From NCBI RefSeq assembly GCF_024171765.1, contig NZ_JAMTCI010000001.1:496001-560000 (forward strand): a stretch of 64,000 bases of DNA. Direction: 5' to 3'. Both the position numbers and the translations under genes were made by a program. Below are positions 1 to 64,000 of the stretch, in pieces. Each line of letters opens with the position of its first letter. The stretch's first letter is position 1. The notes below the pieces were generated by a model, which worked only from the letters and a program-made list of their open reading frames with translations, did not search any database and was not told the DNA's origin. Source of the DNA: Williamsia deligens. Lineage in GTDB: Bacteria > Actinomycetota > Actinomycetes > Mycobacteriales > Mycobacteriaceae.

Positions 1-2
1 AC

Positions 3-272
3 CGCGACGTCACGCTGCGGTGCCACCGCGTCTGCATCAGTCAGCGTGACGACTGGGAGACCGAGGCGGATGCTGCAGCCGACCGCGACGACGTCGAGGA
101 GGCACACGCGTGTCTGGTCGAGTCGTGGCGGTGGGCCGAGGTCGCCCAGAGCCTGCGCTCGGCACTGCGTCTCATCGTGCTCGAGCGGCCGCGCCCGCAA
201 GCGCGGTCCACCGAGCGTCGCACGCGCGACCACCGGCCGCCCCGCCTCAGCGATCCCGGCGACCGGCGATGA
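3..272 (+). CDS. C-terminal part of an unrecognised protein (open at the left edge)
   Basis: An open frame enters from the left edge and gives 89 codons before a TGA at 270-272. The visible part begins with a C-x3-C pair (RCHRVC), continues through an acidic, alanine-rich stretch and a helix-like segment (CLVESWRWAEVAQSL), and ends in an arginine-rich tail. The composition looks like real protein and unlike the neighbouring shadow frames. The last 26 bases overlap the end of the convergent DUF1023 hydrolase gene. I do not recognise a family, and the N-terminus lies outside the window. Confidence 0.5.
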   Translation, partial: RDVTLRCHRVCISQRDDWETEADAAADRDDVEEAHACLVESWRWAEVAQSLRSALRLIVLERPRPQARSTERRTRDHRPPRLSDPGDRR

Positions 273-1773
273 CCTGACCCATCGCGAGTAGTGACGGCGT
301 CCCGGGATCCCAGTAGCCCGAGTGGTTCTCGACGCCATAGCGGCTGTGCGCGTCCCAGGGCGTGGCACCCGGCGACGACGGGAGATGCCGCGCACCGAAG
401 CGGACGCCGTCGGGGTCGGGCCCGAGGACATACGGTGCCGCCAGTCGGATCGGGTCGCGCGCCGCGGTGACCGTCCAGACGTGATCGGCGACCTCCGAGG
501 AGTCCAGGCCGCGCAGACGCAGGTCGCCGACGCGCGCGGCGCCGCCGGTGCCCGGGCTCGCGACGAGGACGACGTCGTCTGCGGCGAGGGCATCGGAGCC
601 CGACGCGGCCGTCGTCACGACGGTGCTGCCGTAGCTGTGGCCGAGCACCGTGAGGTGCGGACCCTGGTCTTCCCCATGTGTGGCCCGCAGGCCCGAGACG
701 AACTCACGGAGATCCGGTGCAGCGGTTCGCGCCGCCGGGAGACCACTCGCCGCGACCAGATCGGCGGGGGCGCCGTAGTCCTGCCAGACCACGACACTGA
801 CCCCGCCCTCACCACCGGCGGTGGCACCCGCCGCGCGCATCGCGTCGGCGCGGGCGAGATTCGTCCGCACCGATCCGAGCGAGGTCCCCGTGCCCGGCAC
901 CATCACGGCGACGTGCGCGGCGCCGTCGGGGTCACCCGCCGCGACCACCGCTCGACCGTCGTCGCGCAGGGTCATGAGGAACCGGCCCGGGGTCGCCAGG
1001 GCGCGCCGCAGGGCGAGCTGACCCGCGGTCGGAGATCGGATCGCGGACAGGCGCATCCGATTGATCCGGTCCCGATCGGCCGCCGGGACACCCGCGCGGT
1101 TGCCCAGTCCGGGGTCCGCGGTCGCCCAGGCGATGCGCTGCGCATCCGACGTCGACCCCCACACCGCTGCGACGTGGACCGCAGAACCCGTCGGCGCCGC
1201 GCTTGTCGCGGGATCCGATCCGCCGCCGACCACCACCGAGCGCAGGGCGACCGTCGCCGCGTCGATCGACGCAGCCAGGTCCGCGTCCGCGCTAAGGGCA
1301 CCCTCGAGCAACCGCCGCAGGCTCTCGGTGTGCAGGGCCGCGTTGGTGTCGGCGATGTGCAGTGCCAGTGCGGCACTCGCGTCTCGCGGGACGTCCGCGG
1401 GACGGTGGCCCGGCCGGTGGGTGACGCCCCCGTCGTCGGCGACCTCGTAGCCGTCGTGGACGAGTGACGCCGCGAGTGCCGACGCTGTCGACGCCGCATG
1501 GGCCAGGTCGGGTCCACGCCGGGCGATCGCGTCGGCGACGCACTGTGCCGCCATCGCGACGCGGTTCGCCTGTGTCCTGCGCGTGTGCGCGGCGGCCCGT
1601 CCTGCGTCGGCTGCGGGTCCCCGCCACGTGTCGACGGTGGTCTCGGTCGCCCGCACGAGGGTCGCCACCCGCTCGTCGCAGCGGTCGACGGCGCCGTCGA
1701 TGTCGGTGGCGATCTCGCGGAGTCGGTGCGATGTGACCGCCCATCCCCCGACGGTCCCGACCCCCGCAGGCAT
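247..1773 (-). CDS. Alpha/beta hydrolase, DUF1023 family
   Basis: Predicted serine hydrolase of the DUF1023 group found in mycobacteria and relatives; substrate unknown. The C-terminal half has an alpha/beta-hydrolase core with an oxyanion-type VPGTGTSLGS segment and a nucleophile elbow GHSYGS (serine near residue 381). The first 200 residues are alanine-rich and helical, resembling WXG100/EspC-like helical hairpins. I prefer the ATG at 1773 because a GGTGG stretch precedes it; a GTG at 1794 would add seven residues. It lies downstream of a small EspC-like gene on the same strand, so the two probably form one transcript. No signal peptide is visible, so any export would need another route such as type VII secretion, which is inference. 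Confidence 0.85.
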   Translation of the reverse strand: MPAGVGTVGGWAVTSHRLREIATDIDGAVDRCDERVATLVRATETTVDTWRGPAADAGRAAAHTRRTQANRVAMAAQCVADAIARRGPDLAHAASTASALAASLVHDGYEVADDGGVTHRPGHRPADVPRDASAALALHIADTNAALHTESLRRLLEGALSADADLAASIDAATVALRSVVVGGGSDPATSAAPTGSAVHVAAVWGSTSDAQRIAWATADPGLGNRAGVPAADRDRINRMRLSAIRSPTAGQLALRRALATPGRFLMTLRDDGRAVVAAGDPDGAAHVAVMVPGTGTSLGSVRTNLARADAMRAAGATAGGEGGVSVVVWQDYGAPADLVAASGLPAARTAAPDLREFVSGLRATHGEDQGPHLTVLGHSYGSTVVTTAASGSDALAADDVVLVASPGTGGAARVGDLRLRGLDSSEVADHVWTVTAARDPIRLAAPYVLGPDPDGVRFGARHLPSSPGATPWDAHSRYGVENHSGYWDPGTPSLLAMGQVIAGRRDR

Positions 1774-1812
1774 CACGTCACCACCGCCGTCCACCGACCG
1801 CGTCGGTCGCCC

Positions 1813-2115
1813 TCACGGACGCGCCGAGCCGATCGCCGCCGCGATCGCCGCGTCACTGCCGGAGAACGCCGGGCCGGCGCCCGCGGTGCGCTGTGCGAGC
1901 CGTTCCACGTCGTCCGCGACGGCTGACATGGCGGCGAGGACCGCCTCGATGGCCCCGGCGATCGATGCGGAGGTGCGAGAACCCGCGAGCTCGTCGGCGG
2001 CGAGACCCGTGATCCCCGGGGCCCGCACGCCCGCGGCCGCCGCCCGCTGCACACGCGCCAGCGAGGCCAGCCGATCGGTGTCGAGAACGGTCGCAACGGT
2101 GCAGGACGCTTCCAT
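1813..2115 (-). CDS. Small EspC/WXG100-like helical protein
   Basis: A 100-residue, alanine-rich, mostly helical protein with no signal peptide, ending close before the DUF1023 hydrolase gene on the same strand. Its size, helical pattern and pairing with that hydrolase fit the EspC/DUF2580 or WXG100-like proteins linked to type VII secretion in mycobacteria; the match is by general character, not by a diagnostic motif. A TACGGT -10 element on the minus strand lies six bases before the ATG, so translation may start leaderless. A longer upstream reading is possible but composition breaks down there. Confidence 0.65.
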   Translation of the reverse strand: MEASCTVATVLDTDRLASLARVQRAAAAGVRAPGITGLAADELAGSRTSASIAGAIEAVLAAMSAVADDVERLAQRTAGAGPAFSGSDAAIAAAIGSARP

Positions 2116-2514
2116 GGCGTCACCGTAGGGTTCACGAGCGACAGGCGGCGCCGTCGTCGACGCGGGTGTCCTCGAGCTGTGGATGTGGCGGGAACGGTGC
2201 AGGCCAGGCCTCCGCGGGACATTGCGATCACAGCGATTTTTACGCTTGTCGCGGGCTGCGCCGTGGATGCCGGGTCCGTCGTCTGTCGGCCCGCCACCGC
2301 CTGATCTGCGCCTATCCGCGCACGGCACATCGTCGGCCCCGTGACCCCACAAAAGTTCGCCCTGCGCAGAACATTTCGCCGATCGTCGCCGGTCAGAGCT
2401 CTGCTAGCGTCCCGATTCGACACGGTGACCCGCGCGACGACCGATCGCGCGCCGGGGACCGCCGTCCTCTCCGAAGGATCCATCGACGGATCCGGCGACC
2501 GAAAGGTGTTCCAC
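2116..2514. promoter_or_regulatory. Divergent intergenic region before the EspC-like and sulfate-binding genes
   Basis: These 399 bases hold no convincing gene. The left end carries the TACGGT -10 box of the EspC-like gene. The right half contains a TAGCGT hexamer near 2404 that could be the -10 of the sulfate operon, followed by about 100 bases of leader. The leader includes two GGATCC copies six bases apart (2476-2493) that can fold into a small hairpin just before the ribosome binding site. I could not match the leader to a known riboswitch class. Confidence 0.4.
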
Positions 2515-3540
2515 GTGAAGCGAACGCGACTTCTCGCACCGGTGGTGACCGCACTCGCCGCGGCACTCGCACTGACTGCGTGCGGCGGCGGCACCAGCGA
2601 CAGCTCGGACGGCGGGGCGAGCCAGGCCGCGACGACGACGACACTCTCGCTGGTGGGCTACGCCGTCCCGCAGCCCGGTTTCGCGAAGGTCATCCCCGGC
2701 TTCCAGGCCACCGCGGCCGGCAAGGGCGTCGGCTTCAACCAGAGCTACGGCGCGTCGGGCGACCAGTCCCGCAAGGTCGTGCAGGGCCTGGCGGCGAACG
2801 TCGTCGCGTTCTCGGTCGAGCCCGACGTCACCCGCCTCGTCAAGGCCGGCAAGGTCGACCAGTCCTGGAACACCGGCCCGTACAAGGGCGTCGGTTTCGG
2901 GTCGGTCGTCTCGATCGTGGTCCGCAAGGGCAACCCCAAGGGCATCAAGACCTGGGACGACCTGCTCAAGCCCGGTGTCCAGGTCATCACCCCGGACCCG
3001 CGCTCCTCGGGGTCGGCGAAGTGGAACCTGCTGGCCCCCTATGCCGCCGCCAGCAACGGTGGGGCGAACAAGCAGGCCGGGATCGACTTCGTGACGAAGC
3101 TGGTCACCGATCACGTCAAGGCCCGTCCCGGGTCCGGTCGCGACGCCTCCGACCTGTTCCTCCAGGGCGCCGGTGACGTCCTCATCTCCTACGAGAACGA
3201 GGCGATCAACCTCCAGCGCCAGGGCAAGGACATCGAGTTCATCGACCCGCCCACCACCTTCAAGATCGAGAACCCGGTGGCCGTGGTCAAGGGGTCGAAC
3301 GAGACCCAGGCGAAGGCGTTCGTCGACTACGTCACCTCGCCGGCCGGCCAGAAGCTCTGGGCGGAGGCAGGTTTCCGTCCCGTCGACACCACCGTGGCGA
3401 GCCAGACCGCCGGCGACTTCCCGTCGCTCGGCAAGGTGTGGACCATCAGTGATCTGGGTGGATGGACGACGGTCGACAAGGAGCTGTTCGACAAGCAGAA
3501 CGGCCTCCTGACCCAGGTGTACGCCAAGGCGACCGGCTAG
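2515..3540 (+). CDS. subI: Sulfate/thiosulfate ABC transporter substrate-binding lipoprotein
   Basis: Extracytoplasmic binding protein that captures sulfate or thiosulfate for the CysTW permease. It has a lipoprotein signal peptide with lipobox LTAC at residues 22-25, then a serine/glycine linker and the two-lobed fold of the sulfate-binding family, including the GASGDQSRKV segment near residue 82. About 341 residues is the usual length. I start at GTG 2515, which follows a GAAAGG ribosome binding site; the frame is open further upstream but the signal peptide fixes the start. cysT begins at the base after this stop codon. The symbol follows mycobacterial usage (SubI); Sbp or CysP would also fit. 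Confidence 0.93.
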   Translation: MKRTRLLAPVVTALAAALALTACGGGTSDSSDGGASQAATTTTLSLVGYAVPQPGFAKVIPGFQATAAGKGVGFNQSYGASGDQSRKVVQGLAANVVAFSVEPDVTRLVKAGKVDQSWNTGPYKGVGFGSVVSIVVRKGNPKGIKTWDDLLKPGVQVITPDPRSSGSAKWNLLAPYAAASNGGANKQAGIDFVTKLVTDHVKARPGSGRDASDLFLQGAGDVLISYENEAINLQRQGKDIEFIDPPTTFKIENPVAVVKGSNETQAKAFVDYVTSPAGQKLWAEAGFRPVDTTVASQTAGDFPSLGKVWTISDLGGWTTVDKELFDKQNGLLTQVYAKATG

Positions 3541-4434
3541 ATGTCGGTCCTCGGCGGCCCCTCCCTGGGCCCCGCCGCGACCACCGCGCCGTCCACACCC
3601 CCTCCGGGGCGTGGGCGGCGCGGTGTCGGTCCCGGGATGGCCCTGGGTATCGGTGCGGGCACCCTCTGGCTCAGTCTGATCGTCCTCATCCCCATCGCCG
3701 CGATCGTCGCGCGTTCGGTCGACGGCGGCTGGTCGGCGTTCGTCGACGCGATCACCTCCGACGCCGCCGTGGCCGCGTTGAAGGTCACCGTGGGGACGTC
3801 CGTCGTCGTCACCCTGATCAACGCCGTCGTCGGCGTGCAGATCGCGTGGGTGCTGACGCGCGACTCGTTCCCCGGCAAGCGGCTCCTCGACGCCCTCATC
3901 GACCTGCCGTTCGCGTTGCCGACCATCGTCGCGAGCATCGTGCTGCTGTCGCTCTACGGCCCCGACAGCCCCGTCGGGATCCATGTGCAGCAGACCAAGA
4001 TCGGCCTCGGGATCGCGTTGCTGTTCGTGACGCTGCCGTTCGTGGTGCGGACCGTGCAGCCGGTCATCCTCGAGCTCGACCGCGACGCCGAACAGGCCGC
4101 GGCCACCCTCGGCTCGACGTGGTGGACCACCGCCCGGCGCATCGTCTTCCCCGCGCTGGCCCCCGCGCTGCTGTCGGGTGCCGGCCTGGCGTTCTCCCGG
4201 GCCATCGGTGAGTTCGGGTCGGTCGTCCTCATCGGCGGTGGCATCCCGAAGCAGACCGAGGTGTCGTCGCAGTACATCCGGTCGTTGATCGAGCAGGACA
4301 GCCCGCAGGACGCCGCCGCCGTGTCGGTCGTGCTGCTCGCGTTGTCGTTCGTGGTGCTGCTCGTGCTCCGCCTCGCCGGCGACCGGCTCTCGCGAAGGGA
4401 GGCGCCCACCCGTGCGACAAAGACAGACGGCTAG
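3541..4434 (+). CDS. cysT: Sulfate ABC transporter permease CysT
   Basis: Inner-membrane permease of the sulfate/thiosulfate importer; forms a heterodimer with CysW. The 297 residues contain about six hydrophobic segments after a proline/glycine-rich N-terminus. The cytoplasmic EAA-type loop that contacts the ATPase reads EQAAATLGSTWWTTARRI near residue 183. The ATG directly follows the stop of the binding-protein gene, and its 3' end overlaps cysW by 23 bases, so the three genes are a translationally coupled operon. No ATPase gene follows. Confidence 0.93.
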   Translation: MSVLGGPSLGPAATTAPSTPPPGRGRRGVGPGMALGIGAGTLWLSLIVLIPIAAIVARSVDGGWSAFVDAITSDAAVAALKVTVGTSVVVTLINAVVGVQIAWVLTRDSFPGKRLLDALIDLPFALPTIVASIVLLSLYGPDSPVGIHVQQTKIGLGIALLFVTLPFVVRTVQPVILELDRDAEQAAATLGSTWWTTARRIVFPALAPALLSGAGLAFSRAIGEFGSVVLIGGGIPKQTEVSSQYIRSLIEQDSPQDAAAVSVVLLALSFVVLLVLRLAGDRLSRREAPTRATKTDG

Positions 4435-5218
4435 ACACCTCAACCGCGCGTTCACCATCGTCTATCTGACGATCCTCCTGGTGGTCCCGCTCGGACTCAT
4501 CCTCTACCGCACCTTCTCCCCCGGTGTCGGCGCGTTCATCGACTCGATGTCGTCGCCCGCAGCGATCTCCGCGATCAACCTGTCGCTGCTGATCGTCGCG
4601 ATCGTGGTGCCGCTCAACGTCGTGTTCGGTGTGATCCTCGCGCTCGCACTGGCCCGTGGGCGGTGGCGCGGACGGGCGATCGTCCAGGCGATCGTCGACC
4701 TGCCCTTCGCCATCTCCCCCGTCATCGTGGGCGTCTCGCTGATCCTCGTGTGGGGCGTCGACGGGTGGTTCGGGTTCGTCGCCGACTGGGGTGTGCAGAT
4801 CATCTTCGCCGTCCCGGGCATGGTGCTCGCGACCGTGTTCGTGACGCTGCCGTTCGTGGTGCGCGAGGTGGAGCCGGTGCTGCGGGAGATCGGCGTCGAG
4901 CAGGAGGAGGCCGCCGCGACACTGGGGGCCACGGCGTGGCAGACGTTCCTGCGCGTCACGCTGCCGGCCATCCGCTGGGGTCTCGGCTACGGCGTGATCC
5001 TCACCGTCGCACGCAGTCTCGGCGAGTTCGGCGCGGTGATCATGGTGTCGTCGAACCAGCCCGGTGTGTCGCAGTCGCTGACGCTGCTCGTCTACGGCCG
5101 CCACCAGCAGGGCAACGAGTACGGCGCCTACACGGCGTCGACGATGCTGATGTTGCTCGCGCTCGTCGCGCTGGTGCTGATGACCGTGTTCGCCCGTCGG
5201 AAGGACGCGGGGACGTAG
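4412..5218 (+). CDS. cysW: Sulfate ABC transporter permease CysW
   Basis: Second permease of the sulfate/thiosulfate importer, 268 residues with six predicted membrane segments. The EAA loop (EEAAATLGATAWQTFLRV, near residue 167) matches that of CysT, and the family segment VARSLGEFGAVIMVS follows. The GTG at 4412 lies inside the cysT end. This is the last gene of the operon: the next gene is convergent and a strong hairpin (5226-5249) lies between them. The expected CysA ATPase is therefore missing here and must be supplied from elsewhere. Confidence 0.93.
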   Translation: MRQRQTARHLNRAFTIVYLTILLVVPLGLILYRTFSPGVGAFIDSMSSPAAISAINLSLLIVAIVVPLNVVFGVILALALARGRWRGRAIVQAIVDLPFAISPVIVGVSLILVWGVDGWFGFVADWGVQIIFAVPGMVLATVFVTLPFVVREVEPVLREIGVEQEEAAATLGATAWQTFLRVTLPAIRWGLGYGVILTVARSLGEFGAVIMVSSNQPGVSQSLTLLVYGRHQQGNEYGAYTASTMLMLLALVALVLMTVFARRKDAGT

Positions 5219-5225
5219 CCCCCGG

Positions 5226-5249
5226 GGACCGGGGAGCTAGCCCCGGTCC
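5226..5249. terminator. Bidirectional terminator-like hairpin between cysW and the thioesterase gene
   Basis: A perfect 9-bp stem (GGACCGGGG and CCCCGGTCC) closes a six-base loop, AGCTAG, which contains the stop codon of the convergent thioesterase gene. There is no T-tract, as is common in high-GC actinobacteria. Confidence 0.65.
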
Positions 5250-6052
5250 GACGGCACCGAGGACTTCGCCATGTCCGGGTGCTCGTTGGCGATCGCGGTG
5301 ATCATCCCGGACCCGATGACGCCGTGCTCGTCGGCGAGGGTCGAGGTCCCGACGGCGATCCCGTCGGCGTCGGTGTGCGACATCGCCTGCACACCGACCC
5401 ACTCGCTCTCGGGCAGGCGGGTGAGCGCGATGGTCAGATCGCCGTTGATGTACGGCACCCAGTTGGTGCCGACGTTGGTCACCAGGCTCGTCCACTCGGC
5501 GACCATCGCCACCCGCGCGTAGGGGCCGGGTTCCCGGCCGGCGGTCACCTGCGGCGGACGCCACCACGCCGAGAACCGGTCGGCGTTGCGGTGATCGGCG
5601 AGGTCGGCGGTCCAGCCCGCGGAGTCGGAGTGGTACCAGGCCACACGCTCGGACGGCGCGGCGTCGAACGACGGCGGTGCCGGGATCTCCAGGTCGGGTC
5701 GCCACCGCTCGCCGTACGCGTTCTGCGTGCGGCGGTACTGCACCGCGGTGGCGATCGCGACGACGCGGTCGCCCTGCACGGCCTCGGCGTGGCAGACGAT
5801 GATCCGGCGACCCGTCCGGACGACCTCGGTGCGGACGGTCGTCGGACCGGTGCGGAACGGACGCAGCAGCTCGACGGTGATGCGGCCCGGCGTGAAGCCG
5901 TCGACGCCCTGATCGTCGTCGAGGACCTGCGCCAGCAGCCCCGTCACGGCCGGACCCGCCACATGATCGGGGCCCCAGCCGCTGAGCGAGATCTCGGTCG
6001 CGCGGTAACGCGGCCCGTCGTCGGTGTGGTCGACGTCGAAGAAGTGCGTCAT
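5237..6052 (-). CDS. Acyl-CoA thioesterase family protein (hotdog fold)
   Basis: A 271-residue protein with the layout of TesB-like double-hotdog thioesterases: an N-terminal half with GWGPDHVAGPAVTGLLAQVL and RITVELLRPF segments, and a C-terminal half with LTIALTRLP and ending in the ADEHGVIGSG region typical of the second hotdog. Such enzymes hydrolyse acyl-CoA thioesters; the substrate cannot be read from sequence. Its ATG overlaps the stop of the upstream nucleobase permease (ATGA), so the two are coupled, although a functional link is not obvious. Confidence 0.85.
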   Translation of the reverse strand: MTHFFDVDHTDDGPRYRATEISLSGWGPDHVAGPAVTGLLAQVLDDDQGVDGFTPGRITVELLRPFRTGPTTVRTEVVRTGRRIIVCHAEAVQGDRVVAIATAVQYRRTQNAYGERWRPDLEIPAPPSFDAAPSERVAWYHSDSAGWTADLADHRNADRFSAWWRPPQVTAGREPGPYARVAMVAEWTSLVTNVGTNWVPYINGDLTIALTRLPESEWVGVQAMSHTDADGIAVGTSTLADEHGVIGSGMITAIANEHPDMAKSSVPSDRG

Positions 6053-7395
6053 CGTGTCACGTTCTCACGCGGGGGCTCGACCACCGTCCCCCGCCACCCG
6101 CCGACGATGCGCATCGCGTGGTAGATCGCGAGGGCGGCGACCGCGCCCAGGGCGATGCCGCCGAAGGCGAGATCACCGATCGTCCAGGAGAAGTCGGCGA
6201 TGCCGATGACCAACGGGATGGCCGCGGTGAACTGGTTGATCGGGCGGGAGAAGTCGACCCGGGCCGACACCCAGATGTTGACGCCGAGAACGGCGACGAG
6301 GCCGTAGAGCGCGGTGGTGACGCCGCCCAGCACCCCCGCCGGGATCGAGGCGATCACCGCGCCCACCTTGGGCGACAGCCCGAGCAGGACGGCCCCGACA
6401 CCGGCCACCCAGTACGCGGCGGTCGAGTAGACGCGGGTCGCCGCCATGACGCCGATGTTCTCGGCGTAGGTGGTCGTCGCCGACCCGCCACCGGACCCGG
6501 CGAGCAGGGTGGCGATGCCGTCGGCGGTGAGGGCCCTGCCGATCTGGTGGTCGTGGTCGACACCGGTCATCGTCGTGATCGATCGGACGTGGCCGATGTT
6601 CTCGACGACGAGGACGAGGACCACCGGGATGAACAGCGGCAGCACCGACAGGTGGAAGGACGGCGCGGTGAAGTCCGGCAGGCCCACCCACGACGCCGCG
6701 CCGATCGCGTCGGTCTCGACCTTTCCGCGGGCGAGGGCGATCAGGTAGCCGACGACCACGCAGACGACGATGGCCAGGCGTCCGAACAGCCCCCGGAAGA
6801 ACACGAGCACCGCCACCAGGAGGACCAGGACGATCGTCGCGGTGACGGCGTCCTTGGTGAAGTTCGTCTTCGCCGTCGGGGCGAGGTTGAGACCGATGAT
6901 CGCGACGATGGTGCCGGTGACGATCGGTGGCATCAGCGCCTCGATCCACCCGGTGCCCGCGCGCTGGACGATCAGACCGATCACCGCGAGCAGCACGCCG
7001 ACCGCGACGATCCCGCCGAGTGCCGAACTCTGGCCGTGGGACGCCGACGCGGCGGTCACCGGCGCGATGATCGCGAAGCTCGACCCGAGATAGCTGGGGA
7101 GCCGGTTGCGGGTGATCAGCAGGAACAGGATCGTGCCGATGCCCGAGAAGAGCAGCGTCGTCGCGGGCGGGAACCCGGTGAGGACCGGCACCAGGAACGT
7201 CGCCCCGAACATGGCGACGATGTGCTGCAGGCCGATGCCGACGGTCCGGGGCCAGCTCAACCGGTCGGCGGGGGCGATCACGCCGCCGTCGGCGAGGTGG
7301 GCTGCGTCGACGCGCCGCCACCGGAACATGGCGCCGATGGGCGGCTGCTCGGGCGGATCTGCGGTGGGGGTCGGTGAGGCCGGGCTCTGCGACAT
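6049..7395 (-). CDS. Uracil/xanthine permease, NCS2 family
   Basis: Nucleobase:cation symporter with about 12-14 membrane segments. It shows family hallmarks: GLQHIVAMFGATFLVPVLTGF near the N-terminus, the VVLVLVVENIGHV segment with the conserved glutamate, and the AENIGVMAATRVYS motif with the following glycines. This supports uptake of uracil, xanthine or uric acid; the exact substrate is unclear. I chose ATG 7395; a GTG at 7416 would add seven residues and neither has a strong ribosome binding site. The stop overlaps the start of the thioesterase gene. Confidence 0.92.
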   Translation of the reverse strand: MSQSPASPTPTADPPEQPPIGAMFRWRRVDAAHLADGGVIAPADRLSWPRTVGIGLQHIVAMFGATFLVPVLTGFPPATTLLFSGIGTILFLLITRNRLPSYLGSSFAIIAPVTAASASHGQSSALGGIVAVGVLLAVIGLIVQRAGTGWIEALMPPIVTGTIVAIIGLNLAPTAKTNFTKDAVTATIVLVLLVAVLVFFRGLFGRLAIVVCVVVGYLIALARGKVETDAIGAASWVGLPDFTAPSFHLSVLPLFIPVVLVLVVENIGHVRSITTMTGVDHDHQIGRALTADGIATLLAGSGGGSATTTYAENIGVMAATRVYSTAAYWVAGVGAVLLGLSPKVGAVIASIPAGVLGGVTTALYGLVAVLGVNIWVSARVDFSRPINQFTAAIPLVIGIADFSWTIGDLAFGGIALGAVAALAIYHAMRIVGGWRGTVVEPPRENVTR

Positions 7396-7441
7396 GCGGG
7401 TCAGTCTGACGGACACCCGACGGTCGCGGGTGGTGGGGACG

Positions 7442-7732
7442 TCAGCAGGCGCGCCCGAGCGGCGTCACCAGTGCCGCCGTCATCTCGTCGTCGGAGGGGA
7501 ACACGTCGACGTCGCTGCGGCGCAGGGCGAGGAACGCCCCCAGGCGAGACATGCGGGACGGGGCCGGGGTCGTCGGTGGCGGTGCGGGAGGCGATGCGAC
7601 CGGGACGTGTGTGGCCCCGACGGTCGCGGTGGTCCGAGACGGACGTTCGCCGTATGCCATGACCTGCTCCTGCCATCGGCCCCCGCGCACAACCGTACGA
7701 AAGACGCGATCGCGGATCAATAATTCGAACAT
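7442..7732 (-). CDS. Small hypothetical protein
   Basis: A 96-residue frame on the minus strand beginning MFELLIRDRVFRTVVRGG, with a proline-rich middle (PPAPPPTTPAPS) and a polar C-terminus. An AGGG stretch lies eight bases before the chosen ATG at 7732; an ATG at 7762 and a GTG at 7801 are also open. It faces the divergent F420 reductase gene across an inverted repeat. I recognise no domain. The amphipathic N-terminus looks like real protein, but coding status is only moderately supported. Confidence 0.45.
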   Translation of the reverse strand: MFELLIRDRVFRTVVRGGRWQEQVMAYGERPSRTTATVGATHVPVASPPAPPPTTPAPSRMSRLGAFLALRRSDVDVFPSDDEMTAALVTPLGRAC

Positions 7733-7768
7733 GTGAATACCCTGGTTCGACGTCGTCGGCATGTCGGC

Positions 7769-7785
7769 CGGGTGAACGTCACCCG
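7769..7785. promoter_or_regulatory. Inverted repeat in the divergent promoter before the F420 reductase gene
   Basis: A perfect palindrome, CGGGTGA-ACG-TCACCCG, sits between two divergent genes and ends 30 bases before the reductase start codon. Its symmetry and position fit an operator for a dimeric repressor. No regulator gene lies beside it. Confidence 0.4.
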
Positions 7786-7815
7786 TGACGACCCCCGACA
7801 CAGCACGATGGACGC

Positions 7816-8232
7816 ATGAGTGACTTCAACGCGCAGATCATCTCCGAGTTCCGGGCGAACGGTGGGCACGTCGAGACCGCCGGGTTCGGCGACAACCTGC
7901 TGATCCTGCACACCATCGGCGCCAAGTCCGGCCAGGTCCGGGAGATCCCGCTCTTCGCCCTTCCCGACGACGCCGCGTGGCTGGTCGTCGGATCGGCGGC
8001 CGGATCACCGAAGCACCCCGCGTGGGTGCACAACCTGCGTGCGCATCCCCAGATCGACGTCGAGAAGCCGGGCCAGGACGGGATCGACACCGTGTCGGTC
8101 ACCGTGACCGAGGTCGCCGACGACGACTGGGCGGCCACGTGGGCCCGGTTCACCGAGGCGTCACCCGGCTTCCGGGAGTACGAGAAGACCGCGGAGGGCC
8201 GGCGCTTCCCGATCTTCCGCCTCGCACCCTGA
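7816..8232 (+). CDS. Deazaflavin (F420)-dependent nitroreductase-family protein
   Basis: A 138-residue single-domain protein of the Ddn/DUF385 family, small split-barrel proteins that use coenzyme F420 in actinobacteria. Family features are TIGAKSGQVREIPLF (near residue 33), LVVGSAAGSPKHPAWVHNLRAHP (near residue 56), where the KHPAWVHNL segment contacts F420, and the closing EKTAEGRRFPIFRL. It would act in the cytosol as a quinone or xenobiotic reductase; the substrate is unknown. It stands alone, with a terminator-like hairpin behind it. Confidence 0.92.
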   Translation: MSDFNAQIISEFRANGGHVETAGFGDNLLILHTIGAKSGQVREIPLFALPDDAAWLVVGSAAGSPKHPAWVHNLRAHPQIDVEKPGQDGIDTVSVTVTEVADDDWAATWARFTEASPGFREYEKTAEGRRFPIFRLAP

Positions 8233-8240
8233 CACCCCGA

Positions 8241-8273
8241 TCGCCCCGGCCCGTTCGGTGACGGCCGGGGCGA
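8241..8273. terminator. Bidirectional terminator-like hairpin after the F420 reductase gene
   Basis: An 11-bp perfect stem (TCGCCCCGGCC with GGCCGGGGCGA) and an 11-base loop lie between two convergent genes. The strength and location fit a shared intrinsic terminator without a T-tract. Confidence 0.65.
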
Positions 8274-8278
8274 CGACG

Positions 8279-9262
8279 TCACTTGCGGGAGGCCGCCAGT
8301 TCGTCGAGCGTCTCGCGGGCGCTGTGCTGGGGGTTCCACCCGAGCTTCTCCCGGGCACGGCTGGTGTCCATCACCACCGATGTCCGGCCGATGTGGATCC
8401 ACTCGGCGAACGAGGGCAGGAACGGCATCCGCTTGACGACCTCGGCGGCCGCCCGCACCCCGACCGCGGGGAACGGGACGGGTTGGCCGCCCAGTGACTC
8501 GACGATCTCGCCGAGACTGACCGTGCCGTCGCCGGCGATGTTGTAGGCACCCGGTGGGGCGTCGGCGACGGCGCAGATCGCGATGGCCGCGGCGACGTCG
8601 TCGTGGTGCACCAACTGCACGGGCACGCCGTGGTCGGGAAACGGCATCCGTAGGCCGGGCACCGCGTTGAGCAGCGACTTCGCCAGTCCCGGGAGCATGT
8701 TCCACGGCATCGACTCGGCCAGCGCCGGGGACTTCGGCCCCGCCACGATGCAGGGCCGCAGCGTGAAGACCTCGAGATCCACACCCTCGACGAGGTCGGC
8801 GATGGCGAGCTCGCACTCCGCCTTCTGCGCCGAGTAGTAGTGCTCGGCCGATCCCCGGATCGGCGTGTCCTCGGTCAGCGGCAGCGGGTTGTCGTCGTGA
8901 TAGCCGTACGCGGCGACCGACGACGTGTAGACCATGCGGGTGGGTCGTTCCGCCGCGATGGTCGCCTCGAAGACGGTGGTGGTGCCGGCCAGGTTGACCC
9001 GCGCGGCCTCCTCACGGGAACCGATCACGATGAACGCCAGGTGCACGACGACGTCGGCGTCGACGACGAGCCGGTCGACGGCCTCGCGGTCGAGGATGTC
9101 GCCCTGTCGGTACTCCGTCTTGGTCCACCCGTGGTCCGTCGGGTCGAAGGGCCGTCGCGCCATCCCGATGATCTTGTCGACCCGGTCGTCGGCCTCGAGG
9201 GCCGTCACCGCCGAGATCCCGATCTCACCGGTGGGCCCCGTGATCGCGACCGTCACACCCAC
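8279..9262 (-). CDS. NAD-dependent epimerase/dehydratase (extended SDR)
   Basis: Extended short-chain dehydrogenase of 327 residues. The Rossmann motif is TGPTGEIG at the N-terminus, a strand-end VHLAF follows near residue 70, the conserved serine lies in VYTSSVAAYG and the catalytic pair is YYSAQK. The family includes nucleotide-sugar epimerases and 3-beta-hydroxysteroid-type dehydrogenases; the substrate is not clear. I start at GTG 9262, which follows GAGGAG at six bases and puts the nucleotide-binding motif at the N-terminus; longer upstream frames give low-quality sequence. Confidence 0.88.
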   Translation of the reverse strand: MGVTVAITGPTGEIGISAVTALEADDRVDKIIGMARRPFDPTDHGWTKTEYRQGDILDREAVDRLVVDADVVVHLAFIVIGSREEAARVNLAGTTTVFEATIAAERPTRMVYTSSVAAYGYHDDNPLPLTEDTPIRGSAEHYYSAQKAECELAIADLVEGVDLEVFTLRPCIVAGPKSPALAESMPWNMLPGLAKSLLNAVPGLRMPFPDHGVPVQLVHHDDVAAAIAICAVADAPPGAYNIAGDGTVSLGEIVESLGGQPVPFPAVGVRAAAEVVKRMPFLPSFAEWIHIGRTSVVMDTSRAREKLGWNPQHSARETLDELAASRK

Positions 9263-9460
9263 AGAGCACTCCTCGCGTTCGCCGTCATGTGCAGATGGTC
9301 GCATGCGATCGGTCACGGCTCCGGCACTTTCCGCGACACGAAACCGCCACGATCGCGTATCACCCTCGCACGGTGCACATCCCGCACCGGTCGGGACGCG
9401 CCGATCGGACATCGGTCGAAACCGTTGCGGGAGCACCGGTCCGGACGGTCGAGAAAGCGA

Positions 9461-10330
9461 TCAGACGTCGCGCCGGACGAGTTTGCGCTCGGCCTCGGTC
9501 AGCACCGTGCGCGCCAGTTCCCGGAACTGCTCGAACTGCCCACGCCCGCCGTAGCGGGCCCGCAGGCTCGGATACCGGTCGTGGTGCGCCGCGGCGGCGA
9601 CGGCGTTGGCCTCACCGATGTACCCGGGGAGGACATGGGCGATGGTCGGATCGCGGCGCAGGCGCAGCACGGTGTCGCGGTGCAGGGTGGCGGCGGCGCG
9701 GTACTTGCTCACCACCACACCGAGTTCGACGATGGGACGGCCGATCTCCTCGGCGAAGCGCATGATCTGCTTCTGCACCTGTCCGATCCCGTAGGTGGAC
9801 AGCACGTCCGGGATGGTGGGCACGAGGTACCCGTCGGCCATCGCGAGCCCGTTCAGCGTGAGCGGACCCATCGACGGCGGGCAGTCGAGCAGGACGACGT
9901 CGTAGTCGTCGAGCACGGGCCGCAGCGCGTCCGCGAGGGTCCCGACCGCTGCCAGGGTGTCGTCCCGGCGGACCCGCAGCGCGCTGAGTTCCTCGGTGAT
10001 CTCGACCAGGTCCAGCGACGACGGCAGCAGGTCGACGGTGTCGACGCCGTCGACGGAGGAGACGTCACGCTGCAGCGCCTCGGACAGTCGGAAGTTCTCG
10101 GTGCCGTCGACGACGTCGGCGAAGAGGGTCGCCAGGGTTGCGCCGCGATCGTTCAGCTCGGTCCACCGGTCGGCGCCGATCATCATGGCGGTGAGGTTCA
10201 TCTGGCTGTCGAGGTCCACCAGGAGCACACGCCGACCGAACTCGCCCGCGAGGAACTCGCCGAGGCCGGCGGTGACGGTCGTCTTCCCGACCCCGCCTTT
10301 GAGGTTCAGCGTCGCGATGACGGCGGGCAC
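9461..10330 (-). CDS. ParA/Soj-family ATPase (orphan)
   Basis: A 289-residue P-loop ATPase of the ParA/MinD class. The deviant Walker A is KGGVGKTTV (residues 11-19), the Walker A' strand is LLVDLDSQMNLT and Walker B is VVLLDCPPSMGPLT. Such proteins use ATP-driven dimerisation on DNA or membrane to position cargo. No parB or parS-like partner is seen nearby, so it is unlikely to be the chromosomal segregation ATPase, which normally sits beside parB near oriC. The GTG start lies six bases after a TAGGCT -10 box, suggesting a leaderless mRNA. Confidence 0.9.
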   Translation of the reverse strand: MPAVIATLNLKGGVGKTTVTAGLGEFLAGEFGRRVLLVDLDSQMNLTAMMIGADRWTELNDRGATLATLFADVVDGTENFRLSEALQRDVSSVDGVDTVDLLPSSLDLVEITEELSALRVRRDDTLAAVGTLADALRPVLDDYDVVLLDCPPSMGPLTLNGLAMADGYLVPTIPDVLSTYGIGQVQKQIMRFAEEIGRPIVELGVVVSKYRAAATLHRDTVLRLRRDPTIAHVLPGYIGEANAVAAAAHHDRYPSLRARYGGRGQFEQFRELARTVLTEAERKLVRRDV

Positions 10331-10336
10331 GTCAGA

Positions 10337-10342
10337 AGCCTA
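10337..10342 (-). promoter_or_regulatory. -10 element of the ParA-like gene (leaderless type)
   Basis: TAGGCT on the minus strand is followed by six bases and then the GTG start codon. The spacing places the transcription start at or next to the start codon, and no ribosome binding site is visible. Confidence 0.45.
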
Positions 10343-10558
10343 GGGCGCCCGCCCGAATCCGCTGCCGTGAACCACGAATCCGTTACTTTGGCGCACGTGT
10401 TCCCCATCGTCAATGCGTCACCGCGACAACGCGTTAGGAGGTTCGATCGTATTTGTGCCCGCTATCACCCGACTGCGCGGATTGTGTGTTCTCATTGCTC
10501 CTGACAGATGAACGGCACGTATCGCTCACCTGACGATCCTGCTGGGAGGGCGCGTTCG

Positions 10559-12139
10559 ATGCACAACGAGGTGATGGCCTTCGGGGGCCTGAACCCCTCC
10601 GCGGCGGCCGTGACGGCCCCCGCTCCCCTGACGACGTCGTTCTCCCTGGTCAGCGCGCCGGACGCGATCCCCGTCCCCACTGCGGGCCCGGTTCCGCGTG
10701 CCCGGTGGAGCGCGCGCCGTCGCCAGCGCGATGCGGTCCCGGTCGCTCGTCGTGTGCCCGCCATCGGTGGCGTCCGCGGCCGGATCACGACCGGCACCGA
10801 CGACGGGACCACGCTCACCGTCACCTCGGTCCCCCACCGCGGCACCGTCACGGTCAGTGACGGCGGCGAGTTCACCTACCTCCCGTGGTCGGTCGAGCGC
10901 ACCCGCGTCCGCCCCGGGCGACCCGTCGTCGACGTGTTCCGTGCCGTCGTCGACGACGACCGCGACCGGCGGTCCGCGGTCGCCGTGGCCGCCGTGGTCA
11001 CGTCGGCGTCCTGTCCCTGGCCCCTCGCGTACACCGCGAACGCCATCGGTTCGACGACCGTCACCGTCGACGAGCATCCCCGGGGCGTCGCACTGTCGGC
11101 AGATGGTGCGGTGCTCTACACCCTGAGCAGCACGGCGTCGTCGCTGACCGCGATCGACACCGGGACGATGACGGTGCTCGGGTCGCTGTCGCTCATCGGC
11201 CGCCCGACCGACCTCGCCCACGACCACTCGACCGGCCGGCTGTACGTGACGCTGACGGCCCTCGACCTCGTCGAGATCGTCGACATGCGCACGTTCGAGG
11301 TCGTCGACGCGATCGGCGTCGACCGGCCGCGGGCGATCGCCGTCGTGCCGGGGCGTGCCGTCCTGATCGCGACGGTCGGCGGCGACCTCGTCGCTGTCAG
11401 CGTCGTCACGCATGACGTCCTCGCGGTCACCGCGGGCTGCGGCCTCCCCCGGACGGTCCGCGTGACCGCCGACGGCCGCACCGCCGTCGTCCTCGACGAG
11501 TCCGGGACCGACGCCCGACTGCACCGGGTGCGGTCGCCGCTGGCCGACCCGCACCGGGCGGGCGTGTTCCGCGCCGACGGCTTCGTCTTCGATGTGGCTC
11601 TCACCGCCGACGGCACCCGCGCGCACCTCGTCGAGGACGGCACGCGTTCGCTGATGACCGTGGACGTCGCCACCATGACCTCGGTCGCGGCGACCCCGCT
11701 GGAGTCGTTCCACACCGGCGTCGCCGTGAGCACCGACGGTCGCTGGGTCTACGTCTGCGGGGCTTTCGACGACTGCGTGCGCCTGGTCGACACCGAGACC
11801 GGCGCCGTCGTGTCGTCGGTGGAGACCGGGGAGTTCGCCCGCGACGTCGCGATCGGCACCGACGGGCGCGCCTACGTCACCTCGTCCGCCGGCGTGAGCG
11901 TCGTCGGCGGTGCGTTGTGCGGCTCGATCGTGGCCGACGACAGGACGCCCTGCCGGTTCACCCTCACCGCGGCACCGGCGCACGGCACCGTCGAGGTCAC
12001 CGAGGACGGTGCGTTCGTCTACGTGCCGTCGCGACCTCTCGTCGACGGCGACTCCTTCACCGTCAGCGTCGAGGACGGCCGTCACGCACCCGTCGCAGCG
12101 ATCATCCCGGTGATCACCGGACTTCCCGGCACCTGCTGA
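10559..12139 (+). CDS. YVTN-type beta-propeller protein flanked by Ig/cadherin-like modules
   Basis: A 526-residue protein with three parts. Residues about 65-150 hold a tandem-repeat adhesin-type module (TVTSVPHRGTVTVSDGGEFTYLPW). Residues about 165-450 are a series of roughly 40-residue YVTN/lactonase-like blades (GVALSADGAVLYTLSSTASSLTAIDTG and similar). The C-terminus repeats the first module type (FTLTAAPAHGTVEVTEDG, FVYVPSRPLVDG). No clear signal peptide is visible, which is unusual for a propeller/adhesin-like protein. I choose ATG 10559 because GGGAGGG precedes it; ATG 10508 is the alternative. Its function is unknown; surface or cell-wall association is inference. Confidence 0.8.
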   Translation: MHNEVMAFGGLNPSAAAVTAPAPLTTSFSLVSAPDAIPVPTAGPVPRARWSARRRQRDAVPVARRVPAIGGVRGRITTGTDDGTTLTVTSVPHRGTVTVSDGGEFTYLPWSVERTRVRPGRPVVDVFRAVVDDDRDRRSAVAVAAVVTSASCPWPLAYTANAIGSTTVTVDEHPRGVALSADGAVLYTLSSTASSLTAIDTGTMTVLGSLSLIGRPTDLAHDHSTGRLYVTLTALDLVEIVDMRTFEVVDAIGVDRPRAIAVVPGRAVLIATVGGDLVAVSVVTHDVLAVTAGCGLPRTVRVTADGRTAVVLDESGTDARLHRVRSPLADPHRAGVFRADGFVFDVALTADGTRAHLVEDGTRSLMTVDVATMTSVAATPLESFHTGVAVSTDGRWVYVCGAFDDCVRLVDTETGAVVSSVETGEFARDVAIGTDGRAYVTSSAGVSVVGGALCGSIVADDRTPCRFTLTAAPAHGTVEVTEDGAFVYVPSRPLVDGDSFTVSVEDGRHAPVAAIIPVITGLPGTC

Positions 12140-12173
12140 ACGCCGCCGCCGCGGGCCAGGACGTCACCGTGGG

Positions 12174-14120
12174 CTAGGACGTCACCGACACCGGGTCGAC
12201 GTCGTCGAGCGGACCGGTGAACTGGCTGGTGTAGAGACGGTGGTAGGCCCCCCGGGCCTCGAGGAGTTCGTCGTGGCTGCCCTGCTCCACGATGCAACCG
12301 GCCTCCATCACCAGGATCAGGTCGGCGTCACGGACCGTCGAGAGACGGTGGGCGATCACGAAACTCGTGCGATCGACCCGGAGCGCGACCATCGCCTTCT
12401 GGATGAGCAGCTCGGTGCGGGTGTCCACCGAGCTGGTGGCCTCGTCGAGGATGAGCAGCCGCGGCTGGGCCAGGAACGCCCGAGCGATGGTGATCAACTG
12501 CTTCTCCCCGGCGCTGACGCCCCCGCCCTCCTCGTCGATGACGGTGTCGTAGCCATCGGGCAGGGTCGCGACGAGCCGGTCGACGTGACCCGCACGGGCC
12601 GCCGCGAGCACGGCGTCGCGATCGGCCGTCGGGTCGCCATAGGCGATGTTGTCCCAGATGGTCCCGCCGAACAGCCACGAGTCCTGCAGCACCATGCCGG
12701 TGCGCGAGCGCAGATCGGCGCGTGTCATCGATCGCGTCTCGACGCCGTCGAGCTCGATGGCGCCGGAGTCGATGTCGTAGAAGCGCATGAGCAGGTTGAC
12801 GACGGTCGTCTTGCCCGCCCCGGTGGGTCCGACGATCGCGACCATGTTGCCCGGTTGCGCGGCCAGCGACAGCGCGGTGATGAGCGGTCGGTCGTCGCGG
12901 TAGCGGAAGTCGACGTCGGTGAACGCGACCCGCCCGCGGCCGTCGTCGGCGGGGGTCGCGGCGTCGAGCGGATCAGGGGTCTCGACGTCCTCGTCGAGGA
13001 TGTCGAAGATGCGCTCCGCCGACGCGACACCGCTCTGCATGAGGTTGAACATCGAGCCGATCTGCGTGAGCGGCTGCGTGAACTGCCGGGAGTACTGGAT
13101 GAACGCCTGCACCTCACCGAGGCTCAACGTGCCCGACGCCACGCGCAGGCCACCGACGACGGCGATGGCCACGTAGTTCAGGTTCCCCAGGAACATGATG
13201 GTCGGCATGATGATCCCGGAGATGAACTGGGCCTTCCAGCTCGCCGAGTAGAGGACAGCGTTGCGCTCGTCGAAGCGGTCCTGCACCTCCTGACCGCGGC
13301 CGAACAGCGCGATCACCTCGTGCCCGGTGAACGCCTCCTCCACCTGCGCGTTGAGCGCGCCGGTGTTCTTCCACTGGGCCAGGAAGTGCGGCTTGGACCG
13401 CTTGGCGACGAGTGCCGTCGCGACCACGGCGAGCGGGACCGTCGCGACGGCGATCAACGACAGCAGCGGTGAGATGACGACCATGACGATCAGCACGGCG
13501 ATGACGGTGAGCACCGAGTTGAGGAGCTGGGTGATGGTCTGCTGCATCGACTGCGCGAGGTTGTCGATGTCGTTGGTGACGCGGGAGAGCAGCTCACCGC
13601 GCGGGGTGGAGTCGAAGTAGCGCAGCGGCAGGCGGTGGATCTTCTCCTCCACCTCGGCACGCAGTTCGCGCACCGTCTCCTGCACGGTGATGTTGAGCAG
13701 CAGACCCATCGCCCACGCGAGGATCGCCGACACGACGTAGAGCGCGAGAACGAGCGTGAGGGTGCGTCCCAGCGCGGTGAAGTCGACGCCGGCGCCCGGG
13801 GTGAGATCGGTGGCGGCGACGAGATCGGCGAAGGTCCCGTCGCCCTTCTGCCGTAGACCCTCGACGGCCTGCTCCTTGCTGATCCCCGCGGGCAGCTGAC
13901 GGCCGATCACGCCCGCGAAGATGATGTCGGTGGCGTGGCCGAGGATGCGCGGCGAGATGGCGGTGAGCACCACCGAGCCGACGGTGCAGAGCACCACCAC
14001 GATCAGTGACGTGCGGCGCCGGGCGAGCCGGCCGAGCAGTCGGCGCACCGACGGTCGGAACGAGCGCGCCTTCTCCCCGGGCATGCCGCCCGCCGGGGGA
14101 CCAGCACCGGGGCGGGTCAT
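12174..14120 (-). CDS. ABC exporter half-transporter, subunit 2 (fused permease-ATPase)
   Basis: A 648-residue type IV exporter half: membrane domain with six helices and an inserted loop (residues 85-115), then an ATPase domain. Walker A is GPTGAGKTTV, Walker B is LLILDEATSS with the catalytic glutamate, and the H-loop is IAHRLST. The signature is VSAGEKQ rather than LSGGQ. It overlaps the upstream half-transporter gene by four bases (ATGA). The pair resembles M. tuberculosis Rv1272c/Rv1273c and MDR-type heterodimeric exporters; lipid or drug export is likely but the substrate is unknown. Confidence 0.92.
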   Translation of the reverse strand: MTRPGAGPPAGGMPGEKARSFRPSVRRLLGRLARRRTSLIVVVLCTVGSVVLTAISPRILGHATDIIFAGVIGRQLPAGISKEQAVEGLRQKGDGTFADLVAATDLTPGAGVDFTALGRTLTLVLALYVVSAILAWAMGLLLNITVQETVRELRAEVEEKIHRLPLRYFDSTPRGELLSRVTNDIDNLAQSMQQTITQLLNSVLTVIAVLIVMVVISPLLSLIAVATVPLAVVATALVAKRSKPHFLAQWKNTGALNAQVEEAFTGHEVIALFGRGQEVQDRFDERNAVLYSASWKAQFISGIIMPTIMFLGNLNYVAIAVVGGLRVASGTLSLGEVQAFIQYSRQFTQPLTQIGSMFNLMQSGVASAERIFDILDEDVETPDPLDAATPADDGRGRVAFTDVDFRYRDDRPLITALSLAAQPGNMVAIVGPTGAGKTTVVNLLMRFYDIDSGAIELDGVETRSMTRADLRSRTGMVLQDSWLFGGTIWDNIAYGDPTADRDAVLAAARAGHVDRLVATLPDGYDTVIDEEGGGVSAGEKQLITIARAFLAQPRLLILDEATSSVDTRTELLIQKAMVALRVDRTSFVIAHRLSTVRDADLILVMEAGCIVEQGSHDELLEARGAYHRLYTSQFTGPLDDVDPVSVTS

Positions 14121-15850
14121 CGGGCGCCCTGCACTGCCATCTGGGAGTCGACGATCTCGGCGTAGGTCGAACAGGAACGCAGCAACTCGTCGTGGGTCCC
14201 GATGCCCACGGTCCGGCCGTGCTCCAGCACGACGATCTGGTCGGCCTCGACGATGGTGGAGACCCGCTGCGCCACGACGATCACGCAGGCCTCCCGGGTG
14301 CCGGGGCGCAGCGCGGCCCGCAGACGGGCGTCGGTGGCGAGGTCCAGGGCGGAGAACGAGTCGTCGAAGAGCAGGATCGACGGACGACGGATCACCGCGC
14401 GGGCGATCGCGAGACGCTGTCGCTGCCCGCCGGAGACCGTCGTCCCGCCCTGCGACACCGCGGTGTCGAGGCCGTCGGGCATGTCGCGGACGAAGTCCTC
14501 GGCCTGGGCGATCCGCAGCGCATCCCAGATCTCCTCGTCGGTGGCGTCGGCCCGGCCGTAGAGGAGGTTCGAGCGGATGGTGCCGGAGAACAGGTAGGGC
14601 TTCTGCGGTACGACGCCGATCGCGCCCCGCAGCAGCTCGAGGTCGAGGTCACGCACGTCGGTGCCGCCGACGGACACGCTGCCCTCGGTGGCGTCGATCA
14701 GGCGGGGGATGAGGGAGAGCAGGGTGGTCTTGCCCGCGCCGGTCGACCCGACGATCGCGGTGGTGGTGCCGGGACGCGCGGTCAGGGTGATGTCGCAGAG
14801 GACGGGTTCGTCGGCGCCGGGGTGGCGGAACTGCGCGTCGCGGAACTCGACGACACCGGGGTCACCGGCGAAGCCGACGGGGGTGGTCGTGGGGACGACG
14901 GAACTGTCGGTGCTCAGGACCTCGCCGATGCGCTCGGCACACACCGACGCGCGCGGCGCCATCATGGCCAGGAACGACGCCATCATCACGGCCATGAGGA
15001 TCTGCATGACGTAGCTGATCATCGCGGTGAGGGCACCGACCTCCACGGCGCCCGCGGAGATGCGGTACCCGCCGACCCAGACGATCGCGACCATGGTGAC
15101 GTTGGTGATGAGCAGGACCGTCGGGAACATGAGGGCGACGAGGCGCCCGACGCGCAACGACGCGGTGGTGAGGTCGTCGTTGGCGACACCGAAGCGGGTG
15201 CGTTCGTGGTCCTCCCGGACGAACGCCCGCACCACCCGGATACCGGTGATCTGTTCCCGCAGAACACGGTTGACCGCGTCGATGCGGGTCTGCATAACCC
15301 GGAACTGCGGGATCATCCGGCCGATGATGAGCGCCATCGCCCCGCCGAGCAGCGGGACCGCGACCACGAGCACCCACGCCAGCGAGCTGCCCACCCGCAC
15401 ACCCATGACGACGCCGCCGATGCACATGATCGGGGCGGTCACCAGGATGGTCGCGGCCATCACGCCGAGGAGCTGCACCTGCTGGACGTCGTTGGTGGTG
15501 CGGGTGATGAGCGAGGGTGCGCCGAACGTGCCGACCTCACGGGTCGAGAACGACCCGACCCGGCGCATCAGGTCGGTGCGCATGTCCCGTCCGGCACCGA
15601 GCGCGGCGCGGGCCCCGAACCAGCTCGACGCGATGCTGCCGACCACCTGCACGACGGAGAACAGCAGCATCCACATGCCGAGGTGGAGGATGAGGTCGGT
15701 GTCACCGCGGGCGACACCCTCGTCAATGATGTCGGCGTTGAGCGTCGGCAGGTAGAGCATCGCGACGGTGGCGATGACCTGCGCGACCACGACCGCCCCG
15801 ATCTCACGGCGATACGGCGCGAGGTACTGCCGCAGCAGGCGTATCAGCAT
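14117..15850 (-). CDS. ABC exporter half-transporter, subunit 1 (fused permease-ATPase)
   Basis: A 577-residue partner of the next gene, with six membrane helices followed by an ATPase domain. Walker A is GSTGAGKTTL and the signature is the near-canonical VSGGQ. Walker B reads LLFDDSFSALD, with aspartate in place of the catalytic glutamate, and the H-loop histidine is glutamine (VVAQRVST). This subunit therefore contributes the degenerate ATP site of a heterodimer, as in other asymmetric exporters. I start at ATG 15850 (MLIRLLRQYLAPYRREI), which begins the usual elbow helix; the upstream extension is low-complexity. Confidence 0.92.
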   Translation of the reverse strand: MLIRLLRQYLAPYRREIGAVVVAQVIATVAMLYLPTLNADIIDEGVARGDTDLILHLGMWMLLFSVVQVVGSIASSWFGARAALGAGRDMRTDLMRRVGSFSTREVGTFGAPSLITRTTNDVQQVQLLGVMAATILVTAPIMCIGGVVMGVRVGSSLAWVLVVAVPLLGGAMALIIGRMIPQFRVMQTRIDAVNRVLREQITGIRVVRAFVREDHERTRFGVANDDLTTASLRVGRLVALMFPTVLLITNVTMVAIVWVGGYRISAGAVEVGALTAMISYVMQILMAVMMASFLAMMAPRASVCAERIGEVLSTDSSVVPTTTPVGFAGDPGVVEFRDAQFRHPGADEPVLCDITLTARPGTTTAIVGSTGAGKTTLLSLIPRLIDATEGSVSVGGTDVRDLDLELLRGAIGVVPQKPYLFSGTIRSNLLYGRADATDEEIWDALRIAQAEDFVRDMPDGLDTAVSQGGTTVSGGQRQRLAIARAVIRRPSILLFDDSFSALDLATDARLRAALRPGTREACVIVVAQRVSTIVEADQIVVLEHGRTVGIGTHDELLRSCSTYAEIVDSQMAVQGAR

Positions 15851-16017
15851 CGGCCCGACCGGCAGACGGGCGGGTGCGGAGGCGGGGTGAGCACCTCGGG
15901 AACGGTACCAACGCCCTCCGACCGCCGCCCGTCGATTTTTCGCCGGGACAACGACCGTCGGGCAGGTTCCGCGGGGTAGGGCCACGTCACCGGCACGAGG
16001 GTGTGACCATTGTCGGC

Positions 16018-16593
16018 ATGATCACGTTCCGCGCACGCATCATCGGCATCGGGCTGGCCGTCCTCACCGCGGCCACCCTGGGCGCGGTCGCCCCAGCGAC
16101 CGCCGACACCGCCTACGGCGAGTTCACCGTCGGTGGCCGCATCGGGGAGGCGTTCGACGCCACCGGCGGCGTCGGCACATGGGGCAACCCCATCACCGGT
16201 GAGCGCGCCGCCTACCAGAACGGTCGTTTCCAGGTCTTCGAGAAGAACGTGTCGTTCTACTGGAAGGCCTCGATCGACAACGGTCGCGCGCACTACGTCG
16301 GCGGGGCGATCCGCGGCAAGTGGGGTGCGCTCGGCTTCGAGCGGAAGGCGTTGGGCTACCCCGTCACCGACGAACTCGACGTCCCCGGCCGCGGCAAGCG
16401 ACAGGACTTCCAGGGCGGCAACCTCTACTGGTCGTCGTCGGGTGGTGCCCACCCGGTGTGGGGCGGGATCCTCGGTCGCTGGGCGTCACAGGGCGGTTCA
16501 CGCGGGTTCTTCGGCCTGCCGCAGAGCGACGAGTACCGCGTCGGCAACCGGTACGCGCAGGACTTCCAGGGCGGCACGCTCTTCTGGCCGTGA
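16018..16593 (+). CDS. Secreted LGFP-repeat protein
   Basis: A 191-residue exported protein. The N-terminus is a Sec signal peptide (basic MITFRARI, hydrophobic core, ATAD cleavage region near residue 30). The rest is about three LGFP-type repeats, with GTWGNPITG, KALGYPVTDE and GFFGLPQSDE at corresponding positions, each followed by a QDFQGG/FYW-like strand. LGFP repeats bind the mycolyl-arabinogalactan cell wall in mycobacteria and corynebacteria, so this is probably a wall-anchored protein with no catalytic domain. ATG 16018 gives the cleanest signal peptide; a GTG at 16003 is possible. A 21-bp repeat array lies just behind the stop. Confidence 0.87.
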   Translation: MITFRARIIGIGLAVLTAATLGAVAPATADTAYGEFTVGGRIGEAFDATGGVGTWGNPITGERAAYQNGRFQVFEKNVSFYWKASIDNGRAHYVGGAIRGKWGALGFERKALGYPVTDELDVPGRGKRQDFQGGNLYWSSSGGAHPVWGGILGRWASQGGSRGFFGLPQSDEYRVGNRYAQDFQGGTLFWP

Positions 16594-16600
16594 CCGCACC

Positions 16601-16663
16601 CGTCGACTGGGCGGTTGCAGACGTCGAGTGGGCGGTTGGAGACGTCGACTGGGCGGTTCAGGG
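16601..16663 (+). repeat. Three-copy 21-bp tandem repeat (locus A)
   Basis: Three units of 21 bp begin at 16601, 16622 and 16643. They share the core CGTCGASTGGGCGGTT (S is G or C) and vary in the last five bases. The array fills the gap between the LGFP gene and the convergent AccD3-like gene; the third unit covers the stop codon of the latter. The same array, in the same orientation on the plus strand, occurs at 51933-51995. A short gap-free period and no larger spacer argue against CRISPR. Confidence 0.85.
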
Positions 16664-18133
16664 TGGCAGGCGGTCGCCGCGGGTGGCGACGAGGTCGGCC
16701 ACCGGCACCGACGACACCGCCGCGACGGCCCCGGTGATCGCGGCTCCGATCGCGCGGGCGAACCCCGCGGGATCCCGGGCGGGGTCCCCCTCGTCGACCA
16801 CATGGTCGACGATCCCGCGCGCGGCGAGCGCGTGGGCGCGGATGCCCTGACGCTCGGCGAGCACGTCGGCGTGGTCGGTGTCGCGGAACACGATGAGGCT
16901 CGCACCTTCCGGCGGCAGCGGTGCGAGCCACGCACCCGACGCGGCGATCACCCGGTCGGCCGGGAGCAGAGCCAGGGCGGCGCCCCCGGCGCCCTCACCG
17001 AGGAGCATTGACACCGTCGGCACGGGCAGCGAGATGAGATCGGCAAGGCAGCGGGCGATCTCGCCGGCGAGGCCGCCCTCCTCCGCCTCGACGGACAGAT
17101 CGGCGCCGGGGGTGTCGACGACCGTCACCAGCGGTAGTCGGAGATCGGCGGCGATCTGCATCCCCCGCCGTGCCACACGCAACGCGGCGGGGCCGAGGCG
17201 CGAGCCCGGGCGCTGCAGGCGCCGGTCCTGGCCGACGATCACGACGCCGGTGTCGTCGAGACGGACCAGTGCCACCAGCAGCCCGTGATCGCTCTCGCCT
17301 TCGCCCGTGCCGCTGAGGTCGACGACGTCGGAGGCGATGCGCGACAGCACCTCTCGGACACCCGGACGGTCACCGCGACGCGAGGCGGTGACCACGTCCC
17401 ACGCGCTCCCGGACTGCAGCGGTACGGACGCGGGTGCAGCGAGGGCGTCGACGGCGGCGGGGCGGGCTCCGACGATCCGCAGCACCGCGTCGACGACGGT
17501 CGCGAGCCCGTCGACGTCGAGCACGAGGTCGGCGAGTCCGTGCGCCCGGAGGTTCTCGGCACGTTGCACCCCGTCGGGGAATGCCTCGCCGTACAGGCCC
17601 TCGTACACACGCGGACCGAGGAATCCCACGAGCGCGTTCGGCTCGGCCAGCGTGACGTGCCCCAGTGACGCCCACGAGGCGAAGACACCGCCGGTGGTCG
17701 GGTGACGGAGGTGGACCAGGTACGGCAGGTGGGCGGCCTTGTGGGCGACGACCGCGGCCGTGACCGGCACCATCTGCAGGAACGCCGGTGTGCCCTCCTG
17801 CATCCGGGTGCCGCCCGACGCCGGCAGCGCGACGACGGGCAGGCGTTCGGCGGTGGCACGACGAATGGCCGCGGCCATCCGCGCGCCGGCGTCACGGCCG
17901 ATCGAACCGGCCAGGAAACCGAACTCGCTGACGACCACGGCCACTCGATGTCCGCGGATGCGCACGCAGGCGGTGAGCACCGACTCGTCGACACCCGTCG
18001 TCTCGCGTGCCCGCCGGAGCTCGTCGGCGTACGACTGCTCCGGCGGCAGGTCCACGATGGGGGTGTCCCAGCTCTCGACGCTCCCCTCGTCGGCAAGAGC
18101 GTCGATCACCTCACGGGCGGTGCGTCGGTTCAC
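16658..18133 (-). CDS. accD3: Acetyl/acyl-CoA carboxylase carboxyltransferase (AccD3-like)
   Basis: A 491-residue biotin-dependent carboxyltransferase with both halves in one chain: an N-terminal beta-like crotonase domain (LPASGGTRMQEGTPAFLQM near residue 103, RHPTTGGVFASWASLG near residue 143) and a C-terminal alpha-like domain (TVVDTPGADLSVEAEEGGLAG, LLGEGAGGAALAL). It transfers carboxyl groups from carboxybiotin to acetyl- or related acyl-CoA. Length and position match M. tuberculosis AccD3 (Rv0904c), which lies next to prrA there. No biotin carboxylase gene is adjacent. The start ATG follows the NCS1 permease stop by 21 bases in opposite reading order on the same strand. Confidence 0.87.
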   Translation of the reverse strand: MNRRTAREVIDALADEGSVESWDTPIVDLPPEQSYADELRRARETTGVDESVLTACVRIRGHRVAVVVSEFGFLAGSIGRDAGARMAAAIRRATAERLPVVALPASGGTRMQEGTPAFLQMVPVTAAVVAHKAAHLPYLVHLRHPTTGGVFASWASLGHVTLAEPNALVGFLGPRVYEGLYGEAFPDGVQRAENLRAHGLADLVLDVDGLATVVDAVLRIVGARPAAVDALAAPASVPLQSGSAWDVVTASRRGDRPGVREVLSRIASDVVDLSGTGEGESDHGLLVALVRLDDTGVVIVGQDRRLQRPGSRLGPAALRVARRGMQIAADLRLPLVTVVDTPGADLSVEAEEGGLAGEIARCLADLISLPVPTVSMLLGEGAGGAALALLPADRVIAASGAWLAPLPPEGASLIVFRDTDHADVLAERQGIRAHALAARGIVDHVVDEGDPARDPAGFARAIGAAITGAVAAVSSVPVADLVATRGDRLPP

Positions 18134-18154
18134 ACCCCCATCATGGCTGCGCCA

Positions 18155-19837
18155 CTACTTCTGGGCGGGCAGGACGTGCTCCCCCGTCTTGTCGCACGAG
18201 AGCGCCAGCGACGAGATGTACTGCTTCTCGCCCTTGGGTCCCGGGACCGCCGAGGCGATCATATCGGGCCGCTCGAACTCGACGCCGGTGACGCAGCACA
18301 TCAGCTTGACGTCGGTCGGGTTGCCGTCGGCGTCGAGCATGGGGATGTCGATGCCGTCGTCGGTGCGCCGCAGGTAGAACCGGCCCTGCGTGGCCAGCGC
18401 GATGATCGGCGGGAGCACCAGCGCGAGAACGAGAGCGACGATCGGCGAGTACGGCTGGATGGCGTCGCCGAAGGCGTGGAAGTACACCAGGATCGACGCG
18501 CCCGCGGCCACGATCACCGAGACGAACCCGACGGGGTTGACGTTGTGGAGCATGCCCCGACGGAACTCCGGCTGCTTGGGTGAGATCCCCAGCAGGTACT
18601 TGTTGATCGCGATGTCGGACGCGACGGCGACGATCCACGCGATGCCGCAGTTGGCGTAGAAGTTCAGCAGGTTGTTGAGGAAGCTGAACATGTCGGCCTC
18701 CATCAGCACGATGGCGATGGCGACGTTGAACACCAGGAACACGATGCGACCCGGGTAGGTCTTGGTGACGCGGGTGAAGCTGTTCGTCCACGCCAGCGAG
18801 CCGGAGTACGCGTTGGTGACGTTGATCTTGATCTGGCTGATCACGACCAGGATGACGGCCAGGGTCAGCGCGAGCCAGTGCGGCATGAAGTCCTCGTAGA
18901 TCGCGAGGAACTGCTCGACCGGCTGGTTGGCGACGCCGGCCTGCGCGGAGAAGTTGAGGATCAGGTAGACCGCGAGGAACAGGCCGACGACCTGCTTGAT
19001 CGCACCGAAGAAGACCCAGCCGGGGCCGGCGGTGATGACGGCGGTCCACCAGCGACGGCTGTTCTCGGCGGTCTTGGGCGGCATGAACCGGAGGTAGTCG
19101 ATCTGCTCGGCGATCTGGGCGATCAGCGACAGACAGACACCGGCCGCGAGCATCGTCCCGGCGAACGAGACGCCCTGTCCGCCCTTGGCATCCGTGCCAC
19201 CGCTGTAGGCGAGGAAGTCGCCGATGGCGTCGGGGTGGGTGATGAGCAGGTACAGGAACGGCAGCACCATCATCACGAGCCACAGCGGCGTCGTCCACAC
19301 CTGCAGCTTCGCCAGCGTGTTCATGCCGTAGATGACCAGCGGGATGACCAGCACCGAGGACACCAGATAGCCCAACCACAACGGGATGTGCAGTCCGAGT
19401 TTCAGGCCCTGGGCCATGATCGAGCCCTCGAGGGCGAAGAAGATGAACGTGAACGACGCGAAGATCACGTTGGTGACCACCGAGCCGTAGTAGCCGAAAC
19501 CGCTACCGCGGGTGATGAGGTCGAGGTCGATGTTGTACCGCGCCGCGTAGTACGCCAGCGGATAGCCGGTCACCACGATCACCACGGCGAAGAACAGGAT
19601 GCCCCACAGGGCGTTCCCGGTGCCGTTGGCGATGCCGATGTTGGCGCCGATGGCGAAGTCGGCGAGGTAGGCGATGCCACCGAGGGCGGAGATCGCGACG
19701 ACGCCCGGACCCCATTTGCGGTAACTGCGTGGGGCGAAGCGGAGGGTGTAGTCCTCCAACGTCTCCCGGGTCGCAGCCGCGGCTGGGCCGGTGGCGAGGG
19801 TACTGGTGGTGGGCGGTTCGGCCACGGTGTCCGTCAT
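18155..19837 (-). CDS. NCS1-family purine/cytosine permease with a cysteine-bearing C-terminal tail
   Basis: A 560-residue membrane transporter of the nucleobase:cation symporter-1 family, with about 12 hydrophobic segments (for example GPGVVAISALGGIAYLADFAIG and SGFGYYGSVVTNVIFASF). The start ATG follows AGGAG at a good distance; the frame is open far upstream but that sequence is not protein-like. Beyond the last helix, about 70 residues form a soluble tail with CCVTGVEFERPDM (cysteines near 514-515) and SCDKTGEH (cysteine near 548), which looks like a metal-binding knuckle and is not usual in CodB-type proteins. Substrate is not certain. Confidence 0.88.
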   Translation of the reverse strand: MTDTVAEPPTTSTLATGPAAAATRETLEDYTLRFAPRSYRKWGPGVVAISALGGIAYLADFAIGANIGIANGTGNALWGILFFAVVIVVTGYPLAYYAARYNIDLDLITRGSGFGYYGSVVTNVIFASFTFIFFALEGSIMAQGLKLGLHIPLWLGYLVSSVLVIPLVIYGMNTLAKLQVWTTPLWLVMMVLPFLYLLITHPDAIGDFLAYSGGTDAKGGQGVSFAGTMLAAGVCLSLIAQIAEQIDYLRFMPPKTAENSRRWWTAVITAGPGWVFFGAIKQVVGLFLAVYLILNFSAQAGVANQPVEQFLAIYEDFMPHWLALTLAVILVVISQIKINVTNAYSGSLAWTNSFTRVTKTYPGRIVFLVFNVAIAIVLMEADMFSFLNNLLNFYANCGIAWIVAVASDIAINKYLLGISPKQPEFRRGMLHNVNPVGFVSVIVAAGASILVYFHAFGDAIQPYSPIVALVLALVLPPIIALATQGRFYLRRTDDGIDIPMLDADGNPTDVKLMCCVTGVEFERPDMIASAVPGPKGEKQYISSLALSCDKTGEHVLPAQK

Positions 19838-19948
19838 CGACGCTCCTGTTCGCGCACTGGGTATCTCGCCCGCTGCTGGGCAATAGCGCGAAAGTAGGGA
19901 CGCCGTGTGTCGATCGCTGTGCCGCCATGTTTCCGGCAGGAAAACTCG

Positions 19949-19967
19949 CACGGTTAGCCTTGCGTAA
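19949..19967 (+). promoter_or_regulatory. Iron-box-like site between the NCS1 permease and 2Fe-2S protein genes
   Basis: The 19-mer beginning CACGGTTAGCC agrees with the IdeR/DtxR consensus (TTAGGTWAGSCTWACCTWA) at 14 of 19 positions by my hand count; 13 of the 15 positions at its right end match. It lies 40 bases before the -10 box of the 2Fe-2S gene and in the divergent region of the permease. Confidence 0.35.
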
Positions 19968-19974
19968 CAATCCC

Positions 19975-19992
19975 GGGTGCCGTAAGGCACCC
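19975..19992. promoter_or_regulatory. Perfect inverted repeat upstream of the 2Fe-2S protein gene
   Basis: GGGTGCC-GTAA-GGCACCC forms a 7-bp stem with a four-base loop. It lies 14 bases before the TACCCT -10 box of the divergent 2Fe-2S gene, so an operator is likelier than a terminator. Confidence 0.4.
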
Positions 19993-20019
19993 TCCGACCG
20001 CTCTCGTACCCTGGTGACG

Positions 20020-20400
20020 ATGAGCAACAAGGTGCCGACCGTGACGGTCTGTCGCGGCTGCTGCTGCGGCACCCGCAAGAAGCACCCCGACGTCGACCAC
20101 GACGCTCAGCTCGACGTGCTGCGCGAATCCGCCTCCGACGCGGCGCGGGTCCGGACCAGCGACTGCCTCGACGACTGCAAGCGGTCGAACGTGATGGTCG
20201 TGACGCCGTCTCGCGGGGGTCGCGCCGAGGGTGGACGACCGGTGTGGCTGCAGAAGGTACTGACGGTCTCGGCGATGCACGACATCGGCGAATGGCTGCA
20301 CGCCGGAGGCCCGGGCATCGCCACCCCACCACCTGCGGTCGAACGCCTCGTCTATCGCCCCGGTTCGTCGAAGAAGGGCAAGAAGAAGAAGAAGGGCTGA
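20020..20400 (+). CDS. (2Fe-2S) ferredoxin-like protein, thioredoxin-like fold
   Basis: A 126-residue cytosolic protein with cysteines arranged CRGCCCG near residue 11 and CLDDC near residue 49, the pattern of thioredoxin-like 2Fe-2S ferredoxins and NuoE-like domains. The C-terminus ends in a lysine-rich tail (KKGKKKKKG). It probably carries electrons for an unidentified partner. TACCCT lies seven bases before the ATG, suggesting a leaderless mRNA; a GTG at 20014 is an alternative start. It is divergent from the NCS1 permease, with an iron-box-like site and an inverted repeat between them. Confidence 0.8.
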   Translation: MSNKVPTVTVCRGCCCGTRKKHPDVDHDAQLDVLRESASDAARVRTSDCLDDCKRSNVMVVTPSRGGRAEGGRPVWLQKVLTVSAMHDIGEWLHAGGPGIATPPPAVERLVYRPGSSKKGKKKKKG

Positions 20401-20409
20401 CCTTGCGGA

Positions 20410-21141
20410 TCAGCGCCCGGTGAACCGCGGCGCCCGCTTCTCTGCCCGAGCAGCCCGCCCCTCGGCGAGATCGTCGCTGGCCCAGGCGCGCAACATCGCG
20501 TCGCGCCGTGAGGCCGGCGGCTCGTCCCGGGCGCCGTCGCCGGTGAACACCGCCTTGTAGTGGGCCAGCGTGAGCGGCGCCAGCTCGGCGATCGAGGCGG
20601 CCCACTCCTGCGCCGCGGCGAGATCCCCCAGGCGGTTGGCGAAGCCGGTGGCCAGAGCCTGCTCGGCGGTCAGCGGGTCACACCCGATGAGCATGCCGCG
20701 GGCCGTACCCGCCCCGGCGAGCGAGATCAGACGCCGGATGGTCCACTCGTCCACCGCCACACCGATCTTCGCCGCCGGGATGCCGCAGATCGCCGTCGGG
20801 GACATGACGCGGAGGTCGGCGATCATGGCGAGCTGCAGACCAGCACCGAGCGCGCTGCCGTTCAATGCCGCGACGACGGGAACGGGGATCGACTCGAGAC
20901 GGGTCAGCGTCTCGACGAGCGATCCCAGGAAGTCGGGGTCGTAGACGGGCCCCGAGAGATCGGCACCCGCGCAGAACACGTCGCCCGCGCCGGTCAGGAC
21001 GATCGCGCGCGCACCGGCTGCCACAGCATCGTCGAACGCAGCTGCGAGGTCGGCCACCATCGCATGGTCCAGAGCATTCCGCTTGTCCGGGCGGTGCAGC
21101 TCGATGGTGGTGACGGAACCCTCCGCCGTGCTGACGATCAT
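20410..21141 (-). CDS. Enoyl-CoA hydratase/isomerase family protein
   Basis: A 243-residue crotonase-fold protein. The first oxyanion segment is DVFCAGADLSG (near residue 54) and the second is NGSALGAGLQLAMIADLRV (near residue 94). The catalytic acid positions are not both obvious (AAKIGVAVDEWTIRRL), so activity may differ from a classical hydratase. In M. tuberculosis echA6 (Rv0905) lies beside accD3, and the same proximity here supports orthology, though permease and 2Fe-2S genes now separate them. A TAGTGT box six bases before the ATG suggests leaderless initiation. Confidence 0.87.
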   Translation of the reverse strand: MIVSTAEGSVTTIELHRPDKRNALDHAMVADLAAAFDDAVAAGARAIVLTGAGDVFCAGADLSGPVYDPDFLGSLVETLTRLESIPVPVVAALNGSALGAGLQLAMIADLRVMSPTAICGIPAAKIGVAVDEWTIRRLISLAGAGTARGMLIGCDPLTAEQALATGFANRLGDLAAAQEWAASIAELAPLTLAHYKAVFTGDGARDEPPASRRDAMLRAWASDDLAEGRAARAEKRAPRFTGR

Positions 21142-21488
21142 GGCGCAACACTATCGGCGAGGCCCAGACGTCGAAGCGATACCCGATGGCGTCACCATCA
21201 CGCGACTATCTCGGGTGCCGCGTCGAACGCAACGACATAGCGGTGTGTCGAGGACGTCGCCCGCGGATCGTGGGACCAGATCGCCGACGCTCAGAGTCGT
21301 GGACGGCGAATCGCGTTCGCCACGTCGGCCATCGCCTCGGCGTCGCGGGCCGGGCAGAGCTGGATCATCCGCACTGCAGCATGGCGGCGACCTCGAGGCG
21401 GTTGTCCCCAGCTCATTCGAACATCCTGGCGAATGTCGCACGTCTGTTCTATGATGGAGGTGTTGCTGTAGCTGGGGGGAGGTGCATC
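21142..21488. promoter_or_regulatory. Divergent region between echA-like and HNH genes, with HNH promoter
   Basis: These 347 bases contain no convincing gene. The right end has a near-consensus -10, TATGAT (21450-21455), about 34 bases before the HNH start, with no clear -35. The left end carries the minus-strand TAGTGT box of the enoyl-CoA hydratase gene. A LexA-like half site lies just upstream of the HNH -10. Confidence 0.55.
21417..21432 (+). promoter_or_regulatory. Partial SOS (LexA) box before the HNH gene
   Basis: TCGAAC is followed by four bases and then TGGCGA. Against the mycobacterial SOS box TCGAAC-N4-GTTCGA, the left half is perfect and the right half matches three of six positions. 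It ends 17 bases before the TATGAT -10 box, so it overlaps the expected -35 position, where a repressor could act. Some 13E12 genes of M. tuberculosis are known LexA targets, which raises its plausibility. Confidence 0.4.
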
Positions 21489-22979
21489 GTGGACGACGGT
21501 CTGGTCGCGAGATATGTAGCGTTGCATCGCCTTCTGGGTGAGATCGCCGAGGCGTCGTCGGATGCGTGTTCCGAGCGTGAAGTCGCGGAGTTGGCGATCA
21601 CGCATGAGCGGGCGGTCCGCACGATGGGGTCGATCGGTCTGCGACGCATCCTCGACGTCAGCGATCGTGACGCGCACACGTCGGTGCAGTGCTCGACGCT
21701 CACACACTTCGTCGCTGAACGCTTACGATTGCCGAATCCCAAGCGGCGGTTGAAGCAGGTGCTCGCACTGTCAGAGATGCACTCTGTGACCGGCGAGAAG
21801 TTGCCCGCGAAGTGCCCGGAGACCGCGGCGGCGATGGCCGATGGTGACCTCACCCACGAGCATGTGGATGCGGTGCTCGGCGTGATGGACAAGGTCCCGG
21901 CTGCGACGTCACCGGAGGTGCGGGAGAAGGCCGAGGAACAACTCGCCGACATCGCCCGCCATCATTCACCGAAGGACATCCACCGCGCGGGTGCGCGGCT
22001 GCTCGCCCACATCGACCCCGACGGTGCCGAACCGTCGGATCGTGATCGGGCCCGGCAGCGATCACTGTCCTTGGGCAACCAGGACCCGCAGCTCATGTCC
22101 AAGCTGCGCGGGAATCTGGATCCGGTTACCCGAGCCCTGTTCGAGGTGGTGTTGGCGAAGTGGGCCAAGCCCGGCATGAACAATCCTGACGACGAGGCCT
22201 CACCGCGCGGCGGGGTGGGCGACGACGGCATCGACACCGACGCACTCACCGCGGCCGCAGAACGGGATTCGCGGACCCAGCAACAGCGCAACCATGACGC
22301 GCTGAACGCGCTGCTGCGTGCAGCGGCCGACGGCGGGCTGCTCGGGAAGTCGCATCGTGGACTGCCGCCGCACCTGATCATCTCCATCACCGACACCCAA
22401 CTCCGCGAACGCGCGGGGATCGGGCACACCGCAACCGGGACCGATCTCCCCATGAGCGAGATCATCAAACTTGCCGCGCAGGCTCAGATGCATCTGGCCG
22501 TGTTCGACGACATCACCGGCGAAGCCCTGTTCTACGGACGGTCACGCCGACTCGCGTCGGAGGCGCAACGGTTCGTGTCGTTCGCCCAGTACGGCGGCTG
22601 CTCGATGCCCGGCTGCCCGGCACCGTTCTCCCACACCGAAGCTCACCACGCCGAACAGGACTGGGCGCAGGGCGGATCGACAGACATCAGCGACCTCGCC
22701 CCCGCGTGCGGGCCGCACAACCGGGCCGTCCACGACAGGCCCGGCGGCTGGCAAACGCAGAAGATCCGATCCGGCCCCGACCGCGGGACATTCGGGTGGA
22801 CCGCCAACGGCACCACCGACCCACCCAGAACCAACCACCTGCACCGACCGGATCAGATCCTGGCCGACCACGCACCACCCGACCCGGACGCCTCGCCGGT
22901 CGAGAACCTCCTGGCAGAGGTCGTCGCCCGGCAGCTGCCCCACGTGGACATCCGCTGGTGGCCGGACCGCGCTGCGTAG
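21489..22979 (+). CDS. DUF222/HNH endonuclease, 13E12 repeat family
   Basis: A 496-residue protein of the family repeated many times in actinobacterial genomes (REP13E12 in M. tuberculosis). The first 350 residues are the helical DUF222 domain. The C-terminus holds an HNH nuclease: CSMPGCP zinc pair, EAHHAEQDWAQGG catalytic region, then DLAPACGPHNRAVH closing the zinc knuckle. Role is unproven, but the family is widely treated as mobile or DNA-damage linked. GTG 21489 follows a GGGGGGAGG ribosome binding site. It is complete, not degenerate, and 10 bases before the next gene, so the flavoprotein may be cotranscribed. Confidence 0.9.
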   Translation: MDDGLVARYVALHRLLGEIAEASSDACSEREVAELAITHERAVRTMGSIGLRRILDVSDRDAHTSVQCSTLTHFVAERLRLPNPKRRLKQVLALSEMHSVTGEKLPAKCPETAAAMADGDLTHEHVDAVLGVMDKVPAATSPEVREKAEEQLADIARHHSPKDIHRAGARLLAHIDPDGAEPSDRDRARQRSLSLGNQDPQLMSKLRGNLDPVTRALFEVVLAKWAKPGMNNPDDEASPRGGVGDDGIDTDALTAAAERDSRTQQQRNHDALNALLRAAADGGLLGKSHRGLPPHLIISITDTQLRERAGIGHTATGTDLPMSEIIKLAAQAQMHLAVFDDITGEALFYGRSRRLASEAQRFVSFAQYGGCSMPGCPAPFSHTEAHHAEQDWAQGGSTDISDLAPACGPHNRAVHDRPGGWQTQKIRSGPDRGTFGWTANGTTDPPRTNHLHRPDQILADHAPPDPDASPVENLLAEVVARQLPHVDIRWWPDRAA

Positions 22980-22989
22980 AGTCGCGCCC

Positions 22990-24090
22990 GTGACCCCGGA
23001 CGAGATCGACTGCGTCGTCATCGGCGGCGGGCAGGCCGGACTGTCGGCGGGCCACTTCCTCCAGAGGTTCGGACTCGACGGCCGATTCGTCATCCTCGAC
23101 CACGCTCCGGCCCCTGGCGGCGCCTGGCAGTTCCGTTGGCCCACACTCACACTCGCCGGCGCCAACCATGTCCACGACCTCCCCGGCTGGGGCCTCACCG
23201 AGGCACTCGGAACCGAGTGCGACGCGTGGCCCGCGGCGAGCGCCGTCGCCGACTACTTCCGGCGATACGAGGAACGCTTCGACCTGCCCGTCCGTCGACC
23301 TGTGCACGTGCGATCGGTCCGCCGAGCCGACGCCGAGACGTTCGAGGTCGCCGCGGTGAGCGCCGACGGCCCCTGCGTCCTCCGGACACGCACGGTGGTG
23401 AACGCGACAGGCACCTGGGACCGGCCGTTCATCCCCCACGTCCCCGGCATCGACACCTTCGCCGGACGCCAACTCCACACCCACGACTACCAGGACCCCC
23501 ACGACTTCGACGGTGAGCGCGTGCTCATCGTCGGCGCGGGGATCTCCGCGGTGCAGCTGCTCATCGAGATCGCGCGCACCGCGGAGGACGTCACCACCTT
23601 CTGGTGCAGTCGACGGGAGCCGGAGTTCTCCGACGCACCGTTCACGCCCGAGGGCGGCCGCGAGGCCGTCTCGCGGGTGGAACGCCGCGTCCGCGCGGGC
23701 CTTCCGCCCACCTCGGTGGTGTCGGTGACCGGACTGTTCCGCACGCCGGCGATCGCTGCGGCACAGACCGACGGGATCCTCGAGTGGATGCCGATGATGG
23801 ACTCCGTGACCGAGTCTGGGGTTTCCTGGACCGATCCCGACCGGCCCGACCTCGCGGTCGACACCATCTTCTGGAACACCGGGTTCCGCAGCGCGCTCGA
23901 CCACCTCGCACCCCTGCGCCTCCGCGCCCCCGGCGGCGGCATCACCATGACCGGGCGCCTCGCCACGGTGGTCGCCGACGAGCCCCGCATCCAGTTGCTG
24001 GGCTACGGGCCGTCGGCCTCCACCATCGGTGCGAACCGCGCGGGTCGGGAGGCGGCGCGCGTCGTCGTCGACCTGTTGTCGAACTCCTGA
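22990..24090 (+). CDS. FAD-dependent NAD(P)-binding oxidoreductase (monooxygenase-like)
   Basis: A 366-residue flavoprotein of the CzcO/flavin monooxygenase-like group. The FAD Rossmann motif is VIGGGQAGLSAG (residues 10-21), followed by GGAWQFRWPTL, and the NAD(P) motif is VLIVGAGISAVQL (near residue 177). A closing LLGYGPSASTIGANRAGR segment completes the FAD site. Function could be hydroxylation or Baeyer-Villiger-type oxidation of small organics; the substrate is unknown. GTG 22990 lies 10 bases after the HNH stop; its ribosome binding site is weak. Confidence 0.85.
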   Translation: MTPDEIDCVVIGGGQAGLSAGHFLQRFGLDGRFVILDHAPAPGGAWQFRWPTLTLAGANHVHDLPGWGLTEALGTECDAWPAASAVADYFRRYEERFDLPVRRPVHVRSVRRADAETFEVAAVSADGPCVLRTRTVVNATGTWDRPFIPHVPGIDTFAGRQLHTHDYQDPHDFDGERVLIVGAGISAVQLLIEIARTAEDVTTFWCSRREPEFSDAPFTPEGGREAVSRVERRVRAGLPPTSVVSVTGLFRTPAIAAAQTDGILEWMPMMDSVTESGVSWTDPDRPDLAVDTIFWNTGFRSALDHLAPLRLRAPGGGITMTGRLATVVADEPRIQLLGYGPSASTIGANRAGREAARVVVDLLSNS

Positions 24091-24132
24091 ACAGTACTAA
24101 TCCGTCAGTCCACTGCTGGACAGTATGTTCAG
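24087..24132. terminator. Nested hairpin after the flavoprotein gene
   Basis: CTGAACA (24087-24093, including the stop codon) pairs with TGTTCAG (24126-24132). Inside the loop, CAGTCCA and TGGACAG form a second stem with one mismatch (24106-24123). It could end transcription of the HNH/flavoprotein unit, but the long loop makes this uncertain. Confidence 0.35.
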
Positions 24133-24288
24133 TTGCCGGTACCGTCGTACACAGTGATCAGGGTCGAAACGACGGCTCACCCGCGGCGACTTGTGGGGCA
24201 GACAGCCACCGCCGGGCACCGGTCACGTCGGGGGCGTACGCGGTCCACTGGGTCGCGCGCGCATGGCACGGAAGCGAGCGGGCGTTCT

Positions 24289-25044
24289 GTGACTGCACTG
24301 TTCGACGACAACATCTATCCACCGGTCGAGGACGCCATCGACCCGGGCGTGGTCGCGTCCCTGCAGTTCGCGGGCGTCATCCGACAGCTCGCCTGCGCCG
24401 ACGGCGACGACCGCGTCGCGTTGCAAGCCCTGATCGACGCCGCCCGCGAAGCGGTCCCTGCGGCCGACCACGTCTCGGTGTCGACGGTTCTCCACGGACG
24501 GCGCCGGCGTATCGACCTCGTCCCGATCATCGGGTCGGATGAGGCCGCCGACGACGTCGCCGTCATCGAATCGCAGACCCACGGCCCGGCGCACGACGCA
24601 GCGCGCACGCGACGTCCCGTCCTCATCTCCGACCTGACGTCCGACGTCCGCTGGCCGCTCCCGGTCAGCCAGTTGACGATGACCGGCATCCGGAGCGCCC
24701 TGATCGTGCCCCTCGGCGAGCCCCACCGCGGCGAGGCGATGGCCACGCTGCACTTCTCGGCCGACACCCCCTCCGCGCTGGACGCGTCGATGCCGGCCGC
24801 GTCCGTCGTCGGCGCGTTCGCCGCCATCGGGCTCGGTGCCGCGCGCCAACACGCCCAATACCAGGACGCCATCGCCTCGCGCGACCTGATCGGGCAGGCG
24901 AAGGGGATGATCATGGAGCGCTTCGGGATCTGCTCCGATCAGGCGTTCGCCCTGCTCACCCAGCTCTCGCAGGATTCGAACAAGGCCCTCACCCGCGTGG
25001 CACAGGACCTCATCGACGCCGAGGGCCTCGCCACCGAGAAGTGA
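24289..25044 (+). CDS. GAF and ANTAR domain regulator
   Basis: A 251-residue protein with an N-terminal GAF sensor domain (about residues 25-175) and a C-terminal ANTAR domain of three helices (residues 185-245; ASRDLIGQAKGMIMERFGICSDQAFALLTQLSQ). ANTAR domains bind paired hexaloop hairpins in mRNA leaders and prevent termination, so the protein probably controls RNA elongation in response to a ligand or redox signal. GTG 24289 fits the start of the GAF domain; an upstream frame gives unusual arginine-rich sequence. No paired hexaloop hairpins were found nearby. Confidence 0.87.
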   Translation: MTALFDDNIYPPVEDAIDPGVVASLQFAGVIRQLACADGDDRVALQALIDAAREAVPAADHVSVSTVLHGRRRRIDLVPIIGSDEAADDVAVIESQTHGPAHDAARTRRPVLISDLTSDVRWPLPVSQLTMTGIRSALIVPLGEPHRGEAMATLHFSADTPSALDASMPAASVVGAFAAIGLGAARQHAQYQDAIASRDLIGQAKGMIMERFGICSDQAFALLTQLSQDSNKALTRVAQDLIDAEGLATEK

Positions 25045-25061
25045 CCGGAGGGCGCTCGAGG

Positions 25062-26234
25062 TCAGCCGATGCGCTCGTACACCGTTGCGTTGGCGAGACC
25101 ACCGGCCTCACACATGGTCTGGAGCAGGTAACGCCCACCGCGCTGCTCCAGTGCCGCCAGACCTGTGGTCGCCAGGCGCGCACCGCTGGCGCCCAGCGGA
25201 TGGCCGATGGCGATCGCACCGCCGTGGACGTTGACCCGCTCGGGGTCCACACCGAGCTCCTGTTCCCAGGCCAGCACGACGGGCGCGAACGCCTCGTTCA
25301 CCTCGAACAGGTCGATGTCCGACAGCGACAACCCGCTGCGCGCGAGCACCTTTCGGGTGGCCGGGATGATCGCCGTGAGCATCAGCAGCGGATCGTCGCC
25401 GGCCACGGCCACCGTGTGCACCCGAGCCCGTGCGCGCAGGCCGAGGTCGCGCGCCTTCTCCTCCGACATGAGCATGAGGGCCGACGACCCGTCGCTGATC
25501 TGGCTCGCCGCCGCGGCGGTGACGCGCCAGTCGATCTCGGGGAAGCGCCGCGCGATGCCCTCGTCGTAGAAGGCGGCTCGCAGGCCGCCGAGCTGCTCCA
25601 GCGTGCTCCCGGTCCGGATGCCCTCGTCCGCGGTCAGCCCGGCGATCGGAGCCAGCTCCGCGTCGAACAGGCCGTTCTTCGTCGCCGTGGCCGCCAGCTC
25701 GTGCGAGCGCAGCGCGAACTCGTCGATGGCGTGCCGTGAGATGCCGAAGCGGGCCGCGATGAGTTCGGCCGAGATGCCCTGCGCGACCAGTCCGTCCGGA
25801 TACCGCGCGTCGAATGCGGACCCGTTCAGGTTCGTCGCGCCCACCGCCGCGGACCCCATGGGGACGCGGGACATGGACTCCACGCCCGCCGCCACGATCA
25901 CGTCCGCCGACCCCGAGGCGATCGCCTGCGCGGCGAACGCGATGGCCTGCTGCCCACTGCCGCACTGCCGGTCGACACTGACCCCGGGGACCGACTCCGG
26001 ATACCCCGCCGCCAGCAGCCCCCGCCGGGCGATGTTGAGGCTCTGTTCCCCGCTCTGGGTGACGACGCCGGTGATGACGTCGTCGATCTCGGCGGGATCG
26101 ATCCCCGTCCGGTCGACGACGGCGCGCAGGCTGTGTGCCAGCAGGTCCACGGGATGGACGTCGTGCAACGCCCCGGTGGGCTTCCCCTTCCCGACAGGAG
26201 TGCGTACCGCGTCGACGATGACTGCGTTGGCCAT
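25062..26234 (-). CDS. Acetyl-CoA acetyltransferase (thiolase)
   Basis: A 390-residue thiolase II/III family enzyme that cleaves or condenses acyl-CoA and acetyl-CoA. The nucleophilic cysteine is in VDRQCGSGQQA (residue 91), the histidine is in GHPLGASGARL near residue 347 and the second cysteine is in MCEAGGLANATVYE near residue 377. ATG 26234 follows a GGAAGAGGGA ribosome binding site; a longer start at 26261 is less likely. A 7-bp inverted repeat and a decamer shared with the hxlR promoter lie upstream. Confidence 0.92.
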   Translation of the reverse strand: MANAVIVDAVRTPVGKGKPTGALHDVHPVDLLAHSLRAVVDRTGIDPAEIDDVITGVVTQSGEQSLNIARRGLLAAGYPESVPGVSVDRQCGSGQQAIAFAAQAIASGSADVIVAAGVESMSRVPMGSAAVGATNLNGSAFDARYPDGLVAQGISAELIAARFGISRHAIDEFALRSHELAATATKNGLFDAELAPIAGLTADEGIRTGSTLEQLGGLRAAFYDEGIARRFPEIDWRVTAAAASQISDGSSALMLMSEEKARDLGLRARARVHTVAVAGDDPLLMLTAIIPATRKVLARSGLSLSDIDLFEVNEAFAPVVLAWEQELGVDPERVNVHGGAIAIGHPLGASGARLATTGLAALEQRGGRYLLQTMCEAGGLANATVYERIG

Positions 26235-26253
26235 GACGTCCCTCTTCCGGAGC

Positions 26254-26271
26254 TCACCCACTTCTGGGTGA
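26254..26271. promoter_or_regulatory. Perfect inverted repeat in the thiolase leader
   Basis: TCACCCA-CTTC-TGGGTGA lies 20 bases before the thiolase start codon and could fold as a 7-bp RNA hairpin or act as an operator. It is just upstream of the ribosome binding site. Confidence 0.45.
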
Positions 26272-26306
26272 TGTTGTCGTTACCCAGACAGGTCTACGCC
26301 TCGCTG

Positions 26307-26316
26307 CTGACTAACG
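26307..26316 (+). promoter_or_regulatory. Decamer shared with the hxlR promoter (thiolase side)
   Basis: CTGACTAACG lies 73 bases upstream of the thiolase start codon. Its reverse complement occurs at 26919-26928 in the hxlR promoter. An AT-containing decamer repeated within 600 bases of GC-rich DNA suggests a common regulator. Confidence 0.4.
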
Positions 26317-26357
26317 CAATCATGATCCAGGGGATGTGACCGGACAGACACGCCAGG

Positions 26358-26894
26358 TCAGCGGGTGCGACCACGAGCGCCGGGGCCGGGTGCGACGACG
26401 ATCGCGTCGGCCGGGAGCGCCTGGTCCGCGTCGGCCGCCGTCACCACCGCGCGCACCTCCCGCCCGGACGCGCCGTCCGTGAACGTCAGCGGCCCCTCAC
26501 CACCCCGCAGATGCGCATCACCCCACTGCGCGAGCGCGATCACCAACGGGAGCAGCTCCTCACCCGCCCGGGTGAGGACGTATTCGATCCGGGTCCGCGC
26601 CCCGGGCTCGCGATACGGCGCGCCGGCGACGATGCCGGCGTCCTCGAGTCGCTTCAGCGCGCGCGACACCGCGGGCGCGGACATGTCGACCCGGTCGACG
26701 AAGTCGTCGAAGCGACGGGTGCCGTAGAAGCACTCGCGAACGACCAGAAATGCCGCCTTGGTGTTCAACACGTCGAGGACCGCAGCGATGGAACATCTCT
26801 CGGTCGTCCACCGCGAGCGATCGGACAGTGCGGGCGCGAGGACCATCGCCGCCGGGTGGTCGGTGGCGGCTGCGGTCTGACCGTGCTCGCCCAT
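26358..26894 (-). CDS. HxlR-family transcriptional regulator
   Basis: A 178-residue winged-helix regulator. The HxlR core runs from CSIAAVLDVLNTKAAFLVVRECFYG (near residue 34) through RRFDDFVDRVDMSAPAVSRALKRLEDAGI, the recognition region, to the wing IEYVLTRAGEELLPLV. A C-terminal extension of about 50 residues follows. The leaderless-type TAGTCT box lies seven bases before the ATG. It sits beside the thiolase gene on the same strand, so it likely controls that gene and itself. Confidence 0.9.
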   Translation of the reverse strand: MGEHGQTAAATDHPAAMVLAPALSDRSRWTTERCSIAAVLDVLNTKAAFLVVRECFYGTRRFDDFVDRVDMSAPAVSRALKRLEDAGIVAGAPYREPGARTRIEYVLTRAGEELLPLVIALAQWGDAHLRGGEGPLTFTDGASGREVRAVVTAADADQALPADAIVVAPGPGARGRTR

Positions 26895-26918
26895 GGGATC
26901 CAGACTACATAACCGCAA

Positions 26919-26935
26919 CGTTAGTCAGACGTCTG
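26919..26935. promoter_or_regulatory. hxlR operator candidate: shared decamer plus palindrome
   Basis: CGTTAGTCAG (26919-26928), shared with the thiolase promoter, overlaps a perfect 10-bp palindrome CAGACGTCTG (26926-26935). On the minus strand this lies over the expected -35 position of the hxlR promoter, whose -10 is TAGTCT at 26902-26907. Confidence 0.45.
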
Positions 26936-26971
26936 CGGCCGCCGTGGTGAACATCTGTCCGTCGGAAACTG

Positions 26972-26999
26972 TTGACAATCTGTTGTGTTTTCCTAACAC
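26972..26999 (+). promoter_or_regulatory. Promoter of the XRE/NatAB operon
   Basis: A consensus TTGACA -35 (26972-26977) is separated by 16 bases from a TAACAC -10 (26994-26999). The predicted transcription start falls at about the GTG start codon at 27008, so the first gene may be leaderless. Confidence 0.6.
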
Positions 27000-27007
27000 T
27001 GTGTTGC

Positions 27008-27283
27008 GTGAGTCCAGTCCGCCGGGGAGCGCTCCCCATCTACAACCGCATCGGCGTCCTGCGCGCCGAACGGCGGATGTCACGCGCCGAGCTCGCCGAG
27101 GCCGTCGGGATCAACGTCCAGTCGGTCGGTGCGCTCGAACGCGGCGACAACTACCCGAGCCTCGATCTCGCGTTCCGCATCTGCGCCGTCTTCGACCTCC
27201 CGGTCGAGGCCGTGTTCAGCCGCACCGAGTTCACGGCCATGTCCACCGAGCTCTACGCCCAGCGCAACGGGAGTACCCCATGA
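27008..27283 (+). CDS. XRE/Cro-family transcriptional regulator
   Basis: A 91-residue single-domain helix-turn-helix regulator (IGVLRAERRMSRAELAEAVGINVQSVGALERG) with a short C-terminus. Such small regulators often sit before membrane-protein and ABC genes and control them. The GTG start matches a promoter placed exactly upstream; an earlier TTG at 26972 would make the -35 box coding, so I reject it. It overlaps the next gene by four bases (ATGA). Confidence 0.88.
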   Translation: MSPVRRGALPIYNRIGVLRAERRMSRAELAEAVGINVQSVGALERGDNYPSLDLAFRICAVFDLPVEAVFSRTEFTAMSTELYAQRNGSTP

Positions 27284-27894
27284 CCGATCCGAACTCCGCC
27301 ATCCCGGACCACCTCAAGCCCGCCATCTGGGTGCGCTACGAGGCCTGGCGTGTCCGGTACTACGAGAAGTCCCAGGCCAAGAACGCCCATCGACTCCCCC
27401 GGCTGCGCAACCGCCGCGGTGCCCGTCTGCTCGCCGGGGGTGTGATGGCGTCGCTGCTGCTGCTGCTCGTGGCCACGGCGCTCTCCTTCGTGACCCGGGG
27501 ATGGTTCTTCGTCCCGTTCGTCCTCGGACTGATCGGCACGGTCACGTTCCTGCGCATGCTCGGCATCGTGACGGGGAACCTGGCCGAGGCGCCGGTCGCC
27601 TCGCTCGACGAACTCCAGCTGGCGAAACGGAACTCCGCGCGGTCCATCGGCTACATCGTGGTCTTCGCCCTGATGTTCGTGCCCTACCTCGGGCTGATCC
27701 TCGTCGGGTCCGCCGTCGACTCGGTCAGCGGGGGCACCGTGTACGGCTTCGGGATCCTGCTCATCACGTTCCTGCTCATCGGGACCTGCAGTCCCACACT
27801 GCTGCTCGCCTGGTGGGCCGACGACCCCGACCCCGAGGACTTCGCCGACCAGTTCCCTTCGTCCACGACCCACGACCTCGAGAGGAAGAGCTGA
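27280..27894 (+). CDS. Hypothetical membrane protein
   Basis: A 204-residue protein with a basic N-terminus of about 45 residues and four likely membrane segments: SLLLLLVATALSF and FVPFVLGLIGTVTFL in the first half, then a pair ending IVVFALMFVPYLGLILVG and GFGILLITFLLIGT. The C-terminus is acidic (WWADDPDPEDFADQF). It is coupled by ATGA to the XRE gene, and the ABC gene begins one base beyond its stop. A role as an accessory or sensor of the ABC transporter is inference. I recognise no family. Confidence 0.85.
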   Translation: MTDPNSAIPDHLKPAIWVRYEAWRVRYYEKSQAKNAHRLPRLRNRRGARLLAGGVMASLLLLLVATALSFVTRGWFFVPFVLGLIGTVTFLRMLGIVTGNLAEAPVASLDELQLAKRNSARSIGYIVVFALMFVPYLGLILVGSAVDSVSGGTVYGFGILLITFLLIGTCSPTLLLAWWADDPDPEDFADQFPSSTTHDLERKS

Positions 27895-27895
27895 C

Positions 27896-28795
27896 ATGGG
27901 TGACCCCCTGATCATCGACGGTCTCACCAAGAGATTCGGCGACCTGACCGCACTGCGCGACATGACCTTCACCGTCGAGCCCGGCGAGATCTTCGGTTTC
28001 GTCGGCAGCAACGGCGCCGGCAAGTCCACCACCATGCGCATCGTCCTCGGTGTCCTCACCGCCGACTCCGGGACGGTGGCGCTCGGATCCCGGCCCATCG
28101 ACCTCGCACTCCGCCGGCGCATCGGCTACATGCCGGAGGAACGCGGGCTGTACCCCAAGATGAAGGTGGGCGAGCAACTCCGCTATCTCGCCGAGCTGCA
28201 CGGCTTCTCGCGCGCCGACGCGGCCTCCACCGTGCAGGACTGGCTCACCCGCCTCGGCATCGCCGAGCGCGTCGACGAGCCGGTCGAGAACCTCAGCCTG
28301 GGCAACCAGCAACGCGCACAGCTCGCCGCCGCCCTCGTCCACGACCCCGCCGTCCTCGTCCTCGACGAACCGTTCTCGGGTCTCGACCCGGTCGCGGTCG
28401 ACGTGATGAGCGACGTGCTCAAGGAGAAGGCGGCACAGGGTGTCCCCGTCGTCTTCTCCAGCCATCAGCTCGAACTGGTGCAGCGGCTCTGCGATCGCGT
28501 GGGCATCATCGCGAAGGGCGAGATGCGCGCGCTCGGCGGTGTGGACGAACTCCGCTCGCGCGGCGGGTCGCAGATCGAGATCACCGGTCCCTCGACGGTC
28601 GACCCGTGGGCCGACGGACTGCCCGGCGTCACGGCGTCACGTCACACCGGGCCCGACACCACCGTCGTCGATCTCGCCCCCGGTGCCGACGATCAACTGA
28701 TCCTCCGCGCGGCACTCGACCACGGCCCCGTCCGTCGGTTCACCCCGCGCACCCCCGACCTGACCGAACTGTTCCGAGAGGTGGTCTCGTCATGA
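27896..28795 (+). CDS. ABC transporter ATPase (NatA-like, with C-terminal DUF4162-type domain)
   Basis: A 299-residue ATPase of the ABC-2 exporter class. Walker A is GSNGAGKSTT (near residue 39), the signature reads NLSLGNQQRAQL and Walker B is VLVLDEPFSGLD. The last 80 residues form the small C-terminal domain seen in NatA/CcmA-like ATPases. It pairs with the following permease, which overlaps by four bases. Sodium or drug extrusion is the usual role in this class, but the cargo is unknown. Confidence 0.92.
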   Translation: MGDPLIIDGLTKRFGDLTALRDMTFTVEPGEIFGFVGSNGAGKSTTMRIVLGVLTADSGTVALGSRPIDLALRRRIGYMPEERGLYPKMKVGEQLRYLAELHGFSRADAASTVQDWLTRLGIAERVDEPVENLSLGNQQRAQLAAALVHDPAVLVLDEPFSGLDPVAVDVMSDVLKEKAAQGVPVVFSSHQLELVQRLCDRVGIIAKGEMRALGGVDELRSRGGSQIEITGPSTVDPWADGLPGVTASRHTGPDTTVVDLAPGADDQLILRAALDHGPVRRFTPRTPDLTELFREVVSS

Positions 28796-30093
28796 CCAGC
28801 ACACTCACCGACACCCGCCGACCGAACTCCCCCGATCCCGGAGCGGACACCGGCGCGGCACACTCGATCGCCCTCGTCGCGCGGCGCGAGATCACGACCC
28901 GCGTGGCGACGAAATCGTTCAAGATCATCAACGTCCTGCTGCTCGCCCTCGTCATCGGCGGTCTGATCGTCGCGGCGCAGTTCGTCGGCAAGGGCGGCGA
29001 CGACGCCCCGAAGATCGGTGTCGTCGCCGGTGCGGACTCGACGGTGGGCCAGGTGCTCCAGCAAGCCGGCCAGGCGACCGGCACCGGGGTGCGCGTCGTC
29101 CCGATCGCGACAGCGCAGGAGGCCCGCACCCAGGTCGAGTCCGGCGACGTGTCGGCGGCACTCGTCGCGAACGGACCCGGGTCGGGCACGGCGTTCACCG
29201 CCGTGACGAAGGACGGCCTGTCGGGCAGTGCCGAGACGCTCATCCGCACCGCGGTGGCCCAGTCCGGTCTGCGGACGGCGATCTCGGCGAGCGGCGCGAA
29301 CCCGGCGGCGGTCACCTCCGCCGCCGCGGCCTCGTCGACGCTGTCGGTGACCGAGACGAAGGTGACCAAACCCGATGAGGGACAACGTCTCGCGATCGCC
29401 TACATCGGCGTGGTGCTGCTGCTCATCGTCATCATGCAGGGCGGCGGCATGATCTCCGTCGGCGTGGTCGAGGAGAAATCGTCGCGGATCGTCGAGATCC
29501 TGCTGGCCACGATCAAGCCGCTGCACCTGCTGTGGGGCAAGATCCTCGGCATCGGCGCCATCCTGCTGGGCCAGCTGGTCGTCATCGCCGGCGCCGGGTT
29601 GATCACCGGGTCGGCGACAGGACTGCTCACCGTGCCCACGACGGCCGTCTCCATGTTCGTCGCCGTCATCGTCTGGTTCCTGCTCGGCTTCCTCTTCTTC
29701 GCCACCCTCTACGCCGCCGCGGGGGCGATGGTCTCCCGCCAGGAGGAGGCGGCGTCGGCGACGTTGCCGCTGACGTTCCTCGCGCTCGGCGTGCTCTACG
29801 CCGGCATCTTCGGGATCAACGCCATCACCTCCACGCCGATGACGATCCTGTCCTGGATCCCGCCGTTCTCGGCGTCGCTGATGCCCATGCGGATCGCCAC
29901 CGGCGACGCGAGCGTGGTGCAGGTCATCGGGACCGTGCTCATCATGATGGCCGCGTGCGCGGCGTCCACCTGGGTCGCGTCGCGGATCTACCAGCGGTCG
30001 ATCCTGCGCACCGGGTCGCGGGTCAAGTGGTCCGAGGCCCTGTTCGGCGGATCGCACGAGTCGGCACCGAAGGAGCCGACGCCGGCGCGCTGA
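28792..30093 (+). CDS. ABC-2 type exporter permease (NatB-like)
   Basis: A 433-residue permease: an N-terminal membrane helix ([21 protein letters not shown]), a large extracytoplasmic domain of about 150 residues, then five or six helices including the [28 protein letters not shown] hallmark region of the ABC-2 family. This matches NatB/YhaP-type permeases. Its ATG overlaps the ATPase stop. It closes the operon; the next gene has its own promoter 66 bases away. Confidence 0.9.
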
Positions 30094-30108
30094 CGCTGCG
30101 CGCCACGC

Positions 30109-30124
30109 GTAATCGCGGTGTAAC
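30109..30124 (-). promoter_or_regulatory. GlnR-like site before the NMT1/THI5-type ABC operon
   Basis: On the minus strand GTTAC and ATTAC are separated by six bases, giving the AC-N9-AC spacing reported for GlnR sites in actinobacteria. It sits directly upstream of the expected -35 of the operon promoter (TACCGT -10 at 30146-30151), as an activator would. The second half deviates from GNAAC, so the call is weak. Confidence 0.3.
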
Positions 30125-30145
30125 GCAGCAGCAACGCGATGCTCC

Positions 30146-30151
30146 TACCGT
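30146..30151 (+). promoter_or_regulatory. -10 element of the ABC uptake operon (leaderless type)
   Basis: TACCGT lies seven bases before the ATG of the ATPase gene and no ribosome binding site is present in between. Confidence 0.45.
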
Positions 30152-30158
30152 CCCCGAC

Positions 30159-31004
30159 ATGACGCAGGAGCCCGCCACGACGACACCGGTGCCACAGCGG
30201 GTCCCACCCGCAGGCACCGGTGTCGACGTGTCGGGGCTGTCGAAGACGTTCGGTGGCCGGGGGTCGGCGGTCACCGCGCTCGAGGACGTCACGCTCGCCA
30301 CCTCCGAGGGGTCGTTCCTGTCCCTGCTGGGTCCGTCGGGGTGCGGCAAGTCCACCGTGCTGCGCATCCTCGCCGGCCTCGAGACCCCCACCACGGGGAC
30401 GGCGCTGATGAACGGCCGGTCCCCCCGCGACCTCCAACGCGACCACGGCCTCGGCATCGCGTTCCAGGACTCCGCCCTGCTGCCGTGGCGCAGCGTCGAG
30501 TCGAACATCCGGCTGCCGCTGCAGGTCGCCCGGATGCCCGCCGACGACGATCTCGTCGCCGAACTCATCGACCTCGTCGGCCTGACCGGTTTCGAGAAGG
30601 CCAAGCCGGCGACACTGTCCGGCGGCATGCGCCAGCGGGTCTCGATCGCCCGCGCGCTCGTCGTGCGGCCCACCGCCCTCCTCCTCGACGAGCCGTTCGG
30701 GGCCCTCGACGACATGACGCGCCAGCGGCTCAACATGGAGCTGCTGCGCATCTGGACGGAGAAGCCCGCCACCACGCTGATGGTGACGCACGGGATCGCC
30801 GAGGCGGTGTTCCTCTCCGACGAGGTCGCCGTGATGAGCCCCCGACCCGGTCGGATCATCGAGGTGCTCCCGATCGACCTGCCGCGTCCACGGGTGCCGG
30901 ACATGATGCGCACACCCGAGTTCCACGCTCTGCACGACCATCTCAGCGGACTGCTCTTCGGGCACGGGTCCGAGCACACCCCGGCGCCCGCCACGCACGC
31001 ATGA
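30159..31004 (+). CDS. ABC importer ATPase, nitrate/sulfonate/pyrimidine type (SsuB/ThiZ-like)
   Basis: A 281-residue ATPase of the importer class that pairs with NMT1/THI5-type binding proteins. Walker A is GPSGCGKST (near residue 62), the Q-loop is [10 protein letters not shown], the signature LSGGMRQR and Walker [12 protein letters not shown]. SsuB, TauB and ThiZ have this layout. It leads a four-gene operon with two permeases and a binding protein. ATG 30159 follows a leaderless-type -10. Confidence 0.9.
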
Positions 31005-31843
31005 CGTCGATCGCAGAACCCGGACTCGCCGGGCCGCAGCTGCCGGACACGCCCGGGGCTCTGTCATCTGGTGCGCGTGCTGCCGGTTCGCGGTGGGGCG
31101 CAGGCGCGGTCGGGATCGTCGCGGTGATCGCCCTGTGGACCGTCGCCGGTGTGTTCCAGTGGTTCCGCGGGACCATCCCGACCCCGCTCGCGGTCCTGCG
31201 AGCCGTCGGTGATCAGGGCACGGACTTCTACACGACCAACGTCATCCCGACGGCCGAGCTCGCGCTGCGCGGCTTCCTGTGGGGCAACGCGCTCGCCATC
31301 GTCGTTGCGCTGATCGTGGTGATCGTGCCGCTGATCGAAGGCCTCGCGACGCAGCTGGCGATCATCAGCTACTGCACCCCGCTGATCGCGGTGGCCCCCA
31401 TCATCCAGGTCGCGTTCAGCGAGGTGCAGACGATGATCGTCTTCCTCGCCGCGATCTCGGTGTTCTTCACGACGATGATCGCCACGCTCACCGGATTGCG
31501 GTCCCCGAAGCAGGCCGACCTCGACCTGATCCGCGTCCACGGCGGCGGCGCCGTCGCGCAATTGGTGCGCATCCGCCTCATCGCAGCGCTCCCGTCGGTG
31601 ATGGGCGCCCTGGCGATCGCCGCACCCGCCGCGGTGCTCGGCGCGGTCCTCGGCGAGTTCCTGTCGATGCCCGAGCAGGGCATCGGCCCGTCGATGATCC
31701 TCGCCCAGCAGTCGGCGCAGATCCCGCAGGTGTGGGCGATCGCGCTCATCGCCGGCGCCATCGCCGGTGTCGCCTACGGCATCATCGCGATCGTGGCCCG
31801 GTTCGTGGGACGCTGGGCCCGCGGCGAGGCGGTGTTCTCGTGA
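31001..31843 (+). CDS. ABC importer permease 1
   Basis: A 280-residue permease with about six helices; ATG overlaps the ATPase stop (ATGA). The C-terminal half carries the EAA loop equivalent ([27 protein letters not shown]), which docks on the ATPase. Together with the following permease it would form the membrane channel. The family is the SsuC/TauC-type BPD permease. Confidence 0.88.
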
Positions 31844-32649
31844 GCGCGACGGCACCCCGATTCCCCCACGCCGGCCCGACAGTCCGCTTCCTCGGCTCGC
31901 TGCTGGGGTCCCTGGTCCTGATCGTGGTGATCTGGATCGGGTTCCTCCTCGCGTTCCCCGACGTCGGACCGATCATCGGGCGCACGCCGATCGACGTCGT
32001 CGAGTACCTGTTCACCGCCTCGGGCGCCGGCGCGAACCGCGCCGACATCCTCGACCGTCTGTGGATCACGCTGGGCGACACAGGCATCGGGTTCGCCACC
32101 GGGATGGTCGCTGCTCTCCTCGTCGCGGGGGTGTTCACGCTGTCGCGCCCGACAGCACAGACGTTCATGCCGTTGGCCCTGCTGATGCGGTCGGTGCCAC
32201 TGGTCGCCATCACGCCCCTGATCACGATGATCGTGGGGCGGGGCCCCGCCTGCGTCGCGGTCATGGGCGGGATCATCGTCTTCTTCCCGGCGCTGGTGTT
32301 GATCATGACCGGCCTCGCCGGGGCGCCCCGCCAGATCTCCGACGTCATCACCGCCTACGGCGGCTCACCGGCCACGACGCTGCGGATGGCGTCGCTGCCC
32401 GCCGCCGTGCCGGCGGTGTTCGCCGCCGCGAAGGTCTCCGTCCCCGGCGCGATGATCGGCGCCACCGTCGCCGAGTGGCTCGGCACCAACAAGGGCCTCG
32501 GGGCCAGCCTGCAGCAGGCACTCCCGGCCGCCGCCTACGACGAACTGTGGGCGTCGGTCGTCGTCATCACCGTCAGCTCGATCGTCCTCTACGCCGTCGT
32601 CGGGGTCGTCGAGAAGCTCGTGCTCACCCGCATGGGTTCCGTCGCCTAG
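31840..32649 (+). CDS. ABC importer permease 2
   Basis: A 269-residue BPD-type permease related to the preceding gene but with distinct loops; its EAA-type segment reads DVITAYGGSPATTLRMASLPAAVP. GTG 31840 overlaps the first permease's stop (GTGA), so both are coupled. Two different permeases with one ATPase fit a heterodimeric importer. Confidence 0.88.
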   Translation: MSATAPRFPHAGPTVRFLGSLLGSLVLIVVIWIGFLLAFPDVGPIIGRTPIDVVEYLFTASGAGANRADILDRLWITLGDTGIGFATGMVAALLVAGVFTLSRPTAQTFMPLALLMRSVPLVAITPLITMIVGRGPACVAVMGGIIVFFPALVLIMTGLAGAPRQISDVITAYGGSPATTLRMASLPAAVPAVFAAAKVSVPGAMIGATVAEWLGTNKGLGASLQQALPAAAYDELWASVVVITVSSIVLYAVVGVVEKLVLTRMGSVA

Positions 32650-32684
32650 TACGTACCGCCATCCGATCCGACACAGGAGTTCCC

Positions 32685-33743
32685 ATGTCCCACAGCGTCG
32701 ACCGTCGTTCTTTCCTCCGGTACTCCCTCATGGCCGGTGGTGCGACCGGCGCACTCGGTGTCTCGGGCCTGCTCGCTGCCTGCAGCTCGTCCTCGTCGTC
32801 GTCGGCGTCGGGCGCGGAGAAGGTCCAGCTGTCGTGGATCAAGAACATCGAGTTCGCCGGTGAGTACCACGCGCTGAGCAAGGGCTACTACAAGGCGGCG
32901 GGCTTCACCCCCGACCCCGAGCTGATCACCGGCGGCGGCGCCGGCACCGGCGTCGAGACGGGTCTGACGTCGAAGAAGGTGTGGACCGGCACCACCGCAC
33001 CGCAGCTGACCGCACCGGTCATCCTGCAGGGCGCGAAGCTCAAGACCGTCGCCGCCACGTTCCAGAAGAACCCGTTCTGCATCATGTCGTCGGAGTCGAA
33101 GCCCATCACCACCCCCGCGGAGATGAAGGGCAAGAAGATCGGGGTGCAGGCGTCCAACGAGAACGTCTTCAAGGCCCTGCTGACCGCGAACGGCCTCACC
33201 GAGGACGACATCCAGAAGATCACCGTCCAGTACGACCCGACGCCGTTGACCAAGGGCGAGGTGGACGGGTGGGTCGCCTACACCACCAACGAGCCGATCA
33301 CCCTGGCGGCGCAGGGGTTCGCGACCGCCACCCTGCCGTTCGCCGACCACAACCTGCCCCTGGTCGCCGAGACGTTCGTGGTGCGCCAGGAGACGATCGA
33401 CACCGAGCGCGACAAGCTCAAGCGATTCCTCAAGGCCGAGGTCATGGGGTGGAACGACGCGGTCGCCGACCCGCAGAAGTCCGCGGAACTCGCCGTGAAC
33501 GTCTACGGGAAGTCCCTCGGTCTGAAGATGGACGACCAACTCAAGCAGGCACAGGCGCAGAACCTCCTCGTCGCCTCCGCGGACACGAAGGCCAACGGGT
33601 TGCTCACCATGACCGAGGAACTGATCGACGCCAACATCGAGGCCCTGGCGAAGGCCGGCTATTCGATCAAGGCCGCCGACATCTTCGACATGTCGCTGAT
33701 CAACGAGGTGCACCAGGAGAACCCGGACCTCAAGAAGGCCTGA
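32685..33743 (+). CDS. NMT1/THI5-type ABC substrate-binding lipoprotein with twin-arginine signal
   Basis: A 352-residue binding protein with a Tat-type signal (DRRSFLRYS) combined with a lipobox (GLLAAC), serine-rich linker and an NMT1/THI5-like fold: LSWIKNIEFAGEYHALSKGYYKAAGF near residue 46, GGGAGTGVETGLTSKK near residue 84. These proteins bind thiamine pyrimidine precursors, sulfonates, nitrate or related nitrogen compounds; the ligand here is not clear. AGGAG precedes the ATG at 32685. It is the last gene of the operon. Confidence 0.9.
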   Translation: MSHSVDRRSFLRYSLMAGGATGALGVSGLLAACSSSSSSSASGAEKVQLSWIKNIEFAGEYHALSKGYYKAAGFTPDPELITGGGAGTGVETGLTSKKVWTGTTAPQLTAPVILQGAKLKTVAATFQKNPFCIMSSESKPITTPAEMKGKKIGVQASNENVFKALLTANGLTEDDIQKITVQYDPTPLTKGEVDGWVAYTTNEPITLAAQGFATATLPFADHNLPLVAETFVVRQETIDTERDKLKRFLKAEVMGWNDAVADPQKSAELAVNVYGKSLGLKMDDQLKQAQAQNLLVASADTKANGLLTMTEELIDANIEALAKAGYSIKAADIFDMSLINEVHQENPDLKKA

Positions 33744-33747
33744 CGGG

Positions 33748-33765
33748 CAGGTCAGCCCAGACCTG
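33748..33765. terminator. Short hairpin between the binding-protein gene and mntH
   Basis: CAGGTC-N6-GACCTG lies between convergent genes and covers the mntH stop codon. It is only 6 bp long, so a terminator role is tentative. Confidence 0.35.
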
Positions 33766-35020
33766 TCACCGTCAGGACGATCAGCGCGACGTTGAGGAGG
33801 ACGACCACCGCGGCGATCGCCGTCGCGGCCAGGCGGAGGGCACCGGAGTCGGCGAAGGAGCCCATCACCGACGGGTCGCGGGTGAGCCGACCGAGCGGGA
33901 TGATCGCGAACGGGATGCCGAAGCTGAGCACGACCTGCGAGATCACCAGTGCCCAGGTCGGGTCGACACCGCTGCCGAGGACGATCAGCGCGGGGACGAG
34001 CGTCACGAGACGCCGGATCCACACGGGCACGCGGACCTTCAGCAGACCCGCCATGATCGACGCGCCGGCGTAACACCCGACAGACGTCGACGCGAGGCCC
34101 GACGCGAGCAGGCCCACGGCGAACACGATGGCCATGACGGGGCCCATCGCGTCACCGACGGCGCGCTGTGCGCCCTCGATGGTGTCGGTGCCGTCCCGCC
34201 CCTGCAGGTTCTGTGCGGCGAGCAGCAGGAGCGCGATGTTCACCGCACCCGCGATCATCAACGCACACACCACGTCCCAGCGTGTGGCCCGCACTAGTCG
34301 ACGGCGGCGGGCGTCGTCGCGGGCGACCCCGTGGCGATCGATGACCAGGCTGGAGTGCAGGTAGATGGCGTGCGGCATCACCGTCGCACCGAGCATGCTC
34401 GCGGCCAGCAGGACGGTGTCGGTGCCCTGCAGTCGCGGGACCAGACCGCCGAGCACGTCGCCCGCTGACGGTGGGCCCACGACGAGCCCGGCGAGGAACC
34501 CCACGACGATGACCAGCAGCAGGGCGGCGATCACCGACTCGAAGGCGCGCTGTCGTTGCCGGGACTGGAAACCCAACAGTGCCAGCGAGATCACGCCGAC
34601 GATGAGGCCGCCGACGACGAGCGGCAGGTCGAAGAGGAGTTGCAGGGCGATGGCGCCGCCGACGACCTCGGCGATGTCGGTGGCGGCGGCGACGACCTCG
34701 GCCTGGACCCAGAACGCGAGGCGCCGACGCCGCGGCAACCGTTCACCCAGCAGACCGGGGAAGGTCTTGCCGGTCACGATGCCCAGCTTGGCCGACTGGT
34801 ACTGGATGACGACGGCCATCGCACACGCCACCACGAGGACCCACACCAGCAGGAAGCCGTACCGGGCTCCGGCGGTGACGTTCGCAGCGACGTTGCCCGG
34901 GTCGACGTAGGCGATCGCTGCGACGAACGCGGGGCCGAGCAGCGCTGCACCGGCGAACCGCGACCGCCGCGACCTCGACGGGGCGGGGTCGGTCACCTGC
35001 GTGTCGGTCACCGGCGGCAT
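33752..35020 (-). CDS. mntH: NRAMP-type Mn2+/H+ symporter MntH
   Basis: A 422-residue divalent-metal transporter with about 11 membrane segments. The metal-site motif in helix 1 is YVDPGN (near residue 39), and helix 6 carries GATVMPHAIYLHS with the conserved methionine. It takes up Mn2+, possibly Fe2+, driven by protons. A DtxR/MntR-like half palindrome lies in the upstream region on this strand, so control by metal is likely. Confidence 0.92.
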   Translation of the reverse strand: MPPVTDTQVTDPAPSRSRRSRFAGAALLGPAFVAAIAYVDPGNVAANVTAGARYGFLLVWVLVVACAMAVVIQYQSAKLGIVTGKTFPGLLGERLPRRRRLAFWVQAEVVAAATDIAEVVGGAIALQLLFDLPLVVGGLIVGVISLALLGFQSRQRQRAFESVIAALLLVIVVGFLAGLVVGPPSAGDVLGGLVPRLQGTDTVLLAASMLGATVMPHAIYLHSSLVIDRHGVARDDARRRRLVRATRWDVVCALMIAGAVNIALLLLAAQNLQGRDGTDTIEGAQRAVGDAMGPVMAIVFAVGLLASGLASTSVGCYAGASIMAGLLKVRVPVWIRRLVTLVPALIVLGSGVDPTWALVISQVVLSFGIPFAIIPLGRLTRDPSVMGSFADSGALRLAATAIAAVVVLLNVALIVLTVTGLG

Positions 35021-35073
35021 CGGTCCAGAGTGGCACAGGCACGGCCCGGTTTCAAACTGGGCGAAGAATAAGT

Positions 35074-35087
35074 TTCGGCTCCCCTAA
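35074..35087. promoter_or_regulatory. Metalloregulator-like site before mntH
   Basis: On the minus strand TTAGG-GGAG-CCGAA resembles the TTAGG-N4-CCTAA core bound by DtxR/MntR repressors, with one mismatch. It lies just upstream of a TATTCT -10 box (35065-35070) of mntH. Confidence 0.4.
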
Positions 35088-35104
35088 CTCAGGGAACCCG
35101 CAGG

Positions 35105-36502
35105 TCAGCCCTTCACCTTCTGGTAGCGGGCAAGAGCTTCCTCGCGTTCCGCCTTGTGGTCGACCATCGGCTCGGGATAGTCGTCGGGGCGGGCGTCCCC
35201 CGGCTGGTGGACGGCCTTGCCGGCGATGTCGGCGAGCTCGGGCACCCACCGGCGGACGAAGTCGCCGTCGGGATCGAACTTCTCGCCCTGGGTGGTCGGG
35301 TTGAACACGCGGAAGTAGGGCGAGGCGTCGGTGCCGCACCCCGCGGTCCACTGCCACCCGTGCTGGTTGTTGGACATGTCGCCGTCGGTGAGCTGCTGCA
35401 GGAAGTGTTTCGCACCCCACTGCCACGGCAGGTGGAGGTCCTTGACGAGGAACGACGCCGCGATCATCCGCAACCGGTTGTGCATCCAGCCGGACTCGTT
35501 CAGCTGACGCATCGCCGCGTCGACGATGGGGAAGCCGGTGCGGCCGTCCCGCCACGCCTCGAAGGCCTTCTCCGCCTCGGCACCGGTGTCGACGTCGATC
35601 TTGTCGAAGGCCTGGTTCCAGTTCCACCAGGAGCTCCGCGGCCAGTGATGCATGATCGTCGCGTAGAAGTCGCGGAAGCAGATCTCGCGGATGTAGCCGG
35701 TCGCACCGTCTTTCGTCGCCTGCTTCTTCTCCAGGTCGACGAGGTCGGCGAGCATCGTGCGGGGGTGGATGGTGCCGAACTTCAGATGCGCCGACATCCG
35801 GCTGGTCGCGTCGAGGTCGGGGCGGTTGCGGACGTCGTCGTAGTCGGCGACGGAGTGCTCGGCGAACTCCTTCGTGCCCTCGACGAACTGCTTCCACCGC
35901 GCGAGCGCCGCCGTCTCGCCCGCAGGCTGCGGCAGGTCCACCCCGGGGTCGGGGATGTCGGCGGCCGTCAACTGCGAGGACGTGACGTCGGACGGGTCGA
36001 CCCATGTCGCCGACGACGTCCCGGTGTCGGCGGGTGAGTGCCACCCGTGGTCACGCCACGCCCGGAAGTACGGCGTGTAGACCTTGTACGGTTCCCCGTC
36101 GTTCTTGGTGAGTCGGCCGGGGGTGACCGCGTACGGCGACCCCTGCGACGCCAGCTCGATGTCACCGAGAGCCTCGGCGACGCGCTCGTCGCGCGCCCTG
36201 CCGTACGGCGTGTGATCGCTGGAGATGTGCACGCTGGTCGCGTCGACCGCCTTCGCGATCTGCGGGATCCTGTTCTCCGGCTTGCCCTTCACCACCAGCA
36301 GCCGCCCGTCGAGCTGCTCCGACAGGTCGCGCAGGGAGTCACCGAGGAACTGCACACGGCGCTCCCCCGCCGACGAGAGCAGCGTCTGGTCGAGCACGAA
36401 ACACGCGAGGACCCGGTCGGCCGCGGCCGCGGCGTCGAGCAGGGACGGCAGGTCCGCGAGGCGCAGGTCGCGCCGGAACCAGAGGACTGCGGTGGTCGTC
36501 AT
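35105..36502 (-). CDS. phrB: Deoxyribodipyrimidine photolyase (class I CPD photolyase)
   Basis: A 465-residue light-dependent DNA repair enzyme. The N-terminal Rossmann domain begins [16 protein letters not shown]. The C-terminal FAD domain shows [23 protein letters not shown] and [18 protein letters not shown], the latter being a family signature. ATG 36502 is the second of two candidates; an upstream frame is longer but non-homologous in character. It is divergent from prrA, sharing a 30-base promoter region. Confidence 0.93.
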
Positions 36503-36532
36503 CACCCCATCCTGCCGGAACGGTTCGGCACA

Positions 36533-37291
36533 ATGGCCGCCATGACGCCACCGCCGAGCACCGACGCTGACGGCCGTGTCCGCGGCGATGTCCCCGTCGA
36601 CGTCCTCGTCGTGGACGACGACCTCGACGTGCTGCACTCGCTCGAGCGCGGGCTGCGACTGGCCGGGTTCGGTGTGCAGACGGCCACCGGGGGCGCACAG
36701 GCCCTGCGCTCCATCACCGAGCACCGCCCCTCCCTGCTGGTGCTCGACATCAACATGCCCGACCTCGACGGCGTCGCCGTGGTCACGGCCCTGCGTGCAC
36801 TCGGCGACGACATCCCCGTCTGCGTGCTCTCCGCACGCACCTCCGTCGACGACCGCATCGCGGGACTCGAGGCCGGCGCCGACGACTACCTGACGAAGCC
36901 GTTCGACCTCGGTGAGCTGGTCGCCCGGATCCGCGCGCTGCTCCGTCGGCGACCCGCGCCGTCGGAGGCACAGCCGGAGACGGTGGGCCGGCGCCTGACC
37001 GTCGAGCACGTGTCGGTCGACATCGACGCCCGGCAGGTCAGCAGCGACGGCCACGCCGTGGACCTCACCCGGCGCGAGTTCGAACTGCTCGTCGCCCTCG
37101 CCGAACACCCCGGCATGGTCCTGAGCCGGACACAACTGCTCAGCCAGGTGTGGGGGTACGACTTCGCCGCCGACACCAACGTCGTCGACGTCTTCATCGG
37201 CTACCTGCGGCGCAAGCTCGAGGCGCAGGGCCAACCGCGCGTGGTGCAGACCGTGCGCGGGGTGGGTTTCGTGCTGCGGTCGCGGCCGTGA
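36533..37291 (+). CDS. prrA: Two-component response regulator PrrA
   Basis: A 252-residue OmpR/PhoB-class regulator. Receiver domain: acidic DDD near residue 28, phospho-acceptor aspartate near residue 72 ([12 protein letters not shown]), serine near 100 and lysine in LTKPF near 122. The DNA-binding domain ends [25 protein letters not shown]. This region is almost identical in character to M. tuberculosis PrrA, and PrrB follows directly. It starts at ATG 36533; ATG 36542 is possible. Its stop overlaps prrB (GTGA). Confidence 0.93.
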
Positions 37292-38667
37292 CCACCCCGT
37301 CCGCGACCAGGCGCCGCTCGCCGTCGCTGCGCACCCGCGTCACCGCGGCGGCCGCGCTGGTCACCGTGCTCATCGTCCTGGCCGTCGGCGCGATCGCCTG
37401 GGTGCAGGTGCGCGACAGCGCGTTCCGTGAACTCGACGCCCGCGTCGACACCCTCTCGGCGGCGTTCCAGCCGAGCCTGTCGGCCTCGAACACGAGCACC
37501 ATCACGACGGGTGTGTCGGACGGCGCGCTGGCCACCGCCCGGATCGGGGGCATCGTGCTGCAGTCCACCGGGACCCAGATCCCCGCCCGCGGAACAGGAG
37601 TGGGCGACACGACGATCGACGGCACGCGGTACCGGGTGAAGACGGTGTCGGCGGTGAACTCCGGCCTGCTCAACGGCCTCGTCGTGTCCTCGGTCGCGGT
37701 CCCCGTGCAGTCCACCGTCGACCGCGTCGCGTCGCAGCGACGCGCACTGCTCTACATCGGCCTGGCCGCCGTCGCCGCGTCGGCCCTGCTGGCGTGGCTG
37801 CTCGGCGGCCTCGCGATCCGGCCGCTGCGACGTCTCGCCCGGCACACCGAGGTGATCCCCGTGGACGCCGGACCCGAGGCCCCCGAACGCGCCGCGCTCG
37901 TCGACATCCGGGGTGCGCGGGAGGCCGAGGATCTCGCGTCGGCGATGGAGTCGCTGCTGCGCCGGGTCGACGTCGAACGCGGGCGCACCCACGAGGCCCT
38001 CGTCACCGCCCGCGACTTCGCCTCGGTCTCGGCCCACGAGCTGCGCACCCCGCTGACCGCGATGCGCACCGACCTCGAGGTGCTCGACACCTTCACCCCC
38101 GACCCCGAGGCGCGCGCCGAGATCGTGCGAGATCTCCGTCGCGCGCACGCGCGGATCCAGGAGACGCTCGCGGCGCTGGAGAGCCTCGCCCAGGGCGATC
38201 TCGGCGGACGCGACCGCGTCGAGGTCGACCTCGCCGACCTTCTCGACCGCGTGGTCACCGAGGCGAGATCGCACCACCGCGGTGTCGAGGTGGAGCTCGT
38301 CTCCCCGCCGTCGGTCCCCGTCGTCGCCATCGAGACCGGGCTGCGGATGGCCGTCGGCAACGCGATCACCAACGCCGTCCGCCACGGCGAGGCCCGTCGG
38401 GTGCGGGTGTCGGTGGACGCCGCGGGCGACGGTGTCGCGATCATCGTCGACGACGACGGACGGGGTGTCCCGCCGGCCGATCGGGACCGGCTGTTCCGAC
38501 GGTTCGAACGCGGCACCACCCGCCAGTCGGGATCCGGTCTGGGACTTGCGCTCATCGCGCAACAGGCCGCACTCCACGGCGGCTCCGCGACACTCTCGGA
38601 GAGCCCCTGGGGCGGGGCGCGCCTGACCGTCACGATCGCGCCGACACCGGCACATCGGTACGGTTAG
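37288..38667 (+). CDS. prrB: Sensor histidine kinase PrrB
   Basis: A 459-residue kinase. It has an N-terminal helix ([21 protein letters not shown]), an extracytoplasmic domain, a second helix ([24 protein letters not shown]), a HAMP segment and a HisKA domain with phospho-histidine 250 ([11 protein letters not shown]). The ATPase domain shows N-, G1- and G2-box features ([26 protein letters not shown]). It signals to PrrA, an essential pair in M. tuberculosis. It is translationally coupled to prrA. Confidence 0.93.
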
Positions 38668-38684
38668 GTCAGGCCGCACGGCCT
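38664..38684. promoter_or_regulatory. Iron-box half site and palindrome before the hemophore-like gene
   Basis: TTAGGTCAGGC (38664-38674) matches the left half of the IdeR consensus at 10 of 11 positions and overlaps the prrB stop. It runs into a perfect inverted repeat, AGGCCG-CA-CGGCCT (38671-38684). The right half of the iron box is not conserved, so the meaning is uncertain. Confidence 0.3.
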
Positions 38685-38736
38685 CAGACCCAGGCACGAC
38701 GCGTGCGGCCCACTCCCCCTCCGAGAGGAACCACCG

Positions 38737-39132
38737 ATGACCGCACGGTCCGACTCCCGCCCGTCCTCGCTGCACCGCACCATCGCCCTGGGTGCCGCCG
38801 CGCTCGGCACCGCGGCCGCCCTCGCGTTCCCCGTCGCATCCGCGTCCGCCGCGCCCGAGGACCCGGCACCGCGTGTCCCCGGCACCACCTGCACCACCGA
38901 TCAGCTCGAACGCGCGGTCCGCGCGACGTCGCCCGAGGTCGCCGGGTACCTCGACAACCCCCGGGTCCGCGCGACCTTCGAGCGGGTGGCGCTCCTTCCC
39001 GAGCCGGCACGCTCGGCGCAGATCAGCGCGCTCGTCGCCGAGGAGCCGCGGGTCAAGGTCGTCTACGACCGTTTCCGGCCGCTGATCGACCAGCGGATCG
39101 CGATCGCCCTGGGGTCCTGCGCCCGCTTCTGA
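38737..39132 (+). CDS. Secreted hemophore-related protein
   Basis: A 131-residue exported protein with a Sec signal (basic, then ALGAAALGTAAALAFPVASASA) and a mature domain with two cysteines (CTTDQLERAVRATSPEVAGYL near residue 52; GSC near the end) and alpha-helical character. These features match the mycobacterial hemophore-related family that includes Rv0203. It probably binds heme outside the cell. GAGAGGAACC precedes the ATG. It stands alone behind prrB, and the half iron box upstream may be relevant. Confidence 0.8.
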   Translation: MTARSDSRPSSLHRTIALGAAALGTAAALAFPVASASAAPEDPAPRVPGTTCTTDQLERAVRATSPEVAGYLDNPRVRATFERVALLPEPARSAQISALVAEEPRVKVVYDRFRPLIDQRIAIALGSCARF

Positions 39133-39156
39133 CCGCCAGGCTGTGAGACGCCGGGA

Positions 39157-40110
39157 TCAGGCGGACTGCTCGCGCGCCAGCGCGGCCGCCCCCACGATCC
39201 CGGCGTCGTCACCGAGTGCCGACGCCACGAACCGCCGGTCCGGGTCCTCCTGGAGGACCCACGGCGCCGTGGCCGTGGCGACACGATCCGCCAGATCCTG
39301 ACCCAGCTTCTCGACGAGTCCGCCACCGAGGACGACCAGCGGCACGTCGAGGACGTTCAGCGTCGACCCGATCGCCACACCCAGCGCGTCGATCGCCGTC
39401 GAGAACAGCTCCGTCGCAACCGGATCCTCGTCCTCGAGCGCCTTCTTCCACACCTTCGACGTGACACTCGCCTTGCCCAGTTCGTCGCGGATCGCGAACA
39501 GCCGGGTGGTGCGACCCGCCGCCTGCAACGCGGTCGCCGTCACCTCCATCTGCCGACGTCCCGCATAGGCCTCGACACACCCTCGTCGCCCGCAGCCACA
39601 CAACGCGCCGCGCTCCTGGACCACCACGTGACCGATCTCGCCCGCCGCGCCGCGCGAGCCGCCGTACAACTGCCCGCCGATCACCAGCGCGCCGCCGATC
39701 CCGGTCCCCATCCAGACCCCCAGGGCACCGTCCGCACCGCGGGCGGCGCCGGCCACGTGCTCGCCGAGCAGCCCGACGTTCGCGTCGTTGCCCAGGGACA
39801 CGGGCAGTCGCAGACGTCGGCCGAGTTCGTCCCCGATCTCGACCCGCTCGGTCCAGTGGGACAGATTCGGCACCGTCAGGACCTCGCCGCGGTGCACCAC
39901 CCCGGGGATGCCGACACCGAGGGCGACGGGGTCCTCGTCCAGCGACGACACCAGATCGGCGATGGTGGACAACACGGCGTCGGGGCCGTCGGTCGGCGTG
40001 GGGGCCTTCGCCCGCGCGACCACCGAGTGGTCCGGGGCCACGACCCCCACCTCGATGTTGGTGCCGCCGACGTCGACGCCCGCCACCAGTCTCGCGCGCT
40101 TGGTCATCAT
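39157..40110 (-). CDS. ROK-family sugar kinase (glucokinase-like)
   Basis: A 317-residue ROK kinase. The phosphate motif DVGGTNIEVG is near residue 13, a GNDAN segment with the catalytic aspartate near residue 106, and the zinc-binding motif GHVVVQ..CGCGRRGCVEAYAG with three cysteines near residue 162. This group includes glucokinases and N-acetylglucosamine kinases. The start could be ATG 40110 or 40107. It may supply glucose-6-phosphate. Confidence 0.9.
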   Translation of the reverse strand: MMTKRARLVAGVDVGGTNIEVGVVAPDHSVVARAKAPTPTDGPDAVLSTIADLVSSLDEDPVALGVGIPGVVHRGEVLTVPNLSHWTERVEIGDELGRRLRLPVSLGNDANVGLLGEHVAGAARGADGALGVWMGTGIGGALVIGGQLYGGSRGAAGEIGHVVVQERGALCGCGRRGCVEAYAGRRQMEVTATALQAAGRTTRLFAIRDELGKASVTSKVWKKALEDEDPVATELFSTAIDALGVAIGSTLNVLDVPLVVLGGGLVEKLGQDLADRVATATAPWVLQEDPDRRFVASALGDDAGIVGAAALAREQSA

Positions 40111-40187
40111 CGCAGTCTGTCACGGGTGCGACATCCGCGGTGGCGGTCGATGTTTGAGCCGGGCCCGTCCCGGCCATCCGCCCCCGC

Positions 40188-40685
40188 ATGACCGTCGAAC
40201 CCGAACAGCATCTCCCCGTCGACTCCGAGACCACCGACCTCTGCGAGCAGCTGGCGGAGGTGGCGCAGCGCACCGGGCGGTCGATCGCGACGTGCGAGTC
40301 GTTGACCGCGGGCAATCTGGCCGCGCAACTGGGCCGCGCGCCGTCGTCGGGTGAGTGGTACGCGGGCGGGATCGTCGCCTACAGCCCCTCGGTCAAGCAC
40401 TCGTTGCTGCATGTGCCGGACGGGCCCGTCGTCAGCGAGGACTCCGCCCGCGCGATGGCCCACTCCACCGCGACGATGTTCGGTGCCGACCTCACCATCG
40501 CCCTGACCGGCGAGGCGGGTCCGGACACCGACGAGGACGTCCCGGCGGGCACCGTGTGGATCGGGATCGTCGACCGGGGGCAGTCCTCGACGGAGCGGAC
40601 CGAGTTCGACGGCGACCCCGCCGACGTCCTCGCCGCCACCGTCCACGCCGCCGTGCAGTTGCTGCTGCGCCACACGCAGGGCTGA
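40188..40685 (+). CDS. CinA-family nicotinamide-nucleotide amidohydrolase
   Basis: A 165-residue protein equal to the C-terminal CinA/PncC domain without the N-terminal nucleotide-sugar-like part. It contains ATCESLTAGNLAAQLG (near residue 34), GGIVAYSPSVKHSLL and ALTGEAGP. PncC recycles nicotinamide mononucleotide to nicotinate mononucleotide. It is followed by a DUF6328 gene after an 82-base gap. Confidence 0.9.
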   Translation: MTVEPEQHLPVDSETTDLCEQLAEVAQRTGRSIATCESLTAGNLAAQLGRAPSSGEWYAGGIVAYSPSVKHSLLHVPDGPVVSEDSARAMAHSTATMFGADLTIALTGEAGPDTDEDVPAGTVWIGIVDRGQSSTERTEFDGDPADVLAATVHAAVQLLLRHTQG

Positions 40686-40767
40686 GGATCCGGGAGCAAC
40701 CGCCCGTCGGTACGACACCGGCGAGCCGAATACCCCTGCTCGGCGGTGTCGAGCCTGCGGTTGTGTT

Positions 40768-41262
40768 GTGATCTGGGGTGTGGACGACGACGAGTGGAAC
40801 GAGCGGGCGCGGGGCGAGACACCCGTCGAACGTCTCGACCGCAACTGGTCGTCGCTGCTGCAGGAACTACGGGTCATCCAGACGGGGATCCAGCTGCTCA
40901 CCGGGTTCCTGCTGACGCTGCCCTTCCAGGCCCGGTTCGCGGGGATATCGCAGCGGGACACCGCGATCTACCTGACGACCACCACCGCATCGGTACTGGC
41001 GACCGTGCTGCTGGTCGCGCCCGTCGCGATCCACCGGGTGCTGTTCCGTCAACATGCGGTGCACATCCTCGTCCGCTGGGCGAACCGCCTCGCGCTCTGC
41101 GGGTTCGGCCTGCTCGGCGTGGCGGTCGTCGGCGTGATCACCCTCATCATGGACGTCGTCGTCGATCAGGAGACGGGTCTCGCCGTCGGCACCGTGGTGG
41201 CTGTCGCCGCCCTCACCCTGTGGGTGGCGCTGCCCCTGTTCCTGCGGAGCCGGACACCGTGA
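40768..41262 (+). CDS. DUF6328 membrane protein
   Basis: A 164-residue protein with an acidic N-terminus, the conserved NWSSLLQELRVIQTGIQLLTGFLLTLPFQ segment and four hydrophobic helices. It matches DUF6328 in pattern; function unknown. The start could be GTG 40768 or GTG 40780; the second (VDDDEWNERARG) also fits. The gene leads into two GAF genes. Confidence 0.8.
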   Translation: MIWGVDDDEWNERARGETPVERLDRNWSSLLQELRVIQTGIQLLTGFLLTLPFQARFAGISQRDTAIYLTTTTASVLATVLLVAPVAIHRVLFRQHAVHILVRWANRLALCGFGLLGVAVVGVITLIMDVVVDQETGLAVGTVVAVAALTLWVALPLFLRSRTP

Positions 41263-41405
41263 CGTCGCCGTCGACCGATCCCTCCGGACACGACCGTCCC
41301 GAGGACGCGACAGCGGGACGTTTCGTACCCCGCGGCAACCGGGTACACACCCACAATGATCTCGGATCCCCTGTGCGCGCAGCACGCTCGCGCAGCGTCG
41401 GGTCC

Positions 41406-42167
41406 ATGACCGACCCCGACAGCCACGGCCCACCCCGCCGCCGCGACGTGCTCTTCAGCGGCATCCGTGAACTCTGTGAGACCGCGACGCGGTTGACGGG
41501 CGTCGACGGCGCCGCGATCGCCGTGTTCGGGTCCGCCGGCGACAACCGCGAGTTGATCTACGCCACCGACGCCACCGCGGCCCACCTCGACGACCTGCAG
41601 TTCACCCTCGGCGAGGGGCCCTGCATCGGGGCGTTCGCGACGCAGTCGAGCGTCCTGGTCGGTTCCCTGGACACCGACGAGGCGACGACGCACTGGCCCG
41701 TCTTCCGGTCCGAGGTCCTCCTGATGGGCGTCGGCGCGGTGTTCGCGGTCCCCGTGACCGTCGACGACTTCGCCGTCGGGGTCCTCGAGCTGTACCGCCG
41801 CCGACCGGGGGATCTGACGCGCGACGAGGCGCAGTCGGCCCAGGTCAGCGCGCGCCTGGCCGCGGCGACGATCCGGCGCAACGCCGACGACGTCGCGCGC
41901 AGCCCCCGCGACGTCGAGCACATCGTCGTCGACGAACCCGGCGGGCCGTTCGCCCGGGACGACGTACACGTGGCGACCGGCATCATCGCCGTACAGCTCG
42001 ACATCGGCACCGAGGAGGCACTCGACCGGCTCCGCGCCGTCGCCTTCTCCCAGGGACGCCCGATCGGTTCCGTCGCGGGTGAGATCGTCGCGCGCACGGC
42101 GACTTTCACCGACATCGCGAGTCGGGACATCGAGGGCAGAGACATCGAGAGCAGGGACGACCAATGA
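41406..42167 (+). CDS. GAF domain regulator with degenerate ANTAR-like C-terminus
   Basis: A 253-residue protein. The GAF domain (residues about 15-155) includes LGEGPCIGAFATQSSVLVGSL and AVFAVPVTVDDFAVGVLELYRR. The C-terminal ATGIIAVQLDIGTEEALDRLRAVAFSQGRPI helix pattern resembles ANTAR. The last residues contain a short tandem repeat (DIASR, DIEGR, DIESR) coded by three 15-base units at 42112-42156. It overlaps the following gene by four bases (ATGA), suggesting a co-expressed pair of sensors. Confidence 0.82.
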   Translation: MTDPDSHGPPRRRDVLFSGIRELCETATRLTGVDGAAIAVFGSAGDNRELIYATDATAAHLDDLQFTLGEGPCIGAFATQSSVLVGSLDTDEATTHWPVFRSEVLLMGVGAVFAVPVTVDDFAVGVLELYRRRPGDLTRDEAQSAQVSARLAAATIRRNADDVARSPRDVEHIVVDEPGGPFARDDVHVATGIIAVQLDIGTEEALDRLRAVAFSQGRPIGSVAGEIVARTATFTDIASRDIEGRDIESRDDQ

Positions 42168-42928
42168 CCGACGACACCCCCGAGCGGCTGGACGGACTGC
42201 TCACGGGCACCGCGGTGGTCGCGGTCGCCGACATCGTGCACACCATGACCGGACCGTTCGACGTGGCCGCGGTGTTGGACGCCGTGGCCGACGCCGCGCG
42301 ACGGGGTTTCGGCGCGTACTCGTCGAGTGTCGTCGTCCTCGACCGGTCGGGGCCGTCGCCGAGTGCGCATGCCGTCGCCGTCGCCGGCGACATCGATCCA
42401 GCGCTCTCCACCTGGGGCCCGGGACTGACCGCGGCCGGCGACGGGGCGGTCGCGGTGATCGGCGACCTCGGTGTGGAGAACGACCGCTGGCCGCGCTATC
42501 GCGCCGACGCCCACGACGCCGGGCTCCGGTCGGTCCACGCGTTCCCCATCCGGGTGCTCGCACAGCCGGTGGGGTCGGTCGTCGTGTACACCACCGAACC
42601 GTGGGGTGACCATCGGCCGGTGGTGCTGGGGCAGATGCTCGCCGATCTCGCGGCGCTCGCGTTGACCTCGGACGCGACGGGGTCGCGGGACGCGGTCGTC
42701 GAGACCGTGGTGGGTCGCCTGCTGCGGGACACGCGCACGGTGGGACTCGCCGTGGGCATCGCCGCGGAGGTGCTCGAACTCGATCCGGGCGCCGCCCGCA
42801 GGGAGTTGGCGCATCTCGCCGCGAGCCACCGGACGCCGTTCGCGATGCACGCCCGCGCCGTCGTCGACGCGCACGACCGGCGCGTGCCCGATCACGGGGG
42901 ACTGCTGCGCGACCCGTACACCCGCTGA
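42164..42928 (+). CDS. GAF domain and ANTAR-like regulator
   Basis: A 254-residue protein whose first half is GAF-like (DIVHTMTGPFDVAAVLDAVADAARRGF, RSVHAFPIRVLAQPVGSVVVY). Its C-terminal GRLLRDTRTVGLAVGIAAEVLELDPGAARRELAHLA resembles ANTAR helices. It is coupled to the upstream GAF gene. The ligand is unknown. Confidence 0.8.
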   Translation: MTDDTPERLDGLLTGTAVVAVADIVHTMTGPFDVAAVLDAVADAARRGFGAYSSSVVVLDRSGPSPSAHAVAVAGDIDPALSTWGPGLTAAGDGAVAVIGDLGVENDRWPRYRADAHDAGLRSVHAFPIRVLAQPVGSVVVYTTEPWGDHRPVVLGQMLADLAALALTSDATGSRDAVVETVVGRLLRDTRTVGLAVGIAAEVLELDPGAARRELAHLAASHRTPFAMHARAVVDAHDRRVPDHGGLLRDPYTR

Positions 42929-42942
42929 GCGGTGGGTGAGGT

Positions 42943-43302
42943 CTAGCCGACGCCGAGCAGGTCGATGACGAACACGAGGGTCTTGCCCGACAGGCGGTGT
43001 CCGGCGCCGGCGGCACCGTAGGCCTTCTCGGGCGGGACGATCAGCTTCCGGCGACCACCCGTCTTCATGCCGGGGATCCCCTCCTGCCACCCCACGATGA
43101 GCCGGTCGAGGGGGAAGTTCGCGGATTGTCCACGGTCCCAGGACGAGTCGAACTCCTCGCCGGTCTCGTACTCGACACCGACGTAGTGCACGTCGACCAT
43201 GCCGTGCGGCACGGCCTCCTCGCCGTCACCGACGACGATGTCCTCGGTGACCAACTCGGTGGGTGCGGGACCCTCGGGGAAATCCACCTCTGGCTTGGTC
43301 AC
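42943..43302 (-). CDS. FKBP-type peptidyl-prolyl cis-trans isomerase
   Basis: A 119-residue single-domain FKBP. The family pattern VDVHYVGVEYETGEEFDSSWDRGQ, then FPLDRLIVGWQEGIPGMKTGGRRKLIVPPEKAYG and FVIDLL is complete. It would catalyse proline isomerisation in the cytosol. GTG 43302 follows AGGAG. In many actinobacteria fkb lies near gltA; here it is about 4 kb from the first citrate synthase gene. Confidence 0.93.
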   Translation of the reverse strand: MTKPEVDFPEGPAPTELVTEDIVVGDGEEAVPHGMVDVHYVGVEYETGEEFDSSWDRGQSANFPLDRLIVGWQEGIPGMKTGGRRKLIVPPEKAYGAAGAGHRLSGKTLVFVIDLLGVG

Positions 43303-43373
43303 CTGACGTCTCCTGCGTTCATCTCGTCGTCGAACACACGGTGCGTTCTGTGACCGACTCTACGGCGTGCCGC

Positions 43374-44048
43374 TCACCCGATCGGTGCGGGCATCGCAAC
43401 CGTGCGGTAGGCGCACGTGAGGACCTCACCGGTGACCGGGTCCGACATCTCGACCCGCCAGGACCCCGCGAACTGGTCCACCCCGCTGCGCATGGGGATG
43501 GTCCCCGAGACCAGGACGGTCCCCCGACGCAGGAGGCCGCGCTCACGCAGCACGTCGAGCCAGTACTGCGGCGCGAGCAGGTCACCCAGCGACCCCGACT
43601 GGATGAGGACGTCGTCGGCCCATGCACGCAGGACGATGCCGTCGAGGCGTCCGGCCACGTCCGCGAGGCGCCAGGCACCCCGGCCGACGACGTCCGGGGC
43701 CGCGTTCTTGCTCCAGGCGACGCTGTGGACCTCGAGGTCGCGATCGGTGTGATCGCACGCCACGGTGAGCAACACGTCGTCGTCGGTGTCGCCGAGGACC
43801 ACCAGCGCCCACTCCGCCTCCCCCGACGTGCGCCCGTGTTGGACGAAGACCTCGTCGGTCTGCTGGGCGAGGTAGGGCGCGATCGGATAGAGCGCGGGGG
43901 TGACCGTCGGCGCGGGGACCCCGAGGTCCGCGAGTTCGGCGATGTGGGCGGCGACGCCCTCCTGGTCACGTCCGGCGTATCCGGCGTTGAGCACAGCGAC
44001 GGGTTCCACGGACTCGGTGGACCCGTCGGGGAGTGTGAACGTGAGCAT
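43374..44048 (-). CDS. DUF2848 family protein
   Basis: A 224-residue protein matching DUF2848, a family related to fumarylacetoacetate hydrolases: NAGYAGRDQEGVAAHIAELADLGVP near residue 21, ALYPIAPYLAQQTDEV, then AWSKNAAPDVVGRGAWRLADVAG and FAGSWRVEMSDPV. Its role is unknown, but it lies divergent from an MHS transporter and in a block with an amidase. The operator in the shared promoter suggests coordinated control with them. Confidence 0.88.
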   Translation of the reverse strand: MLTFTLPDGSTESVEPVAVLNAGYAGRDQEGVAAHIAELADLGVPAPTVTPALYPIAPYLAQQTDEVFVQHGRTSGEAEWALVVLGDTDDDVLLTVACDHTDRDLEVHSVAWSKNAAPDVVGRGAWRLADVAGRLDGIVLRAWADDVLIQSGSLGDLLAPQYWLDVLRERGLLRRGTVLVSGTIPMRSGVDQFAGSWRVEMSDPVTGEVLTCAYRTVAMPAPIG

Positions 44049-44100
44049 CGTGGGAGGCCCTCCTGGTTACTTTCTCGTTGCCGATAGGCCGAAACGCTTG

Positions 44101-44129
44101 CGCATACGACTTGTATACATCAAGTATGG
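44101..44129. promoter_or_regulatory. GntR-type operator in the DUF2848/MHS divergent promoter
   Basis: GCATACGACTTGTATACA is followed by CAAGTAT, so ACTTG and CAAGT form an inverted repeat around TATACAT. The TATACA hexamer also resembles the -10 of the MHS gene. A near-identical site, GCATACGACATGTATAT, overlaps the gntR promoter at 46145-46168. Confidence 0.65.
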
Positions 44130-44175
44130 GGACCGGACAACGGGCGAGAGCCGCACGGACGTCGAAGGAGCTGTG

Positions 44176-45540
44176 ATGACCACACATGTCGCGGGGGACA
44201 GGAAAGGCCTGGCCAAGGCGTTCGCGGCCAGCCTCACGGGGACCGCGCTGGAGTGGTACGACTTCGCCGTCTACTCGGCCGCCGCGGCACTGGTCTTCCC
44301 GGACATCTTCTTCCCCGACAACGACCCGCTGACCGGGACGCTGCTCGCGTTCTCGACCTACGCGGTCGGCTACGTGGCACGTCCCATCGGCGGCTTCGTG
44401 TTCGGTCGGCTCGGCGACGTGATCGGCCGCAAACAGCTGCTCGTCATCACGCTGCTCCTCATCGGCGTCACCACCTTCGCGATCGGGCTCATCCCCTCCT
44501 ACGCGAGCATCGGCGTCGCCGCCCCGATCATCCTGGTGGCGATGCGCTTCGCCCAGGGTGTGGCCGTCGGCGGCGAGTGGGGTGGGGCCGTCCTGCTCTC
44601 GAGCGAGTACGGCGACCCCCGGCGTCGCGGGTTCTGGTCGTCGGCGGCCCAGATCGGCCCGCCGGCCGGCAACCTGCTGGCCAACGGCGCACTCGCCCTG
44701 CTCACCGTCTCGATGACGGACGCACAGTTCGAGTCGTGGGGATGGCGCGTCGCATTCCTGTTCTCGGCGATCCTCGTCGGGTTCGGACTGTGGATCCGGT
44801 TGAAGCTGGAGGACACCCCGGTGTTTCAGGCGCTGCAGGAGAGCGGGGACCGCTCCGCGGCCCCGATCAGCGAGGTGTTCCGCACCCAGCTCCGCCCGCT
44901 CGTCGCGGGGATCCTCTCCCGCATCGCCCCCGACGTCATCTACGCGCTGTTCACCGTCTTCTCGATCACGTACGGCACCGAGCACCTCGACTTCGACCGC
45001 GGCGAGGTCCTCACCGCGATCCTCGTCGGCTCGGCGTGTCAGCTGGGGCTCATCCCCCTGGCCGGCGCCGTCTCCGACCGGGTCAACCGTCGGCTGGTCT
45101 ACGCCGTCGCGGCCGTCGGCGGCGTGGTGTGGTGTGCCGTCTTCTTCCTCGTGATCGGCGGCAACTCGCTACCGCTGCTCATCCTCGGCGTGGTGGTGGG
45201 ACTGGCGTTCCACTCGTTCATGTACGGCCCGCAGGCCGCGTTCGTCACCGAACAGTTCAGCGTGCGACTGCGGTCGACGGGCAGCTCGCTGGCCTACACG
45301 ATCGCGGGTGTGTTCGGCGGCGCGATGGCACCGCTGATCTTCGTGTACCTGCTCGACCGGACCGACAGCTGGTTACCGATCGCCGGGTACATCGCCGTGG
45401 TCGGTGTGCTCACGCTGATCGGGTTGGCGTTCGGCCGCGACCCCGACCCGTCGGAGGACGAGCACTACGTGGCGATCCACGCCGAGACGACCCACACGGG
45501 GGCCGAGACCGTCACGCCCGCAGCAGGACTCCGAGCGTGA
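44176..45540 (+). CDS. MFS transporter, metabolite:H+ symporter (MHS) family
   Basis: A 454-residue transporter with 12 membrane segments. MHS features: GTALEWYDFAVYSAAAALVFPDIFF near residue 22, GRLGDVIGRKQLL, RFAQGVAVGGEWGGAVLLSSEY near residue 125, and the RRRGFWSSAAQIGPPAG segment. Such proteins take up small carboxylates or betaines. AAGGAG precedes the ATG. It is divergent to DUF2848 across a GntR-type operator and is convergent with the gntR gene, their ends overlapping by 29 bases. Confidence 0.92.
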   Translation: MTTHVAGDRKGLAKAFAASLTGTALEWYDFAVYSAAAALVFPDIFFPDNDPLTGTLLAFSTYAVGYVARPIGGFVFGRLGDVIGRKQLLVITLLLIGVTTFAIGLIPSYASIGVAAPIILVAMRFAQGVAVGGEWGGAVLLSSEYGDPRRRGFWSSAAQIGPPAGNLLANGALALLTVSMTDAQFESWGWRVAFLFSAILVGFGLWIRLKLEDTPVFQALQESGDRSAAPISEVFRTQLRPLVAGILSRIAPDVIYALFTVFSITYGTEHLDFDRGEVLTAILVGSACQLGLIPLAGAVSDRVNRRLVYAVAAVGGVVWCAVFFLVIGGNSLPLLILGVVVGLAFHSFMYGPQAAFVTEQFSVRLRSTGSSLAYTIAGVFGGAMAPLIFVYLLDRTDSWLPIAGYIAVVGVLTLIGLAFGRDPDPSEDEHYVAIHAETTHTGAETVTPAAGLRA

Positions 45541-46153
45541 CCTCCAGATGATCGTCGATCGCCGCGTGCGCCGACGCCTCGTCGCCCGCGGCGAGCGCGT
45601 CGACGATCGTCCGGTGTTCGGCGCACACGCGGTGCTGCCGGTCGGAGGCGCTGAACAGGGCGCTCACACCGACGCGGAGCTGCCGGGCACGCAGGCCGGC
45701 GTAGGTGCGGGAGAGCAGTTCGCTGCCGGCCGAGTCGACGAGTGTCTGATGGAAGCGGCCGTCGATCTCGATGAAGCGGGTCGCCGCGTCCGTCTCTCGC
45801 GAGTCGGCGAGCGCCTCCTGCTCGGCGAGCGCGACGGACATCGCGTCGACGGGTGCGCTGTCGTGCGCGAGGGCCGTGGTCGCGGCGTGCCGTTCGAGGA
45901 CGCCGCGCAGGTCCATCAGCTCACCGATCTGACGCCCCGACATCGCCGGGACGTGGGCACCCCGCTTGGGGACCATCTCCACGAGGCCCTCCGACTGCAG
46001 CATGAGCAGCGCCTCGCGGACCGGGGTGCGCGAGACGCCGATCCGGGTGGCCAGGTCCTGCTCGTTGAGGAACGTCCCGGTGGCGGCCGGCGACGTGAGG
46101 ACCTCGTCGCGCACGAACAGGTACGCCTTCTCCCGACCCGACATCGCTTGCAT
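45512..46153 (-). CDS. GntR-family transcriptional regulator, FCD-type
   Basis: A 213-residue regulator: N-terminal winged helix (LNEQDLATRIGVSRTPVREALLMLQSEGLVEMVPKRGAHV) and C-terminal FCD ligand-binding domain with conserved polar residues for a metal-carboxylate effector. Starts are possible at ATG 46153 or 46144. The operator spans its start codon and TATACA lies six bases upstream of ATG 46153, suggesting leaderless autoregulation. It probably represses the DUF2848/MHS and nitrilase genes. Confidence 0.9.
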   Translation of the reverse strand: MQAMSGREKAYLFVRDEVLTSPAATGTFLNEQDLATRIGVSRTPVREALLMLQSEGLVEMVPKRGAHVPAMSGRQIGELMDLRGVLERHAATTALAHDSAPVDAMSVALAEQEALADSRETDAATRFIEIDGRFHQTLVDSAGSELLSRTYAGLRARQLRVGVSALFSASDRQHRVCAEHRTIVDALAAGDEASAHAAIDDHLEVTLGVLLRA

Positions 46154-46168
46154 ACGACATGTATATCC
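46145..46168. promoter_or_regulatory. GntR-type operator in the gntR/nitrilase divergent promoter
   Basis: The site matches the one at 44101-44129 in 15 of 17 core bases, in the order GCATACGACWTGTATAY. It covers the gntR start codon and a -10 hexamer on the minus strand. Confidence 0.65.
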
Positions 46169-46199
46169 GTCTCCCACCGACCACACCAGGAGTGACACC

Positions 46200-46997
46200 G
46201 TGACGACAACCATCCGCGTCGGCCTCGCCCAGGTCTGCAGCAGCGACGACCCCGACGCGAACCTCGCCGTCATCGACGCCCACACGACCCGCGCCGCCGA
46301 GTCCGGGGCCGCGATGGTCGTCTTCCCCGAGGCGATGATGCGGTGCTTCGGCGGACCCCTGGCCGACGTCGACGAACCGCTCGACGGGCCCTGGGCGGAC
46401 GCGGTCCGCGCGATCGCGGCCCGCGTCGGCATCACGATCGTCGCGGGGATGTTCACCCCCGCGGACGCGGGACGGGTGCGCAACACACTGCTCGTCACCG
46501 GCGGCGGTGTGGACGCGCACTACGACAAGATCCACCTGTTCGACGCGTTCGGGTTCCTCGAATCAGACACCGTCGCACCGGGTTCGGACCCGCTGGTCGT
46601 CGACGTCGCCGGCGTCCGGGTCGGGTTCGCGTCGTGCTACGACATTCGCTTCCCGGCCCTGTTCACGCGGCTGGCCGATCTCGGCGCCTCGGTGATCGTG
46701 GTCGCGGCGTCCTGGGGCGCCGGCGAGGGCAAGGTCGACCAGTGGACCCTGCTCGCCCGGGCGCGGGCCCTGGACTCCACCTCTCACCTGGTGGCGTGCG
46801 ATCAGGCCGAACCCCGCGACGTCGTCGACTCCCCCGCACCGCGCGGGGTCGGCCACTCGCTGGTGGTCTCACCCACCGGAGCCGTCACCGATCACCTCGG
46901 GGAGGGATCGAAGATGCTCGTCGTCGACCTCGACACCGCCGACGTCGACGCGGTGCGCACCGCACTACCTGTCCTGCGGAACCGCCGATCCCTGTGA
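46200..46997 (+). CDS. Carbon-nitrogen hydrolase (nitrilase superfamily)
   Basis: A 265-residue amidase of the nitrilase fold. The catalytic triad is glutamate 44 (VVFPEAMM), lysine 110 (YDKIHLFD) and cysteine 146 (FASCYDIRFP). It would hydrolyse a small amide or omega-amidate, with the substrate imported by the MHS transporter of the same island. GTG 46200 follows AGGAGT. It ends in a strong hairpin before the convergent citrate synthase gene. Confidence 0.92.
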   Translation: MTTTIRVGLAQVCSSDDPDANLAVIDAHTTRAAESGAAMVVFPEAMMRCFGGPLADVDEPLDGPWADAVRAIAARVGITIVAGMFTPADAGRVRNTLLVTGGGVDAHYDKIHLFDAFGFLESDTVAPGSDPLVVDVAGVRVGFASCYDIRFPALFTRLADLGASVIVVAASWGAGEGKVDQWTLLARARALDSTSHLVACDQAEPRDVVDSPAPRGVGHSLVVSPTGAVTDHLGEGSKMLVVDLDTADVDAVRTALPVLRNRRSL

Positions 46998-47004
46998 TCG
47001 GCGG
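46982..47004. terminator. Terminator-like hairpin between the nitrilase and gltA genes
   Basis: CCGCCGATC-CCTGT-GATCGGCGG is a perfect 9-bp stem with a five-base loop, including the nitrilase stop. It lies in the gap between convergent genes. Confidence 0.65.
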
Positions 47005-47033
47005 CTCGGCGGGACCGGGTCAGGACGACCGGG

Positions 47034-48350
47034 TCAGCGGTCGCCCATCCCGGTGAAGTCACGCTCGGTGTACCCGGTGTAGATCTGGCGCGGGCGGCCG
47101 ATCTTCGTCGTCGGGTCGGTGTTCATCTCCTGCCAGTGCGCGATCCAGCCGGGCAGGCGGCCGAGCGCGAACAGCACCGTGAACATGCGGGTGGGGAAGC
47201 CCATCGCGCGGTAGATCAGGCCCGTGTAGAAGTCGACGTTGGGGTACAGCTTCCGCTCGATGAAGTAGTCGTCGGAGAGCGCGACCTCCTCGAGCCCCTT
47301 CGCGATGTCGAGCAGATCGTCGGTGACACCGAGGGTCTCGAGGATCTGGTCGGCCGTCTTCTTCACGATCGCGGCGCGGGGGTCGTAGTTCTTGTAGACG
47401 CGGTGCCCGAAGCCCATGAGCTTCACGCCGGGCTCCTTGTTCTTCACGCGCTTCATGAAGTCCGTGGTGTCGCCACCGCCGGCCTTGATGTCGTCGAGCA
47501 TCTCGAGCACGGCCTGGTTGGCGCCACCGTGCAACGGACCCCAGAGGGCGTTGATGCCACCGGAGATCGAGGTGAACAGGTTGGCCTGCGACGAGCCGAC
47601 GAGGCGCACGGTCGACGTCGAGCAGTTCTGCTCGTGGTCGGCGTGGAGGATGAACAGCATGTCGAGCGCCTTGACGATGGCCGGGTCGACCTCGTAGGGC
47701 TCGGCCGGAAAGCCGAAGGTCATCCGCAGGAAGTTCTCCACCAGCGACAGCGAGTTGTCGGGGTAGAGGAACGGCTGGCCGACCGACTTCTTGTAGGCGT
47801 AGGCCGCGATCGTCGGCAGCTTCGCCAGCAGACGGATCGTGGAGAGCTCGACCTGCTCGGGATCCTTGGGATCCAGCGAGTCCTGGTAGTAGGCGCTCAG
47901 CGCGTTGACCGCGCTCGACAGCACCGGCATGGGGTGCGCGTTGCGGGGGAACCCGTCGAAGAACCGCTTGAGGTCCTCGTGCAGCAGCGTGTGGCGCTGG
48001 ATGCGGGTCGTGAACTCCTCCAGCTGCGACGCGGTCGGGAGCTCCCCGTAGATCAGCAGGTAGCTGACCTCGATGAAGGTCGACTTCTCCGCCAACTGGT
48101 CGATCGGGTACCCGCGATACCGCAGGATCCCGGCCTCACCGTCGATGTAGGTGATGGCCGACTTCGTCGACGACGTGTTGACGAAACCACCGTCGAACGT
48201 CGTCATCCCCGTCTCGGAGAGGAACTTGCCCAACGCGACGCCGGGGGCCCCCTCGGTGGCCTCGACTATCGGGAGGTCGAGTGCCCCACCCGGGTACTCG
48301 AACTTCGCGGATCGGGTCTCGGACCCGGCAGACACTGCTTCGGCGGACAC
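47034..48350 (-). CDS. gltA2: Citrate synthase, GltA2-type
   Basis: A 438-residue citrate synthase that forms citrate from acetyl-CoA and oxaloacetate. The catalytic residues lie in HADHEQN, GPLHGGANQAV and VKLMGFGHRVYKNYDPRA, with aspartate from the DFYTG segment. The length and the N-terminal extension match the type II-like enzyme of actinobacteria (M. tuberculosis gltA2, Rv0896). A ribosome binding site, AAAAGGGG, precedes the GTG start. A second, shorter citrate synthase gene lies 10 kb away. Confidence 0.94.
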   Translation of the reverse strand: MSAEAVSAGSETRSAKFEYPGGALDLPIVEATEGAPGVALGKFLSETGMTTFDGGFVNTSSTKSAITYIDGEAGILRYRGYPIDQLAEKSTFIEVSYLLIYGELPTASQLEEFTTRIQRHTLLHEDLKRFFDGFPRNAHPMPVLSSAVNALSAYYQDSLDPKDPEQVELSTIRLLAKLPTIAAYAYKKSVGQPFLYPDNSLSLVENFLRMTFGFPAEPYEVDPAIVKALDMLFILHADHEQNCSTSTVRLVGSSQANLFTSISGGINALWGPLHGGANQAVLEMLDDIKAGGGDTTDFMKRVKNKEPGVKLMGFGHRVYKNYDPRAAIVKKTADQILETLGVTDDLLDIAKGLEEVALSDDYFIERKLYPNVDFYTGLIYRAMGFPTRMFTVLFALGRLPGWIAHWQEMNTDPTTKIGRPRQIYTGYTERDFTGMGDR

Positions 48351-48422
48351 TCGGGCCCCTTTTCGACTGGCTGGAACCGTCTTGTGAACGGTGGTCCAGG
48401 TGTGCGTATCCCTGCCTTCACG

Positions 48423-49373
48423 CTAGTCGCTGGACAGCTCACCCGCCCACGGAGGGTCGGCACCTGCCCGGGACACGGTGACCGCGGCGGCCCGGGCGGC
48501 GAACGACGCCGCACCGCGCCAGTCGTCGTCGGTCATCGACCGCACCGCCTCGACACCGAGGAGATCGTGCTCGTCGAGCCAGGCCAGCAGGGCTCCGACG
48601 ACGGTGTCACCGGCACCGATCGTGTCGACGGTCTCGACCTGCGGCGCGGTCACCTCGACGGTCCCCACGCTCGTGGTCACGGAGATGCCGTCGGGCCCGC
48701 GGGTCGAGACCACCGCCGCCACACCGTGATCCAGCCAGTCCGCCGGGGTGGAGCCGGCCGGACCGTCCGCGAGCCACGCGGCGTCGTCGTCGGAGACCTT
48801 CAGGACGTCGACCGCCGACAGCCATCCGACGAAGCGTCGCCGGTAACCGTCCGGGTCGTCGATGACCGCGCTGCGGATGTTCGGGTCCAGCAGGACGAGC
48901 CGCCCGCGCGCGTGGTTCTCCGTCATCATCGCGGCGTACACCGACGCGCCGGGTTCCAGGACCAGGGACAACGTCCCGAACGCCAACGCGCCCACCGTCT
49001 CCGGGAGCGGACCCGGATCGGTCACCCGGCGATCCGCCGTGCCCTCGACGTAGAAGCTGTACTGCGCGGACCCGTCGGTGCCGATGGTGGCCAGGGCCAA
49101 CGACGTGGGTGCGTCGTCGCGTTGGACGAGTCCGGTGTCGACGCCGGCAGCGGTCAACGAGTCGACGATCGCGTCACCGAAGTGGTCGGTGGACACGCGG
49201 GAACAGAACGCCACCGACGATCCCAGGCGACCGACGGCGACCGCGGCGTTGAACGGCCCACCACCGAGTGCGGGCTGCAAGGGCGCCAACCCGGACGTGT
49301 CGCCGGCCGCGGCAGCGCGCGCGTCGAGCACGAGGTCCACCAGGGACTCCCCGCAGACGACGATGCGTGTCAC
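48423..49373 (-). CDS. PfkB-family carbohydrate kinase
   Basis: A 316-residue sugar kinase: GGGPFNAAVAVGRLG (near residue 38), the sugar-contact segment CSRVSTDHFGD, and the catalytic DTIGAGDTVVGALLAW near residue 247 with the nucleophile-activating aspartate. This matches fructokinases and ribokinases. GTG 49373 overlaps the upstream mutarotase gene (GTGA), so the two are coupled in sugar use. Confidence 0.9.
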   Translation of the reverse strand: MTRIVVCGESLVDLVLDARAAAAGDTSGLAPLQPALGGGPFNAAVAVGRLGSSVAFCSRVSTDHFGDAIVDSLTAAGVDTGLVQRDDAPTSLALATIGTDGSAQYSFYVEGTADRRVTDPGPLPETVGALAFGTLSLVLEPGASVYAAMMTENHARGRLVLLDPNIRSAVIDDPDGYRRRFVGWLSAVDVLKVSDDDAAWLADGPAGSTPADWLDHGVAAVVSTRGPDGISVTTSVGTVEVTAPQVETVDTIGAGDTVVGALLAWLDEHDLLGVEAVRSMTDDDWRGAASFAARAAAVTVSRAGADPPWAGELSSD

Positions 49374-50296
49374 GCCGGCGCCCCGCGGTGTGCCAGACCC
49401 CACTGCCCGGACCATCGCTGGCCCGGCTCGAGGACGATGAGGTCGTCGCCGGAGGCCAGCGCGTTGGGCGGCGCGGTCATCGGCTCGACCGCCACCGCGC
49501 GTCCGCGACCGGGGAACCCCTGCCCGTGGTCGGGGTCGGCGGTGAACACCTGCGCCCACCGGAATCCCGTGTCCGTCCACAGCACCGTCGTGTCACCGTC
49601 GGGATCGGCCAGGGTCGACTCGTGCCGACCGTCGACCGCGGTCATGTCGGTGAAGGGGGTGTCCAGCCAGACACCGGCGAGCCCGCGGCCGGCCCGGAAG
49701 TCACGATCGGTGCCGGCGACGGGCGTCGGATCACCCTGCGGCAGCTGACGTTCGGGGTCCAGCGGGAGCGTCGACGCGGCGGGCAGCGTGAGGACGCAGT
49801 CGTCCACGGGGGCGTCGCCGGCGCGGACGAAGGTGTGGAAGCCGAGCGCGAACGGAGCCCGCTCCCGCCCGGCGTTGGTGACGGTCGCGGTGACGGTGAG
49901 TCCGGTGTCCTCGTCGAGCGCGTACTCGACGACCAGGGTGAGGTCGAACGGCCACCCGGCGTGGCGGCCGATCGGGACGCCGAGGGTCACGGCCCGCTCC
50001 GACGCGTCGTACAGCGCCCACTCGACGGTCCGCACGAAGCCGTGGTTGGCGTTGTTGCGCTCGGTCTCGGTGATCTCGAGCTGGTGGGAGACGCCGTCGA
50101 ACGTGAACCGGCCGTCGGCGGTGCGGTTGGGCCAGGGGGCGAGGACGAGACCCGCGGACAGCGGGGGCTTCTCGTCGAGGGCGACCGACGGCGCCTCGGT
50201 CAGGAGCCGACCGCGATGGCGGACCTCGCGCAGACCTGCGCCCCGCGACACCACGACGGCCGAGTAGTCACCGGCGGAGACAGCGAACTCACCCAC
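49370..50296 (-). CDS. Aldose 1-epimerase family protein
   Basis: A 308-residue mutarotase-like protein with PNRTADGRFTFDG near residue 56, NNANHGFVRTVEW near residue 81 and the histidine in HTF near residue 155. It interconverts sugar anomers. The start could be GTG 50296, matching the family N-terminus, or ATG 50314. It precedes a kinase gene in the same operon. Confidence 0.9.
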   Translation of the reverse strand: MGEFAVSAGDYSAVVVSRGAGLREVRHRGRLLTEAPSVALDEKPPLSAGLVLAPWPNRTADGRFTFDGVSHQLEITETERNNANHGFVRTVEWALYDASERAVTLGVPIGRHAGWPFDLTLVVEYALDEDTGLTVTATVTNAGRERAPFALGFHTFVRAGDAPVDDCVLTLPAASTLPLDPERQLPQGDPTPVAGTDRDFRAGRGLAGVWLDTPFTDMTAVDGRHESTLADPDGDTTVLWTDTGFRWAQVFTADPDHGQGFPGRGRAVAVEPMTAPPNALASGDDLIVLEPGQRWSGQWGLAHRGAPA

Positions 50297-50363
50297 CCGT
50301 CGAGTCTGGCACATCCGTGGTGGACGCCCGCCCGGATACGGGCCGGGTGATTACGGTGGGCCC

Positions 50364-51035
50364 GTGCGCGAGACACCGGCCGGCCACGACGCACTGCTGC
50401 TCGATTTCGGCGACGACGACACCCCCTGGCGTGCGGCGCTGCGCGCCGGACGCCTGCTGCGGGCCGCCGCGCGGGACGGTCGCCTCCCCGACGTCGTCGA
50501 CGTCGTGCCCACCGAGCAGGCCGTGATGGTGCAGTCGCGTCCCGGGCGGGGGATCGACCGGCTCGGCGTGCGAAGGGTGCTTCGGGACAGCCGCACCGAC
50601 ACGGAGGTCGACACCCGTCCCGGGGACGTGGCCGACGAGACGCGGATCGAGGTCCGGTACGACGGGCCGGATCTGCCCGACGTCGCTCGACGGCTCGGTG
50701 TCGACGTCGAGACGCTGGTGCAGACGCACACGTCGATCGTGTGGCGTGTGCAGTTCATGGGGTTCGCGCCGGGCTTCGGGTATCTCGTCCCGCACGAGCC
50801 ACCGTCCACCGACCTCGAGCGGGCGCTGTGCGCGGTGCCGCGGCGTGCGCAGTCGCGGCCGTCGGTTCCCGCCGGGGCCGTCGCCGTCGCCGCCGGCTAC
50901 TCCGCGGTCTATCCCCGGTCGTCGCCGGGTGGGTGGAACCTGCTGGGCCACACCGACGTCGTGCTGTGGGACCTCGAGCGCGACCCGCCCGGCCTGCTCG
51001 AACCCGGCCGCCTCGTCCGCTTCTGCGCCGCATGA
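50364..51035 (+). CDS. pxpB: 5-oxoprolinase subunit B (KipI-like)
   Basis: A 223-residue PxpB/KipI-type protein: LLDFGDDDTPWRAALRAGRLLRAA near the N-terminus and FMGFAPGFGYLVPHEPP near residue 132, the family signature. PxpBC with PxpA opens 5-oxoproline to glutamate with ATP. The start GTG 50364 is six bases after a TACGGT -10 box, suggesting a leaderless mRNA. It overlaps pxpC (ATGA). A pxpA gene (LamB/YcsF family) is not in the window. Confidence 0.9.
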   Translation: MRETPAGHDALLLDFGDDDTPWRAALRAGRLLRAAARDGRLPDVVDVVPTEQAVMVQSRPGRGIDRLGVRRVLRDSRTDTEVDTRPGDVADETRIEVRYDGPDLPDVARRLGVDVETLVQTHTSIVWRVQFMGFAPGFGYLVPHEPPSTDLERALCAVPRRAQSRPSVPAGAVAVAAGYSAVYPRSSPGGWNLLGHTDVVLWDLERDPPGLLEPGRLVRFCAA

Positions 51036-51910
51036 GAGGTCGATGGCTGCGTGTGGTCTCCGCGGGCCCGCAGACGACGGTGCAGGACCTCGGTCGGACG
51101 GGGTGGGCGCACCTCGGCGTCCCGCTCGCCGGCGCCGCCGACCGGTCGTCGGCCGCGACCGCCAACCGACTCGTCGGGAACGACCCGCAGGCGGCGGTGC
51201 TGGAGGTGACCCTCGGCGGGTTCGTCGCCGTGGCGGAGGGTCCGGTGACGATCGCGCTCGCGGGGGCGCGCTGCGACGCGAGCGTCGACGGGACCGCTGT
51301 CGGGCACGCGAGCACGGTCTCCGTCCCGGATGGCGCGACGATCGCGCTCGGCACGGCCCGTTCGGGACTGCGCTGCTACCTCGCGGTGCGCGGCGGTATC
51401 GACGCGCCGGAGGTGTTGGGGTCGCGGTCCACCGACACCCTGTCCGGTCTCGGGCCACCGCCCGTCGCCGACGGTGATCGGGTCGCGGTCGGCGACCTCG
51501 CCGGTCCGTGGCCGTCGGAGACGACGGCTTTCGGTGACGTCGGGGACGGCGCCGGCGACGTCGTCCTGCACGCCGTCGCCGGCCCGCGCGACGACGCCGT
51601 CGTCGACCTCGCCGCACTCGCCGCCGGGGAGTGGGTCGTCGACCCCCGTAGCGACCGGATCGGTGTCCGACTCGGTCGCGACCCGGACACCGACGACCCG
51701 GCCGTCCGGTTGCTGCCCGGACGCGACGAGGTGCCGTCCGAGGGGGTCGCGCTGGGATCGGTGCAGATCCCGCCGAGCGGTGAGCCGGTGCTCTTCCTCG
51801 CCGACCATCCCGTCACCGGTGGCTATCCCGTGGTCGCGGTCCTCACGGCCTCGTCGACCGATCGCGCTGCGCAACTCGTCCCCGGACAGCGCATCCGCCT
51901 CCGACTCTGA
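51032..51910 (+). CDS. pxpC: 5-oxoprolinase subunit C (KipA-like)
   Basis: A 292-residue PxpC/KipA-type protein with GPQTTVQDLGRTGWAHLGVPLAGAAD near residue 12 and YLAVRGGIDAPEVLGSRSTDTL near residue 113, both conserved. It partners PxpB. It ends 22 bases before the 21-bp repeat array that precedes the DUF2236 gene. Overlap with pxpB and the absence of pxpA suggest an operon of two subunits only. Confidence 0.9.
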   Translation: MRGRWLRVVSAGPQTTVQDLGRTGWAHLGVPLAGAADRSSAATANRLVGNDPQAAVLEVTLGGFVAVAEGPVTIALAGARCDASVDGTAVGHASTVSVPDGATIALGTARSGLRCYLAVRGGIDAPEVLGSRSTDTLSGLGPPPVADGDRVAVGDLAGPWPSETTAFGDVGDGAGDVVLHAVAGPRDDAVVDLAALAAGEWVVDPRSDRIGVRLGRDPDTDDPAVRLLPGRDEVPSEGVALGSVQIPPSGEPVLFLADHPVTGGYPVVAVLTASSTDRAAQLVPGQRIRLRL

Positions 51911-51932
51911 CCCGGACGCACCTCACCCACCA

Positions 51933-51995
51933 CGTCGAGTGGGCGGTTGACGGCGTCGAGTGGGCGGTTGGCGACGTCGAGTGGGCGGTTGACGA
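51933..51995 (+). repeat. Three-copy 21-bp tandem repeat (locus B)
   Basis: Units begin at 51933, 51954 and 51975 and share CGTCGAGTGGGCGGTTG, with only the last four bases varying. The array matches that at 16601-16663, orientation included. It lies between pxpC and the DUF2236 promoter, whose -35 begins nine bases beyond the array. Confidence 0.85.
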
Positions 51996-52003
51996 CAGGA
52001 CCG

Positions 52004-52041
52004 TTGACGCCATCTTGAGACGAGAATACGGTTTCGTCTCA
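52004..52041 (+). promoter_or_regulatory. Promoter and palindromic operator of the DUF2236 gene
   Basis: A TTGACG -35 (52004-52009) and TACGGT -10 (52027-52032) are 17 bases apart. A perfect inverted repeat TGAGACGA-N10-TCGTCTCA (52016-52041) encloses the -10 and ends on the A of the ATG. The geometry fits a TetR-type repressor blocking a leaderless gene; no such regulator is encoded nearby. Confidence 0.75.
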
Positions 52042-53024
52042 TGACGTCATCGTCCGTGCGGCCGGCCATCGACGTCCCGTTCGGTCCGGGCTCGGCCAGC
52101 TGGCGCTTCTTCGGCGGCTGGCACGGCATGCTCATGGGGCTGTGGTCCGGGTCCATGCAGAACATGCACCCGAAACTCGGCGAGGCCGTCTGGGAGCACT
52201 CGGACTTCTTCGGCGAGCGGTGGCAACGCCTGATGCGCTCGCTCTACCCGATCATCGGCGTCGTGTTCGACCCCGACGGGGAGCAGACCGGGCACGAGAT
52301 CCGCGACTACCACCGGGACATCAAGGGCGTCATGCCCGACGGGTCGCGCTATCACGCGCTCGATCCCGACGTCTTCTACTGGGCCCACGCCACCTTCTGG
52401 TTCGGCGCCGTGCGGTGCGCCGAGTACTTCGGCCCGCCGATCACCGAGGCCGACAAGCGCGTCATGTTCGACGAGTCCCGGGCCTGGTACGCCAGATACG
52501 GCGTCAGCATGCGTCCGTGCCCGGAGACCTACGAGGACTTCCTGGCCTACTGGGATCACGTGTGCCGCCACGTCCTGCGCGACCACCCGGCCGTACGCAC
52601 CGTCCTGGACATCTCCGAACTCCCGCCACCCCCGTTCCTGCGCGGGCTCCCGGACGTGGTCTGGCGGCAGCTCGCGAAGCCCGTCGGACGCGGATTCCTC
52701 TGGGTCACGACCGGCCTCTACGACGAACCCGTCCGCGAGATGCTCGGCCTCACATGGACCGACCGCGACGAGAAGGTGCTGCGCCTCGCGGGTCGATGGT
52801 TCGACCGCGCCTTCCGACTGCTCCCCCACCGACTGCGGATGCATCCGCGTGCCCGCGACGGATGGGACAGGGCCACGGGACGACTCGCTCCGGGGACGTC
52901 ACCGGTCGAGACACCGGTACGCAACCTGCCGCCCCGCGAGCAGTGGGGGTCGTCGATGCACTACTGCCCCGTGACCGCTGCCCGACGAGCGAATCTGCCG
53001 TGGGACCGCAGCGCCGAAAACTGA
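52041..53024 (+). CDS. DUF2236 (MpaB-like oxygenase) family protein
   Basis: A 327-residue protein of the DUF2236 family, related to the latex-clearing oxygenase Lcp and MpaB, which carry heme. Conserved segments are DPDVFYWAHATFWFGAVRCAEYF near residue 107 and the HVCRHVL region near residue 174. Several family members oxidise hydrophobic compounds, but no substrate is known here. The start ATG follows a leaderless-type promoter with a strong operator. It ends with the stop codon inside an iron-box-like site used by the next gene. Confidence 0.85.
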   Translation: MTSSSVRPAIDVPFGPGSASWRFFGGWHGMLMGLWSGSMQNMHPKLGEAVWEHSDFFGERWQRLMRSLYPIIGVVFDPDGEQTGHEIRDYHRDIKGVMPDGSRYHALDPDVFYWAHATFWFGAVRCAEYFGPPITEADKRVMFDESRAWYARYGVSMRPCPETYEDFLAYWDHVCRHVLRDHPAVRTVLDISELPPPPFLRGLPDVVWRQLAKPVGRGFLWVTTGLYDEPVREMLGLTWTDRDEKVLRLAGRWFDRAFRLLPHRLRMHPRARDGWDRATGRLAPGTSPVETPVRNLPPREQWGSSMHYCPVTAARRANLPWDRSAEN

Positions 53025-53040
53025 GGTAAGGGTTGCCTTT
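53022..53040 (+). promoter_or_regulatory. Iron-box-like site 1 before the DUF1540 gene
   Basis: The 19-mer TGAGGTAAGGGTTGCCTTT resembles the IdeR/DtxR consensus, with 15 of 19 matching by hand. It contains AAGGGTTGCCT, repeated 34 bases downstream. It overlaps the DUF2236 stop codon. Confidence 0.4.
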
Positions 53041-53060
53041 TCGGCATCGATGTCCGATTC

Positions 53061-53079
53061 GAAGGGTTGCCTGACCTTG
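53061..53079 (+). promoter_or_regulatory. Iron-box-like site 2 before the DUF1540 gene
   Basis: GAAGGGTTGCCTGACCTTG contains the AAGGGTTGCCT element again and an AAGG/CCTT inverted repeat. About 13 of 19 positions agree with the IdeR consensus. Two similar sites upstream of a cysteine-rich gene strengthen a metal-related reading. Confidence 0.4.
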
Positions 53080-53185
53080 CTGGTGCGATTCCGGCATCTC
53101 TCCTATCGTCACCGTCAGACACGCGGTTCGACGACCCGCATCGCGTGATCGCCAGCCCGATCGACCGCGACACCCGGAGGTTCTG

Positions 53186-53485
53186 ATGGCCACTCTCGAG
53201 ATGCCCAGCGTCAGCGAATGCAGCGTCAGCAGCTGCTCGTACAACCACGACGGCTGCCACGCCTTCGCCATCAACGTCAGCGGTGAGAACGGGACCGCCG
53301 ACTGCGCGACCTTCATCCCGCTGTCGGTCAAGGGCGGCCTCGACGTCGTCTCCCCGCAGGTGGGCGCATGCCAGCGGTCGGACTGCGAGCACAACGCGAA
53401 CCTCGAGTGCACCGCGGCCGCCGTCCGCATCGGCGCCGGCGAGAGCTCGGACACCGCGAACTGTCTCACCTACAGCAAGGGCTGA
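53186..53485 (+). CDS. DUF1540 cysteine-rich protein, two four-cysteine modules
   Basis: A 99-residue protein with eight cysteines in two similar clusters: C-x4-C-x6-C-x15-C (residues 12-40) and C-x4-C-x7-C-x17-C (62-93). Each begins with C-x4-C and ends with a TADC/TANC segment, the DUF1540 pattern. Cysteine spacing suggests metal binding. GGAGG precedes the ATG. Two iron-box-like sites and the leader of about 80 bases suggest regulation by iron, but this is inference. A strong terminator follows. Confidence 0.88.
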   Translation: MATLEMPSVSECSVSSCSYNHDGCHAFAINVSGENGTADCATFIPLSVKGGLDVVSPQVGACQRSDCEHNANLECTAAAVRIGAGESSDTANCLTYSKG

Positions 53486-53511
53486 TCGGGACACACGTCG
53501 CACGTCATCGC

Positions 53512-53543
53512 AGAACGCCCCGCCCTCACCGGCGGGGCGTTCT
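53512..53543. terminator. Strong terminator after the DUF1540 gene
   Basis: A 13-bp perfect stem (AGAACGCCCCGCC with GGCGGGGCGTTCT) has a six-base loop. It sits between convergent genes and could serve both. Confidence 0.8.
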
Positions 53544-53567
53544 CGCGTCTGCGGTCCGACCGACTCC

Positions 53568-54383
53568 TCAGCGGCGCAACCGCGAGGGCGCGCGCCTGTC
53601 GTCCACCGGCCACGCCTGCGGCTCGGTCACCGGCCCGGTGCGCGTGGGCCCGAGCGTCAGGGCGGCGAACACGAGCGACGCCACGACGCCGATCGCCGCG
53701 ACGATCGCGTGGCCGGTGTAGGCCGACCACAGCACGGGGCCGACCATCCCGACGACGGCGACAGTCGCGGCGGTGACCGGGCCCCACCCCGACTCGCGGG
53801 TCGACGTCGGCACCAGGACGAGCAGCGCACCCACCATGAACAGCGACCCGATCACGTCGCTCGGGCGGTGCGCACCGACCTCCATCAGCCCCTGCCCCAC
53901 CAGCGTGACCCAGAAGGCCCCGACGACCGCGCCGAGCGGGGCGAGCGGACGCGGCGCCGCGCGGATCGCGGCCGCGACACATCCCGCCGCCGCCGCGGTG
54001 TGGCCGCTGGGGAACGTGTTGTAGGCGGCACGGATGATGTCGATCAATTCCGGCCGCGGCAGGATGACCGTCCGCAGGGCCCGCGCGACGACCACGCCCA
54101 CCACCGGCAGGATCAGCAACGGGATGATGCTCGCGCGTCGACGGGACAGCAGGCCCAGCGCGACGACGACGATCCCGGCGACCACCCACAGGCGGGGGTC
54201 GGTGACGCGCTCGAACCCGATGCGATGCACCAGTTCCCGCCACGAGTCGGCGCCGTTCATCTCTTCGTACAGGCGCTGGTCGACGCGCTGGCCGGGCCGG
54301 GTCCAGACGGCGACGACGTAGACAGCGGCCATCGCCGCGAGCAGCAGCACGCTGCCCGTGATCCGCGCCGCCATCTCCTTCAT
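53568..54383 (-). CDS. PAP2-family phosphatase (membrane)
   Basis: A 271-residue integral membrane protein with about six helices. The phosphatase motifs are RTVILPRPE, then PSGHTAA and GAHRPSDVIGS, in the order of the type 2 phosphatidic acid phosphatase family. It would dephosphorylate a lipid phosphate or undecaprenyl pyrophosphate. The start could be ATG 54383 or 54374. Confidence 0.9.
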   Translation of the reverse strand: MKEMAARITGSVLLLAAMAAVYVVAVWTRPGQRVDQRLYEEMNGADSWRELVHRIGFERVTDPRLWVVAGIVVVALGLLSRRRASIIPLLILPVVGVVVARALRTVILPRPELIDIIRAAYNTFPSGHTAAAAGCVAAAIRAAPRPLAPLGAVVGAFWVTLVGQGLMEVGAHRPSDVIGSLFMVGALLVLVPTSTRESGWGPVTAATVAVVGMVGPVLWSAYTGHAIVAAIGVVASLVFAALTLGPTRTGPVTEPQAWPVDDRRAPSRLRR

Positions 54384-54404
54384 CCGGGCAAGGCTACCGG
54401 CGGA

Positions 54405-55670
54405 TCAGCGCGTGATCCGGTAGCGGACGAAGGCCGGCACCGCGAGCGCCGCGACCACCGTGAGCATCACCACAGCCAGACCACCCCCGGCCGTCGTGAC
54501 CGCCACCCCGGCGACCGCCGCGACCCCGCCGTGCGCCACGTCGGCGATCCGCGGCCCCCCGGCGACGACGACGGTGAACACACCCTGCAGACGTCCGCGG
54601 ACGTCGTCGTTGGCCGCCGACTGCAGCATCGACTGCCGGAACGCCGCCGAGGCCATGTCCGCCGCCCCGCCCACCATGAGCAGTGCGATCACGATCGGCA
54701 GCACGGGCAGCGCGTTGCCGTGGGCGAAGGCGACCGCCACCCCGGACCCGGCGATGGCCAGACCCCAGACGACGATGCAGATGATCACGGCGAGACCCTG
54801 CCGCTCGACCCGGGACACCCACCCCGAGAACACACCACCGACCACCGCGCCGGCACCGATCGCGGCGAACAGCAGCGCGAAGGCGATGCCGCCGTCCTCG
54901 GGTCCGCCGAAGTTCTCGTGGGCCATCTGCGGGAACAGCGCCCGGGGCATGCCGAAGATCATCGCGATGAGGTCGACGACGAAGGACATGAGCAGCACCT
55001 TGTGGCCCCGCAGGTAGCGGAACCCGTCGATGACCGACCTCAGGCCGGCCACCCGCGGCGAGGACGCGTCACGCTCCGGCTTCAGCGACGGCAACGCCAC
55101 GACGGCCCACAGCGTGGCGAACAGGAAGATCGTGTCGACGAGATAGAGCGTCGAGTACCCGAGCTGCGGGATGAGCGCCCCGCCCACCACGGGCCCGACG
55201 ATCGCGCCCGCCTGCATCACCGTCATGTTGAGCGAGTTGGCCGCGGGCAGGTCCGCGATCGGGACGATCTTGGGCAGGATCGCCGACTTCGTCGGCTGGT
55301 TGACCGCGAAGAACGCCTGTTGCACGGCGAACAGCGACAGGATGATCCACACGTTGTTCAGTCCGACCGCGGCTTGCAGCCAGAACAGCGCACTGCACCC
55401 GATGAGGCCGATGGTCGTGATGATGAGCAGCACACGACGATCGACGACGTCGGCGACGGCCCCACCCCAGAGGCCGAACACGACGAGCGGGACGAGACCG
55501 AACAACCCGGCGAGCCCGACGTACGCGGAACTGCCGGTGACGGAGTAGATCTGGGCCGGGACGGCGACGACCGTCAGCTGGGCACCGATGACCGTGACGA
55601 TGTTGGCGGTCCACAGGCGTCGGAACTGCGGACTGCGCAGCGGCGCGGTGTCGGCGAGAAGACCCGCCAT
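54405..55670 (-). CDS. MFS efflux transporter (EntS-like MFS_3 type)
   Basis: A 421-residue transporter of the MFS_3 group with 12 membrane segments. SPQFRRLWTANIVTVIGAQLTVVAVPAQIY near the N-terminus, GGAVADVVDRRVLL near residue 69 and the AANDDVRGRLQGVFTVVVAGGPRIADVAHGG segment near residue 357 fit the family, which contains siderophore and drug exporters. ATG 55670 overlaps the pdxH stop by one base (TGATG). The substrate is unknown. Confidence 0.9.
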   Translation of the reverse strand: MAGLLADTAPLRSPQFRRLWTANIVTVIGAQLTVVAVPAQIYSVTGSSAYVGLAGLFGLVPLVVFGLWGGAVADVVDRRVLLIITTIGLIGCSALFWLQAAVGLNNVWIILSLFAVQQAFFAVNQPTKSAILPKIVPIADLPAANSLNMTVMQAGAIVGPVVGGALIPQLGYSTLYLVDTIFLFATLWAVVALPSLKPERDASSPRVAGLRSVIDGFRYLRGHKVLLMSFVVDLIAMIFGMPRALFPQMAHENFGGPEDGGIAFALLFAAIGAGAVVGGVFSGWVSRVERQGLAVIICIVVWGLAIAGSGVAVAFAHGNALPVLPIVIALLMVGGAADMASAAFRQSMLQSAANDDVRGRLQGVFTVVVAGGPRIADVAHGGVAAVAGVAVTTAGGGLAVVMLTVVAALAVPAFVRYRITR

Positions 55671-56353
55671 CAGGGCTGGAGCCGCGCGACGGTCCAGCCG
55701 TCGTCGGTGCGTGTCGCGCGCACGCGGTTGTGCAGCCGGTTGGCGCGACCCTGCCAGAACTCGACGACGCGTGGTTCGATCCGGAATCCGCCCCACCCGT
55801 CGGGCAGCGGGATCGGGCCGTCGTCCTCGGATGCGCCGAACCGTCGCTCGGCCTCATCGGCCCGCTGCGCCAGCGCTTCCCGCGACTCGATCGGTCGGGA
55901 CTGGTCGGAGGCGACCGCACCCAACCGCGACCCTCGCGGCCGGCTGTCCCAATAGGCGGCGGTCTCGTCACGGTCGACGCGCACGACCGCGCCGCGCACA
56001 TGGACCTGGCGTTCCATCGCCACCCACGGGAAGGTCGCCGACGCGACGGGGTTCGCGTCGAGATGACGGCCCTTGTCGGAGCCGAAGTTCGTGTAGAAGA
56101 CGATCCCCCGGGCGTCGACCGCCTTGCAGAGCACGGTGCGGGTGGCGGGCGCGCCGTCGGGGTCGACGGTCGCCACGACCATGGCGTTGGGCTCGGGGAC
56201 CTGCGCCGCGACCGCCTCGGCGAGCCACCGCTCGAACAGGTCGAGCCAGATCGGTTCGCCGGTGAGCCAGTCCGGCTCGAGGTCGTCGTCACCACCCGAC
56301 CGATACCCGACCCGCATCGCCGAGACGTCCACCGCTTCGCCAGTCACGCGCAT
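55670..56353 (-). CDS. pdxH: Pyridoxine/pyridoxamine 5'-phosphate oxidase
   Basis: A 227-residue FMN enzyme that forms pyridoxal phosphate. Family segments: EPNAMVVATVDPDGAPATRTVLCKAVDARGIVFYTNFGSDKGRHL near residue 55 and the FMN-binding FPWVAMERQVHVRGAVVRV near residue 109, ending with EFWQGRANRLHNRVRA. This is the full PdxH length. ATG 56353 follows GGGAG. It is coupled to the MFS gene and also resembles the actinobacterial arrangement in which pdxH lies near citrate synthase. Confidence 0.93.
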   Translation of the reverse strand: MRVTGEAVDVSAMRVGYRSGGDDDLEPDWLTGEPIWLDLFERWLAEAVAAQVPEPNAMVVATVDPDGAPATRTVLCKAVDARGIVFYTNFGSDKGRHLDANPVASATFPWVAMERQVHVRGAVVRVDRDETAAYWDSRPRGSRLGAVASDQSRPIESREALAQRADEAERRFGASEDDGPIPLPDGWGGFRIEPRVVEFWQGRANRLHNRVRATRTDDGWTVARLQP

Positions 56354-56449
56354 CGACGGTACTCCCGGTGGGGGACCTCCACCGGGACCGGTACTGCCTC
56401 CGCCCACGCGTTCTGTTCGGAACGCGCCCGTGGGGGTACCCCTGGATGC

Positions 56450-56848
56450 ATGACATCACTGACAGACACCCCGACCGTCGACTCCGCCCGCCAGAACCTG
56501 CCCCGCGCACTCGGCGCGGCGACCGCCCTCTACAGCGCCGCGCTGCTGGTCCGGCCGTCGCTCCTGGCCAAGCCCTGCGGATTCACCACGACGAACGACG
56601 TCCCCCGCTCGGTGGCGGTGCTCATCCGCGGGATCGCCGTCCGCGATCTGGCGAGCGGTGCGGCGATGGTCGCCGCGCCGCACGGAGCGCCGCTGCGGAC
56701 CGCGATCGCCGCGCGCGCCGCTTCCGACCTCGGCGACGCCGTCGTCTTCGGGACCGGACTGACCGGCCGACGCGCACCCAAGGTCGCGGCCTTCGCCGCG
56801 GCCTGGGGTGCGCTGTGCGCGGCGAGTGCGGTCGTCGCCCGCACCTGA
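56450..56848 (+). CDS. Small hydrophobic hypothetical protein (DUF4267-like)
   Basis: A 132-residue protein with up to four hydrophobic segments and the segment RGIAVRDLASGAAMVA near residue 59, which resembles DUF4267-type membrane proteins. The assignment is tentative. It ends beside catalase with a small hairpin (56845-56859). Confidence 0.6.
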   Translation: MTSLTDTPTVDSARQNLPRALGAATALYSAALLVRPSLLAKPCGFTTTNDVPRSVAVLIRGIAVRDLASGAAMVAAPHGAPLRTAIAARAASDLGDAVVFGTGLTGRRAPKVAAFAAAWGALCAASAVVART

Positions 56849-56859
56849 GGATCCCTCAG
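56845..56859. terminator. Short hairpin between the small protein gene and catalase
   Basis: CTGAGG-ATC-CCTCAG forms a 6-bp stem with a three-base loop at the junction of two convergent genes and includes both stop codons. It is short, so its effect is uncertain. Confidence 0.4.
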
Positions 56860-58514
56860 CGCGCCACGACGACGTGCTCGTCGGGGACGCAGTGCGTCAT
56901 CGTCAGACCGGTGACGTCGCGCGGACCGTTGTCGCCCAGTCCCTTCCGGCGCATCTCCTCCTCGTCGGAGAGGGTCTGGGACGGCAGCGGCTCCAGGTCA
57001 CGGACGTCGTCGGCGGAGAGGCCGAGGCCCTGACCGACGCGGGCGCCGAGCTCGTCGTCGGCCATGAAGAAGTGCCACACCATTCGCTGCTGGACCTCCG
57101 GGACGGCCTCGCCGATGTTCGCGACCAGATTCGCGACGAGGTCGTCCTTCTCCCACTGCTCCAGCAGTTGGTAGCGCTCGCCGGCCTGCTGGTAGTCGTT
57201 GGTCAACGGGATGCGGGACCGCGTCACCCGACCGTGGATCTCGGAGCCAGTCTCGTCGGTCGACGGTGCCTGCGCCTCGCGCAGTCCCCCGGTGACCGAC
57301 GGCTCGTAGTTCACGTGGGGGTTGGTGCCGCTGTCGTCGACGGAGTACATCATCGGTCCGCCCTGCTGGTTCGTCGCGACGTGGGCGTTCTTCGCCTGGT
57401 TCACCGGTAGCTGCAGGTAGTTCGGCCCGACGCGGTAGCGCTGGGTGTCGGAGTACGAGAACGTCCGCCCGACGAGCATCTTGTCGTCGGAGAACTCGAG
57501 CCCGTCGACCAGCACGCCGGTGCCGAACGCGATCTGCTCGTTCTCGGCGAAGTGGTGGGCGACGTTGGCGGTCAACGTCATCCGCCCGACGAGCTGCGGC
57601 GGGAAGTCGTTCTCGGGCCACACCTTGGTGTCGTCGAGGGGGTCGAAGTCGAGCTCGGGGTGATCGGTGTCGTCCATGAGCTGCACCAGCAGATCCCACG
57701 ACGGGTGGTCGCCGGCCTCGATCCTGTCGTACAGGTCCTTGCTCGCGTGCCCCAGGTCGTTCGCCTGGATCGCGGCGGCGTCGGCCTCGGTCAGGCTGGC
57801 CACTCCGACCGTGGGGATCCAATGGTACTTCACCAGTTTCGTGTCACCGTCGGTGTTGACCCAGCGATAGGTGTTGACCCCGAAGCCCTGCATCGTGCGG
57901 TAGTTCGCCGGGATCCCCCGCGGCGAGAAAAGGTTCACCAGCATGTGGGTCGCCTCGGGCGTCTGCGACATGAAGTCGAAGATGCGCGCGGGTTCCTGCC
58001 GGAACGTGACGGGGTCGGGCTTGAGAGCGTGGATGACGTCGGGGAACTTCACCGCGTCCCGGATGAAGAAGACACCCAGGTTGTTGCCGACGAGGTCCCA
58101 GTTGCCGTCCTCGGTGTAGAACTTCACCGCGAACCCGCGGGGATCCCGCGCCGCCTCCGACGAGTCGCGGCCGCCGATGACGGTCGAGAAGCGGATGGCG
58201 ACGTCGGTGCGCTTGCCCTCCTCGGCGAACAGCTTCGCGCGGGTGAACTGGGCAATGGGCTCGTCGCCCCACCGGCCGGTGGCCTCGAAGTGCCCGTACG
58301 CCACGGCGCCACGGGCGTGCACGACGCGTTCGGGGATCCGCTCGCGGTCGAAGTGACTGACCTTCTCGAGGAAGTGGTAGTTCTCCAGCGTCGCCGGGCC
58401 GCGGGCGCCCACGGTCCGCTGGTTCTGGTTGTCGTGGACCGGGTGGCCCTGGCGGGTGGTCAACACCTCGCGGTCGTCGCCGGGCGTCGGTCCCTGTGCT
58501 GCCGTGTCTGTCAT
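56856..58514 (-). CDS. katA: Monofunctional heme catalase
   Basis: A 552-residue catalase. The distal histidine is at residue 66 ([11 protein letters not shown]), the asparagine near 145 ([12 protein letters not shown]), and the proximal heme ligand lies in [17 protein letters not shown]. The N-terminal extension and C-terminal tail are typical of the small-subunit clade. It breaks down hydrogen peroxide. The ATG at 58514 is clear although no ribosome binding site is obvious. Confidence 0.93.
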
Positions 58515-58613
58515 GGGCGTCGGATGCCCACCCGGACGGGGCCCGAACCGTACGCGGGGGCGAGCACTACAGTCGCGGTGACAGCGTGGGGTTCCCGACG
58601 AAGGAGTCGAACC

Positions 58614-60951
<2,338 letters not shown>

Positions 60952-61064
60952 CGTCCCCCTCGGCCCGGCGTCGCGGGTCGCGGACCTGCGTGTCGGGCCC
61001 CTGCGGCCTCCCCACTGCACTAGGGTCGACAGAACCCCGAACTCTGGTGTGGTGAGGAGGGCAG

Positions 61065-62078
61065 ATGCGCGAACTGCGTGTCATCGGCATCGATGCCGAG
61101 AGTGGTTCGGTGATCTGCCGCGACCCCGACTCCGGTGACGAGTTCTCCGTCCCCGCGGACGATCGCCTCCGCGCGGCACTGCGCGGCGACATCTCCCGGA
61201 TCGGTCAGATCGAGATCGAGATGGAGAGCGCGCTGCGCCCGCGGGAGATCCAATCCCGCATCCGTGCCGGCGCCTCGGTCGCCCAGGTGGCGGCCGCGGC
61301 CGGTGTCTCGGTCGACAAGATCGAACGTTTCGCCCATCCCGTCCTGCTCGAGCGGTCCCGCGCCACTGAGCTCGCCGCGTCGTCGCACCCCCTGCGGATC
61401 GACGGTCCCGCGGTGTCGACCCTCGGCGAGGTCGTCGCGGCCGCGCTCGGCGCCCGCGGACACGACCCGGACGCCACCGAGTGGGACGCGTGGAAGGGCG
61501 ACGACGGTCGCTGGGTGGTCCAGGTGGCCTGGCGTGCCGGGCGCTCGGAGAACCGGGCGCATTGGCGTTATCTGCCGGGGTCGAGTGGCGGGACGACCGA
61601 CCCCCTCGACGAGATGGCCGACGAACTGACCGACGCGGACCTGTCGCGGCCGCTGAGCGGGACGGGATCGGTCGTCGCGCTGTCGACGCCGCCGTCCGCG
61701 CGTCCGGTACGCCCCGCACGCACGTCCGGACCCGGCGAGATCACCCTCGCGGCCGACGAGGTGATCCACGCCCAGCGCGCACGCTCACGACACTCCGACG
61801 ACGACGGACACATTCAGCCGCCCGTCCCCGAGATCGCCCAGCCCACAACGGCGTTCGACGAACCCCGGCGCACCCGCCCCGTCGATGACATCGACGACCT
61901 CGACCCCGACGACGTCCCCACCCGTGACACCCCGCTGCGCGAGGAGCCCACCCCCGCAGCGGAACAGCCCACATCTGACGACCCGTCCGCGCGTCGGCCG
62001 CGCAAGGCCTCCCGGAAGCCGAGCGTCCCCGCGTGGGAAGATGTGCTCCTGGGAGTGCGCAGCAACGGCAATCAGTAG
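61065..62078 (+). CDS. sepH: Septation protein SepH (DUF3071)
   Basis: A 337-residue protein with the N-terminal DUF3071 domain that contains a helix-turn-helix-like segment (ASVAQVAAAAGVSVDKIERFAHPVLLERS near residue 67) and EWDAWKGDDGRWVVQVAWRAG near residue 139, followed by a long disordered acidic/proline-rich region and the short conserved end VPAWEDVLLGVRS. SepH assists FtsZ assembly in Streptomyces and mycobacteria. GGTGAGGAGG precedes the ATG. A -10 box, TAGGGT, is near 61020. Confidence 0.93.
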   Translation: MRELRVIGIDAESGSVICRDPDSGDEFSVPADDRLRAALRGDISRIGQIEIEMESALRPREIQSRIRAGASVAQVAAAAGVSVDKIERFAHPVLLERSRATELAASSHPLRIDGPAVSTLGEVVAAALGARGHDPDATEWDAWKGDDGRWVVQVAWRAGRSENRAHWRYLPGSSGGTTDPLDEMADELTDADLSRPLSGTGSVVALSTPPSARPVRPARTSGPGEITLAADEVIHAQRARSRHSDDDGHIQPPVPEIAQPTTAFDEPRRTRPVDDIDDLDPDDVPTRDTPLREEPTPAAEQPTSDDPSARRPRKASRKPSVPAWEDVLLGVRSNGNQ

Positions 62079-62096
62079 TACCCGAGGAGGGGCTCA

Positions 62097-62876
62097 GTGG
62101 GAGCGAACACAGGCATGCTGTGGTTCGTCGACAGCGAGGATCCCGTCGCCGACCTGCGATTCGGTGTCCGCAACGACGGCTCCGCCGCATCGCAGTTGGC
62201 CCAGGCCGCTGTCGGGGACGCCGTCCTGGTCCCCCGCGGCGAGACCACCCTCGACCGTGTCGCCGACGTCGCCCTGGACGAGATCGCTGTCGGATCCTTC
62301 GGTCGCATCGCGGTGATCGTCGGCGGACCTGTCGCCGTCGACCGCCCGTCGGGACTGTCGGAGACGGTGATCGGCGTCCGACCGGCGCGCACGGCCCATC
62401 TGATCGTCACCGACCTCGACCGGTCGTTCGGTGCGTTCGCCACCTGGGAGGACGGCACCCTGCGCCGCTCCTTCGCCTCCGATCCCGTCGACATCGTCGA
62501 GAACATCGGCCTGCCGTTCGTGTTCGAGCGGGAGTTCTGGGCGGGCGAACGCCCACTGCGCTACAACGAGGGCGTCATGCCCGATCCGCAGGCACTTCCG
62601 TTCCACCCCACCGAGTTCGCGGATCACGCGGCGTCGCAGTGGGTGGGTCTCCGTCTCACGCAACCGCATCCGGGTGATCCGCTCTCCCCCGCGCAGATTC
62701 CCGTGTCGCGCTTCGCAATCCGGCCCCCGGGTCACCAGCCCACGGCGCAGGACCACGAGACCGCCCGCGCGGGTCACGACGACCACCACGAGGCCCCGCC
62801 CGCAGCGGAGGCACCGGAACCCGACGTGTCCGCGCCGACGAAGGTCGCGCGGTGGTTCGGGTTCGGTCGCCGCTGA
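62097..62876 (+). CDS. DUF6928 family protein
   Basis: A 259-residue protein: MLWFVDSEDPVADLRF near the N-terminus, RRSFASDPVDIVENIGLPFVFEREFWAGERPL near residue 121 and LPFHPTEFADHAASQWVGLRL near residue 164. This matches DUF6928, found beside sepH in relatives; function is unknown. The tail is histidine/proline-rich and disordered. GAGGAGG precedes GTG 62097. It is probably cotranscribed with sepH. Confidence 0.85.
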   Translation: MGANTGMLWFVDSEDPVADLRFGVRNDGSAASQLAQAAVGDAVLVPRGETTLDRVADVALDEIAVGSFGRIAVIVGGPVAVDRPSGLSETVIGVRPARTAHLIVTDLDRSFGAFATWEDGTLRRSFASDPVDIVENIGLPFVFEREFWAGERPLRYNEGVMPDPQALPFHPTEFADHAASQWVGLRLTQPHPGDPLSPAQIPVSRFAIRPPGHQPTAQDHETARAGHDDHHEAPPAAEAPEPDVSAPTKVARWFGFGRR

Positions 62877-62914
62877 CCGTCGGCCATCGCTGATCGTCGG
62901 ACGGCGAAAATTCA

Positions 62915-62958
62915 CGCTGAGGTCGTCGCACCCCACGAGTCCTGCGACGACATCAGCG
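62915..62958. terminator. Long hairpin between the DUF6928 and DUF2537 genes
   Basis: A 16-bp stem (CGCTGAGGTCGTCGCA with TGCGACGACATCAGCG) has one mismatch and a 12-base loop. It lies between convergent genes, suitable for a bidirectional terminator. Its size is unusual. Confidence 0.6.
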
Positions 62959-63019
62959 ATGAACAGATCATACGTTGTGGAAATTAGGGATCGTCAACTG
63001 TCGTCGCCGGTCTGAACTG

Positions 63020-63295
63020 TCACACCGCTGCGGCCAGTGTGGTCGCCGCCACCAGTCCGACGGCCAGACCGACCAGCGCACCCCCGCCGATCCAGCGGAG
63101 CGTCGGGCGTCGCCGCCAGACCCACGCCGACGGTCCGATGCCGCCGCACACCACCACCACGGCGACCACGCCCAGGAGACGATCCGTCTGGGCGACGACG
63201 CCGTACACCCCGGTCACGACCCCCGCGGCGATGACCGCCGCCACCGCCGCCAGCACCAGACCGGGGCCCCACGGGGTCGGTTCAGGCGACGACAT
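63020..63295 (-). CDS. DUF2537 membrane protein
   Basis: A 91-residue protein with three likely membrane segments: VLAAVAAVIAAGVVTGVYGVVAQ, LLGVVAVVVVCGGIGPSAWVW and LRWIGGGALVGLAVGLVAATTLAAAV. It fits DUF2537 (M. tuberculosis Rv0882) and keeps the position beside sepH. Function is unknown. Confidence 0.85.
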   Translation of the reverse strand: MSSPEPTPWGPGLVLAAVAAVIAAGVVTGVYGVVAQTDRLLGVVAVVVVCGGIGPSAWVWRRRPTLRWIGGGALVGLAVGLVAATTLAAAV

Positions 63296-63373
63296 GGTTC
63301 ATTCTCTCCCCCGGCCGGGACTCGGTAGCGTCGAGGACATGGGTGTCGTGGTCGCGTCGAGGGGTGTCGTCCT

Positions 63374-64000
63374 GTGACGACGGCGGTGGTCGTCGGGTCC
63401 GGACCGAACGGGCTCGCCGGAGCCGTGCACCTCGCGAGGAGCGGGGTGCAGGTGACGGTCCTGGAGGCCGCCGACACCATCGGGGGCGGCACGCGCTCCG
63501 CAGAGCTGACCCTGCCCGGGCTGACGCACGATCACTGCTCGGCGTTCCATCCGCTCGGCGTGGGCTCACCGTTCCTCGCGACCCTCGACCTGCAGCGGTA
63601 CGGCCTGCAGTGGGACCACTCCCCGATCGACTGTGCGCATCCCCTCGACGACGGCACCGCGGCCCTCCTCCACCGGTCCATCGACGCCACCGCCGACGGT
63701 CTCGGCCGCGACGGCCGTCGGTGGCGCGCACTGGTGGGACCTCTGGCGACACGGTTCGACGACCTCGCCGCCGAGGTCATGCAACCGATCGCCCACGTCC
63801 CCCGCCATCTGCTCGCCCTGGCGACGTTGGGGCCGCGCGCGCTGCCGCCGGCCACGGTCACCGCCCGTCTGTTCACCACGCCGCAGGGTCGTGCGGCGTT
63901 CGCCGGCGCGGCCGCGCACGCCTACACACGCCTCGACCGGCCCCTGACGTCGGCGGTGGGGCTGATGCTGGCCGCATCGGGCCACCGCTTCGGATGGCCT
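63374..64000 (+). CDS. FAD-dependent oxidoreductase, phytoene-desaturase-like (N-terminal part, open at the right edge)
   Basis: The first 209 residues of a flavoprotein run off the window. The FAD Rossmann motif VVVGSGPNGLAGAVHLAR lies at residues 6-23 and continues with VLEAADTIGGGTRS, as in phytoene desaturase/amine oxidase-like NAD(P)/FAD proteins. In M. tuberculosis a related gene (Rv0897c) lies beside gltA2. GTG 63374 lacks a strong ribosome binding site. The substrate is unknown. Confidence 0.85.
   Translation, partial: MTTAVVVGSGPNGLAGAVHLARSGVQVTVLEAADTIGGGTRSAELTLPGLTHDHCSAFHPLGVGSPFLATLDLQRYGLQWDHSPIDCAHPLDDGTAALLHRSIDATADGLGRDGRRWRALVGPLATRFDDLAAEVMQPIAHVPRHLLALATLGPRALPPATVTARLFTTPQGRAAFAGAAAHAYTRLDRPLTSAVGLMLAASGHRFGWP

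Follow-up and report, generated by a model that had tools for sequence, protein, structure and literature searches.

Introduction

What are the two short tandem arrays that stand between genes in this stretch of the Williamsia deligens chromosome, and does anything bind them? The window, that is, the whole 64-kb stretch of DNA analyzed here, holds two arrays of three 21-bp units each, which the original prediction took for sites of a nucleoid or regulatory protein or for a small interspersed repeat family. Known extragenic repeats are, to our knowledge, mostly palindromes of disputed role. We found no description of the present arrays in the literature, although most subscription journals lay outside that search, so that their absence from print is not established.

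Results

The window holds two exact 21-bp arrays behind gene 3′-ends

The features of the window that bear on the question are the following (gene prediction by our own script where stated, domains by Pfam).

16003-16593, plus strand: LGFP-repeat protein gene (PF08310; own gene prediction, Pfam), ending 7 nt before array 1
16601-16663, plus strand: array 1, units 16601-16621, 16622-16642 and 16643-16663, core (C)GTCGASTGGGCG with filler of the species type
16658-18133, minus strand: carboxyltransferase gene (PF01039/PF03255; Pfam), convergent, its stop codon (16658-16660) within unit 3 of array 1
51053-51910, plus strand: PF02626 carboxyltransferase gene (own gene prediction, Pfam), codirectional and upstream of array 2, its stop 22 nt before the array
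51933-51995, plus strand: array 2, units 51933-51953, 51954-51974 and 51975-51995
52041-53024, plus strand: DUF2236/MPAB_Lcp_cat gene (PF09995; Pfam), downstream of array 2

The sequence CGTCGASTGGGCGGTT is matched exactly on the plus strand at all six units (16601, 16622, 16643, 51933, 51954 and 51975). With up to 2 mismatches it has 7 matches in the window, 0.45 being expected, and 7 were reached in none of 100 shuffles. Tandem Repeats Finder independently assigned a period of 21 to both arrays. Exact matching, shuffling and repeat finding thus confirm that these are two real three-unit arrays with units of exactly 21 bp. No match to Rfam was obtained in the window at the gathering threshold.

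The genes on either side of array 1 converge, the LGFP-repeat gene being on the plus strand and the carboxyltransferase gene on the minus strand. The contexts of the two arrays had been called unrelated; this is not supported, because both follow gene 3′-ends, as does most of the family described below. At the end of the carboxyltransferase gene, the orthologous site carries head-to-head arrays in two relatives (G004 and G007) and a 22-bp array of another core in a third (G006); no array was found there in G001, G002, G003 and G005, where inverted repeats were noted by eye only. At the DUF2236 site, units are present in G007 only, in both orientations, G001–G005 have none, and G006 lacks a clear orthologue. 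Array presence varies among relatives at both window sites. Array 2, once placed just before the DUF2236 promoter, is better read as following its upstream gene, because the orthologous DUF2236 sites are mostly without units.

The arrays belong to a genome-wide family, abundant in four of the genera searched

The genome from which the window comes (4.41 Mb) contains 24 exact 15-mers in forward and 24 in reverse orientation, with 0 in the reversed-pattern control. Both window arrays do lie on the plus strand, as had been pointed out, but given this even split the shared strand means little alone. Two-unit matches with up to 3 mismatches numbered 60 forward and 63 reverse, against 0 and 1 in the reversed-pattern control. 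The two window arrays are therefore members of many, the interspersed repeat family is borne out by matches far above chance, and chance frequency of the core, the doubt raised with the prediction, is not what was found.

The strict two-unit pattern occurs in 23 of 401 genomes of the bacterial family: Williamsia accounts for 7 (of 8 genomes), Gordonia for 14 (of 52) and two further genera for one apiece. A generalized pattern, GYCGASNGNGC at three steps fixed at 21 bp (other periods would be missed), matched in 63 of the 401, with at most 1 control match per genome. At least six such matches were present in 33 of the 401 genomes, from four genera only (Williamsia, 6/8; Gordonia, 19/52; g11, 7/9; g17, 1/1); 33 of the 52 Gordonia genomes had fewer than six and 25 had none. 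The search of this genome and related genera that had been called for returned dozens of arrays per genome, mostly at gene ends, in many Williamsia and Gordonia. Many loci are common to several species by descent. G001, of the same genus as the window's genome, matched neither the strict nor the generalized pattern, and 400 kb of it yielded a single weak chain of two cores, with 0 and 3 mismatches, and no array by the general test. No array match was found in viral contigs.

Across the class, 50 of 296 genomes matched the generalized pattern, none more than six times except the window's own, with up to 3 matches in the reversed-pattern control; many of the matches resemble GCCGACGGCGC coding runs by eye and were not accepted as arrays. 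A search for arrays beyond the clade gave at least 99 stretches, 95 of them from Williamsia or Gordonia and 4 from elsewhere among the matches listed. These four (L076, Tannerellaceae; L161, Dysgonamonadaceae; L104, Janibacter; L133, Chloroflexi) were judged by eye to be heptad-coding or chance repeats. L076 and L161, metagenome-assembled genomes of a distant phylum with the same isolate prefix (Nc350), hold 21-bp arrays with the exact core GTCGAGTGGGCG and AT-rich filler; by eye they look like protein heptad repeats, and we take the likeness as coincidence. The counts below took in 77 of the 95 Williamsia and Gordonia stretches, and the other 18 (L151–L169 without L161) entered only the late dyad check. 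The family is real, and of the genera searched it is strong in four related ones.

In one genome of the Gordonia group (G329; L222–L240), 380 kb sampled irrespective of arrays contained two arrays, starting 1 and 2 nt past stop codons; a third was taken from a region selected for a match. Some tandem repeats of this genome turned out to be palindromic and others to have a further 21-bp core. The palindromic repeat, GGTCTCGAGGCTCG...CGCACCTCGACCATCGG, is separate from the arrays: one 13-mer of it recurs in 21 bins of 60 bp over the 380 kb. No match to PF01797 was obtained in this genome despite that repeat.

A conserved core is set in a species-specific unit

Each unit consists of the 12-bp core GTCGASTGGGCG, before which a C almost always stands, and of filler that completes 21 bp. 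Of the longer core first proposed, a common part exists, narrowed to 12–13 bp, (C)GTCGASTGGGCG; outside it, the next three bases (GTT) included, the unit is species-specific. Conservation was measured over 149 units from 40 arrays of the window's genome: it reaches at least 89% at every core position but position 5 (A in 83%) and position 6 (G or C), and ranges over 54–95% in the filler, a contrast that is partly built in, since the units were located by the core. Firmer than this contrast is the observation that the filler is alike inside each genome and differs by species around the common core. The core is asymmetric and the unit non-palindromic, and no fixed unit ends were seen.

The period is nearly constant. 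At loci of five genomes chosen by a single 15-mer site, 148 of 159 steps between successive cores less than 130 bp apart measured 21 bp, 2 measured 20 bp and 9 were larger. Over all typed loci, many of them chosen by the 21-bp pattern itself, the figure was 390 of 434. The 12-bp core varies among species within the same architecture: G120, for example, has GYCGASCGTGCC, and several Gordonia have GCCGACAGCGCT. The window's genome, too, has a few arrays whose cores are of other types, GTCTGTTGGGCG and GTCGACCGTGC (G000:C1:331887-331940, 664626-664678 and 2226741-2226918). In one convergent gap of another genome (G108, L249:9833-10188), a plus-strand array of ∼8 units faces a minus-strand array of a different core type (∼6 units).

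Arrays accumulate at gene ends, often between convergent genes

For this count, genes were called with our own script, and a locus with orthologues in several species was counted once in each. Clusters between convergent genes made up 42 of 81 in Williamsia, 20 of 67 in Gordonia and 21 of 34 in G120; the corresponding numbers were 33, 30 and 10 for codirectional pairs, 4, 5 and 2 for divergent pairs, and 2, 12 and 1 inside predicted open reading frames. Taking the intergenic clusters of Williamsia and G120 together, 63 of 112 were convergent, compared with 54 of 337 neighboring gene pairs in 400 kb of one genome, G001, which served as background (Fisher p = 1.2e-15), or 26 of 202 when gene gaps of at least 20 bp were considered. 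The preference was weaker in Gordonia (20 of 55 intergenic clusters). Between codirectional genes, the array was closer to the stop than to the next start in 23/33 Williamsia, 21/30 Gordonia and 6/10 G120 cases.

Orientation relative to transcription appears only weakly biased, with 37 sense and 19 antisense among single-arm codirectional arrays (p = 0.022). An earlier count of 88 sense among 124 was dropped, because strand is uninformative between convergent genes and codirectional single arms alone count. In the placement count, Gordonia held 4 tail-to-tail and 2 head-to-head dyads, tail-to-tail pairs being as common there.

Other regularities of placement were looked for and set aside. Five loci, with arms ∼1–1.5 kb apart, looked like gene cassettes flanked by arrays, but the enclosed genes differ except in one orthologous pair (L037, L082). 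No regulator recurred beside the arrays of 11 divergent gaps inspected by eye, and among the loci whose flanking genes were read no replication or partition gene was seen by eye next to an array.

One array of the window's genome lies in frame within a nonribosomal peptide synthetase (NRPS) gene (L044:2978-3052; G000:C1:2415077-2415151), in an interdomain linker, where it reads as a 7-residue repeat. By eye, the same linker has a different repeat in G004 and two units of a GTGCC-type core in G001. Because relatives have different repeats in this linker, the position of an array can outlive its core sequence.

Gaps between facing arms cluster at helical intervals

The gap of a head-to-head pair was taken as the distance between its two innermost cores, and gaps above 60 bp (79, 113 and 143) were not scored. 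In G120 (n = 25), the gap was 26 bp in 18 dyads, 25 in 1, 27 in 2, 36–37 in 3 and 46 in 1. In Williamsia (n = 20), it was 24–26 bp in 10, 15 in 2, 4–6 in 5, 11 in 1 and 46 in 2. The nine Gordonia gaps were 7, 17, 17, 18, 27, 38, 39, 47 and 59 bp. When periods of 8–14 bp were scanned, the best fits were 10.25 bp in Williamsia, 10.30 in G120 and 10.35 in Gordonia (R = 0.84, 0.97 and 0.92), and uniform random gaps equaled them in 0, 0 and 1 of 2000 trials, respectively. The Gordonia gaps of 39 and 59 bp belong to one locus; without the latter, random gaps reached the fit in 12 of 5000 trials.

The 21-bp unit itself accounts for some of this periodicity. Steps of 21 bp, by which a unit is gained, lost or decayed, keep the phase unaided, so that shifts of two turns (25 to 4 or 5) add no independent evidence. 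Reduced modulo 21, the gaps fall into residues 3–6 and 15 in Williamsia (with one exception, 11), 4–6 and 15–16 in G120, and 5–7 and 17–18 in Gordonia. These classes lie about half a unit, or one turn, apart; a fit to 10.5 bp as good as this arose from uniform residues in 0, 0 and 2 of 20000 trials. Fewer gaps support the one-turn class than the main class: those outside the main class lay near the opposite residue in 6 of 7 Williamsia cases with wide detection (p = 0.013) and 2 of 3 with strict detection (p = 0.32), and in 3 of 3 in both G120 and Gordonia (p = 0.053 each).

Four dyads from loci previously left out fit the same scheme, with gaps of 25 bp in W. serinedens and of 16, 16 and 17 bp in three genomes of the Gordonia group. 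Among eight sets of orthologous dyads, four hold the gap within 1 bp and four shift by about one or two turns (14/25/4, 15/25, 15/25/24 and 25/5), some of them being matched through one flanking gene only. The length of the dyad centre is held while the centre sequences of Williamsia share little. Tail-to-tail gaps were 10–14 bp in 9 of 10 cases. The proposal that a 21-bp period would set bound proteins on one face of the helix gains support from these quantized head-to-head gaps.

In 7 of 18 G120 dyads (L316–L361), the plus core nearest the 26-bp centre carries T at position 3 (GTTGA or GCTGA). The centre is weakly palindromic when both strands are read together, and it may bind something else.

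Discussion

We read the arrays as phased DNA sites for a putative protein that most likely blocks or insulates transcription at gene ends, with a probability of about 0.48. The geometry itself argues for a protein, because the gaps between facing arms fall into one-turn classes and shift between these classes at orthologous loci; it is from this geometry that we infer protein binding, and we further infer cooperativity and a block to transcription. Each 21-bp unit would contain one asymmetric 12–13 bp site of a sequence-specific DNA-binding protein, and a period of two turns would place all bound copies on the same face of the helix. Where arms face each other, a gap held in helical register would let the proteins of both arms touch and form one nucleoprotein complex. 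Situated just past stop codons, often between convergent genes, such a complex would most likely block or insulate transcription in the fashion of phage stoperators.

In the accessible text of the reports on cluster A mycobacteriophages (L5, Bxb1, TipsytheTRex), stoperators are ∼13-bp asymmetric sites in short intergenic spaces, at which a monomeric repressor blocks elongation, and their motif varies among related genomes (PMC9283540, PMC6550527). The arrays likewise present an asymmetric site of ∼13 bp at gene ends, with a motif that varies between genomes. They differ from stoperators, as far as that text describes them, in that (i) they are carried by the host rather than by a phage; (ii) tandem 21-bp arrays and phased dyads are not among the stoperator features described; (iii) the orientation rule is strong there and appears weak here; and (iv) the repressor family phrog_357 has a strong match in only 1 of 62 genomes (G006, E 1e-76; control, 1/14), with two matches at E ∼0.009 in G015 and G314. 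Two further systems share part of the architecture. Iterons and ParR centromere repeats are ∼20-bp tandem direct repeats with one protein per unit on one helix face; the arrays resemble them as helically phased tandem sites, but they occupy many chromosomal gene ends instead of a single plasmid locus. The Sal-box terminators of rDNA, tandem short sites past the gene at which bound TTF-I stops the polymerase, are alike in lying after a gene and unlike in serving eukaryotic Pol I, a comparison made by description only.

Gene-end placement also fits insertion where it is least harmful. A selfish or tolerated repeat family, spread by a putative enzyme, would find gene ends harmless, and the helical geometry would then belong to the spreading complex and not to a host function. 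We consider this unlikely, though well above negligible. The patchy distribution in Gordonia, the filler alike within each genome, the array read as seven residues in the NRPS linker and the differing presence among relatives at both window sites are what such a family would leave. However, the RAYT transposase family (PF01797) had no match in 62 genomes, while the control search found it in 5 of 14 known genomes; the units are non-palindromic with no fixed ends seen; many loci are shared by descent; and dyad centres keep their length where their sequences in Williamsia have little in common. REP/BIME elements, in the accessible text of one report, are extragenic repeats scattered in many copies; neighboring copies often point in opposite directions, and they lie past the ends of genes, in convergent or codirectional gaps (PMC3733652). 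The arrays share with REP, BIME and REPIN elements the dispersed extragenic copies, mostly downstream of genes, and differ in their non-palindromic units, fixed 21-bp tandem period, arms in register and lack of a PF01797 match. On these tests, the arrays belong neither to the REPIN/RAYT elements nor to the phage stoperators, and no candidate binding protein came to light.

It is rather improbable that the arrays organize the chromosome, as supercoil-related sites (BIME/gyrase or nucleation of a nucleoid protein) at convergent ends where positive supercoils gather, with secondary effects on transcription. Phased sites and convergent placement would suit this role, and the accessible text on H-NS offers a precedent, in which the arrangement of high-affinity sites alters the nucleoprotein structure formed (PMC5418058). 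A core role in the chromosome is made less likely by G001, a genome of the same genus without matches.

Being inverted repeats, facing arms fold into long hairpins, and some single loci of the window's genome (L033 and L048) fold strongly (z −5 to −6), with the partner arm within the folded stretch. An RNA element, either a 3′ UTR hairpin or a bidirectional terminator made of the facing arms, nevertheless has very little probability. Compared with shuffles, the window arrays fold in no unusual way (z −0.11 and 1.64). At position 6, register-paired facing cores carry the same base in 59 of 125 cases and different bases in 66, where independence would give 52% agreement, so that no compensatory base pairing between the arms is apparent at this position; and a hairpin needs no loop-length classes one turn apart. 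The lack of covariation at position 6, together with the ordinary folding of the window arrays, places the function at the DNA level, and action of the arrays as DNA sites has good support.

Chance or neutral tandem duplication with no binding factor can be dismissed with near certainty, for slippage would give a constant 21-bp spacing inside one array but not the recurrence of one core and one period at dozens of loci of a genome, and in several species with different fillers, nor the excess over reversed-pattern controls of 0 and 1 here and no more than 1 in any genome of the bacterial family, nor the dyad gap classes.

Returning to the phased protein sites, we tentatively propose, with somewhat more doubt than about the sites themselves, that the arrays and their mirror pairs form a class of bacterial gene-end insulator not described before, one that would seed a one-face protein assembly. 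The cognate protein would have shifted its specificity between species and genera and moved the genome's sites along with it, with no change in unit length or dyad phase. Our estimates for this proposal and for the main reading were lowered slightly, since some of the phase signal is a consequence of the 21-bp unit. The proposal predicts a DNA-binding factor, and it would offer natural replicas of a whole set of sites rewritten between species, which bear on how a protein evolves in concert with its numerous sites in a genome.
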